DNA of 64,000 nt from positions 2,015,001 to 2,079,000 of the forward strand of contig OZ037769.1 of NCBI GenBank assembly GCA_964035545.1, read 5' to 3'. The stretch comes from Bugula neritina (Eukaryota > Bryozoa > Gymnolaemata > Cheilostomatida > Bugulidae). Positions 1 to 64,000 of this stretch are shown here, one piece after another. The notes below the pieces were generated by a model, which saw only the letters and a list, made by a program, of their open reading frames with translations, made no database searches and was not told the DNA's origin. How positions within the stretch are numbered: the first letter of the stretch is position 1; each line of letters begins with the position of its first letter. The position numbers and the translations under genes are program-made.

Positions 1-1118
1 CCTTCTGAAAATAATTTACTAGTCATGTTTTTTCCAAGCTGTGGTAGAGTAGAAGTATTTGCCAGAAAAGAAATTCTGCTTCTCTGCTCACCTATAAAAC
101 CAGATGAATCGTTGTCAAGGAATACTTAGGTATTGGTTCAAGTACTTGGGATGCACTTGAGCTCATTACAGTCAAATTTACTTGATAAGATAATGATGAC
201 TCAAGAAATTAATGAATAAAATGTCTATAAATTCATAAATTTTCCCAACAAAGCAAATATTTTTTAAAAGCATCATGCTTGCTGATATACATGATGTTTC
301 CTGTGATATAAAATGATCAAAATGTGGTCATTCAAAAGTTACTATAGCTTGATTGCATGACTGGATGCTATTCACATGCTGAAAGCATTAATTTTCAATT
401 TTTTTAGACATATGGCTGCGCAAATAAATTTAATTACAGAAGCACTCAAAGACTACAAGTTCTAGGATTACTGGCTGCAGTACATAGGCCAAAAATTATG
501 CCTTTGTTTAAATCTTTGTTATAGATTATTTTATACAGATATTTCAGAAACAAGCAATGTATAAGCAAAAGCAAGCAACCTAGTTTAAGTTCCATTTTCA
601 TATTAGATTAATGCCTATGTTATTAAGTTGATAGACCCTTTTCAGAGGTTCCCAATGTCCCCCTTACAATTAAGAGTTATGTCCCCCGAAATAAAAATTG
701 TGGAAGAAATAATTTAAATTTTTTTTTTCAACTGCTAATATGTGTGCTTATACCAAAATATCTATTTCTTAAAAGGACAATTCTATAGCATAATTCAAAC
801 TTTAAGTTGCAGCTAAACTTTAAATTTTTAATGAGTTTGCTCTTTATACAAAAGTTCAACTTATTTACTTTGGGAGGACACAACTCTTAATTGTGAAGAG
901 GATATCGGAACCTGCTGGGGACTAAACGTACCATGAGCAAGAACAATTCCATTTGTAAAGGCTTTATATTTCCGGAAGAATTTACCTGATGGGTATTGAA
1001 AAATATGGATGCAGAGCATTTAGAAATTTCAAATATGTTGCACCTGTTTTCACTGCCTAATAAAGTAATAAATGCACCAAAATAATTACTGAAAATTCTA
1101 AAATAGTTTAAAGATTTG
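1..1118. other. Non-coding 3' flank of the RING gene
   Basis: No exon-like reading frame was found here. The stretch is AT-rich and contains the inverted-repeat element at 634-919, described separately. The only long open frame (887-1156, minus) runs through the right arm of that element and into the last RING exon in the wrong frame, so I do not call it a gene. No clear AATAAA signal was seen on the minus strand just below the stop codon at 1119. Confidence 0.5.
634..919. repeat. Fold-back (inverted-repeat) element, MITE-like
   Basis: Two arms of about 50 bp, at 634-685 and 868-919, are reverse complements of each other. They share the block ACAATTAAGAGTT with flanking GTCC/CCCC stretches. 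The roughly 180 bp between them is AT-rich with no coding potential. This is the structure of a short non-autonomous DNA transposon or fold-back repeat. A family match would need a repeat-library search. Confidence 0.65.
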
Positions 1119-3936
1119 CTATTTCTTACTGGGTAACTGGTGCACAACTCTGACAATCTCTAAATCAGTCAATTCAACATCTGGTTTAGCTCGTTGCATT
1201 TCTTCATTTTTATCTGCCAATGCACACGTCACTTGAAGAAAGTTACTAACTAGAACATTCAACTGCTCAGCCATGCTGGTGAAGTTCTCCACTGTAACTA
1301 AGTAAGACACTGTCTGAAACTGAGCTACTACTCTCTCTTGCTAAAAAAATAATGTTGAGTTTATCGGTTTTCATATTAATTCTGATTTTTATGTTACACT
1401 GGCTAAAAATTTGAGAAGGACAAATTTTTACCTGATTATTGAGAAAGTTTATTTCCCTGAATTTATTTTCTTTCCATTTATCAAGTTTTGCTTTAGCACT
1501 ATTTACTAATTTTTCTTCATACTCTACAACTTTGTGTTTGACTCCGTCAATGCACTCTATTTTAGAGCACCTAAAAAGTTTTTAAGAACGGAGTTTGCTA
1601 AAATATGTTAAAATAAAATCATTTATTTAGCAGCTTAGAAATATTGTGCCTGCTGGAGAAAGGCTAAATATTAGGCCAGCTGAGTCAAGCAGAATAAGTG
1701 AGTAATATATAGGGGAACGTTGCTTACAATTATTTATGATTATAGTTTTTCGTATTTATTTGTATTTCATCACCTGACAGAGCAGTTATAACCCAATTGA
1801 CAACTTAATGGTAACATTGCCACTTACGAAAGTGATGACTTAAAAATTCACATTTGAAACTCTACTAAGCAAGCATATATATAACCCCATCATGCTGAAA
1901 ATCCCATCTGTGTGCTTGCATCACTGATGACAGTTTGCATTTAAATTGACAAATAAAACACCTATAATACTTATCCACGTATTTTATTTTATCAGATTAT
2001 TTTGGAAGCCACTACACATATATACTTACTTAAAGCACATAAACAGAAGGCAGATAGTACAAAACATGTCTATGACAGGTCTCAGGCAGCTCTCCATTTC
2101 ACACACTTCACTGTCTACAAACATTATATGTATACATTCATGTTACAACTACTATATGACAGTGGTATTTACTGATGGGTTTATTTAGTACAGAGCTTGC
2201 GTATTTAGTTATAAGTACACACATAAGGAAGTTTTTAAAACTATAAAGGTTTAACAGTAGTTTAAAGGGTTAAAAACCGCAGTATAATTTAGGATCTATA
2301 ACACTTTGAAGCATAATAGTTTTCCTGAAGCTTTATGATCAAAAATATTGGCTTTATTCCAACCAGGTAGCAGCATATTTAATTTGCTACTCAATGACAG
2401 AAGAAGCAGCTGCATTTGGCTTTTAACCAAAACACCACGAGTTTGCCACTGACTCTATGGCTTTCATAAAGTTCTGCTATTTTCCCTTCTTTTCATTACA
2501 ATTATAAGACTTTTCCTAGCAGCTTTCATAAGGATTCTAATTTGTTTAAAGCCTTCAAATCTTTAGTTTTGCTGGCCCAGTGCAATATAGAAATATAGTA
2601 AAACGTTCATATATAATATATTCAGTTGCAGCTATAGCTTAGAAATTAAAACAATTATTATATACTGAAAGAAAAATCAAAATAACTTGTAGGCTACACA
2701 CCTGTGAGATGATAATTGGCGAGGTGGTTGCCTAGCTCCTTGACTTCTCTTTGTAAGTTGGCAGCGAGTCTAGAAACAGGATAACTGACTGGAGAATTGC
2801 TCAAGAGAGGCTCTCTGCAGAAAGAGCAGAACGGACGAGTTTCTCTCAAAATTCTACCTGCAGATGCATATAAATAAAATGTTTCTGGGAAATACCACCT
2901 AATATGTCTTATAATCCCTATGAAACAGAAGGGAAATAACTCCTTGTAAGGACGCTGCTATTTTAGGCATATTCAATCGTACTAGAGTGAATAAAATGTT
3001 ATCTCAAGTGCATTCGGTTTTGCCGTGGAAGTGCTAGTAAAACTAACTATATAACTGTAAAGATGCATATAGTAAATATTTTTAGTGTGTATTACTCAAA
3101 AAATTATTCAACTTTAGACTGAGAATCTACATATTGAAAAACCTGCTGCATTAACTGTATAGGTCATAGGCTAGATATTACGGAGGACCAACAGTAATAT
3201 ACATGAGAACTGCTACAAATAATAATCACATCAAAAATATTAGAGATAATCACATCAAAAATATTAGAGTAGGTATATATGGTATGTTACATAGCATTAT
3301 ACTTGCAACAGCTACTACAGCATTATTAGTTACTGCTGCTTATAGTCAAACCAGTTACTGATATATATACTAGCACCACTTGCTACAGCTGATAGCCCAT
3401 TTTACAGGTTTTTCACTTCTTTTGTATAAATTTTGGTTCGAAATGAATTGAAATTATCGTGAAATAATAATTTCTTTGGTTGAATTTGTAATTTAGAACC
3501 TTGTCTCAAGTTCTCTATTACTGCACCTAATTTTATTCTGTTTTTTATCACCACTCTGCATGTCTATTCATGAAACACATTATACACATATTACACCTTA
3601 CACATTATTATATAACTTTAGCCCCCAATGGGACTTGAAACCTGGATCTCCAGACCCCCGGCTTGCAAGCCGGCACCCTAACCATCACACCACATAAACT
3701 ACTGAGTATAATCTCAACACTACAAGTACACTCTATGCCTACACAATATATTAAATAATATTATTAAGATAAAGTGCTGACTCACCCAAACAATCTACAC
3801 ACAAAGTGTGCTGACAAGGCAGCATCCTCAGCTCTTTCACTTCCATACAGATTCCACATTGTATGTTATCTTGAAATGCATTCTCCACTAATAGATGAGC
3901 ACTAACTGTCTTAGTCTTGGGCCGAGTCCCGTACAT
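1119..3936 (-). CDS. Small RING-finger (C3HC4) protein, putative E3 ubiquitin ligase
   Basis: Four exons join in phase: 3786-3936, 2702-2857, 1432-1556 and 1119-1340, giving 217 residues. A complete C3HC4 RING spans residues 27-64, split by intron 1: C27/C30, C41/H43, C46/C49 and C61/C64. RING proteins of this type recruit E2 enzymes for ubiquitin transfer. After the RING there is a charged, helix-prone segment (VKELGNHL, EYEEKLVNSAKAKLDKWKEN) that could form a coiled coil, as in TRIM-like ligases. No B-box, SPRY or NHL domain is visible. The exon 3 acceptor is chosen at 1556/1557 because it keeps the frame; a stronger-looking pyrimidine-rich acceptor 14 bases upstream (1570) would break it. 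The start is the first Met of the open frame. A further 5' exon cannot be excluded. The RING is certain from its residues; the ligase role is inferred. Confidence 0.8.
3222..3269. repeat. Perfect 24-bp tandem duplication
   Basis: A 24-base unit beginning ATAATCACATC occurs twice head to tail without mismatch, in intron 1 of the RING gene. It looks like a recent local slippage or duplication event. Confidence 0.85.
3490..3527. repeat. Terminal fragment of the GGTGCAGTA MITE family
   Basis: On the minus strand this segment starts GGTGCAGTAATAGAGAA and is flanked by TA. It matches the terminal inverted repeat of the complete element at 18557-18714. The opposite end was not found nearby, so it appears truncated or diverged. 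Confidence 0.5.
3621..3699 (-). repeat. tRNA-derived (SINE-like) sequence
   Basis: Read on the minus strand, the segment has a tRNA plan: an A-box-like GTGATGGTTAGGGTGC, an anticodon-arm palindrome CCGGCTTGCAAGCCGG, a B-box-like GGTTTCAAGTCCC, and a GGGGGC 3' end. It shares the CTTGCAAG anticodon-loop signature with related sequences near 13085 and 53199. An extra GGTCTGGAGATCC stretch disturbs the variable/T region, so it is more likely a tRNA-derived repeat than a working tRNA gene. Confidence 0.6.
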
Positions 3937-5409
3937 TGTGATGATAATTTAAATTTTAGACTACTTCAGTTACAGGCTACACATTCTGTCCTACGTTTCC
4001 TATCCTCTCTATCTATTAGCAATAGTAAGTCTATGTGGATACATCCACAAGTCACGATTACTTGGGAGTTTAGTTACAAGTGATCGTAAATGGAACACAG
4101 CCCTTTTATGATTAACCACACGATTAGTTATACCAAGGTAGATACAATATTTCCTTATCATTTGTTGTAGCTGGAAAAAATAATTCCCCTTTCCCAGCCC
4201 TAGTGCAATTTAGTTCAACCACTTCGTTTCCATGGTTGCGTGATTAATGTAATTTACCTCTTAGCTATAAGAGTGATTCCTTGTAAATTAATCTCTGATT
4301 GCAAAACTTATTTTACTGTCAGTTACCATGGCGATTAGCTTCTTCATTATATATTAAATGATAAATGAATAATATGAAGCTATATGTTCCCCCCACCCCC
4401 ACCCCCACCCATGATAGCAGCTATATGGCTATAAGGCTATCTGCTATTGTTGCACTCTACATCCTCTAATATGCTTAATACAGTGGACTATAGTATATAA
4501 TTTAGTCTAATATATATTCTAATTTTGTTAGCATATGGTATTTTTTTGCATGTACAAACAGTAAAATGTTCAACAGTCAAACACATTTACTTCTAATGGA
4601 CTAAAAACTTGAGATATTTTTGCTTTCAAACAACTTATAATAAATAAGTTATGTCTATAAAAATACCATTAAAATATATTGCCATAGCAACTATATATAT
4701 TATAGGTGTTTCAAAAGTTCATTTATTTGAAAAAGTTACAGAGATTAAAGGTTCACTCACAATCAAGGGTGTATAATTTATCAGATAGTGAAAACGTCAT
4801 AAGCATGGTAAACTAATGTAAATAGGTAAGTTATAGTGCTATTTTAAACATGTTTGTAAATTGGTAGATAAAGATTCATTTTAGTAAAGGAAGATCTGCA
4901 GCAAAAGTGTTGTAACCTGCCAAAACCTGTCAAGTTCTGTTGTCATAGAGTTATTAAATAGCTCATACGAGTTAAAGTTAAGTTTTGATCAGCTAAGTAG
5001 TTGCAGCTGTAAGTGTAAAATTCAAAAATCATAAAAAATAAAAAAATTCAAAGGCAAAAAAGAGATAAAATTATGATAATAAAAATGTGTCACAAATTTT
5101 TACTATATGATATTATTTTTTACTGTGTCATACAGTATATTGTATTCTGAAGTATATATATATAATTTATCATAGATTACGGACATATATATTATATTAT
5201 ATGAGTCATATATGTATTGAACTATAATATAAGGCTGGATATATGTGTGTGTAAGTATATAACATAATATAGGCTACTATATAGTATATGTAGTATGTAT
5301 ACTATATATTATACACCATGATATATAGTATACATAATATATATATTATATGTACTAAATACATACTATACATACATTATATAATAAAGACCATAATACA
5401 AGCACACTA
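3937..5409. other. Intergenic region between receptor copy 1 and the RING gene
   Basis: This holds the RING-gene 5' flank at its low end and the copy 1 3' flank at its high end. No exon with usable splice sites was recognised. It includes a C-rich (CCCCCA)n tract at 4389-4410 and a strongly alternating AT tract at about 5140-5400 made of ATATAT/GTATAC palindromic runs. Confidence 0.5.
4389..4410. repeat. (CCCCCA)n simple repeat
   Basis: About 22 bases consist of C-runs separated by single A residues (CCCCCCACCCCCACCCCCACCC), a short hexanucleotide-like repeat. Confidence 0.8.
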
Positions 5410-8400
5410 CTATTTGACCTCACTGCTCAAACAATCTTGTGCCGTAAACAGCGAATAGGAAGTCGTTGAGCTTTGTTGCCGCGGTAACGGTTTTGGCTTA
5501 TCTGTTGTATTCGAAGTAGGCTCTGCTATACTTTGGTACTGACCAGATGCTAGTTGCTCTGTCGTAGGTATTGCATATATGTGTTCATTTCCCTTACTAG
5601 AGTCTGCAGTTAGAGAATTATCTGATGCACTCACACCGTTACTTTCACTGCTGGTCTTATCGCTATGCTTGGCACTTGTTAGAATGGTACTTAAACTTAA
5701 ACTGCTGTGCCCAGTGAATGCAAGATTCGTCTGCTCAACTTCTAAAACACTTCCAGGGCCCATGAGACGCTGGCTTGTAAGGAATTCACTCTTTTGTCTG
5801 AGGAAAGAAGTTTGATGAAGCTGTGCCGTTGGCGCTGGGTGTTGAGATGAGTTTTGCATCGCCGTTCTCGTAGGATAAATACTTTCTAAAATGTTATCAG
5901 GCGTTAAATTACAATACAGATGATGCTTTGATATTTGTTAAAAATAACTAAAGCAACATATATACTGATTATTAATTTACCTGGTTTTTCATACACTCCA
6001 CTGTGTGTATCAGAAAGAGTTGTGCTCTCCCTGGGCGAAGACTTATCTGAAAAAAATGTTTAAAAAACTGATAATATTTTAAACGCAATAAAAATTCAGA
6101 TTTTTGCCAATTACAGTAAATAAAACATTTGAAAGCAAAACAACTCAAAAACTCAAATTAAATAATATAGTTATGTTATGTAGTTATTGTCATGTGTTTG
6201 TAGACTATTATACCTGATGAGGAAAAAGGAACTTTTATGAATTTTTTAATTACTATGCTATTGACAAAAACCGAGGAAGGAAAAAATCAATATAATTAGA
6301 AATACAAAACTGTGGAACTAAACAAGAAATGCTTTACCTTTTTTGTCAGATTTCTTGAAATGATACACAAAAATTCCTGCCACTAAAATAACAAGGATTA
6401 CTCCAAGAACGATAGCGATTATTGTAGGAGTCTTCGTGGTTAAAGGTTCTGGCTCTTCATTTTTTGTTGTTGAACAGCGAGCTTGGCAATGTCCATGACA
6501 ATGAGTTGCATTTATTCCTTTCTCAACAGGGTCGTATGTATCGTATTGTTTCTTCTTGTAAAATACGGGTGGGTTCTTGTTTTCTAGAATATCGGCAGTG
6601 TCAAATTCATACGCCAAGACGTAGGTGAAATTTTGAGTTCCTTCCCTTCTTTGATGAGAAAATACTTGATACCCTGATTGCCCGTCAAAGTTATCATCAA
6701 ACGGCCAAATCATATCATCTGTTTGCTTTTGAGCTGCCGAGTCAGATATCGGTATGCTGACGTTACCAATAAATCTTTTTAGTTCTTGTGAAGTGGCCAG
6801 GGTCCTAGCATATAGAGTTGCACAGGTTTTGTAGAGTTTGTCTGGGCATGAATTAATGGCGTAATTAAGAAAACCATAGCCAAAGGCATAAATAGATTTG
6901 ATAGTGTACAAGGCGTAAATCTCAATGTTGAATGCTTCTTTGAATGGAGATGTTCCTTTACAAACTTTTCCCACATAACTAGAGTCAAAAGATCCTCGCA
7001 GCTTGCAGTGTTTTTCATTTTGGTACATTTGAGCAAACCATGGGTTACTGGTTGTAGGATTTGGCCTCAGTGATAACAAATACTCTTTAAATCCATCAGT
7101 CTACAAATCAATTTGACAAAACTCGGTGTTGTAAAATTATTTTGCAACAAAGTACATGATGACTTATAGCTTTTTACCGAACTTTTAACCTATTCTACAC
7201 ATATATAGGCTACTACAAAACTAGTTTTATTTTACATTGCTTAAATCTTATGTTTGTGAGTTTTTTACTGTTCAAAGGATTTAATAACTACTGCCTAACA
7301 TAATTAAACATCCGACTTGGGTTTTGGTGTATAGAAATTAGCTGGAAAACTCGATATAATAATTGTTAGTTACATACCTCAAAATTGGGAGTTATCTTAA
7401 ATGTCAAGGAGCCTCTGGTCAGGTGACCGTATTGTTGAAGTAAGGGTAGCCTGTCTTCCCACACTTCTGCCATCAAGAAAATGTTTCCACTCTCCTGCCA
7501 CCAGTTGCTGTGATCCGTATTACTAATTATATGGTCCAAGAAATTTTTTATTGCCTATAAAATTTATAAATATAGAATGCTAGTAGCATGATTACTATAA
7601 GTATTATGAGCAGTAGTACTAGTAGTATGAGTAGTACGGTGCATGAGTAGTATTAGTTATAGTATGAGTAGTATTAGTAGTACTATAGTAGTATGAGTAG
7701 TCCTATGAGTATGAGTGGTACTAGTAGCATGAGTAGTACTAGTAGTATTAATAGTATTAGTAGTACTGTGAGTAGTACTAGTTGTATGAGTAGTACTAGT
7801 AGTGTGAGTACTATGATGAGTAGTATAAAAAGTACGATAGTAGTATAGGCAGTACTATGAGTAGGTACTGCAATGCTTTTCACATTATTCAGTGAAAAAA
7901 AATCATGAGTGGCACTTGTATAAAACTAAAACTTTTGTGAAATGTCCTCCATCAATTTATGTCAGATTTTCATGAGTTCACATAATAATATGTTAAATAA
8001 AAAAAGATTTAAAAATAGTAATTAGTAACAGCGCTAATTGGTTAAACCAATAAAATGTTTCGTTTCAGTTACATAATTCATAATTGAAAAAGTTACGAAT
8101 TCTGCGATATATTTTGATTTACCTTTTCTTCTCCAATGTAGATAATGACTTGGCTATTATCATTGTGCTTCTTCAAACTGGAAATTATGTTTTCATATGT
8201 TGACGGATATTCCTCCAATCGATAATTGAGCTCGAACTCTTCCAACAGGCAGTAGTCGGACTGGTTGAGCTTCATTTTCATCAGCTGCAACAATAATATA
8301 TGAAATGCAATACTGATATATATAATCTTTTCAAAGGATAGTCTTGGAATAGTTTGAGTTATTGAAATGAAAAGACTCAATAACTCTGATGAGGAAAATA

Positions 8401-11400
8401 TTGAAATTAAATTATATATGAACTTTTCGAAATTAAATAAGTTAGCCCCACATAGCGCAATTAATAATAAAATTTTGTCCCTTTAAATCATAAAATGTAT
8501 ATTATATTGTTGACGCTATAAGGTATCCTACTTTATATGGAGTCAGTGAATTTAAACTCGCATAATTTAGAAATAAAATAGCTAGGTTAAGGAAACTATT
8601 TAGTCAAACATTTTTTGATTGAGTTTGCCTTTATCTAAATATTGAGTTGATAAATCAAGTTGCCTATATATGTATAAGATAATTTTATATTATATTACAT
8701 TTCATTATTATATTATATTAAATTATACTTAAATTATATTATTTCATAATATAATATTGCATTACATGTTGTTAAGTTATATCACTTAGTCTTGAAAGAA
8801 TCAAAGACCATATAGACCTTGTAAACTTCAACCCATCAAAACATAAAGCAACAGCTAAATTGATCTTTCTCACTGTATAATATTATATAGTCCAATCGCT
8901 TCCTATAAAATCAATTAGTTGTAATCTGAAAGAAACTCAAGCATATCCTTTGAAGTCCCACATGTTATTCAATGTTTTTAAAAACAAATATTATAGTGTT
9001 ATACTTTTATCCAGTTTCTGAGTATGAATATATAAGCATGCCTGCATTACTAACATTATATTTAAAAATGACTGGTTAGAATACTATAATCCACAAACCT
9101 CTGCCCCACTTTTACCATAAAGAGAGTTTGTGCTCAAAACGACAGCTGAATTGATAGCGTTGGCAGCATTCTGGTTTAAATCTTCCAGCACTTTGATGAG
9201 GTTGTTGGTTACTCTGGTAGCTGTGGGGTGAGTCCTGAGGAAGTGGGTGTGAATAGACTTGTCATCTAACTTCCAAGTAGAAGCCCCATATGCAACTTGT
9301 ATTAGGTTTGCTGGAATCATTAATGCTTGCTCCTACAAAATGAGTATATATGTATTCTAATAACTACCATATATTCTGTTTGTTTGTGTGTATGTGTTTG
9401 TGCATGTGTATGTGTTTGTGTGTGCAGGCGTACGTGCGAGTGTGGCGTACAAGAATCTATTCTACAGTACTCTTTCTAAATAATGTGCATACCGTGGTTG
9501 AAATATGACTGCTGTAGTCCCCTATCAGACCAACAATTTTGGATCTGTCCAGGCAATGCTCTTCATTACAGTATTCTGTTGTAAACTTTAAAACAAGTTC
9601 AGAATGTTAAATTTTTAATAAAGTTATATATAAGACAGCATACCGTAACAGATATGTGACTACTGTAATCTCCAATCAGTCCAATGATCTTTGACCGATC
9701 TAGACATTGCTCTTTGTTACAGTATTCTGTTGTACCATTCAGCACATCCGTGAGCAACTTCTGGGTAAGAGCTGTGTTGAAGCAGGTGTCCAGAATTAGC
9801 AAGCCAAATGTGAAGTTATCCTCCCTGAAAAGCTCGTTCAACCTTTCTCTAGCAAACAGAGCTGCTTCGGCTCTAAGAGAGGTCTCATTGTTGAAAGCTT
9901 CGCAACTCCACAAGTCTGGGTATTTGTTGAAACTAAAAACAACAGTAACAGTTACACAGAGCCGCTACATATAAGTAAGTAGTACATTTTGTAAACAAGG
10001 TTTTTGTTACTCATGTGCACAGTTGCTTATAAAACAGTGGCCGAGTGAGAATTTTTAATAGATTTTAAAAGCAAGTTTGATAATATAATTTTATAGAGTT
10101 ACTGGTTATAAATTTAATTATTCAAATAATTTTCTCTTCACGCTTGAAACAACCTCAAACCCAAATGTGTAAATGAAGTTCTGTGCAACTTTGATATAAA
10201 TAGTATTTTCATCAATATAACTTTTAGTTTGATTTTAATCATTAAAAAATATTTAAAATTTAATTTAAATTAAATGCAAAATACTGTGAAGGCAGCTCAT
10301 GACTGTAAGAAAAACTTTAAACTCAAGTACCAGAAATACTCTAAATGTAGAGATTGGTCAGCCTACAAGCGTTAGTCACACACTCAGACCTACCTGTCGT
10401 GTATCGGCATCGTAACAACAAGGATAAAGTCACCGTGCACGTAAGTAAAATTCTGGGGTTTTATCTGCTCTTTACATTTTTTTCTGCAGGCTTCATCGGT
10501 GCACCAGAACTGATTTGAGCCTTCTCTGCTATCAAAGTTCCATCCATCATCCACTGTAAACTCAGCTATCTAAAAGTTAACAAATAAAACCACTAATGAC
10601 TATAAGAATATTACTGTAGCCTAAATACTAAGTAAAAACCACACTGTTTCATCAATTAGAGTTAAATGCTTCCATAATGAGATTTGAAAAATGACTTACA
10701 ATCTCATTATTTGTAATTTGGTGATACGCTGGAGCTGACGTATCATTTATTTGTAGGGACTGGTCAGAGAATTTCAACCGTCTGCTGACATTCTGGTAGT
10801 GAGAGTCTGTCAAACTGTATGGGCTGTAGTCAAGCTCGATCTCTTGCAGTTCTTGATTTACTAGAGATGGCAGCTTTGCAACCCATGAGCTGTCACAAAG
10901 ATCAAACTGTTTAGAACAGTTTCGGTTTATTAGATTTTGAGCAGATGTGGCCAGGAGCTGTATGGCAATTGGCATTGCATCAGGGTGGTGGTGCTGTATA
11001 ATGTGAACAGAGTTTTTCTGTAGAGAAGAGTATTTGACAGGCTTTGACTCTGGAAGATGAGGAGAGACAATCCATTCTAGCGAATCAGATCTGTCATGAG
11101 TGAGGGTAGCTGTAAAAGGAAATAAAATGCTGCCCTGTGAGCAAAAATAGTGATAAAGCAGCCATGATAATTGCAAGACCAGCAAAATTTAGAAGAAATA
11201 GATATTATAATTTGTGCACGTGCGTGTATGGGTGGTTTAAATTAAACGCTGCAATTACATTTATAAATTGAGCCGTTTTACTTAATTTACAGTACGCATA
11301 GGAAATCTCCAGTTTTTAGCTATTTTTCACAACTTAGCTGCTAATGAACATTGCTTTTGCCCAAAATTAGTAAAATATCAATAAATACATCTAAATAGTT

Positions 11401-14400
11401 AAGGTTCTTTTTAATTTTGCTTGATTTCCCATGTTTTTTCCTATTTATTTAGCTTATTTTGATTTCGGACCATTACGAAAAAATCTGTAACGGTCCACAA
11501 TCAAAATTAGCTAAATAAATGAGAAAAAAACAGGGGAAATAAAAAAAATTAAAAAGAACCTTAACTACTTAGGTGTATTTATTGATATTTTACTATTTTT
11601 GGGCAAAAAGCAATGTTCATTAGCAGCTAGATTGTGAAAAAAGCTAAAAACTGAAGATTTCCAGTGTGTACTAAATTACATGAAATGACCCAATTACTTT
11701 GCTTCTGTTGAAAGACAAAAATATAATTTTTGTCATCAACCCTGAACAGTAGAGTGTTTAACTCACCCCCACTCTGCAATCCAATAACAATAACAGCTTT
11801 TGGTTTGGCGTCATTCGAGACGCGGCTAGCGATGTCAGCAGCAGCGGAGGTGTCGGAAAACTCGAAATATTCATCAACACAAACAAGATTTGCTTTCAGC
11901 TCATCTTCAAGAAGTGCTTTCAGTTCATGACTAACTGGGTCTGAGCCATAAGCAACCGTAGTGTAGTCCCAGTTTAGTTTCACAGCCAGCTCTGCTATAG
12001 CCTGTAATATTTTCGTATAAGAGTTGATAACAAAAACATGTGAATTAGGCGTGATATGCTCAATCAACTTGAAAGCTGTTAAATACGGTTTAAAATAGAA
12101 TTGTAACGTAAAATCACAATTTCTGCTAACTCTTTTGTCACCTATGCTATCCCATTTTTTTACAACCATTTTGAATTTTTCTTTTTTATTTCAACAAACT
12201 TAATTAGAAATTGTCTTCTTTTTGAGCTTCAACAACATATTTAGAAATCCTACAATTATGTTTATAGAGACTCATCATTTAAGATAATTTGTCGTTATTG
12301 TGATAAAATATAATATCTATTTGAAGCAAAAACACTTTAATAGTAATTGCAATTATATACTATTAATTTTTTTACTTCAAATAATATATAGTAATAAACT
12401 GGAGTCATGATAAAACACACATTAAGCTCACCTTAGCCCGAAATATCAGGGAGTCGCTGGTATAGAACACATTTTCTGCTGACGCATCATTAGCTAACGT
12501 TTCTCCTAGTGTTATTAGTGGAATATCTGTTTCACCGAGCACATCTTGCAAATTCAAGTGGAAAGGGGCAATGACGCCTAAAACAAAAATAACTTGTGAG
12601 AAAGGAATATAATATTGCAAGTCATGTGACCAGGTAGGTGTTTCCTTGTTGATAGAGAGTCTAATTTATATGCAAGTAAATTGATACAAATTATTAAACC
12701 AAAGTAGAAGTTGATGGTTTTGCACTCTCTGAACCTTACAACATGAGTCAGAGCAGTTCTAAAAATTCAAGCAATAAAACGCTATAGGTGTTAGTACACT
12801 TTTTTAGCTAATATGGAACATCAGAAATTTCATGTACAAACTTGTAATAGCTTTTTAGTATCATATTTATTTTGCTTGTACCGGAAGAGTGTGCAGTTCC
12901 CTAATAGAATATTATCCATGCTTCTGGGGTGTTAACTTATTCAAACCCAAAATGAAGAATTTGAACTTTGTAAAACATGCAAAGCTTTCTTATCATTCAA
13001 CATCTTACTGTATAAGTATAGAGTAAAGAAAGCTGATAAAATAATAGAATTACATCAATTACATAAGATATTATAAAAACATCTGCCCCCATCAGGAATT
13101 GAATCACAGACCTTCAGCTTGTAAGCTAGTACATACTAACCATTACACTCTAAGGGATCTTAGAAAATTTCAACGCTACATCTATATATAATAATATAGT
13201 TATAAGAGATATTTTAGCGATGGTTATTGCCAGTAAGTACCAGCAGTTCAAATGTCATTAAATACTTACACTCTATATTTCTCAAATATATATGTAACTA
13301 AGTTGTTTGGGCATTCCTTCAAGAATAAGTCAATTTATAACTTATTTGTGCATAGTTTGAGCCTTTCATGTAGTTAAAATATATGTAAAGCTTGACGCAG
13401 GTAGCAGTCTTTTAACATAGTGAGTGAATCAATTCACCTACCAATCAGAGAACTGGTACTATTCTCAGCTGTCGTAAGTTGACACTGATCAGCAGGTGGT
13501 AGTTGCTGTAAAATCCTTGCTCCAACTTGTACCCTTGTGACCTGGTTAGGATGGCAGAGTGGTAACACTTGTAAACCTATATATATAGAGTAATCGGTAA
13601 AGTGTATGCATTGCGAAACCTTGTGTACGTTAATCATACATTCTTTTAAACTATAATTGCCTGGTACTTCCTAATACACAATAACAAACGTTATTATTAT
13701 TTTTCAAAATACATTATTAGTTTGAATATTATCATCTTTGAAAAGCAACCATTATTTTAGTTGTAAATTTTTCAAACTTATATATTATATATTGCATTTC
13801 AGTTTATCATATTTCAGCAAATTTTTTCAAAAGATTTTTACTAGAGGGAAACATTTTAATGCAGGCATCTTAATTTTATTATAGATATGCAATAAGAGCA
13901 AAATTGTGTATAGCAATAACGCTATACTTCTCAATAAGTATTATTATAGAGGCAGCAGCTTTGTATGCTAGCTGGGAAAACAACGAAATTAAAGCTCAGA
14001 CTTAAACTGACATTTTCTGATTTGCTTGAAAACTTCGAAGCAAGCGTAAGTTTACTATACTAGGAAATAAATTTGCTGCTCAGTTAAGCATTTTGTGGGG
14101 AAAACTATTTAGGTTTATATTGAACGAACTAAATAACATCAGTCCATAAAAATGTCAGATTTAAACTTATGTATGATAGAATCTCAAAACATTAATTTTG
14201 TCTAAACGCCATCATGACAGTACAAGGAAGTTTTTTATGAGAGGGACAGGTGGTTATTTATAAAGTAAAATAGCATAGACATTTATCTACATTATAACAA
14301 CATAATAATATCATTTAACTATATTATGAATTGTTGCTAGGGATAAATCAGTTTAGCTCAAAGTACGTAAAGGAAATCATAAACAGGGTTCCAAATACTT

Positions 14401-17400
14401 CTTCTATTTATAATTTTCTAATTTAGCTTCAGCAAATATATTGTGCAAAAGTTTGTCTTATAATTATACAATATGAAGCTGTAGCAGGTATAAATACTTA
14501 CCAAAACTGAGACTAGAGTTCATGTTGATGGTTTGAAGAATTTCCTGGGCTGTATCAACTGATGCCGAGTTGGCAGCAACACTTCCTGATTTACAATACT
14601 CATCCTCGTTGCTGACGTAAATGATGTGGGCTTGAGAAGCTGAAATATAACCAAATCAAATCAAAGTATATACTAGTTGGTGTTTTTTGAAATAATAATA
14701 AAAAGTGGATGAAAATATTGCTTGCATGGGTGTGTAGGTGGTGCATTATTGTGTGTCCTCGTTTTAGCTGTTATTTGCTTATAAAACTAGGTAAGTTTAC
14801 ACTCTTATACCCTGTGTTTCCATGACAACCATTACGAATGCCCTTAGGATTAATTATGGTTTGGGGAGGTTAGCATAAACTTATAGTTGCGGTTTCATCC
14901 TAAATGTAACTATTTCCATTAGTGGAATGAAAAAATCATTCGGATAATGATAATGGAAATGTAGTGATAGATAGACAGATTTTCCTAGCTATTTCATCAA
15001 ACAGTTTGCATAACAGATTAGGTACATATACATATGCATACATGTATAATATACATTGAAGATACCTACGGCAGCTATCTACGGGTATAAATATCATGAA
15101 TGTACTTACAATGAATTTAAATAGTGGCTGTACCCTACAATCTACGAGAACAATTAATATAGATATATAGTGAATGTATCTAAGTAAGTGCATATAGATA
15201 ACTTTATCACAAACACAATTATCTGCTGGAATTTTATAACAATTAAGTATTTAATATGCACAATGCGAGGTGATATATAGAAGATAATACAAATATAATA
15301 ATATAGTGGAAGTGCTTCACTAAGTATTATATTCCCTAATAGGGTATAATGCTAATGATAGATATATGCCTATCGGGTATCATGCATGATTAGTAAAATC
15401 CTTTCAGCTAGTAACTTTTATGATTAGATCAAGATTCAAATAACTCAAGGAATTTTAAAACTTGAATAATAATTGCGTAAACCCTTACAAATAAACCTAT
15501 GGCCTTCAAGCTTATAGTTTTAGCAAATGATGTTCTTTTACCAGAGGCTTGCGATAAATGTATACTATTCAGAAAAGATCCATAAATAAAACTAATTGAA
15601 GGCAACATTGTAATTGAAATTCTCAAAAAGTTGAGGCAAAAGTGCTTGCAGACGGCTATTATAAAAATGAGCAAGGTATTGCAAAACAATGCAGTATTGC
15701 GTAATTCTGTTGTGACAAGATTTTCATGCTGCCAAAAGCCTTTCCTTTCCCTGACAGAGATCGGAAGACACTATAAAATCTGACATGATATGCTCAGCCT
15801 TAAACAACAGTATGCTACATGTATTGGTTTTATTTTAGTCTATTTTGTCACATGTAATTAGGAAAATTATAAAATTATTATAACAACTAATTGTAAATGC
15901 AGCAAAAACAACACCACACACTATATATACATGTATCTAGTCATCAGTGTTATGAAAACACATCAGCAATTAATGGAAAGTTTGCAGTTTCGATCCAACA
16001 GCAGCAGCAGCAGCAAAATTCAAGAGCACAACATAGAAAGAAATTATTGGGCTTAATACATATTATTTTATATAAACCTAATTCAACCACTAGCATTCCA
16101 CTTTTTCAATATATATTCATACTTGATATCAATAGATCAAACCTTTAAATCAATATATCTATAATTTATATCAATAAATCAGTGCTTTATATCAATAGAC
16201 CTATACTTTTGTATCAATAGATGAAGATGTATGCAAATGTAGCACTTCATAGTAGTGCTTGAAGTGTGCGCTGTAAAAAAATCATGAATTATTTGACGGC
16301 ATAAACTTAATATATGGCTTCTTCTCACACTCTTTTGGTTTTTTATCCTAATCTTTTGTTTTGTTCCATTTATGCTGAACGCGTTAATACACGCTAAATC
16401 GTCTTATATAAAATGATTTTTTAATTAATTGTTCTAGAAAGCAAACTTTTCCATATTTGAAATGTAAAACTTATATAACCCTGTCTACTTATATTCTTTA
16501 GCCAGTGTGCCATATTTTAATTTGTTTATACCAATTAAACTAGTTTATAACAAAAATAAGTTATGTAATAAATGTATTTATATCAAAGATAAATTAAATT
16601 GAGGTGTAGCCCATATGAAGGTATGCTAGAAATGCAGAACTAGCTAAATTGTTTATAATTCATATCGCTGAGAGTTTTAGTTTAGATTAATAGTTTTATA
16701 CTGTTTTACCCAACGCAATGCTCAATTTTAAAGCCATTGAAATAGTTTCAAGTTGCCATGGAATAGCATTGAGATACTTTAAATTATGCAATACACATTA
16801 TTTTTCAATAATCAATAATCAATAAAATTTACAGCAGCTCAACTGTAATCATTGTAAAAAAAGAAACTTTCTTTTAACTGATACACAATATTTGATTTTT
16901 AAAAATTAATAAAATCTTAAAATGTTACTAGGCTATATTTTCAACGTCAGAATGTTTAAGAAGTAAAGTTTAAAATGATTTAAATATTTAGTGAATCTAG
17001 ACGAAGAAAAATGCAATATAGTTACTTAATATATATGGTAACTTGAACGGTCAAAGTCAAAGTAGAAAGTCAAAACTATAGCTACGATAGGATTTGGAAC
17101 AACTTTTTGAAGTAAACTTCCTTGCTTTAATTATTCAGGATTTGCTATAGCTAGCTGCGTTAGCAGGCAAACACTTATGACAGTTCAATCCACGTAAACA
17201 CTTTTTTTCCTTAACAATTGGGGATAAACTAAAATTAATTTTATGCTTAGCTACCAGCTATTTGCCTATAACAACAACTTGATTGTATAGTTACTCTTTA
17301 CTAGATAACTATGAGCACCAATAGCTTTGTTGTAGCGCTATAAAAAGCCGCTCATAGTCTCAGATAAAATGTAAACACAAAGTCCTAGCAAAACAATACA

Positions 17401-19298
17401 AACATTCGAGAACTTCTACTATAGTGCCTTATACACTTGGATTTAAACAGTTGGGTTACTGTCGAGCACCTGAAGCTATTTAGATTCGTCGAAAAATTAG
17501 TGCTCACCGAATTCCCACATTCCTCATGGCTTTGCTTATCATTAGCAATTATGACTGAGGTTGACCTAATTTCAGAAGCTGACAAAAAATCTGCTGAAAG
17601 TTCACTTTTACAGTCCAGGAAGAGCTGATTGTCACGTTTTAACACACTGCCGTATAGATGTGAGAATTTCATAAATTAACTTACAAGTTGTATATTTTTT
17701 AGCTTCACCAGGTTTACACCATGCAGAGCTATAATGAAACTAAAAAAATATCTGGTGATGGAATTGTACTTTAGACCTGCATTAGACAAACTATTTACAT
17801 CCAATAACAACTTCATATCCTTGTTTGTTATTCCATTTGAATACAGTATAAATAGAAAATTGTAGCAAGTGACACCCAAAGTGATTCATATCATAGTAGC
17901 GCAAGGTTTTAAATTTCCATACCATGCAGTTACAACATATAGCAGATATAACGGATATATAGTATGTCTGTTAATCATTCCCTCCTACAAAAAGAAACCT
18001 ATTGGCACATCCACAAGCAGAATTCATTAGTGACAGCAGTGAATAAATAATATCTGTAATAGTATAATGCAATCAATGTAGCAACTTAGACTATATATAG
18101 TATAGCAACACTACAAGCAAGATCAATTATTTTGTCTACCAATGGCGCTATCCATCATATAATACACTCAGAATGCTTACCAAAGCCCACAATAGAGCAA
18201 ACAACATTGCTAGCCTTTTCAGAGTCTAAAAATGTTATTTATTACGAATGTCCAAGTTTTGATCTTTAAAGCAGCCTAGCTATTATTATAAACTTAACGT
18301 TATAAATAGTTGAAGCGATGCATTAGCTAATCTCCTAATATGTGTCTTGAATTCTAGAAATTCAGGGCTCATCACGTGTCATGGGAATCTAATAAAAGCC
18401 GCTAGTTTGGTACTTAAGTTTTTACTATAAAACTAGAACATTGAAAGTGATTCAGACTTTGGAAATAGATAAACATGAATCACTAAAGTTGAAATCTGAG
18501 CTATAAGTTATTGCTAGACTCAATGATTATAGACTGCTAGCTTTTACTTTGAGGTAGGTGCAGTAATGGAGAAATTGAGAAAAGCCTGTGTTCTAGATTT
18601 GAAATGTAGCATAAGAAGTTATGTTCTCACGAGAATTTTAACCCACGCCCCAAACCAAAATTTAACTATAAAATTAAAGAACTTAGGCTTTCTCAATTTC
18701 TCCACTACTGCTCCTAAATGTTTACTTTTTGCTGCATAAAACTACATAAAATCTATAGAAAGATGTTAAAAAATTCAGAGGAAAAGCAAATTTTTATCAA
18801 ATGCATGATCTTGTAGACATATACCACTAAACTTATAATAATAGAACACACTCCTTACACCTAAATACTAATTGCAACTCCATCTGTTAAAAAACTTATT
18901 TCGGAGAAGTACAGGTTATTGCAACCAATTCTTATAACGAAAAATACTATTTCTTTTTCTAATTTTTACAACTTAGTTTTTCAAGTATAAGAAATATGTG
19001 TGGGATAAATCTCCAAACATCGATTGACACTACTTGGAAAAGCCACTAATGATGTTAAAGATTCAAAGAAACTGACGACTGTCGCAATTTGTAAAAGCAA
19101 TCAGGCTATTAGTCATAAATTAAGATAATGTGATATACTAAAGTATACTATAGAATATTTAGTTGTTTCAGCACAGATGTTCAACTCTACAGACTACATA
19201 CCTGGTGTAAGAGATCTTAAGCCACATGATTGGCTTTCAGAGAGCTTACAGAGTATAGCAAGAGAGTAGAGATATCCAAAACCAAGCAATGCCTTCAT
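5410..19298 (-). CDS. Dual Venus-flytrap single-pass receptor, copy 1 (most divergent)
   Basis: Fourteen exons join in phase: 19202-19298, 14502-14639, 13442-13576, 12432-12577, 11767-12001, 10700-11109, 10394-10569, 9644-9932, 9099-9332, 8123-8284, 7378-7554, 6338-7100, 5981-6046, 5410-5885, giving about 1167 residues. A signal peptide (MKALLGFGYLYSLAILCKLS) is followed by flytrap 1, with the ALKLNWDYTTVAYGS-like block also found in the other copies. Next come WC-x4-C-x3-C, flytrap 2 (GDFILVVTMPIHD; SNPWFAQMYQ as in metabotropic glutamate receptors), a C-x3-C-x3-C stalk, one membrane helix (TIIAIVLGVILVILVAGIFV) and a tail. Unlike copies 2-4, the tail is encoded by two exons, the last one long. 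It has YEKP and YAIP (YxxP) and PKPLPR. No seven-helix, kinase or cyclase domain follows before the stop. The ligand is unknown; an extracellular sensor role is inferred. Confidence 0.82.
7575..7865. repeat. Degenerate AGT/ACT-rich minisatellite
   Basis: About 290 bases are built from variants of GTAGTACTAGTAGTATGA. They lie in the copy 1 intron between its exons 10 and 11. The hydrophobic open frame seen on the minus strand here is a by-product of the repeat. Confidence 0.85.
9493..9585 (-). other. Partial second copy of exon 8 (31 codons, in frame) in receptor copy 1
   Basis: The minus strand reads FTTEYCNEEHCLDRSKIVGLI... to HISTT over 93 bases, bounded by an AG acceptor and a GT donor, with phase 0 at both ends. 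It repeats the 3' third of exon 8 (9644-9932) at about 70% base identity. Exon 8 also ends in phase 0, so including this exon would add 31 residues without a frameshift. The sequence immediately upstream of its acceptor matches the copy 4 intron, which suggests that recombination created the exon. It may be an optional cassette or a silent relic; RNA data would be needed to decide. Confidence 0.6.
11281..11680. repeat. Long fold-back element with ~195-bp arms
   Basis: The left arm (about 11281-11478) and right arm (about 11484-11680) are reverse complements along almost their whole length at high identity. Shared blocks include GCTGCTAATGAACATTGC, AAAATATCAATAAATACA and TAGTTAAGGTTCTTTTTAAT. 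There is nearly no loop, so the DNA or RNA could form a very long hairpin. It lies in the copy 1 intron between exons 5 and 6 and has no coding capacity. Confidence 0.9.
13085..13155 (-). repeat. tRNA-derived (SINE-like) sequence
   Basis: Read on the minus strand, the segment follows a tRNA plan: an A-box-like GTGTAATGGTTAGTATG, an anticodon arm with CTTACAAG, a B-box-like GTGATTCAATTCC, and a 3' GGGGGC. The anticodon loop differs by one base from the CTTGCAAG of the other copies. Stem mismatches argue for a repeat rather than a functional tRNA. It lies in intron 3 of copy 1. Confidence 0.6.
14817..14959. repeat. Short inverted-repeat element
   Basis: Arms at 14817-14840 (TTTCCATGACAACCATTACG) and 14937-14959 (whose reverse complement starts TTTCCATTATCATTATCCG) are imperfect inverted repeats around about 95 bp. 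This is consistent with a small MITE; the arms are diverged. Confidence 0.45.
18557..18714. repeat. MITE with GGTGCAGTA... terminal inverted repeats and TA target duplication
   Basis: Arms of about 38 bp at each end (GGTGCAGTAATGGAGAAATT and its near-complement) bound a 158-bp element. TA lies immediately outside both ends, as expected for Tc1/mariner-type insertion. The element has no coding capacity. A related end occurs at 3490-3527. Confidence 0.75.
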
Positions 19299-20557
19299 TT
19301 TCTGCTAGTATCTGTGTATCCATATAGCTGCGTAGAAAGATAGTAGTATAGCCACTAAGTGAGAGCACACTTTCTATGTAGTACTTCCTGGTATGGCTAT
19401 GCTTGAATGAATGTTGCACAATTCAATAAGTAATCTGAGGCTTTTGATATGGTTAACAAAAATTCTAAACACGCAATCCTACTACAACCTATAAAAAATA
19501 TGTTTTCATGACTCATTGAACAAAGCTGTGAGTTGTATAAGGCTGGCGTACGGCTGGGAGTAGTAAACTGAGCATAACTTAGATTAAATCTAGTTGTATT
19601 GTGTTTCATTTATGTTCAAATGAACAACAATTTGCGTATCTATATTATTTTCACTGTAATCGTTTAGTAAAAAATTTTTGGCTTTGACTGTATCTCTTAA
19701 ATGATACGTCAAACCTATTTTATTATATTCGATAAAAGGTTGCCTAAAAGAAGAGTAAATGTTTGTGAGCTGGCAGCCACTGAATAAAAACTATTACTTA
19801 GCAAAACCGAACTGGCATTGATGGAGCTGAACTAAAATTAACGCAAAATTTCCAAGCCCAAGTTAAACAAAAGAAAATGTAATGCATTACATATAAATAT
19901 AAAAATACTATAAACACTTTTGTTAGGCACTTGCATTATTATATTATTATATCTATACATGTAGTACAATGGCTCGTTGAATTAAGTATACCAGTAGTGT
20001 TTTACCACTCTGTCTATTGTAACAGACCTGCATCTTTCTGTAAATTATGCAAATTTTAAACAGATACACATTCTACAAAATGAATAAACAAAAAAGCTAC
20101 ATTATTATAGGCATGCACCCTTGCTTAGCTCATTATAAGCATTGCAAATGCCAATATTTCTTTTACTAAAAGATTGTAACATTGACTTACTTTTTTTATA
20201 AATTTATGAATGCATTTTAAAAAATAGTTTTGCTATCAAAAGATTTATACACTTGAAAAAAAAGATAAAAGCTTTAAACATAGTTATAACAACTTTTTGG
20301 ACATAGATTGATCAACCTTGGGAGTTGCTCTTTCAAAATAATTGCAAAGTTTTTGATATAATTAATTTGTTATAACTATTGTGATACAACTTTTGAGAAC
20401 TATTAGTACAATTGTTACCATATAATTTTATATTGAGATTTGATATGATAACATTTCGATAGATTATCAATTTTGTTGGTTATGCAGAACGTAGCTTTTC
20501 TCAAATAGTAGAACACTATACAAATCCAAAGCTATCATTTGTTTTTAAAAAAAATCC
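19299..20557. other. Intergenic region between receptor copies 2 and 1
   Basis: No exon was recognised. Parts of 19840-20540 resemble 30090-30590, the matching spacer between copies 3 and 2. Both contain AAAATTTCCAAGCCCAA and GATTGATCAAC in the same order, so the spacer was duplicated together with the gene. It must contain the copy 1 promoter; no clear TATA element could be assigned. Confidence 0.55.
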
Positions 20558-23500
20558 TTAATTAGGAGTTATTGTCCTTGGCATAGGGACTGGCTGTGCA
20601 TCTTCTGAATGGCTGGGGGCTGAATGTTTTTGTATATTACGATATCCGTAACCCTGCAACCTTGAACCACCATCTTCCTTAGCTATGGGATCACGAGCTG
20701 CCTCAGACGCACTGGTAGTAGCAACTGTAGCTTGGGTAGGATTTTTATTTATTTCATTGATAGAGTTCTTGAGGCGATCGATGTAATGAGTTGGTTCTAA
20801 AGTAATTTCTGTAAAATAATGACTTGGTGCAGTTGAAGTTTCAAGATTAAAACAGGGTTGAAAATACGTAAGTGTTTGGCAAATGAATGAAGCCCTGTGA
20901 ATATTTGAAACAATCCAGCTGTAAGCAAAATATTTAATTAACAGAGCTTCAATTAATGAAATAATGAAAGATAGAAAGTGCATCTCCCTACACCAATTTC
21001 TGAAGTTATAAAGCTATTATTGCTGAGTCCTAATTCATAACAATAAAATTAAAAAAGATTTTTTTATGCTGCTATCACTACCTATAAATTATTGATTTGA
21101 TGCAGATATCAGAACCATACAAAATTTGAATTTTTCTTACAGAAAGCAACTCACCAACAACAGCCTGTCTGTCAGAATTTCTACTCCTGCTTTCGTTGTA
21201 AGGCAATGAATACGTCGCATCGTCTGTAAATTGCCGATTATTGTGGAAAAACACACATTCGGTTATTATAAATAAACTGTTTTTATGTGTGCAGTGATAA
21301 TGGCATATCCTCCATTGAAATTTGAATAATTATTACTTTTATGCAACATTTATATAGGTATATATGCTGTTCACCCTTACTATACAAATATGTATAAGGT
21401 GGCACATTTCCAACAAATCTTTATCAAAAAATAGTTTAGCAGTACCAGTTTTTATTAATTCGTAGCAGAGTTTTAGAAAATCAAAAATAGTTTTACATTA
21501 AATTTTCAAGAAACATTCTGCAGTTTAGTGAATTGAGCAGTTAATGTACATACTCATATGTGGTCAAAGAGCCAGCAACTATGTAATGACTGAGAGAACT
21601 CTAACAGGCAACAAGGTCACTTACTAGGAACATTGGACGAAGTTCCATTTGCACTGTGTACGTGACTTCTGTTGTTGGTCAAATCTTTCGGCTTGTTTTG
21701 TGACTGCCCTATTAAAAAGATAAAACAAGAAACATTACTGTATTCTCTGAAATGTTGTTTTTGACAAACATTCACTTTGATCATCAACCGATGTTGATAT
21801 TTTACAAACATATACTTATATATAAATAGGTACAGTAAAAAGTTCAGTTTTCTAAAAATTATTAGTTTTATAGCGAAATTTTTACAAGCATTGTTATTTA
21901 GAGAATCAGCTGAAGTTAAACGTAGTCTAGCTTTAATTTTGTAACAATTTGAAGGATATATAATATGCTTGAGAAATTTAAAATTTTTTTTTACTACATA
22001 CCTTTGTGTTTAATGATCAGCCAGACGACTGCAGTAAAAAGAAATAGGATGACTATCCCTAAGCAACTGGCAATAACAATAATCTGTTGGTTATCTTCTT
22101 TTGTTGGTACAGCTGTACTAGAATGATTACTTTTATCCGGACCGGGACAGAAACTCGCACAATGAAGATCACATGACCTGCTTACTAAAATGTCTTGTAT
22201 GACCTCTGAAGAACCGGAACTATCAGCTGTGTAAAATATTGGTGTGTCTGATCCATTTGGTACAGAGATGTCATTGTTGGTATCAAACTCATAAATTAGA
22301 ACATAGCGATAGTTTGAAGTGCCAGGAATCAACTGTTGGGAGAAAACTTGATAACTACTTTTTCCATCCAAATTTTCATCAAAAGGTGAGAGTCCTGCAT
22401 CCCCACCCGTCTCGGAGCTAGAATCATTTTGAGGAATTCTTACTCTCCCAATATTATACTTCAGCTCTTGTGAAGAATACAGTGTTCTATCAAGTAGCTT
22501 ACTGCAAGTTTTAACACTTTGACCTTCACATTCACGATCAGCATAATTCATGAATCCGTATACTAAAGCGTACATAGCTTTCAAGGTGTACAAGCCGTAC
22601 ATTCCAACATTAACCTTCGAGCCTTCCATGATATAAGATTCATTGCTGGGGCAAATGTTAGCTGTAGAGGAAGTGAAGGAACCTCGGACCTTGCAAGCTC
22701 TTTTTGTTTCATACACTACTGTAGTCCACATATTTGAGGCAAGGCTACTAGCTCTTATACTTAGTAAATGACTTTGAAATTTGTTTACCTGTAAAAAATG
22801 TGCAAACCACAATATTTTTTTAAAGAATGATACAATTCTTTAATTATGACCTTTCATACACTCATTGAAAAAATATTTCTGATTGTTGTTATTGAAGAAA
22901 ATTAAACCCAAGATACATTTTAGGTGGCAAAGAGGTTACTTATTTTGACTATTTACTTGAAACTCTGGGTTCACTTTGAAGGTGAGAGATCCTCTCAGAA
23001 TGTGCCCATATTTCTCTAATAGAAATGTTCTGTTCTCCCACACTTCTGTCATTATAAATATGCTGCCACTTTTCTTCCACCAGTTCTCATGTACAAACTT
23101 CATATTGTCTAAGAGATCTCTGATTGGCTGAAAAGTATAGCTGAAATTATCAGACAAGAAAAACATAATCATGTATAAAACCTTTGATAAATAGTATATT
23201 TACTTTACTGAACTTTACTCAATAATTTTTAATACTTTATGCAAAATTTTGGGTTTTACTGAGAAGTAGTTATAATGAAATGTCATAATATAAATAGTAA
23301 ATTATGTGATGCTTTTTATTTAGCACTAAGAAAATAGTTGTTTATCACTTTAATGATTAGTGTCTTACTTTTTCTTCTCCACAGTATATGACAACAAAGC
23401 TTTTTTCACCGTAAGACTGCAGAGTGGACCAAATAGAGTCATACTTGATAGTAGTTTCTTCTCCCAAATAGCTTAGTTGAAAAGACTCAATGATGCAGTA

Positions 23501-26500
23501 GTTAGACTTGTTCAAATGACTTCTTACAAGCTACAAGATGGCAAACACTGTAAGTTTTACATCTTTGGTTTGAAGTAAAGTAAACTACTGAGTTATGATA
23601 TGAAACTTTAGATCAGAAATAAAAATTTATTCGGTGCTAATCAATCAATACATTGTAGCACAGTTTTCGAACCAAGCATTAACAAACTCAGTGTTGCTAT
23701 TTGTAGCTTTAAGCCTATATGCCTAGTAGCCATAAGTTTTGCTGGGCTATATCTTTCTGCTTTACAACCAACACACTGCTTTAGCAAGACCACAAACCAA
23801 CCTCTGCCGTTGTCTCCCCATACAAAGAGTCTGTGTTCATCAACACCACAGAATTTATATCAGCTTTCCCAGCAGAGTTCAGGTTGTTTAGTAATTTTAT
23901 AAGTATTGCTGCAATTCTAGTTGCAGATGGATGAGTCCGCAGGAAGTGGGTGAACTCAGTCTTGTCGTCCAATTGCCGTGTCGCCGCACCATATGATATT
24001 TGAATAATGTTAACAGGAATCATCAGTCTCTGCTCCTGTTATTAAAGTATAAAAACTTACAAATAGGGGTCAAGCTAGTAAAATGTAATTTTTGTCAATG
24101 TTAAAATATGTTTCATGTTGGCTTCATGGCAACCAGACTAGTTAAAAATTACAAAACAGGAAAAGAAATTAAACAATGAACCTAACAACAGCGATAGAAT
24201 TTTAGTAGAGCTGTAAATGAGACAGCATACCGTAACAGATATGTGACTACTGTAATCTCCAACCAGTCCAATAATCTTTGAGCGATCTAGACAATGCTCT
24301 TTGTTACAGTATTCTGTTGTACCATTCAGCACATCTGTGAGCAACTTCTGAGTAAGAGCTGTGTTGAAACAGGTGTCTAGAATTAGCAGGCCTAAATTGA
24401 GACCTTTATCTTGAAAGAGTTGATTTAGTCGTGTCCTAGCAAATGTAGCAGCTTCAGCTCTCAGCGATGCTTCTGCGTTAAACTTCTGACAGCTCCATAA
24501 ATCAGGATATTCATTAAAACTGCAAAGTATGAAGCTGTTGTTTTTCTAGTACCAATCTTGTGTGCCTTGTGCAAGACAAACCAAAATATTGCATAAGAGC
24601 AGTGTTTGCAAAAATATAATAAGAATTTGTTGAAGTTTTATGAACTGAGGTTTTCCTCAAAATAAAGTTTTTAAGATATTTAAACTTGTACTCAATTATC
24701 CTAACCTACCTGTCATGAATAGGCATAGTGACAAGTATGATAAAGTCTCCTGGCAGGTAAATGTAATCTGGTACAGGTAGTTGCTGACTACACTTTCCTC
24801 GGCAGCTCTCACTGGTACACCACATGTCTGTGTTCATCTCTGCCACGGAGTCCACCATCGACCACCCACTGGAAGGGCTGTATGTCTCCTAACAAAATTA
24901 TGTCAATTTTATTTTGAGGCGTTCTTCTTTGAATATAATTCGATCTACTAGGAATCTTCTTTATAAGTTGAAAGTAATCAATTGACTGGTCATTTTACCA
25001 TTTACCAGAAAATGTTTACAGATAGATCCATAGCATTTATAGATACAAAATGAAACACCTTCAGAACATCACCACCATAACAGATTCACAGGTCATTTTG
25101 TAAACACAATTATAGAGATGAAGACAAAAAGTTCTAAATTTCCAATTTGTATTAAAGTATACATGAAAAATCTTACACCCTGTCTTAGCTGGTAAAGTGG
25201 TATTTCTGGCTGTATTTGAAGAACATTTTTCATAAATCTGAGGCTGAAGGTTTTGTTATCATAATCTAAAGTTATGCTAATAGATTTCACTTTTTTGTTG
25301 ATCAGCTTCTGTAACTTCTCAACCTCAAGGTTAGGACAGACTGCTATTCTGCCTGAGCACTCACTATTTACCACTTCCTGTACGGAAGCAGCCAATAAGC
25401 GCACTGCTGCCAAAGTTTGGAAGACGTTAGATCCAGCAGAGCTATTCAGCTGGTACTGTTTCACAATGTGTATAGAGTCATGAGCACCAGCAAGAAACTC
25501 AAAGTCTTCTCTCTCTGGCAGTTCAGGAGAGACAATCCAGGAAAAGCCGAAGCCAGTGAGATGAGTAGGATTTACTAAAAACAAAAGATAATGCAATGAT
25601 TCCATTTCCATTATCTCCAGAATCAACAAGGTATAGAAAAAGTTCTTTTTTTTCCAATGGAAATTTTTGGTGGCATGAATAGAATTCACTAAAATATAGG
25701 TTTGCGTCTGTAAAGAATTGTTTCGAAACTGTATCTTATATATTGAATGCAAGAAAATCTCTGTCACTACTCAGTGTTTTTAGTCATGATATGTAAAAGT
25801 TCCTCAAAATACCTTGATTTCAGCCAATAGAAATTTAATAAGCAAAGTATTCTTGACAACAAAATGTATACCACTTCATTTCGTTTGAAAACATTCAGTG
25901 TTACAGGTAATTTGCTGCTAAATTGCTCAGAACCTCTATGAGAATATTATTACAACTTTATGACCCTTGTCGAACATACTCTCAATTGAGTTGTATGATT
26001 AAAACCTGACAAGGAAGCATTTAGCAGATGCTAAGCCTAAAATATTTCACGACCAAAGAGATAACGCTTGACTTGTTATTCATAAAAATGATTGATGTTG
26101 GCACTTCTCTTTTAGGTTTTTAGCTCAAATTTCAACATTGTGCCAGAATAAGATAAGAATACCTGTAGTAATTAAAAATATTGTGGTTGTTTAACTCTTA
26201 ATATGACTAAAATTTCAACAGGAAAAAATAAAGCTGCTATAAACTATTTTTAACTGAAAAAAGCTTAAAGTGGATTATTTCTAAAAGTTGATGTGTAAAA
26301 GAAAAGCAAAAACCTACATTTACTAGGTGCTGACAGAATTATAACTCCCCGAGGTTTATCCAACCCTGTCACATTACGTATGAGTTGAGAGCCAGTAGCA
26401 TCTTGGAGGAACTCAATGTAGCTGTCTACACACACCCTCTTCTCTCTGAGTTCATTTTCCAGCAGCTGTCTCAGAGCTCTACCAGAAGTTGTGGAGCTAT

Positions 26501-29145
26501 ACGCCACTGTTGTATAGTCCCAGTTCAACTTGACTGCTAACTCAGCTATTGCCTATAGTAACATGTATGGAGTTTAATTTTGCAATATTTTATTCTTAAA
26601 AAATATTAAAAGATAGCTGTTATGTAAAATAATATCTACATGTCAAAGGCGCAATACCTTTAAAGCTTTCTTTATTGCTTCTCTATTTTGATTGACTATT
26701 ATATGTTTTACTTTTTACATTACAGCCTCTATGAATAATTTGTATAATATTTTAGTCAAAAATATAGGCAATTAAAAGTAGAATCTCACTTTGGCCCTCC
26801 ACTTCAAAAGAGGGCTGGTATAATATAGGTTGTCATCATAAATAGTTGAGTCTGAAAATTCTTCAAAGCTTATGTAGGGAATTCCAGTAGATCTCAGTAC
26901 TTGGTGAATAATCAGCAAGCCAACACTATCAATCACGCCTATTAAAAAATATCATACTTTTAAAGATTTGCAGATATAATAAATAAGATGCAGATCCAAA
27001 AAATGTTTATAATTTTGCTAAGGAATTTTAAATCAAGATCAAATGATAAAATAGTTCCTAGAGTGACATTTAGTTCAGCAAACTAACTGTTATTTCATAG
27101 ATTATTAATATGGCAGAGCTATAAGCCTAGCTATAACTGAGACATATAGAAATTCAGTCAATTAAGGGTATATCATGACAGAGCAAGGAATGCATCATTT
27201 TTGAAATCACCAGATAGTTGCATGAATTTAATATAGCCTATTACTTATCAACTTAGGTATATATTTATATAATTATATAATTATACCATAATCATAAATA
27301 TTTATATAAAGCATATAGGATATCCAGGCAATATTATACTAAAATCCCAGAGTTTTAAATTCTTTGGTCAAAAAGCTCTACAGTGTAAATAAATTTTTTA
27401 GAAGAATGTTATAATTACCTAAGGCTTGAAATACATTAAGAAACTAAATGTAAGGCAATATCACATTTCTCTTAGCTACTTTCAGATCAACAAACCAATG
27501 AGTGTGCTGTTAGCATAGGACACTGTGCTTTTAACTCCTTCACATGTTTCTCTTAGCAAAACTTGATTAGAGATCTCTGCATTCACTTTAATTGCAGAAT
27601 TGGAGTCACTCCTACAGACTGAGAGGACCTGTACTCCTAACATGCAAAACCAAACAATGTAAATAAAATTCTACAGCATATAATAAAAAATTAATAAACT
27701 CAAAGTTGTTATACTATTGAATTAAAGTATGTTTAATTATTTCTAAAAGAGCATATCAATTCAATCACAAAGGGACACTTCACACATATTTCATGTTAAT
27801 ATGATTTCAATAGAATTAATTCAAATTCAATTTGCAGTTCATAGGTGCAAATTTACTTCGACCATTATTACGGTCACACAAATTGTTCAAACTCTTTTGC
27901 CTTAAGCTTAACTAATTTATCTCTGTTCATGTATAAAGTAGCTTACTCCTAAATGGCTGGTAAATGCTTACAAGCAATGAAACATAAAGGATATCCAGTT
28001 AGCAAACACTAAACCCACTCACCAAAATTCAATGATTGTTTGCTGTTGATACTATTCAAGGTTTCCTTGACTTTCTGTACTTTGGCAGATGCCGGCCCAT
28101 TTTGATTGGCTAAACAGTCAGCGTCTTCTCCACTAATAAATATTATGTAGAAGTCTGAATCTAAAATAGTGGTGAGGTGTTCCAATACATGTATACAGAC
28201 ATTATTTGAAGCAATATCGTAAAGTAATTGCAAGTCAAATATATTTGTATTTTGAAAACAAATTCAATATTTAAAAAACAAAATTAGATTGAGTTTTCTA
28301 ACTCTCATGATTTTCCTTCAGATGTTTACAATTTTGAAAAAAGTGAGGTAACCTTCTGCTTGTTGTTATGCCAGTATTTTACTACCTCTAAATATTATAA
28401 TGTCTAGCTAACATAGGTGCAGCAAAACAAGCAGATGTTATTATAATGCTAAAATGGAGCATTTATTAAACGCCATTTATCTATTTTTCTAGGGAAATTT
28501 TCAGACAGATATGCATATGATGCATCCCAAAGGGAACCAGAAATTAAACAGTGCAACTTTTACTAAACATTATATTTTGGTAGATGACGCAGTTGGTTAG
28601 AATATCTCTATTTTAGGCACCAGCTTCTGAATATTATTATAAAATTAGAAATTAGTTGCCTCATAACTTTTGGATTTTTGCTTAAACACACTATATTTTT
28701 AATTTAATATATGCATGACGCCAGATTATATTTTACACGCTGTAATAAAATATATCCTATTATATTACAATTATTGTAGGCTACTCTACATATTATATTA
28801 CATTGTAACTTATTATAATGATGATATATTTTAATTTTCAGTAGCTACCAGTATGCTGTAGGGTGGCATTTTTAGTCTCAGCTTACATGCTTGCCCAAAA
28901 TGTTTACAAGCATGTGAATTTTAAAATTTCTGTTTGAATGTGCAAACTCAAGAATATTGATTTTAAAAAAAAACAAAAATATGTGATAAACATGACCAAA
29001 TCAACTTTTAATCTAATGAAAACATAAAATTAATTCTTTTAGTTTTACCATGAGAGGATGACTGCTTTAAGCATGTTTGAGTGCTGACGAGGTCGGCTAT
29101 GTATAATCCTACAACAGCAAGTACAATTTGAATGAGTCTTCTCAT
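20558..29145 (-). CDS. Dual Venus-flytrap single-pass receptor, copy 2
   Basis: Fifteen exons join in phase: 29049-29145, 28023-28160, 27496-27636, 26790-26938, 26318-26552, 25177-25574, 24710-24888, 24231-24519, 23802-24035, 23369-23530, 22957-23127, 22002-22788, 21625-21708, 21155-21223, 20558-20808, giving about 1127 residues. Order: signal peptide (MRRLIQIVLAVVGLYIADLV), flytrap 1, three-Cys linker, flytrap 2 (ending NYRYVLIYEFD), SRSCDLHCASFC stalk, membrane helix (VIASCLGIVILFLFTAVVWL), tail. It is closest to copy 3 in exons, introns and flanks. The tail is the shortest of the four. It keeps TYSLPY and PVPMPR, but the YIIP present in copies 3 and 4 reads YRNI here, HVY has become HVH, and the protein stops soon after PVPMPRTITPN. 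The frame is intact, so it is probably expressed, perhaps with weakened signalling. Confidence 0.85.
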
Positions 29146-31202
29146 TTCTAAGTATGTCCCTGTATCTTGGTGGTTACTGAACTATAATATAAAAATTGTT
29201 ATTCACTTTTCTATATAAAAAGTTTCCTTATATTTGTTATACAGCTACTAGACACGAATCATTGCCTAAGTGACTTAGCTATTTTTGATGCATATTTATA
29301 GCCTATAAAGCCAATCAAGTTTTTAATACATTGGAGGAAAGTTGTAAGGTAAAGATCAAAATGCAAATTACAGTTTGGGCTCCAAAGAGCGGCTTTCATA
29401 TAAATCACACCTTAAAATAAAAATATGATTATGGTTTTTTTGTGGCTTGTTGCAGTAATACAAGTGACAAAGAATTTAGTGTTAGCAGAGTAACAATTAA
29501 ATTGGTATTTGGAGTTGCACTCCCAGCTCTAATTTAGTTATCGTTGTACAGTTTTAAAATATTCAACTCGGTTCAATTATTAAACCGCATAGGCCTATTA
29601 TATTATTTGGCTAAGGTAGAGTAGGATGGCCTAGCTCCAGCATAAAAACATTCAAGGCTTTATCAAATCGTTAAACATGTTATGGGAGATCAACAAGACT
29701 GTTAGGCTTCTCAAGATATAATTTCAAAGGATTTGTTTTTTGTGCAAGACATAATTTTTAAAACTTCCTTCTTGTTCTCTGGATCAAAGAATTAGCATAA
29801 CTTAATTTAATAAAATGCAACTTGTTGTGCAGAAGTTGTTCTTATTGATTAAGTATTTTGTGTTGTGATCTGTAGTGTTGAGTTTACCCAGTATATAGGG
29901 GGGCGGGATTTCATATGCTCATTTGTAGATGAAGCCTTATTTGCACATGCTGGCGATGTAACTCGATTATATTAAATGTCTTTTAGCTTTTTATACAACC
30001 TTTGTAATTTACTCGTTCTATTAAGTTTATACCTTAATGAGCTCTTGTACTATTAAGCTTTTACTGTAACTAAAATGGCATTGATAAAGCCAAACTATAA
30101 AATTAACTCAAAATTTCCAAGCCCAATTGTTGAATAGACAATAAAGCTACAAATTATTATAAGCACACTTGCTTAGCCCATTATGAGTGCTACCAATCTC
30201 AATTCTTTCAGTAGGAAGATGCAGAACTATGATTTAATTTTTTTAAAAGTTGTATTTACTTGAGAAAAAGATAAAAGCTTTAAAATTAGTTATAATATTT
30301 TCTCAGACGTATTATAGATTGATCAACTGCATGGGAGTTGCTTTTGCAAACCAACTGCACAGTTTCTGATATATGCAGTAATTTGCTACAACTACCGCGA
30401 TACAGATTTTTTTCAACTACATCAGTGTAATTGTTATCATACAGTGATACATAATGCTTTGAGATTTGTTACGATGATATCTTGATAGGGTAATCAATTT
30501 TGTTGGAGTTATATGCACAACGTAGCCTTTTTCAAATAGTAAATTGCTGTCCACAGACTCAAGCTTTTAATATTTTTAGAACAATTTCTTGATTGCGATA
30601 GTCAAACTGAATTGACTTGTTTATGGGCAATCTCTTTTCTGTTAATGATAAAACCTTGAAAGGTACAATATAGGTATTATTGAATTATGCAATTATTCAA
30701 TATTTTAGGTCTATAGAAGGTTTTATTATTTTATTGATATAAAATTTTTCTAGATCATTATGTAGTGGAGCACACAGTTTAAAATCTACAGCAAAACTCC
30801 TAAATAAATGTAGGTAAGTGAAAAAATATATCATTATAATAAATTTACCTAAAACGTGCCCACTATATTAAGCCTCAACAGCAAAGAAGTACATATTTAT
30901 TAGTAGGCAAACAACAAATGTGAATACTGTTATAAGCCATATTGTACATGTAATAGTATATAATATATAGTAGTATACATAATATATAGTATTATAATGT
31001 ATAATTTATGTTTCTGTCAGCTTGTTTTGCAGTTTGCAGAGTTATAGTCTTTGGGGTGTACTATACATTAACATGACAAATAAGTGCAGTAAAACTAAAC
31101 ATTGTATATTAAGCCTTAGATCCTATTAGACTTTTGTATGTCAAAAATAAAAGTCATAGAAACAAATAAAACAATGTCCATAGACATAATGAAGTTCTCT
31201 TC
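29146..31202. other. Intergenic region between receptor copies 3 and 2
   Basis: No exon was recognised. It carries the copy 2 5' flank (29146-29980), which resembles the copy 3 5' flank near 39960-40260, including AGTGTTGAGTTTACCCA. It also contains a segment similar to the 19.8-20.5 kb spacer. The remainder is AT-rich with short TATA-type alternating tracts near 30955-31010. Confidence 0.5.
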
Positions 31203-34200
31203 CTAATTTTCCTGATCCGATACATCAACTGGCAGTTGTTGCTTCTGATTTATTTGTGCATCTTTAGAGAGATGAGGAGTTATTGTCCTTGGTGCAGGGA
31301 CTGGCTGTGCTTCTTCTGAAGTACTAGGGGCTGAATTGTTTGGTATAATATAATATCCGGAATCTAGCAACTCTGAGTCACCATCTGTGTCAGCTGTGAC
31401 ATTTGCACTGGTAGTAGCTACTGTAGCTTGAGTGGGCGTTTTATTTATTCTTTCAGGTGCCTGGTCTGTGCGATGTAATGGGTTGGGTGGCAGAGGTTTT
31501 AAAGTAATTTCTATAAAGTAATGATTTGGTGCATTTAAAGTTTCAATTGATTAAAACAGAAATGAACACACATAAATACTTAGCAAATATAAAGAATGCT
31601 CATGTAAATAATTAATACAATTTAGCTGCATGTAAGCAAAAGATTTTGTGTAGGGCCACACCACGTTTGTTTTTAAACTACGTCATCCGATTTGGATATT
31701 AAAAAAGCGGAAATGCAAACTACATAAAACTGTTTTAATTCAGCTCGCTAGAAGTTAAAATGTAAATTAAAATAAAAAAATGTGCTCGCTAAATATTACA
31801 TGGTAATAAGCCAATTCGATCAAACTGTGTCGCACAAGTGCATATGTCGCACTTCTCACTCAGCATGTTAGACGCTTGAAAATCCTCACGCGACGTCCAA
31901 TTTTTGGACTAAATGGGATTTCTCGCGTCGTGTGGCCCTACATTTAATGAACAAAGCTCGAGATGATGAAATAAAGAGGTAATGAAAAATAGAGGGCCTA
32001 TTTCCTTACAAATGAGAAGTTTTTATGCTGCCATCACTGCCTACAAATTTTGGACTTAATGCAAATATCAAAGCCATATACAATTTGAGTTTTTCTTGCA
32101 AAATGCAACTCACCATCAACAGCCTGTCTGCCAGAATTTCCAGTTAGCCAATCATTACTCCTCTTTCCGTTGTAAGGCAATGAATAGGTAGCTTCATCTG
32201 TGAATTTGTTGAAAAAAACAAGTTTAAGCATTTTAAAAGGCTAATTTTTATGTGCACAATAACAATAGTGTATATTAATAGTGTATATTACATGTTCACA
32301 CTTGCTATAAATCTATATATTGCTGCGCATTTCTATGAAAATTTTATTGAAGTATAAAATATAGTAATATCAAATTTTATCAATTCAAAACGTGACTTTA
32401 GAAAACTAAAAATAGATTTACAGCAAGTTCTCAAGAACTTTTTGCAACTTAGTAAATTGAACATTCACTGTATTTGTTAGTATGTTAACTAAAAGAACTG
32501 CAACAGGCAACAAAGTCACTTACTAGGAAGATTGGATGAAGTTCCACTTGCAATGTAGACGTGACTTCCTTTATTGGACAAACCTTTAGACATTTTTTGT
32601 GACTGTCCTATTAAGAAGATACAACAAAAACATTTATTGTTTTCTCTAAAATATATTAATTGTAGACAAACATTTACTTTGCTCATCAGCAGATTTTGAT
32701 ATATTTCAAAAACATATATTACTTATATATTTCAGTCAACAGCTTTTGCTTTTCTTCACAAAATTATTAGTTTTATAAGAAAAATTTTGAAACCACCATC
32801 ATTAGGAAGTTCAACTTAGATTGAAAATGTTCTTGCTCTCATTCAATAACGAGGTGAAAGGTGCATATGCTTAATATATAAGTGACTTTCTATACCTTTG
32901 TTTTTGATGACAAGCAAAATGACTGCAATGACAAGAAGTAGGATGACTGTCCCTAAGCAAATCGCAATTGCAATGGTCTGTTGGTTAGCCTTTGTTGGTA
33001 CAGCTGTACTGGAAAAGTCACTTTTCCCCTGACCAGGGCACAAACTTGCACAACGAGGATCACATGATCTGCTTACTAAAATGTCTTGTATAATTTCTAA
33101 AGAACCAGAGTCATCAGTTTTGTAAAACATTGGTACGTCTGAGTCATTTGGTACAGAGATGCCATTGTTGGAATCAAACTCATAAATTAGCACGTAGTGA
33201 TATTTTGAAGTGCCAGGAATCAACTGTTGGGAGAAAACTTGATAACCACTGTTTCCATCTAAGTTTGCATCAAAAGGTGAGAGTCCCGCATCTCCACTCG
33301 TCTCAGAGCTAGAATCATTTTGAGGAATTCTTACTCTCCCAATATTATACTTCAGTTCTTGTGAAGAATACAGTGTTCTATCAAGTAGCTTACTGCAAGT
33401 TTTAATACTTTGACCTTCACATTCACGATCAGCATAATTCATGAACCCATATACTAAAGAGTAAATTGACTTTAAAGTGTAGAGGGCATAAATTTCGACA
33501 TTTGTTTCTGCACCTTCCATGATATAAGATTCATTGGTGGGACAAATATTAACTGTAGAGGAAGTGAAGGAACCTCGGACCTTGCAAGCTCTCTTTGTTT
33601 CATACATCATTACAGTCCAATGGTTTGAGGCAAGGCTACTAGCTCTTATACTTGATAAATGGTTTTGAAACTTGTTTACCTGTAAGAAAAATTTACAAAC
33701 ATTTAAAAAATTAGTACAATTATTTATTTGTTCTAATTCCAATACCTCATAAACTAATAAAAGAGTAAACATAATTTTCAGTATGTGAGAGAGTTGAAGG
33801 CACAATACATTTTAGGTGACACATAGTTTATATATTTTGATTACTATATTTACTTGAAATTCTGGTTTCACTTTAAAGGTGAGAGATCCTCTTAGAATGT
33901 GCCCATATTTCTCTAAAAGAGATATTCTATTCTCCCACACTTCTGTCATTATAAATATGCTGCCACTTTTCTTCCACCAGTTCTCATGTACAAACTTCAT
34001 ATTGTCTAAGAGATCTCTGATTGGCTGAAAAGTATAGTTGAAATTACCAGAAAATTTGAATAAAAAACCTCTGATTGATATATTTATTTTACTGATAATT
34101 ATTCAATAATTTTTAATACTTTATGCAAAACTTTGGATTTTACTGAGAAGTAGTCATTATGAAACTTTATAGTATGAATAATAAATTCTGTAATGTTTTT

Positions 34201-37200
34201 CATTTAACATGGAGCAAATAATTTTTGATCACTTTAATAATTAGCGCCTACCTTTTCTTCCCCAGAGTATATGATCACAAAACTATTCTTCTTTTGAGAC
34301 TGCAGAGTGGACCAAATAGAGTTGTACGTGTTGGTAGTTTCTTCTCCCAAATAACTTAGTTGAAAAGACTCAATTATGCAGTAGTTAGACTTGTTTAAAT
34401 GGCTTCTTACAAGCTGCAAAATGGTAAAAACCTCAAGTTCAACATTTTAAGTTTGAAAGAGATTTTGCTACGAAATAACTTTCAGGCAATATTGGCTTAC
34501 TGAATTTAGCTCCAGAATTTCAGATCTGCGAAAAATTAACTGTACTCAGTGCCGATCAATCAACACAAAGTAGCTATAATCACGGTTTCTAATCCACACA
34601 ATAAAAACTTTAAGTTTGCTATTTGTAGCTTTGCTACTATATATACAAAGCTTATAGCTATAAGTTTTGGGGAGCTTTAAATAAGTGTTTCTGTTTCTCA
34701 ACTACATACTGCTACAGTAACAGCAAATGGGCCAACCTCTGCTGTAGTCTCCCCATACAAAGAGTCTGTGTTCATCAGCACCACGGAATTTATATCAGTT
34801 CTCCCAGCGGAGTTCAGGTTGTTTAGTAATTTTATCAGATTTGCCGTAATTCTGGTTGTAGACGGATGAGTCCGCAGGAAGTGGGTGAACTCAGTCTTGT
34901 CATCCAGTTGCCATGTCGCCGCACCATAAGCTACTTGAATAATGTTAGCAGGAATCATCAGTCTCTGCTCCTGTAATTCAAGTTTAAAAACTTACAAGTA
35001 AAGGTCAAGCTTATAGTAAAACATAAACTTTTCCAATGTTGAAATATGTTTTATGTTAGCTTTATGGCAACCTGACTAGTTAAAAACTACAAAACACAAA
35101 AAAAATTATACAATAAACTTAGAGATAGCGCTTAAATTTCAGTAGAGCAATAATAAGTGAGACAGTTTACCGTAACAGATATGTGACTACTGTAATCTCC
35201 AACCAGTCCAATGATCTTTGACCGATCTAGACATTGCTCTTTGTTACAGTATTCTGTTGTACCATTTAGCACATCTGTGAGTAACTTCTGAGTAAGAGCT
35301 GTGTTGAAGCAGGTGTCAAGAATTAGCAGGCCTAAATTGAGACCTTTATCTTGAAAGAGTTCATTTAGTCGTGTCCTAGCAAACGTAGCAGCTTCAGCTC
35401 TCAGCGATGCTTCTGCGTTGAACTTCTGACAGCTCCATAAATCAGGATATTCATTGAAACTGCAAAGTATGAAGCCGTTGTTTTTCTAGTACCAATCTTG
35501 TTTGCCTTATGTAGGTCAAACCTAAATATTGCATAAAAGCAGTGTTTGTTTGCAAAAAAAATAAGATTTTCGTGATAAGTTTTATAAACTGAGGTTTTCC
35601 TTAAAACAGATTTCTTAAGATATTTAAACTTCTGCTCAATTATCCTAACCTACCTGTCATGAATAGGCATAGTGACAACTACAATAAAGTCTCCTGGCAG
35701 GTAGATGTAATCTGGTACAGGTAGTTGCTGACTACACTTTACTCGACAGCTCTCACTGGTACACCACATGTCTGTGTTCATCTCTGCCCTGGAGTCCACC
35801 ATAGACCAACCACTGGAAGGGATGTATGTCTCCTAACAAAAATGATATCAATTTTATTTTGAGGCATTTTTTTTAATATAATTCAATCCACTAGGGATCT
35901 TCTTTATAAGTTGGAAGTAATCAATTAATTGACTGTTCATTTTACCATTTACAAGATAATGCTTACAAATAGATCCATAACATTTAGATAAAAAATGAAA
36001 GACCTTCAGAACATCACCACCATAACAGATTCACAGGTCATTTTGTTAACACAAATTTAGAGATCAAGACAAAAAGTTCTAAATTCTAAATTTGTATTGA
36101 AGTATACATAAAAAATTTTACCCCTTCTGTTAGCTGGTAAAGTGGTATTTCTGGCTGTATTTGAAGAACATTTTTCATAAATCTGAGGCCGAAAGTTTCG
36201 TTATCATAATCTAAAGTTATGCTGATAGATTTCACTTTCTCATTGGTCAGCTTCTGTAACTTCTCAACTTTAAGGTTAGGGCAAACTCCTATTCTGCCTG
36301 AGCACTCACTATTCACCACTTCCTGTACGGAAGCAACCAATAAGCGCACTGCTGCTAAAGTTTGGAAGACGTTAGATCCAGCAGAGCTATTCAGCTGGTA
36401 CTGTTTTACAATGTGTATAGAGTCATGAGCACCAGCTAGAAACTCAAAGTCTTCTTTCTCTGGGAGTTCAGGAGAAACAATCTTAAAAAGACTGGAGCTA
36501 GTGGTATGAGTAGGGTTTACTAAAAGCAAAAGATAATAAAATTTCATTTTCGTTGTTTCAAGATCCAATCTGGTATAAAAAAGTTTGTGAAATTTTTTTC
36601 TATGGCATTTTTTGGTGGCATGAATAGAATTCACTAAAATATAGGCTAGCATTTATAAAAATTTGTTTTAAAAAATTATATCTTATATACTGATTGCAAA
36701 ATAATTTTTGTCACTATTCAGTGTTCTTTGGTCACAATATGTAAATGTTTCTCAAAAAACAGTCAGTCAAGTCAGTCAATAGAAAGTAAATAAGCAAAGT
36801 ATTCTTAACAACAAAATTTATATCACGTCACTGCGTTGTAAATTTTTCAGTATTACAAGTGATTTGCTGCTGCACACCATCTACTTCAGCTAAATTGCCA
36901 AGAACGTTATGAAAATATTATTACAACTTTCTGACCCTTTTTTTAACATTCTCTTCGTTGGCTTTTATGATTAAAACCTGACAAGGAAACATTTAGCAGA
37001 TGCTAAGACTGAAATATTTTACCACCAAAGAAATAACATTTGACTTGTTATTCATAAAAATGATTGATGTTGGCACAATTGTCTCTTAGGTTTTTAGCTC
37101 AAATTTCAACATTGCACCAGAAAAAAATGACAATACCTGTGGTAAATGATAATATTGTGGTTGTTTAACTCCTAGTATTACTAAAATTTCAACAGTAACA

Positions 37201-39939
37201 AATAAAGTTTGATGAGTTACAAAGCGATAAACTAACTTCAACTGAAAAAATGCTGAAAGTGGATTCTTTCTAACAGTTGATGCGCAAAAGAAAAGCTAAA
37301 ACTTACATTCACTTGGTGCTGACAGAATTATAACTCCCCGAGGTTTATCCGACCCTGTCACATTACGTATGAGTTGAGAGGAAGTGGCATCTTGGGGGAA
37401 CTCAATGTAGCTGTCTACACACACCCTCTTTTCTCTGAGTTCAACTTCCAGCAGCTGTCTCAGAGCTCTACCGGAAGTTGTGGAGCCATAAGCCACTGTT
37501 GTATAGTCCCAGTTCAACTTGACTGCTAACTCTGCTATTGCCTAGCAACATGGAGTTTAATTTTGCAATATTTTATTCTTAGAAAATATTAAAAGATAGT
37601 TAGTATGTAAAATAATTTTTTAGTGTTAAAAATGCACTACTTTCAAAGCTTTCTTTATTGCTTCTCTATTTTGATGGACGATTTTAAGTTTTACTTTACA
37701 CATTACAGCTTCTGTAAAAAATTGGTAAAATCTTTAGTCAAAAATATAGGCAATTAAAAGTAGAATCTCACTTTGGCCCTCCACTTCAAAAGAGGGCTGG
37801 TATAATATAAGTTGTCATCATAAATAGTTGAGTCTGAAAATTCTTCAAAGCTTATGTAAGGAATTCCAGTAGATCTCAGTACTAATTGATGAATCTTTAG
37901 CAAGCCAACACTATCAATCACGCCTAATAAGTAATAGCATATTTTGACAAATGGGCAGATATAAACGAGACAGATCCAACAATGTTCATTAATTTGCTAA
38001 AGAGCTTTATATCAAAATCAAATGATAAAGTTTTTTCTTGAGCACCATTTTGTTTTGCAAACCAATTGTTCTTTTATAAATTATGTAGTTATCGACCTAC
38101 TGCATGAGATAAAAAAAATGTTCAGTCAATTAGGTGTAATATCGTGATGGAGTAAATGTATATAATCATATATATATAGAACATAGAATCCAGGCAATAT
38201 TATACTAAAATCTTGAAGTTTTGAATATTTGTTAAAAAATCCTTACAGTCTAGACAAATTTAAAAAAATACAAATATTTGAAGCTTGAAATATAATAAAA
38301 AACTAAATATAAGATAATATTAGCTTCCTGTCAGCTATTTTTAAACCAACAAACCAATGAGTGTGCTGTTAGCATAGGACACTGTGCTTTTAACTCCTTC
38401 ACATGATTCTCTTAGCAAAACTTGATTAGAGATCTCTGTGCTCACTTTGATTGCAGAATTGGAGTCACTCCTACAGACTGAGAGGACTTGTACTCCTAAC
38501 ATGCAAAACCAAACAATGTAAATAAAATTCTACAGCATATGATGATGAGTTAATAAATTTAAATTTGTCATGCTATTGAACTAAAAAACCATTTGTTATT
38601 TTTAAAAGAGCATATAATTTCAATCACAAAAAAGCCACTTCACATGAATTGCATGTTATGACTCCAGTAAAATTAATTTAAATTTATTTTTTAGTTTTAG
38701 TAAGTGCAAATTTACTTCGACCATTATTATAATCAGATAAATTGTTCAAACTCTTTTGCCTTAAGCTTAACTAATTTATCTCTGTTCATGCATGAAATAG
38801 CTTACTTCTAATTGGCTGGTAAATGCTCACAAGCAATAAAACATAAAGGATTTCCAGTTAACAAACACTAAACCCACTCACCAAAATTCAATGATTGTTC
38901 ACTGTTGATACTATTCAAAGTTTCCTTGACTTTCTGTACTTTGGCTGATGCCGGTCTATTTTGATTGGCTAAACAGTCAGCGTTTTCTCCAGTAATAAAT
39001 ATTATGTGGAAGTCTGAATCTAAAATAGTAGTGAAAAGTTGCGATACATATATAGACAATATTTGAAGCAATACCATGAAGTAATTACTTGTCAAATATA
39101 TTTGACTTTTTGGAAACAAATCATATATCTAAAAAACAAAACTATATTGAGTTTTCTAACTCTCATGAGTTGTTACGCCAGCATTTTTCTCTTAACTACA
39201 TAGACATAGTGTCTAGCTAACATTGGTGCAGCAAAACAAGCAGATGTTATATTATGATGCTAAAATGGAGCATTTATTAAACGCAATTTATCTATTTTAA
39301 TAGAGAAATTTTTAGACAGGTTTGCATATATGATGCATTTTAAAGAGAACCAGAAATTAAACAGTGCAACTTTTACTAAACATTATATTTTGCTAGCTGA
39401 TACAGTTAATTATTATTTATATTTTAATCACTAGCTTTTAACAATTATAAAATTAGAAAGTTATTATAGTTGCCTCATAATTCTTTGATTATTGCTTAAA
39501 CACAACTATACTTGTAATTTAATATATGACACCAGATTATGTTTCAACAAGTTATAATAAAATTGACCCTATTATAGTATAATTATTGTAATGTATTATA
39601 TTATATTGTAATGTATTATGATGGTCATAATATATTATATTATTCAGTAGCTATCAGTACACTGTAGTGTGCATGGCATTTTTAGTTTCAGCTTACATGC
39701 TTGCCCAAAGCGCTTTATACAAGCAAGTGGACTTTAAAATTTTTTTTAATGTGCAAATTCAAGAACATTGATTTTAAAAACAGATATTGTAAATAAGTGC
39801 TGAATATCTAATGCAAAATGAAAATATTACTTTTAGGTTTACCTTGAGAGACTGACTGCTTTAAGCATGTTTGAGTGCTGACGAGGTCAGTTATGCATAA
39901 TCCTACAACAGCAAGTACAATTTGAATGAGTTTTCTCAT
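31203..39939 (-). CDS. Dual Venus-flytrap single-pass receptor, copy 3
   Basis: Fifteen exons join in phase: 39843-39939, 38882-39019, 38355-38495, 37772-37923, 37307-37541, 36122-36519, 35654-35832, 35171-35459, 34737-34970, 34252-34413, 33854-34024, 32896-33679, 32524-32607, 32114-32197, 31203-31510, giving about 1151 residues. The signal peptide is MRKLIQIVLAVVGLCITDLV. Flytrap 1 contains NWDYTTVAYGSTTSGRALRQ. Flytrap 2 contains GDYSSHISVT, YGAATWQLDDKTEF, DSLYGE and MTEVWENR, which fall where the class C receptor ligand-pocket segments lie. The SCDPRCASLC stalk precedes the membrane helix (AIAICLGTVILLLVIAVILL). The tail has HVYIAS, TYSLPY, YYIIPNN and PVPAPR. Exon 4 is one codon longer than in copies 2 and 4. 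A MITE sits in the last intron (31649-31942). Ligand and partners are unknown. Confidence 0.86.
31649..31942. repeat. MITE with TGTAGGGCCACAC terminal inverted repeats
   Basis: The left end TGTAGGGCCACACCACG and right end CGTCGTGTGGCCCTACA are inverted repeats bounding 294 bp. The interior is locally CpG-rich, unlike its surroundings (CACGCGACGTCC, CTCGCGTCG). The matching intron position of copy 2 (about 20915-20945) runs straight through without it, so it inserted after or during divergence of the two copies. ATTT occurs on both sides and may be the target duplication. Confidence 0.8.
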
Positions 39940-40906
39940 TTCTAAGTATGTCCTAATATCTTGGTAGTTACTGAACTATAATATAAAAGTTACTATCCAC
40001 TTTTTTACAAAGTTTTAACTTTTGATATACAGCTACTAGACATAAATAATTGCCTAAGTAGCTTAACTATATTTTAATCTTTATTAATGATTTAAAACCC
40101 ATCTGTAGTGTTGAGTTTACCCATGCAGTAGCCCCTTTAAATTTCAACAGGGAGGAGTGGGGAGCAAACTTTTATATGATTGATCATTTGTAGATAAAAC
40201 ATTATTTGGGCCATATAACTTAATTACAGTAGATATAGTTTAGCTTTTTATATAACCTTTGTAATGCACTCGTTTTATTAAAGGAATACCCTAATAAGCT
40301 CTTGTTATATTATAGAAACAATATTGTTTTGTGTGGCATGCAAGCATGCCTTTGTTTCTATTCATTTTCTTTTACTCACAGAATAATTTATTCACTGCTA
40401 GAAACTTGATTTAGAAATAATTACTTCAGTTACTTGAGATTACTAATGAAAATCAATCAAACTTTTCACTACTCATTGTCGCACTGGATATGCAAGTGAA
40501 ATGTTGCAGAAAGAAAGTGGTGCAAAATTTATATGCAGTGCAAGAGGGTTTATGTGCAAAAACATAGTTATTTAACATAAAAAACATATATTTTCATAAC
40601 AATAAATAAATTAAAAGCTATTCTCATCATGTGTGATATAAACAACCATTAACATGTTACACATATTATTATGATGCATGGCCATACTGGCATCATTTTA
40701 TAACAATTAGTCAGGTGGAAGAAACTTGTGTTGTTAAAAGAGCATTGTGTGCTCAAGTAAGCACAAAAATATTGTTTTAGTAATAATAAGCTAACCGCAT
40801 TATACTTTTTTATAATACAGAGATTGTCGTCTTAAATATACATAATATGAACAAAAAATGGAAAATATAAATATAATTTTTATAGAAATAAAATAAGGCT
40901 GCTTCT
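39940..40906. other. Intergenic region between receptor copies 4 and 3
   Basis: No exon was recognised. The high-identity block next to copy 3 (39940-40270) matches the copy 2 5' flank and presumably contains the promoter. The remainder is AT-rich and includes a short palindrome GGCATGCAAGCATGCC near 40337. Confidence 0.5.
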
Positions 40907-43900
40907 TCAACTTTCTTCATCAGATTCACCAACTGAAGGTTGTTGTTCATTGTTTACCGAGTCCTCTTTAGATGAGCGGAGAGTTGTTTTCCTTGGTATT
41001 GGTATGGGTTTTTCCTCACTAAGAGTACTCCAGTAGGGGTTATTTGGTATGATATATGTAGAGTTTACTGACAGAGGTCGCTCGTTGGATGGGGTGTTAA
41101 ACTCATCAACTGGGTTATTGGTGCTAATCGGGGTACCAGTTGTGACCTGCGTGGGATTGTGGTAGGAGCTTGAAGTTGTCTGGGAGAGACGGTGTGGTGG
41201 GAGAGGTGCAGGCATAGGAGGTAATTCTAAAAAATCAACAACTGCAATTTTTATTTTTCATTATGAAAGTAGAAAAAACACCAGATAATTTAAAAGACCT
41301 CTTAAAATTCTGCAGCCGTTATTTGTCTAGTAGACAGTAAAAGAAATTTTCCAACTGATAAAATTAGACATTTTCATGAAAAAAATGAAATTAAACAAAA
41401 TTCAGCGTCTTAAATTTTCAATTGCTTTGATAATAATGCTACCAACAAAATCATGTCATTCATTTCTTCTAGCAATCGGTTTATAGTTGAAAAGTAATTA
41501 TGAAGTTGATCTCTTCATAGATTGTTACAAATATCAAAGAAACTAAATGGAAGTTTTAGCTGACATCAGAAAATGACTCACCATCTGCAGGCTGTCTACC
41601 AAAATCTCTCATAGACAGGTTATCTCCCCTGTTTTCACCATAAGGTAGTGAATAGGTTCCCATATCTGTAAAATATAGCAGTTCATTTTTGGGTAAAAAA
41701 GGCCAATAGATAGTAAATGTTCAGTTTTATAACTTTATTATATATACGGTTAAATGCTGTCAGAAAGCAGTTGCACAAAGAGTAAATATAAAACATTTGA
41801 AATCTCACGGCTACAGAAATACCTACATGAATGACTGTATTGGCTTCCACTGGCAAGATAAACATGAGTTTCCTTTTCGGTATCTTTTGGCTTTTGACAT
41901 GGCATTCCTATTTAATAGAAATTGTAAAAAAAGTGAATAAGTTTCTTGACAAATAAACTACTTTATTTTTTGCATTTGATAGTTAATTTAGTGTAGTACA
42001 TGTCAGTTTTTCTTCTCTAGAAATTAGTAAAAATATTTTGCACTCATTCAAAAAATGAAAGTTTTGAGAGCATGAAACCTGTCTATTTTGTCAATTTTAT
42101 TAGCTAATAAATTCTCATAAGGTTATATTATATTAAGAATAAAACATTTAATTCTACTATACCTTTTTTTTTGACAGCTAGCAATATGACTGCAATGAGA
42201 AGAATTAGAATGACTATTCCTGAGCAAGTGGCAATAACAATGATCTGTTGGTTAGCTTTGCTTGGTGCAGCTGTACTGTCACTTTTCTCTTGACCAGGAC
42301 AGAAACTTGCACAATGAAGATCACATGACCTGCTTACTAAAACATCTTGTACAACCTCTGAAGAACCAGAGTCATCAGTTGTGTAGAAAACTGGTACGTC
42401 TGAGTCATTTGGTACAGAGATGTCATTGTTGGTATTAAACTCATAAACTAACACATAGCGATAGTTTGAAGTGCCTGGAATCAACTGTTGGGAGAAAACT
42501 TGGTAACCACTGTTGCCATCCAAATTTTCATCAAAAGGTAAGAGTCCCGCATCCCCACTCGTCTCGGAGCTAGAATCATTTTGAGGAATTCTTACTCTCC
42601 CAATATTATGTTTTAACTCTTGTGAAGAATACAATGTTCTATCAAGTAGCTTACTGCAAGTTTTAATACTTTGACCTTCACATTCACGATCAGCATAATT
42701 CATGAACCCGTATACTAAAGAGTAAATTGATTTTAGAGTAAAGAGAGCATAAATTTCAACATTAACTTCTGAACTTTCCATTGCATAGGATTCATTGGTG
42801 GGGCAAATGCTAGCTGTAGAGGAAGTGAAGGAACCTCGGACCTTGCAGCTTTTCACTGTTTCATACATGGTTGTAGTCCAAAGATTTGAGGCAAGGCCAC
42901 TAGGTCGTATGCCTAACAAATGATTTTGAAATCCGTTTACCTGAAATAAAACTTAAATGATTTGTCTGGAGAAATAAACACTCAAACGTAATCTAAGGGC
43001 TTATTATTTATACACAGTTAGCTAACACAATGTGTCCACCAGGCAATTTGCGGATGCTCATTTTGTATTTTAAGAGTTGTCATCACAACTAAATATTTTG
43101 ATTAAAACATATTAATCTAAATGTATGCTCACTTGAAATTCTGGCTTCAGCTTGAAGGTGAGGGATCCTCTTAAAATGTGCCCGTATCTCTCTAAAAGAG
43201 GTATTCGGTCCTCCCACACTTCTGTCATTATAAATATGCTGCCGCTTTCTTTCCACCAGTTTTCGTTTACAAACTTCATATTATCTAAGAGGTCTCTGAT
43301 TGGCTAAAAAAAAGTTAATGTTGCTAGAACCAATGCAGTTTCTAAAAAAACAGTTTTTACGCATATCTAAATCCGCTATGCTGAAGCACAACAGCAATTT
43401 ATGATGTGAAAAAATTGATGAAAGAACTATTTTAGTTGAGTAATTTAATATTTTTTAAAATCACATCATCTTATGAAATTTAGTTTGATATTGTATTGAG
43501 GACTATTTATTTTAAAAATAACTTGTGCACCGAAAACATTTACAAAGATTAGCTTGTATTTTTATAAGTTCTTGAAAATACACCTAATATTTCAAAACTT
43601 ACAATACATAATAAACTGTAGCATGTGCTTTACATAGCATGGAGCATCTAAGTTGTATCACTTTTAAATAGTATCATACCTTCTCTTCCCCAGAGTATAT
43701 GATGACAAAACTTCTTTCACTGTAAGACTGTAGAGTGGACCAAATAGAATCATATGTGCTGGTAGTTTCCTCTCCCAAAAAACTTAGTTGAAAGGACTCA
43801 ATGATGCAGTAGTTAGACTTGTTTAAATGACTTCTTACAAGCTACAAAATAGTGAACAGTTATATGGAATACTATGCTTCTTACAGCACAGGTTTACACT

Positions 43901-46900
43901 CATGCTGAGAGCCACGTATTCATGCAACCACATAACTGTGTAAACAGATAACCATGTAACCGGGTAACCGTGAAACCATTTAACCATGTATCTATAATTC
44001 AACTATGCAACCGTTTAGCCATATAAAAGGTAACCATGTAACCACGTGTCTATGCAACCATGCAACCATGTAGCCATGCAACAATGTAACCATAACATCG
44101 TGTGACCATATAACCATATAACCGTGTAACCATGACACCACTTGACCATTTATCAATGCAACCATAGTATAACTTAGACGATATTTTGTCATATGCTGTT
44201 TGACCATAGCATCTCCAAAGTATATTCAAAATATTTCTATGGGTGTTTGCCAAGATCAGTTTAAAAGCAGTGTATTAATATATTACATAGACGCAAATTA
44301 TATCTGTAAATAAGTAAATATTAAGATATTCAAAGAACCAACCTCTGCCGTTGTCTCCCCATACAAAGAGTCTGTGTTCATCAACACCACAGAATTTATA
44401 TCAGTTTTCCCAGCGGAGTTCAGGTTGTTTAGTAATTTTATAAGGTTTGCCGTAATTCTGGTTGCAGACGGATGAGTCCGCAGGAAGTGGGTGAACTCAG
44501 TCTTGTCGTCCAGTTGCCATGTCGACGCACCATAAGCTACTTGAATAATGTTAGCAGGAATCATCAGCCTCTGTTCCTGTTATTATAGCATGAAACTTAC
44601 TCAATACTTTACTGAAGGTAAGTTCAATTCCCATGACTTTCAAACAATTTCTAGCAAAAACAAATTAAATATCTAAAAGCATTAAGATATTTTTGATATT
44701 TTCCAGGATGATTTGAAAGATTTCTGTTAGCAGTTATTTTGAAAACTATAAGATCGCAACGAAAAAGTATTTTAGACTTTTTCATATAGTTTTGCGTTTC
44801 ACTCCAACTTCTTTACCAGTATTAAAATACATTATTTCATAAAATTGTTTCTAGTTATTTAAATGCCATCTACCATAACCAATAAAAAGTTGGTTATTTG
44901 TGTGTAAGATTTGATACACTAAATAGGACTCATAGCTTTTCAGACCATTGTTCAGAAAAATGTATATTCTCTCAAAAGTAAGTTTAGATTATAGACATGG
45001 AAATTGAATTCTAAAATTGGAAGGACAGAAAGATAAACTTTAAAATAAGTTGAGAATGTTAAATTTTTAATAAAGTTATATATAAGACAGCATACCGTAA
45101 CAGATATGTGACTACTGTAATCTCCAACCAGTCCAATGATCTTTGACCGATCTAGACATTGCTCTTCATTACAGTATTCTGTTGTACCATTTAGCACATC
45201 TGTGAGCAACTTCTGAGTAAGAGCTGTGTTGAAACAGGTGTCCAGAATTAGCAGGCCTAAATTGAGACCTTTATCTTGAAAGAGTTGATTTAGTCGTGTC
45301 CTAGCAAACGTAGCAGCTTCAGCTCTCAGCGATGCTTCTGCGTTAAACTTCTGACAGCTCCATAAATCAGGATATTCATTGAAACTAAAAAATAATGCTG
45401 TTGGTAATTCTTAATTTTTAAAAAAGTTTATTTTTTAAACTGAAAGGTCAAATCTGAGCCTAAACTGTGAGAAATATTAATTACACCAGAAATTTTGTAA
45501 ACTTTAGGAGATCCCTGTATACTTTTACTCGCAAAAAGTAAATTTTTTTAAGCGATTATGTAATATTAGGAAAGAATTACATTTTATTTGTGTATTATCA
45601 TGTCTATTAAAAGATCATGTGTGCATATAATTAAATAATAACATGCCTATATTCCTATAAAAAATCTTCTTAGATATAACCTGCTTGGATTTTATTAGAA
45701 GGATGCCTTATTATGATTTTACTCACTACTTATAGTCAATTATCAAAACCTACCTGTCATGAACAGGCATAGTGACAACTATAATAAAGTCTCCTGGCAG
45801 GTAGATGTAATCTGGTACAGGTAGCTGCTGACTACACTTCACTCGACAGCTCTCACTGGTACACCACATGTCTGTGTTCATCTCTGCCACGGAGTCCACC
45901 ATAGACCAACCACTGGCAGAGCTGTATGTCTCCTAACAAATAATTTATAATGCAATTAGCAATATATTATTGTGCTGGGAATAATATAATATTATTTTTT
46001 ATGTGACAGGATAGTCTCAGTTTTTCTATAGAACTTTTCAAATCAACCACTTACATTCATGCAAAGCTGCAAAAACAATTACTTCCAATTAAACAAATTT
46101 TAACAACCGGATGTTTTTTTAACGGGATATTATAAACACCAGCAGTTTTTATTATGGCTTGCAAAAATAAAATTTTTAAATTCTTACATCTTCTTTCAGT
46201 TGAAAAAGTGGTGCTTTTGGCTCGATCTGAAGAAAGTTTTTCACGAATTTGGTTGTACTGGTTGTATTCGCATAATCTAAAGTTACGCTGATAGATGTCA
46301 CTTTCTCATTGGTCAGCTTCTGTAACTCCTCAACTTCAAGGTTAGGACAAACTGCTATTCTGCCTGAGCACTCACTATTCACCACTTCCTGTACGGAAGC
46401 AGCCAATAAGCGCACTGCTGCCAAAGTTTGGAAGACGTTAGATTCAGCAGAGCTATTTAGCTGGTACTGTTTCACGATGTGTATAGAGTCATGAGCACCA
46501 GCAAGGAACTCAAAGTCTTCTCTCTCTGGGAGTTCAGGGGAGACAATCCAAGAAAGACTGGAGCTAGTGGAATGAATAGGGTTTACTATAAACAAGAAAA
46601 AAGAACACAATGATTATATTCATATTTCCATTATTTTAAGAACTAATGTGGTATCGAAAAAAGCTATAATGTAGCTTTTAACTTTCATCGTAAATAATGA
46701 TTAAAAATTTAGTAAAGATTAACAGTTATAATTTTTTTTATAAATGCAGTATAGTTGTATTTAGAGGGTGGATAGTACAAGGGTGTGTACTGTGTAAGAG
46801 GTGGATAGTACGCAAGGGTGTGTAAGGGGTGGATAGTGCAAGGGTGTGTAAGGTGTAGATTGTTTAACCAGCTTTTAAGCAGTATATATAGCTCCAGTTT

Positions 46901-47888
46901 GTGTGGAATGAACACGCAACACATTTAGGTTACTTTGCATGTTTGTCAAAAATAACAAATTAATTGAAGTTAATTTAAAGTTTGAACTACAAATAAAAGT
47001 TGGAAAAATATGAAATAATAAATATCATTTGATTATCTTACTAATGTTTTATGTTCAAATTAAAATTTAATCTTAAAGTTCTTTAACGTATAACGCTAAA
47101 AACAAATGCATTAACATATTTTTAGACATGTGATGCACAAAAGTTAAAGTAAATTATTTACACTTATTAGGTGTTGACAGAATTATAACTCCCCGAGGTT
47201 TATCCGACCCTGTCACATTACGTATGAGTTGAGAGGCAGTGGCATCTTGGGGGAACTCAATGTAGCTGTCTACACACACCCTCTTCTCTCTGAGTTCAAC
47301 TTCTAGCAGCTGTCTCAGAGCTCTACCGGAAGTTGTGGAGCCATACGCCACTGTTGTATAGTCCCAGTTCAATTTGACTGCTAACTCTGCTATCACCTAG
47401 CCACACATAGTATACATTATAGTGTTATTGTAGATGCTGCAACCTCTCATTATAAAAGCTGCATTACTACTGAAAGATTATATATTTGCAAGAGTAATCA
47501 AAATGATAATTTTCAACTCTTTTCTGGATGCTTTTATTTCTACTTATAGTTTCAGGCTTGACACTATAATAGCTGCACACTTTTAGCATCAGTTTCTAAG
47601 AAATATTTTAAACTCGAGATTTTTCAATCAATATTCTTTGCAACAAGAACTATAATATAAAGTAGTCAGCTCACCTGAGCTCTCCATCTTAAAGGACTGC
47701 TGGCATAGAATAAATTATTATCATAAGTTATAGAGTCTGGTATTTCCTCAAAGCTAATGTAAGGAATATCTGTGGATCTCAGTAGCTGCTGGACATTCGA
47801 CAAGCCTACACTGTCTATAACACCTGACAAACAAACAGCATAACTTTAGAATTAACTAATTAGTATATCTATTAAGCTTTGCAAAGCA

Positions 47889-47935
<47 letters not shown>

Positions 47936-50900
47936 TTTTGTTTTTTTTCAAGTAATATTATTGCAATTGAGAAAACATTCAGGCTCCAACACAGTTTAAA
48001 TTTGGAAGCGACTAAATTACTTTATTAACCAACCAATGAGAATACATATTGCGTTAATATAACCAACCAATGAGAATGCTGTCCGCAGACGACACAGTGT
48101 TTTTAACTCCCCCACATGATTCTGTTAGTAAAACTTGATTAGAGATCTCTGTGTTCACTCTGATCATAGACTTGGAGTCACTCCTACAGACTGACAGTAC
48201 TTGTACTCCTAAGGAAATATAATAATAATAATATAGTGTGAGCAAGTAATATTAGTAATTTGAATTAAGGTTGTATTGAACTGTACTGAAAAGTATAACT
48301 ATTACAGTTTTTTTTTGTTAGACCACAAAGATTTGAAATTGTTTGTCTCTGCGGCTTCTCCTATACATTTGAGTCACACAATAATACTGTAATATAATAA
48401 TATACAAAGCTAATAATTATACAAAATATTTATCATATATGCATTTTATTTGGTACCTATATACACACATATCACCAGTTTAAGAATTATCAGCATTTTA
48501 GCTTCATGCGAAAGTTGATCAGTTGAAACATATGCATTTCATTTAACTCAACTTAAATTTGATGACAGAAAAATAGAGAAACCCATTTCCAATAACCAAT
48601 AAAACTATAATTATTTGTAGTTAAAATTGCTCACCAAAATTCAAAGATTGTTCGCTGTTGATATTATTCAAGGTTTCCTTGACTTTCTGTACTTTGGCTG
48701 ATGCCAGTCCATTTTGATTGGCTAAACAGTCAGCGTCTTCTCCACTAATAAATATTATGTGGAAGTCTGAATCTAAAAACGTAGTGAAATGTTCCAGTAC
48801 ATATACAAACAATGAAGCAATAGCATTTAGAACTCCAAGTCTAAAATAACATTCTAAAAACAGATAAATGTATTGGCAATGCAGGACTAAAATATTAGTG
48901 CTTGTAAGTTTTTTTCTGCTTTTTAAAGAACAAATATATCATGTAACTGGACAATAGCATTACATAAATGTTTTTGAGTTAAAAAATAATCCTTACTCAG
49001 TAGGATAAAACAATACCTAATTTACTATAAGCTTATATACTGGAGTTATCAAATGTATAAACATAATGTTATGATGTAGTATTATTAATTTTTTTACTAC
49101 ATGTCACATAACATTTTGTGACACACAGTTTTAAATCAGAACATTATGTGACCTACTTGAATAGTGACAATCTCGTAGGTATTATTAAATCAAAGTATAA
49201 ACCAATGTATTTCATGCCTTTATATATAGACTTGCTCCAAATTAATCGGTTTGTAGAGTTTAATAACCTTCCTTTTTATATAGAAAAGCTGGCGTTAACT
49301 TTTTATATAAGTAAAACAAGTGATACAATTTATGCTCATATTGTCCTTTAATGCTGAATAAACAATTTTGCAAAAACTTTCCATTCAACTACCGTAAAAT
49401 GGGGTAACTTTAGCCACTTGGGGTAACTTTGGCCACTTTGGAAAAAATGTTTAAAATGTAGCTGGTGCTATATCTATGAAGTCTAAAAATATTTTAATTG
49501 TATATATGCACTGACTGCAGATTGGTGCATCCTATTCCTGAAAAATAATTGATATACTTATTTGCTGCTTCTTGCTGTCAGCCATTTTCAATTTCCTGTT
49601 TGACAACAAGATTTTCAGCGCTGTCCAACTTTAATCTATTTGAAGGCATTAGAAAAGCTGGACTCATTTTCTTTTTTGTATTAAAGAACTTTGGTAAGTA
49701 TTTAACCAGGATATTTGTAATTTAAGTAAATAAATTGAAATCCAAAATTAAAATATGTGTCTTGAATTCACTGTGTACAATTTTTGACGAATTTGGGGTA
49801 ACTTTGGCCATGACTAAATGGTACTCCAAAGTAGGTTTCTGGCAGCGCTGCGAATTTTCTGTTACTTCAGACACATAGTACATTACTCTCTAAAGGCACA
49901 ATCATTTGATTCACCTATACCCAATTTTTTAGTTATATATTTGAAACAACTTAGAGTCCGAAATATGAAATAATTACATGGGGAATTATGCATTTTTGTT
50001 CCCAGACAGCAATTTTGGGTTTAATGTTTTTTTTTATATAAGAATTTGACCATGCATTGTAAAATGTATTTTTCAAGACAATTATACTCAGAAAATATTA
50101 AAGAAAAGTAACATCTCCAAGATATGGTATATCTGAGGAGATTATTGGTTTTGCTTTATTCACAAGAATTGGCAGCTGGAAAGTCTTGACAAGAAGTGGC
50201 TAGAAATATGATATTACCAAAGGAACACTACAAAACAGAGCCGCATGAAGACACAAGCTGAAGCCTGGACGCCAAACTGTGTTATCACAAGTAGAGGAGG
50301 TAGCCATTGTTGACCATACCTACTACAAAGCTGGCTCAATGGGGCTCTCCGTTAGATAAAACAGACTTTCGAATAATAGTCAAGACCTATTTTGACAAAT
50401 GTGAGAGAAGAGTGCAACATTTCAAAAGCAACTACCCTCAAAATCACTGGAGTCTCAGTTTTATGTCAAGACATAAAGATAGCTTGTCTCACAGGTTGTG
50501 CCAAAACATAGCACCGGAATGGGCAACAGTTAATTCTGAAGACATTACGCATTATTTAAAAAATCTACAGACAACTGCTGCAGCCTATAGTTTGAAAGGG
50601 CATACTTGAATTTAAGATTAAATTCAATGGAATTTGAACTTGTACAGTGATTTATTCAATGTTGCAAGCAAAATACCTGATTTTTTATATATATACAAAA
50701 GTTTTTACACTTAATAACAATGTACCTCGAATAGCTGTGGTTTCAATGCAATAATTACACTATTATAGCTTGCATTTTGTCTAAAATAATTTTTTTTTGT
50801 AGTAATGAAGTTGAATAATGTTGTTCTTTAATTTCTAACTGGCTAAAAAAGCTCCAAGTGCTGCTAACTTTAGCTACATGGAGAATAACGACACCGGCCA

Positions 50901-52289
50901 AAGTTACCCCAAAAATAGGGTAACTTTGGCCACCTACTTTTTTTAATACCACAGGAGATCTAGCAGTCCCAAATTGCAAATGGTTCTTTCATTTAGTGCA
51001 TATGCTGATAAGCTTCATTTAGCATCCAAAAATTTTAAAGAATATTGTAATTCTTTCATATGACACCCAAAATATGTCTCAAAACGGCCAATGTTACCCC
51101 ATTTTACGGTAGTTATAGTATTAATATTAGTGTTTTAAACACATTGTAGCACATTGAATGGTTCAAATATTTGGATTGAGTACAAACTATAGAACTTACA
51201 TTAATAATCCTAATGAAGAATGTAGTCAAGTGGAACCAATAAACAGATTCCTGCTAGGCATATAGTTCAGCTTAAGCAGTGACTAAACATTGCGACATAA
51301 CAGGAAGCTTTCAAGCACTGCATAGCACAGATTTTAGTAAAAAACAGGGAAAAATCCCTTCCCCTTTAGCACTAAACAAGACATATATCCTAAGTGTGTA
51401 TTTCCAATCAAATATATTACTTCTCTGAATAATAAGCACTTAAAAAGCCACAGAATATGAGCATTTTTTATAGATTAGTATAATTAGTGAAATTGCTGCA
51501 ATCTAAATGTCAACAAAGGATGAGTCTCAAAACATGATCAACCCCCTCCCCCCTTCTCTCACTATATTGAAGATTATATAATTCATTATGTAATGTATTA
51601 ACATCAAAGTGGTGGTTGTATAAATTTGCAGACTAAAATGCACTAAAAAGCTGTAGCGTCAAACTGCTACTTAATTATACATACTTCAAGATGACTAATT
51701 TGATTTTCATGCACTTTTGTACAACAGACAAACTATATTATATAACTTTAAAGCACATATAAGGTCACAAAACCATTTGTGTAAACAATTTTGATAGGAT
51801 TTTCTTAAATTAATTTTTTAAGTTATTTGAACACAATGTGATAAATAAATTTAAATTGAACATCTGCCATGCCTTCACTACAGAAGTAACTATAGTATAG
51901 AAATTAAGGTATACCTGCCGTAACTCTGGACTCTCTAATAACAATGTTTACTTGTTATAATATTTTAGTAACGTACTACATCCCATAATGCATTTCCTCA
52001 CTGTTATGAGATGCAGTATGCAATATCTGAAATTATGAGCTTCACATTACAACCTACAAGTTCCAGGAGTTGAAATCTGAGTGAAGCAATAAATTGATAA
52101 CTAAGAAGCAGAATTTAGCTTATCTTACAAATAGCTTTAATATACACCTCAAGAGCTAAATTAGTGATAGCTAGCTTATCTCTTACCATTTGAAGTTGAT
52201 TGTTTCAAACACGTTTGAGCCCCGACTAAATGTAACACGCATAATCCAAGGACAGTGTAGAGTAAAACTTGCGTTATAAGTTTCTCCAT
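40907..52289 (-). CDS. Dual Venus-flytrap single-pass receptor, copy 4
   Basis: Fifteen exons join in phase: 52187-52289, 48635-48772, 48068-48208, 47675-47823, 47162-47396, 46188-46585, 45754-45932, 45096-45384, 44343-44576, 43680-43841, 43133-43303, 42163-42940, 41827-41907, 41582-41665, 40907-41226, giving 1153 residues. Signal peptide about 1-24. Flytrap 1 about 36-405. C412/C417/C421 linker. Flytrap 2 about 435-925, from GDFIIVVTMPVHD to NYRYVLVYEFN. C939/C943/C947 stalk. Membrane helix about 966-988. Tail 989-1153. The flytrap 2 end has the order expected of class C receptors: WW...EVWEDR, SNLWTTTMYE, an alanine/tyrosine helix, then FDENLDG-SGYQV. The tail carries VYLAS, TYSLPY, PLPPHR, TYIIPNN and PIPIPRK. 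Intron 1 (3.4 kb) hosts a pogo-like transposon. The domains are seen in sequence; adaptor-mediated signalling is inferred. Confidence 0.87.
43905..44160. repeat. Degenerate AACCATGTAACCGTG minisatellite
   Basis: Roughly 250 bases are built from 8-9-base variants of ACCATGTA/ACCGTGTA. They lie in the copy 4 intron between its exons 9 and 10. The overlapping open frames rich in HGYMV repeats are artefacts of the repeat. The matching introns of copies 2 and 3 lack it. Confidence 0.85.
46763..46862. repeat. Three-unit GT/GA-rich minisatellite
   Basis: Three units of about 30 bases, each containing GGTGGATAGT and AAGGGTGTGTA, lie in intron 5 of copy 4. They are absent from the paralogous introns. 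Confidence 0.8.
47891..47928. repeat. (TA)n microsatellite
   Basis: About 38 bases of uninterrupted TA dinucleotide lie in the intron of copy 4 between exons 3 and 4. Confidence 0.95.
48027..48077 (-). repeat. Duplicated exon 3 splice-donor segment in receptor copy 4
   Basis: The segment AACCAACCAATGAGAAT, which spans the exon 3/intron boundary on the minus strand, occurs twice, 34 bases apart (48027-48043 and 48061-48077). Both copies offer the same ATTCTCATTG/GTTGGT donor. The upstream donor keeps the frame and agrees with copies 2 and 3. Use of the downstream one would add 34 bases and shift the frame. Confidence 0.75.
49392..51109 (+). mobile_element. Pogo-like (Tc1/mariner superfamily) DNA transposon, internally decayed
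   Basis: The element is 1718 bp with terminal inverted repeats CCGTAAAATGGGGTAAC at the left and the exact complement at the right. TA flanks both ends as target duplication. The motif GGGGTAACTTTGGCCA recurs near both ends (about 49421, 49795, and in both orientations at 50897-50937) and may be a transposase-binding subterminal repeat. The interior holds only a fragment of a CENP-B/pogo-type DNA-binding region (50200-50609) and no DDE catalytic domain, so the element cannot move on its own. It sits in intron 1 of receptor copy 4. Confidence 0.88.
50200..50609 (+). pseudogene. Remnant of pogo-type transposase, DNA-binding region only
   Basis: Two frames together give a pogo/jerky-like N-terminal half. 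The first reads DITKGTLQNRAA (a psq-type helix-turn-helix end), then PGRQTVLSQVEEVAIV, and stops. After a shift near 50310-50350 the second frame (50307-50609) continues GSPLDKTDFRIIVKTY through NYPQNHWSLSFMSRH to NSEDITHYLKNL. That pattern of a fixed-spacing W and FxxRH is typical of the CENP-B DNA-binding half of pogo/Tigger transposases. An in-frame stop at the GCATGA position, the frameshift and the missing DDE domain make it non-functional. Confidence 0.75.
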
Positions 52290-53436
52290 CTTACTGCATG
52301 TCATCATCTATCCACACTTGCTAGACTAATGCATAAGTAACTGCTATATGCAATATTTCCTTATAATATGATTAATCATGCAGTGGAAATTAACCAGCCT
52401 AGCTTGTCTATTCAAAGCACTGGCTCACTCTGCTTTCTGTAAGCTTATCGTGAACATAAAAGGAAGTTAGTCTCAAATTACTTTTGTTTCTTTAGACTAA
52501 TTTTCAAAAGGCCAATCATGGTTGATTTTTATCCAATGTGGGCTAATGTATTTTTCCTTTAAGTTTTTACAACACACAATTACACACAAGCACTCAGAGG
52601 ACAATAACTATATTATATTATAGATATTGTGTGTGGCTATTGCAGCATTCTATTATTATTATGATTTATTTAGTAGCTGCTGAAAAAGAAAATATGGTAG
52701 TAATCAGTGCAGCTAAGCCATTTTGTTTTTAAAGTTGTCTCCCCAATTTGCAAATGGTGTGAATTACTTGGCAAGATTTTGCTACTTCCAATATCAAAAC
52801 TAATCTGGTTTATAAATATGAATGCTGGAGTAAATCTGCAGCAGACATTTAAAGATGCAATAATTATTGTTTAGGTTGATTTTTGAACAAAGTATAAATA
52901 AAATATCTAAAACGAAACTTCAGCAGCTTGAGTATTCTTAATTCATTATAAGAGTAAACATGCTTTTCCTCAGGCAAAATCCTACAACCTTTTTAACTTA
53001 TTATACTTCTTGTTGCTATAATTTATTATATTTAATAATTTTCCTCTACATCTCAGTATTTACTAAATAATGTTTGACTTTTAACACTTTTCATAGGCTA
53101 GCAGATATAGAATATCATAAAATATGATTTTTGTCAAAATTATCACAGTTTAAATAGAGTCAATATTTGGAATCATAAACGTTGTTTAGAATATCGAAGC
53201 TCCTGTAGCGTAATTGGTTAGCACGCCTGCTTGCAAGCCAGAGACCTGTGGTTCGAATTTTGGTGGGGGCAATTGTTTTACAATAAATCTAATAAATAAC
53301 TTCTAAATTACAACCCTAATTGAAAAATTTCTATTTTTCACTTGTTACTCAATTGTTATGGCATCGCTCTAATTTTATAATATTGCTTGCATCTTCTATA
53401 CGTTATTACATAATATATATTCCAACATCTCAAACA
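52290..53436. other. Intergenic region between sulfotransferase and receptor copy 4
   Basis: It holds the copy 4 5' flank and the sulfotransferase 3' flank, plus the tRNA-like sequence at 53199-53270. No other exon, promoter element or terminator could be supported. Confidence 0.5.
53199..53270 (+). repeat. tRNA-like sequence (tRNA-derived repeat or tRNA pseudogene)
   Basis: A 72-base cloverleaf-like sequence has acceptor arms GCTCCTG and TGGGGGC that can pair fully if G-T pairs are allowed. It also has an A box TAGCGTAATTGGTTAGC and a B box GGTTCGAATTT. The anticodon loop TTGCAAG would read GCA (Cys), but the anticodon stem has mismatches at both ends and the D stem has one. There is no T-run terminator directly after it. 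Related degenerate copies at 3621 and 13085 suggest a SINE-type family. Confidence 0.6.
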
Positions 53437-56400
53437 CTAATCATCATATTTAAATTCAAAGTCTTCCATTCCATCCAACTCTGTGTTTATCCATTCATCC
53501 ATAACTTCATTCTGTTCTACAGTCAACTCAGCTTTCCATCCTCCACTCTTACCTTAAAGTACACAACCATTGAAAATATTATAAAAGCAAACATTTTTAA
53601 GCATTAACTATAACTTATATTAAGCGCAACATGTCTTTAAATTAGCAATTAAGCAGCTTAACAATTGCAGTGAACTGTTTTTGAAAAGGGAGTGCAAAGT
53701 TATTTTTGAATTACACACAGTCTAGTATTTTGCTGCCTCTTACTTTTAAACAAATTTATGTCAATGAATAAAAACTATTTCTTTTAAAAGTTTACCACTT
53801 GATTATAAACTTTTGAACTTACTGTACTTTACTTACCACTTCTATATATAATATTTCCTTTTCCTTGCTTTTTTTTCTTAATTTCGAATGTGTTAGCTGC
53901 TGTAATTCGTTGAATTTGTTCTTCTGTCAAACTAATATCTAGGAATTTTGCAATTTTCTTAACATTAGTTTGCAAGTTCTAAAATAAAACAAATTAGGGA
54001 AAAAAGTTTAGCCTTTCAGCATTTTTCATTTCATGCAATCAAATTACATAATTTATATTGTAATTATTTTTACAACTAAGCAATATAGTTACATAACCAC
54101 TTAAACTTTAACCTCCTTCATTTCTTCAAACTGAAGGCTCAACAGATTTTCATTGTTTCTGTGTGGATACCATGTTCTCATGTAGTGAGCATAACTCCCA
54201 TATAGCACTGCAATGCCAAATTAAATATAAAAAGCCAACATGAGTCTATTGAACAAACTTAGTTTTGCTTCTTTTCAGACTAAGATAACCACAGAATCTA
54301 AATAAATTGCAGGCATAGTTAAATTCAACATGCTTATATAGTATATATAATTATACTGTAGAGCAAAGTATAGGACTTTATTATCAGTATAGGACTTTAT
54401 TCTTAGTTACCATTTCCCTCCAGGAAGTTTGTGAAGAAAGTCTTCCATTTAATATCAGCTTTGAGAACTCCGAGTTGCTTCAGAAAAGGAAAGAAACTGC
54501 ATACCGTGTCTTTTGGATTCCTCGTGCAGTGTATTATCTATAGAAAACAAAGTTATGAATAAATTGCATATGGTTACTTAAAAGGACATGCATGCATACA
54601 TAGTGGAAGACAAAAATACGTTATAACATAATCACAAATTAAAGACAATTTATTCCTTTGTTTAAATATGCATCCCAAATCATAGATCAGTTTGCTACAG
54701 AAAGTTTACTCTAATACGTAATCTAAATTGTTTCAAAGTTAAAGCAACACACACGCTATATTCAGGCTATATGACTAGTAATATTATTTAGTTAGGACAT
54801 AAATATTGCTTCATGGCTTGCTGCAGAAAGTGACTATAAATTTGCAATATTATTTTCTATAATTTTTTATAAATAATTCTCTTGACCTTCAACTTTGTAA
54901 AAAAATTATTGAAAGCAAAACAAATATTTAGTTTAGTAAACAAAAAGTAGAATTTTTCCCAATATTGCTGAAACCATTTTACTTGAATTACCATCTGTTT
55001 TTTCTATAATTTCTTTTATATTTTTGTATGCTATATAAAATATGTATCACTGTAAAATTTTGCAAATATCTCAAACAAAAATATTTAACTCTGTTGAGGA
55101 TAATAAAGGATGTGAACCCATAGTTACATATGTTTTGAATCTCTAATTCTAAGTTATCACGTACTTGACCGCAAAAAGTTCAGGAAAATAAAACCATTGT
55201 TTACCTGAACTTTGTGATCCATAAGTCTAGCAGGTAAAAGGTCAAATGGGAGATGAGAGATAAGAATTCGAGGACTGGGACAGTTGTCTAGGTGACTCAG
55301 AGAAGAAGATCCTTTCATTGTGTCTGTGAAGATAACATGTACACACTGAGTCGCAGAGGTTACTCTAATACAACAAATTAAATCTTTTCTTAGTACTATT
55401 CTAAATAAAATATCACAACTTTGTCTGTTTAGAGCAAAATTATATTATGTTTTTATTATTTTTAGTAGAAGTTGTCTTATCATACAGCTATTTAGTACCT
55501 ATACAAGACATAGGATCATAGAAATATCGAATATAACATGATTTGTTTGAGCAGAGTTTTTAAAGTAGCCCTGCAGAGATCATACTTTAATTATAATGAA
55601 AGACGAATTTGTTATTGTTTCTACAATTTCTTTAATATGGGAACTTAGAGTAAAATTTCCGCTATATCTATGTTGGCACTCTGACATATTTTCTTTTATT
55701 GTATTTTACAGGTTACTCCCAACATTGCTTTACACATGGTCAATAATAAATGCTCAGTTATAGCTTACTGAGTTGGTAAGTAACATTTCAAAAGTTATTC
55801 AAATATAACCAACAAGAAAATACAATAACGAAAATAATATTAATGTGAGTGTATAAGTGTAATATGTAAAACTATATGTATGACTACTCTTCATTAGTCT
55901 GTGTCAGAATTGCTACAAATAGTTGAGATAGTAAAACTAATTATTCTCTAAACTTCTTTATTGATTAAAATTATTAAACTATTTTTTATAGTTTTACCAC
56001 ACTCAAAACTCAGCTACAATTATAATACTATTTGTACCGTGAACATGATATTTATTTTATTCATTTCAAAAGACTATTAAGCAACTTCAATTTTTTGAAA
56101 ATACTGCAGAAAGGGTATAGGCATATTGACTCACTTTCAAGCTGTTTTAAGAAGCTGGGATGTTTGGCTTCCATTGGACATATCTGAGAGTGTAAATCTC
56201 TTTCTTTGACCAAACCTTTCTCTTTATATATAGCAAGTATCAGTTCTCCTGTGAAATGTGTCCCTAAAGTCAAATTCTAGCTATATACTAGCTTTCCAAG
56301 TAAAATATAGCTTAAATCATTTTCTCTATGAAATGTTTGTTTTTTTCAATGATTCAAATAAAAAGAAATGATTTTTGCTATAATCTAAATTTCATTTAAT

Positions 56401-57439
56401 TAAGAGCAATTAACAAATTTACAAAATAATATGAGTTATGATTTATACTTTATTTGTGTTAATTTATGCCTATGCATGTTTATGGCAGGGCTTTAGCTTT
56501 ATAATGCATGAGCTATATGACTGAGTGAATAACTTATCAGCTGTTATGTTAAGAGCTTTTAATTAAATTTGATGTTTGGGTAAAACTAAATGACAATTTA
56601 ATAATTGTTTGGAAACAGCTGCCTATAAAAGCAAATTAAAAGTAATATTATCAGAAAAATACATACTTATACCATAAGCAACTATGGACCAAATGTGGTT
56701 ATATAATTGTAAATTAGGCAAAAAAAACTTTGACTAAAATTGAAAGAATTTTTGAAAAATACGTAAAAGGATAAGTACTGCACTAGTAAACATGAATATA
56801 ATATGGTGAGCATATTAATGAGTATAATATTATAGTAGTTAGTATAATTATAGTGAGTACGTATAGTAATATTTATATAGTGAATATAATAGTGAATATA
56901 TTATAGTGAGTATAGTACAGTATGGAGGTATAACTATACCTGTTTTAGGGTAAGTTGCTAGAAGTACATCATCTGGTCTGAAGTCATCAAAATATGTAAG
57001 CGATTCTATCACAGCCTTATCATGCAAGAATGATGACAATGTTAAACCTTTATATTCAAAGTATCCTATTATATCATGTTTCTCCTTCAGGAAACCTGCA
57101 ATCAGGAAGAGAATTTTGGGACATGTGCATTTAAATCTTCTATGCATAAGCCATAGTATAATAGATGCATCTGATCATTTGGATTACATCAAATTTAATG
57201 CATGCAACAAACTTGAACAGCAGTTACAGTTCATCATATCATTTGCCTATCCATTTATAAAACAGTTGCTTAAGTTAATACTTAAACTACGCTGCAGAAA
57301 ACAGAGCTGAAACAACACATAGTTAGTTTAAGAACTTCTACTCACCTAGTTTTATTTTCATCAGATTTATCCAGTATTTGATTGATAATAGTAGTAGCAC
57401 CAAGTAGTTCTTTACTGTTTTCCATACAACCATGTTCAT
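53437..57439 (-). CDS. Cytosolic-type (SULT-like) sulfotransferase
   Basis: Eight exons join in phase: 57346-57439, 56940-57095, 56135-56263, 55205-55323, 54411-54537, 54113-54207, 53837-53978, 53437-53552, giving 325 residues. It should transfer sulfate from PAPS to a small hydroxyl-bearing acceptor. Visible motifs are the PAPS 5'-phosphosulfate loop TYPKTGT (about 79-85, split by intron 2), the catalytic-His segment SPRILISHLPFDLLP (H150), the 3'-phosphate site RNPKDTVCS (R172, S180), and the C-terminal PAPS loop RSGKSGGWK (286-294). In that loop the usual RKGxxGDWK has lost the first Lys and the Asp. Residues 1-31 form a hydrophobic N-terminal extension (YLVLLLLSIKYWINLM) not usual for cytosolic members, possibly a membrane anchor. 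The substrate cannot be predicted. Confidence 0.85.
56790..56935. repeat. Degenerate GAGTATAATA-type repeat
   Basis: About 145 bases of GTGAGTATAATATTATAGTG-like units lie at the intron 2 donor side of sulfotransferase exon 2. It is a local low-complexity expansion. Confidence 0.65.
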
Positions 57440-58849
<1,410 letters not shown>

Positions 58850-60700
58850 AGCCTTTGTAAAGTTAGATGTTGCATAGTATACAATTACAGTAGGAAAAGT
58901 CACGTAACAGCAGCAAAGTAATTATGATAAAAAACTTTTTCCTGCTGAACGACCTATTAATTCATTCAAGGCTGACTGTAGAATTATGCATGTGTAAATA
59001 ATAAACCAATACACAAAATTGATCTCCATTGAGTTACCTCCTTCAAATAAGCTGATTTTAATAAAATTAATCAATTTTGTAGCTATTGTATTGTTGATCC
59101 AAAAGACTTTTGTCATACAAAATCTGTCATGCTTGAAAGCATATGCAATTTTATAATCAATATTAACCTTTTTTTTCTGCATTTTTGCTTATTAAATCAT
59201 TTATTACTGACTGTAAAATCATGCTTGTGTAAATAATGAATTGATGATATACCATTACTTTCCATAAAGTCGTTTTATGTTTCAGCTAATTTTAATAAAA
59301 TTAATCAATATTTTAGCTCTCTTCTAGTACAACTTGACCCTTTTTATATCAAGTATATATATATATAATATGTATTATCTACAGTGCTTGAAAACATGTG
59401 CATTTAAAAATGGAAGTTCCAATATCAACTATAATATAGATCTGTGGCAATTGCATCACACATCATCTTAAACACTTTTATACTTTCTGAACTAATATTC
59501 ATACACATTTTAATTTCGAAGTGTGCCAACACCTTCCACTCTGATTTTATCTATTAATAGCCATATTTTTACTTTCTTCTCAATTTTTCTATCCTCAACT
59601 CTTTTCAATTGAATTTACAAAATTTGAAAAGTGCAGAATTAACTTGAATAGTTTGAGATGCATGCTTATTGTTAAATTCAAGTTGCTTTCAATTTATAAA
59701 TTAAGTACTCTATTAAATAATCATAGAAATATTTGTAATTAGTTGTTTTCATCTTGTGTTTTATACTAAATTTTACTTTTCAACACTTTTTAAAATTACA
59801 TTTAAACAAATTTTCACAGCTATTTTTAGTAGACATAGATTACTACCTCATCATGTTTATATATACAATGTGAGCGTCTCCGTTTCCTTATATAGGGCCG
59901 CATCAAAGGTATAATTATATATCTTCTGATTTGTCTAAGATGCTCTAGTGCTAAACTGATATTTAGTAATTAATAATGAATAATTAACAATTGACATTTG
60001 TTTTCCAAATTCAAAATTATTAAAAGAAATATAAAATAGCATTCAGTGCTTTCCTCCTCAAGTAACTTAAACTTAAACGTCTACAGATTCTATGACCAAT
60101 AAAACGATCACACAAAATAATTTGAAATTTATCCTTATTCATCACTCCTAATATATATTGACGCTATAATATATCTACTAAAATTGGATCAAAATAATAT
60201 GTGTATAATATAGGAAACAACAGCAAGTATATATCTTATGTAATCAAAAAGTGCCAAATCTCATTTCGCAAAGTTTATAGGCTATTTAAATGAATTATTT
60301 AAATTAAACTATATAATAACATAGCTGAACACTAGTATATTATTAGCAACACTTACATGTATAAACCAGCAGGAAGTAATTGTTCTAATCAATTGAGATC
60401 AACTTGTATACAACTTCAGAGATGAAAAATAATATTACTAAACTCACATGTAGAGAGTGAATAAAACTCATAGTTATTATATTATTATTTAGATCTATTT
60501 AGAAAAACATGCAATACCTGGTACTCCTGCAGGTAGTTTGGTTCGAAGTGGCAAAACATTATTTGAATATTCAAGTGAAATACACCAGTCTGTTATACTG
60601 CTAAATTTTACTAGAATATCATGTGACATCCAACACTCTAATTTATAAAATAATTTATGCTATATTTAATTATATTCAATTTAAATAAGTATTAAGTTTT

Positions 60701-62405
60701 TCACAGTGTTCCATGCACTTCAATTTCATAAACACGAAGGGATGTAGTAGTGTTAAACATGATTTTAACATGTTGTCCTATCATGGGTGTTATACAATCT
60801 ATATGTGTATACCATCTCTCTAAAGTACCAGGGTAATAGGCACAGAGATGATTTTCAGTGTCATCCAGGTTAGTTAGTTCTGTTGCCACGGTGACGACAG
60901 CTTCCTTAGCATGTGTCCAGCTTGAATCTTAAAAAATATAAATCAATTTATTTTTGCTTCCTCCAACAAAAATGGTAGCTTGTGAGAATATTTGGCTCCT
61001 TTGCAAGCTGAAATCTTTTTGATACTTTCATTATGCTGCTATAGCTCGAAGGTTAGAGATCTGTGGTTTGAATACTGGTGGAGCAGAAGGTTTTCAATTT
61101 AATAGGCCTATATATTTGCCAACAAAGTATAGAAATCAATTTTAAATTCTAATTTAAGTGCTTGAAAATTAATCTTATTGCATAATCTAATTACCGAAAT
61201 CAATATTTTCCATTGCTGAAAATGTTGAAAACTACCTTAGTATTATTATATTGTAAATATATTAAGGAACCAGCTGCCAGGTTGAACCAAGCTGACTTAC
61301 CGTTGCCCCTGTTTAAGATTCTAACTGCCCAGATGCAGTGAACAGTTTCTAAATCAACTGCCCAGTATGGTTGATATTCCAGTTCTGTCTTTACCAATGA
61401 GCCATGCTCTCTGCTGCCTGCTGCCGGAATGTACTGTCCATCATTGGCTTTGTGTGCTCCATAGTATGTTGATCCATGACTTGAGGATCCAACTGAGGTC
61501 TGCCTAGCAGGCTTGTCTAAAAAATATTATAAAACTAAAACTAATAAATTATGAAGCTTGCGCCAAATCAGATATAATTCTATTTAACTCATAGCCAAGC
61601 TTTTTCCAACACTTACTTTTTGCCAACAAATGTGAGATCAATTTCTTCTCAACAAACAAATCAGTTCCCTGTTGAAGAAGATCCATATTCAAACAGGAGG
61701 ACTGACAGCAAGAGAGAGTTGTTGGGTTAAACTTGAATGCCATACATTCACTGGAATTTAGACAGCTAATAGCACAGAGAAGCTGGTTCCCGGTGCTGGT
61801 GCATACGGGTAGAGTTTCATGTGGATCCAGCAGTCCAAGTTCATAGCTCTGATATATCGTATTTGATTTTACCAGAAGGTATAACATGCAGCTGTGCAGT
61901 AGTAGCAGAAGGAGTAGAGGAAGAAAACCTGTGAATAAACAAAATACAAGTGAATGGTTAAAAGTATTTTTTATAGAGAATCAAACCTAAATTGAATTTT
62001 GCTTTTCTTAAAACTTGCACTCTTTCGAGCTGAAAATAGCTTTGTTAATACCCATAATCTTAATGCCAATAATTTCCTGAAACATCCAGCTACAAGTTTT
62101 ATTTTGAAACCAAAATAAAAGCTACAAAATGAAATTTTAGTAAAAACTTATTAAAAATGTTCTTTCTGAACTGTATTTGTTTTCTTTAATTAATTTTTAA
62201 CGAGGATTAAAACATTTACCGGTGAATTATTTAAATATTATATATCAAAGAAATTTTAATCAGTTGAGTTGTTGGAAAGCTGAAAACTGCAAATTACAAA
62301 TAGAGCATTGTCTAACATAATCTAGTCTTTATATTTTAAAAATTTTTTTCTCTATGTTCAAAAGTTTGCTCACTGTATAAAAACAAACATACCGTAAGCT
62401 TTCAT
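60701..62405 (-). CDS. Secreted PAN/apple-like + fucolectin (F-type lectin) domain protein
   Basis: Four exons join in phase: 62393-62405, 61617-61928, 61301-61516, 60701-60927, giving 255 residues. Exon 1 supplies only MKAY plus one base; with exon 2 it makes a leucine-rich signal peptide (GFLPLLLLLLLHSC). A PAN/apple-like module (about 36-97) has paired cysteines in CAISCLNSSECMAFKF and CCQSSC. A fucolectin-tachylectin-4-type domain follows (about 109-255): NKPARQTS, ANDGQY, PYWAVDL, VRILNRGN, HLCAYYP, DCITPMIGQHVKI and VYEIEVHG. Such lectins are secreted and often bind fucosylated glycans. The usual RxDx4(R/K) sugar-contact motif is not preserved: R-x-N and then W occur at NRGNGDSSW. A broken duplicate lies just downstream. 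Confidence 0.85.
61033..61085 (+). repeat. Fragment of tRNA-derived repeat
   Basis: GGTTAGAGATCTGTGGTTTG and GAATACTGGTGGAGC match the B-box half and 3' end of the tRNA-like sequence at 53199. The A-box half is eroded. It lies in the lectin intron between exons 3 and 4. Confidence 0.5.
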
Positions 62406-64000
62406 TATAGCCAGATGTTGCAGTCCCTGCAATGACAGTATAGGATCAGTTGAAGCAGTCACGTATAGCAGTGCAAAGTAATATTGATAACCTTTTTCTT
62501 GTTGAGCTGCTTATTAAATCAGTCATTGCTGACTATGAAATTATGCTAATTTTAATAGAAATAATCAATATTGTAGCTCTATTCTAGTAAAACAATTCCT
62601 TTTTGCTGTCAAGTATATATATATGTATTATCTATATCATGCTTGAAAACATGTGCATTTAAATTTATAGAATTTCCAACATCAACTACATAACATCATC
62701 TTAAACACTTGTATACTTTCTGAACTATATAATATTATTTTTTGAACTTCCAAGAGTTCCAAAACCTCCCACTCTAATTTTATCCGTTTACTCATATTTC
62801 TATTTTCCTCTGCAATTTTCTATTCTCCGCGTTTTTTTTAATTTACAAAAGTTGAAAATGCAATAACTTATATAGTGTAAGATGCATCTATATTATTAAA
62901 TTTAGATTGTTTTCATTTTATAAATTAAGTACTCTGTTATAATCATGGAAATATTTTTAATTAGTTGTTTTTACCTTGTGTTTTATACTAAGTTTTACTT
63001 TTAACAATTTCCAAAGCTCCATTTAAATAAACTTCAACAGCTACTCAGTGGACTTAGATTACTACACTTCATGTTTATATATACAATGTGAGCATCTTTA
63101 TTTTCTTACATAGGGTCAAATGTATGTAATTATATATATAGCTTCTGATTTTTTAAGTTGCTCTATCATCAAATTGATATCTAATAAGTAAATTACCTTT
63201 TTGACTTTCGTTTTCTAAGTTTAAAATTATTAACAGAAATATAAAATGATTATATATAATTAGCATTCAGTGTTTTCTTTCACATGCAGGTAACCTAAAT
63301 TCAATGCTTAAATCTGCAGATATTATGATGAATAAAATGCGTAAAAATAATTTAAATGTATCCTTATTCATATCTTCTAAAATTTCTCTGTTATATATGA
63401 ACAGCATTAATTCATAAATGGTCATCATAGTGATAGAATAGATGACTAAAATATATTAGAAAATAATGTAAAAAAAACAGTCTAAGTTGCACAAAATATA
63501 AAATATTGCTTATATTATCTACCAAAGTTGGATCAAATAAATATATGTAACTTATAATATAAAAAACACCAGTAATCAAAACATGTCAATTTTCATTGCA
63601 CAAAGTTGATAGACTATTTAAATGAATTATTCAAATAAAACTATATAATCCACTGTTAGCACTTAGCTGAACAAAAGTATGTTAATTATTAGCAAATTTT
63701 GGATACTATGAACGCTTACAAAACTATGAATTAATTACCCTATTTATAATTATGAACATTATAAACACTCTAAACCTAAACTTAGGAAAGATGATAATGT
63801 GATTAATATACATAAAGCTTCACAAAAATTATAGGCTAATTATTTTATAAATTATTATAATTAATTTAAAATTACCTGCTACCCAACTTCATGCAGAGGT
63901 GAAAAACAATGCTATTAGATTTAGATAGTAACCAAAACCTTTAGTTGTTATATAATTTACATGTACATAGAAAAAACCAGCAATGTGAAATTTCTGCAGA
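62406..64000. other. 5' flank of the lectin gene, right copy of the segmental duplication
   Basis: No further exon was recognised up to the window edge. About 62410-63960 parallels 58850-60480. It should include the lectin promoter. The exon of any next gene lies outside the window. Confidence 0.5.

Follow-up and report, generated by a model that had tools for sequence, protein, structure and literature searches.

Two N-terminal flytraps on a protein with one transmembrane (TM) helix have been described for the receptor-type adenylate cyclases of Trypanosoma, a large family of protist proteins with a cytosolic cyclase domain (PMC6027212). The same arrangement of two flytraps and one helix is found in a family of bryozoan genes, four of which (D, C, B and A) lie in the stretch of 64,000 nt from Bugula neritina analyzed here (the window), and the two families are compared here in their architecture. 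An earlier sequence-only reading of the locus knew of no two-flytrap single-pass receptor type; as described, the trypanosome proteins are such a type, with a catalytic domain (PMC6027212). Venus kinase receptors are likewise single-pass flytrap proteins of invertebrates, reported with one flytrap and a tyrosine kinase (PMC4026697, PMC3703292), whereas a kinase match is absent from D and A. SmGBP of Schistosoma mansoni, described as a membrane-associated truncated mGluR, resembles the bryozoan family as a spiralian mGluR-type flytrap without the heptahelical part; it differs in having one flytrap and, by that account, neither the cysteine-rich linker nor a transmembrane or intracellular portion (PMC3206071).

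Compared with natriuretic peptide receptors and receptor guanylyl cyclases, D and A are without the kinase-homology and guanylyl cyclase domains. BvgS and EvgS are bacterial histidine kinases with a flytrap class unlike that of the family. According to published descriptions, BvgS is a single membrane protein whose periplasmic flytraps are arranged in tandem (PMC4352136, PMC5573083). With regard to class C GPCRs, the second flytrap of the family (VFT2) shows homology with the ligand-binding domain of mGluRs along most of its length, including the cysteines, and the first (VFT1) is related more weakly; the family differs in its two flytraps, one TM helix and tail with a candidate SH3 ligand, and in lacking NCD3G and the seven helices. 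Among the matches listed in the open-licence PMC literature, no published animal family with a two-flytrap single-pass architecture was found.

Gene Array and Gene Models

The minus strand of the window holds the four neighboring genes in the order D, C, B, A, with coordinates descending from 52289, the A of the gene D ATG, to 5410, the final base of the gene A stop (Table 1). As claimed from the sequence alone, splice sites and phases agree: all internal splice sites of the four models are GT-AG and the phase is identical at each exon that the models have in common. The open frames, previously put at about 1130-1170 residues, come to 1127-1167 aa. Exon peptides match pairwise in the same order along the strand, with identities that range from ~28% for A versus the other three to ~96% among B, C and D. 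Exon 1 and the tail exons of gene A gave no match in this comparison of the four genes and were located by other means. Between exons 12 and 13, genes D, C and B have a further small exon (41907-41827 in D), which A lacks. From stop to next gene start, the distances are 967 bp after D, 2057 after C and 1259 after B.

Table 1. Predicted features of the four family genes (positions of the 64,000-nt window)
Feature	Position	Strand	Description
Gene D	40907..52289	-	15 exons, 1153 aa
Gene C	31203..39939	-	15 exons, 1151 aa
Gene B	20558..29145	-	15 exons, 1127 aa
Gene A	5410..19298	-	14 exons, 1167 aa; most diverged of the four copies
D exon 1	52187..52289	-	signal peptide
D exons 2-6	46188..48772	-	VFT1
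D exon 7	45754..45932	-	junction: VFT1 end, C-x4-C-x3-C linker, VFT2 start, single ORF
D exons 8-12	42163..45384	-	VFT2 (mGluR5-like, E 3.2e-23) and TM
D transmembrane helix	42173..42244	-	within exon 12
D tail exons	40907..41907	-	41907-41827, 41665-41582, 41226-40907
D PxPxPR motif	40991..41008	-	PIPIPR
C exon 7	35654..35832	-	VFT1-VFT2 junction
C transmembrane helix	32906..32977	-	
C PxPxPR motif	31287..31304	-	PVPAPR
B exon 7	24710..24888	-	VFT1-VFT2 junction
B transmembrane helix	22012..22083	-	
B PxPxPR motif	20576..20593	-	PVPMPR
A exon 1	19202..19298	-	signal peptide, found via protein P0003
A exon 7	10394..10569	-	VFT1-VFT2 junction
A transmembrane helix	6357..6422	-	
A PxPxPR motif	5479..5496	-	PKPLPR

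Beyond this tandem array, the genome contains segmental copies of the family on C5 and C4, with four further members (P1, P2, S1 and Q) that are open across exons 2-12, have the phases of the window genes and are 34-41% identical to them; in gene Q, exons 7 and 8 lie ~15 kb apart. Three sets of family matches lie on C2, and a third family branch and P3 and S2 are also present. The latter two look like fragments by their sequence; P3 has no match to exons 3-7 and the exon 7 match of S2 is split in two. The lineage expansion proposed earlier is supported. No exon 1 could be located in P1, P2, S1, Q or a member on C2. Exon 8 of gene A holds a conversion-like tract.

Domain Architecture

Each of the four genes is predicted to encode a signal peptide, a diverged VFT1, an mGluR-like VFT2, one TM helix and a tail of 137-186 residues, which confirms the earlier observation of two flytraps, one helix and a tail per gene. 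In a Pfam scan of whole proteins, comprising D and A in models that predate the small exon of D and exon 1 of A, ANF_receptor matched two stretches per protein (D 104 bits, A 77.8 bits; cut-off 25.4), in keeping with the earlier claim of two serial PBP1/ANF-receptor-like modules. VFT1 of D alone scored 40.1 bits, and at E<=1 a match of VFT1 to ANF_receptor was obtained in four of five family sequences. No 7tm_3, NCD3G, kinase or guanylyl/adenylate cyclase domain was detected in D and A; for NCD3G the genome control is weak, with one match in the entire genome.

In hydropathy analysis, D, C and B each show a single TM segment apart from their signal peptide, and gene A (model before the signal exon) likewise shows one TM segment, matching the single helix proposed before; a hydrophobic leader ahead of VFT2 was not seen. 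Exon 12 codes for both the end of VFT2 and the helix. Gene B has one extra marginal hydrophobic stretch, located inside VFT1.

The two flytraps are joined in exon 7, where a single open frame runs from the last part of VFT1 through a three-cysteine linker into the first part of VFT2; this holds for all nine members whose exon 7 was read (D, C, B, A, P1, P2, S1, Q and the C2 member). The pattern C-x(3-6)-C-x3-C, picked with the family proteins already in view, occurs in exactly two copies, one behind each flytrap, in 8/8 modeled members. The C2 member, though distant, also has a copy of the three-cysteine linker; a second three-cysteine stalk was not found in its exon 12 frame. The presence of a three-cysteine stalk after each flytrap is new in this analysis.

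Past the helix, no seven-helix or kinase exon was found, again in line with the earlier reading, and only 967-2057 bp lie between the stop and the next gene after D, C and B. A hidden 7TM, kinase or cyclase exon was rejected on account of these small intergenic gaps and the absence of a Pfam match in D or A. Genome-wide, 15 matches to 7tm_3 were obtained at E<=0.001, none of them in or beside family loci. At least five ANF loci outside the family have 7tm_3 within 15 kb (four of these five exceed the curated cut-off), and several more ANF loci outside the family are also without 7tm_3 nearby.

Relation of the Flytraps to mGluRs

VFT2 matched mGluR5 with an E-value of 3.2e-23 in phmmer and 2.8e-36 in the profile comparison, and VFT1 matched mGluR3 with profile E-values of 6.5e-8 (sequence) and 9.9e-6 (best stretch). 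Profile comparison of VFT1 with VFT2 was not significant (E 0.15). In VFT2, the cysteine aligned with mGluR5 C129, which we take, in residue number and role, to be the intersubunit cysteine, and seven other flytrap cysteine positions are conserved in 8/8 members, as assigned by eye on mGluR5 alignments. Using what we presume to be the glutamate-pocket numbering, the equivalents of R78, S165 and Y236 are retained in all eight members, while the D208 position is A, T, F or V and the K409 position is Y in all eight; the D318 position is E in seven and K in Q, and the T188 position is A in genes C and B. These changes suggest that the glutamate pocket of VFT2 is partly lost. An amino-acid clamp was not recognizable in VFT1 in the alignment with mGluR3.

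The structure model of P0003, a VFT1 relative, was made from an alignment using 10 of 20 exon rows and is poor (pLDDT 41.2), with confidence only at residues ~163-248. A Foldseek search with this model gave 1704 matches at E<=10 and 11 at E<=0.001, and the best 50 of the 1704 were all class C GPCR entries, supporting a predicted class C fold for lobe II only of P0003.

Tail and PxPxPR Motif

The tails past the helix comprise 164 (D), 161 (C), 137 (B) and 186 (A) residues, close to the 130-180 given previously. The tails of all five members compared (D, C, B, A and Q) contain PxPxPR, as against 0.1-2.1% of shuffled tails. For P1, P2 and the C2 member the motif was found in ORFs located downstream; the tail exons of these three and of Q were placed as ORFs and are incompletely spliced. 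In eight of nine members the motif lies close to where the tail, or the ORF resembling a tail, ends, consistent with the adaptor-type tail proposed earlier, and S1 has a degenerate PVPTPH. The motif and its location are new in this analysis. No PxPxPR was found on the reverse strand in five stretches checked, nor on the forward strand in the 13 kb past fragment P3. In ELM, PxpxPR is entered as a ligand of CIN85/CD2AP SH3 domains (PMC8728146). Because of the signal peptide and the single helix, we infer that PxPxPR faces the cytosol, as a candidate CIN85/CD2AP SH3 ligand. YxxP sites occur in the tails of D, C, B and A, with none in the Q stretch.

Selection on the Genes

For the three pairs of D, C and B, dN/dS was 0.26-0.30 in VFT1, 0.20-0.24 in VFT2 and 0.42-0.51 in the helix, and ranged from 0.26 to 0.89 in the tail, where dS was 1.3-3.0 in two of three pairs. 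The junction exon yielded 0.90 for D-C (59 codons, dS 0.057), 0.16 for D-B and 0.29 for C-B, and the signal peptide 1.89 for C-B (32 codons). The D-A pair is saturated and gave no estimate. A pseudogene array was rejected for D, C, B and A by dN/dS, and for P1, P2, S1 and Q on open frames alone.

Interpretation

We consider it about an even chance that the family consists of bryozoan-expanded dimeric single-pass receptors, derived from class C (mGluR-type) ectodomains and acting via SH3 adaptors. VFT2 would form a disulfide-linked dimer in mGluR fashion and would do most of the ligand binding; its ligand would be a small molecule, amino-acid-like or other, and probably not glutamate bound in the canonical mode. 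VFT1 may be an accessory module for recognition or dimerization. Ligand-driven closure of the flytraps would shift the stalks and helices and leave the tails exposed or clustered, and the exposed PxPxPR could then recruit CIN85/CD2AP-type SH3 adaptors, replacing G-protein coupling and possibly connecting to Cbl, endocytosis, actin and signaling clusters.

The proteins could instead be clearance or scavenger receptors that function like natriuretic peptide receptor C, with flytraps that catch ligand, a tail that internalizes and no signal of their own. This is unlikely: the lack of an enzyme or 7TM domain and the link of PxPxPR to endocytic adaptors (PMC8728146) agree with it, but tails of 137-186 residues probably exceed what internalization alone needs, and YxxP in D, C, B and A (not in the Q stretch) hints at phosphotyrosine signaling. 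Co-receptors or decoys that pair via VFT2 with true class C GPCRs and modulate them would account for the retained mGluR intersubunit cysteine, and at least five genome loci with adjoining ANF and 7tm_3 matches could supply partners; the adaptor motif conserved in their tails implies that they have an output of their own, however, and we regard such a role as improbable.

A role in allorecognition or immunity in this colonial animal, with receptors diversified through tandem duplication and gene conversion, would fit the tandem array in the window, the segmental copies on C5 and C4, the three match sets on C2, the conversion-like tract in gene A and the ~4-25% residue difference per exon versus relatives in another B. 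neritina assembly. Yet the flytrap dN/dS of 0.20-0.30 gives no sign of diversifying selection, and we hold little expectation for this explanation. That each unit represents two genes, with separate transcripts yielding VFT1 and VFT2, would agree with two draft B. neritina proteins that each cover one end only and with the ~15 kb between Q exons 7 and 8. We nevertheless judge it very improbable because all nine members read carry the junction within exon 7, in a single frame; the exon phases fit as well, and VFT2 is not preceded by a hydrophobic leader.

Class C flytraps, usually tied to G-protein signaling, appear to have been rebuilt in one lineage as single-pass two-flytrap proteins with a linear-motif tail. 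The sequence-only reading saw in them a distinct lineage-expanded receptor class; serial flytraps, single pass, adaptor-type tail and expansion all stand, and the novelty of the two-flytrap single-pass type does not, given the trypanosome proteins as described (PMC6027212). Tentatively, and with rather less than even confidence, we propose a separate animal receptor class in which a repeated unit of flytrap and three-cysteine stalk is set on one helix, and small-ligand binding by serial flytraps would directly recruit CIN85/CD2AP-type SH3 adaptors with no involvement of G proteins, a kinase or a cyclase. The family may offer a testable case of how a receptor could switch its signaling mode yet retain its sensor. 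It is also a candidate for chemosensation or recognition in a phylum of colonial animals with little-known receptors.

Relatives in Other Sequence Collections

A search with the full-length protein returned nothing at E<=0.001 among 7995 candidates. Two predicted proteins of a draft B. neritina genome join parts of the gene models: one connects exons 1-5 and part of exon 6 of a gene A relative, the other the last part of exon 12 and all that follows up to exon 15 of a gene D relative. Per exon, ~4-25% of residues differ in the relatives from another B. neritina assembly. The protein search with the VFT2 alignment led to P0001 and P0002 (lungfish V2R), and the junction query led to P0003.

Exon structure of the four genes

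Genes D, C, B and A encode predicted single-pass receptors with two Venus flytraps (VFT1 and VFT2). Their exon peptides were located by open-frame comparison among the copies, exon boundaries were fixed from splice signals and phases, and exons absent from the first models were supplied via two draft-genome proteins. The final models comprise 1153 (D), 1151 (C), 1127 (B) and 1167 (A) aa. All joins are GT-AG and the phases of each shared exon are identical, in agreement with the exon-by-exon correspondence claimed by the sequence-only reading.

These two draft-genome proteins, P0001 and P0003, are named Bugula neritina and match D and A, respectively. From these names we infer that they derive from the draft genome annotated by AUGUSTUS with transcriptome hints (PMC7576161); given an origin judged in this way, we treat them as independent models and not as transcript proof. 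They differ from this assembly at ~4-25% of residues per exon, which may reflect cryptic species, paralogy or fast evolution.

Exon 8 of gene A shares 82% residue identity with D, vs 14-67% for the other A exons compared. In this region 363 bp align to D at 84%, and the stretch is a putative gene-conversion or insertion tract. Intron 8 also holds a second partial copy of the 3' part of exon 8 (97 bp, 76%).

Locations of the genes, added exons, further family members and neighbouring features
Feature	Sequence	Position	Strand	Basis or remark
Genes D, C, B, A	window	5410-52289	minus	head-to-tail
A exon 1	window	19298-19202	minus	added via draft-genome protein
Small tail exon of D, C, B	window		minus	added via draft-genome protein
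A exon 8 and intron 8 tract	window	9932-9481
ORF, discoidin-type match	window	61203-61526	minus
Adjoining ORF	window	61552-61980
P1, P2, fragment P3	C5	1.52-1.55 Mb		own-genome search
Q	C5	5.376-5.40 Mb		own-genome search
S1, fragment S2	C4	10.94-10.96 Mb		own-genome search
Three sets of matches	C2	15.67-15.70 Mb		own-genome search
Distant third branch (L054, L055)	C2	15693001-15706000
Segmental duplication	C4 and C5	10932001-10970000 and 1512001-1562000

Further members in the genome

Exons 2-12 are open in the further members P1, P2, S1 and Q; exon 1 was not found for any of these four. One of the three C2 sets was read, partially (exon matches 5, 7, 8, 9, 11 and 12), and this distant third branch has the junction exon, the helix and a tail ORF with VPIPAPRAATP. 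The C4 and C5 stretches form a segmental duplication in which intron and flank stretches align too; P2 and S1 share 89% residue identity, and S2 and P3 appear fragment-like.

Junction exon, stalks and helix

Exon 7 is a single open frame that runs from the last part of VFT1 through a linker (WCT-x2-x-C-(K/R)-x2-C) into the first strand of VFT2, which speaks for one protein carrying both flytraps. D, C, B, A, P1, P2, S1 and Q all have it with identical phases; in Q, ~15 kb separate it from exon 8. The exon is also recognisable in the C2 member, with a C-x3-C-x3-C linker and the same donor phase. The exon 7 match is split in fragment S2, and no exon 3-7 match was found for fragment P3. Exon 12 likewise carries the last part of VFT2 together with the helix within one frame.

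The pattern C-x(3-6)-C-x3-C, picked post hoc with the proteins already seen, occurs exactly twice per protein in 8/8 members, once behind each flytrap, and suggests that flytrap plus stalk forms the repeat. Compared directly as profiles, VFT1 and VFT2 gave no significant match, and a second stalk was not found in the exon 12 frame of the C2 member.

Flytrap modules and ligand pocket

The predicted double flytrap was recovered by HMM search, with ANF_receptor (Pfam) in two stretches both in D and in A. VFT2 is plainly mGluR-like in sequence (E = 3.2e-23 against mGluR5 for D alone, 2.8e-36 for a five-member profile). VFT1, judged by its profile matches, is a short, diverged relative: that of D scores 40.1 bits against ANF_receptor, four of five members match at E<=1, and the profile matches mGluR3 at 6.5e-8 (best stretch 9.9e-6). 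A poor structure model of a VFT1 relative gave class C GPCR entries in all 50 of the matches listed.

All eight VFT2 cysteine positions examined are conserved in 8/8 members, including the position that aligns to the intersubunit cysteine of mGluRs. At the pocket positions, in mGluR numbering, R78, S165 and Y236 equivalents are retained in every member (8/8). D208 is gone and K409 is replaced by Y in all eight; the D318 position is E in seven and K in Q, and T188 is S in six and A in two. This partial loss makes canonical glutamate binding by VFT2 unlikely; a small carboxylate or amino-acid-like ligand is possible.

Comparison with known receptors

D and A lack the defining 7TM of mGluRs, the kinase of Venus kinase receptors and the cyclase of receptor guanylyl cyclases. 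A search for the seven-helix domain 7tm_3 found none in or beside the C5, C4 and C2 family loci. It did find 7tm_3 within 15 kb of five other ANF loci, four of which exceed the curated cut-off; several non-family ANF loci likewise have no 7tm_3 match.

The earlier claim was that no family is known with two flytraps in series on a single-pass protein with an adaptor-type tail. Trypanosome receptor adenylate cyclases likewise combine two flytraps with a single helix, but have a cyclase. SmGBP of Schistosoma, a truncated mGluR, has a single flytrap (PMC3206071). For animals, no published family with this architecture was found in the literature listed by the searches; other papers, subscription journals and further genomes might hold one.

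Tail motif and proposed mechanism

Tail sequences evolve fast, and PxPxPR is nonetheless conserved. In D, C, B and A it begins 11-33 residues before the C-terminus, and the tail ORFs found for Q, P1, P2 and the C2 member contain it as well. It is intact in 8/9 members examined, S1 having PVPTPH. After shuffling, the tails of D, C, B, A and Q contained it in 0.1-2.1% of 5000 trials each. No copy was found on the reverse strand of any of the P1, P2, S1, Q and C2 stretches, nor on the forward strand of the 13 kb after fragment P3. YxxP sites, possible SH2 ligands, are present in D, C, B and A; none was found in the Q stretch tested.

ELM lists PxpxPR as a ligand for the SH3 domains of CIN85 and CD2AP; these adaptors serve receptor regulation and clustering, endocytosis and actin (PMC8728146). 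We propose from these parts that a ligand would close a flytrap, that a putative dimer and its stalks would then rearrange, and that the clustered tails might then bind SH3 adaptors.

Minor observations

The ORF adjoining the discoidin-type one has no Pfam match at E<=0.01; the latter shows a weak F5_F8_type_C_2 match (E = 0.0054, under cut-off). Downstream of exon 12 at the C5 and C4 loci, a second conserved stretch besides PxPxPR in the tail ORFs reads YTKIEPLKEY for P2 and S1 and YTKIGPL for P1.
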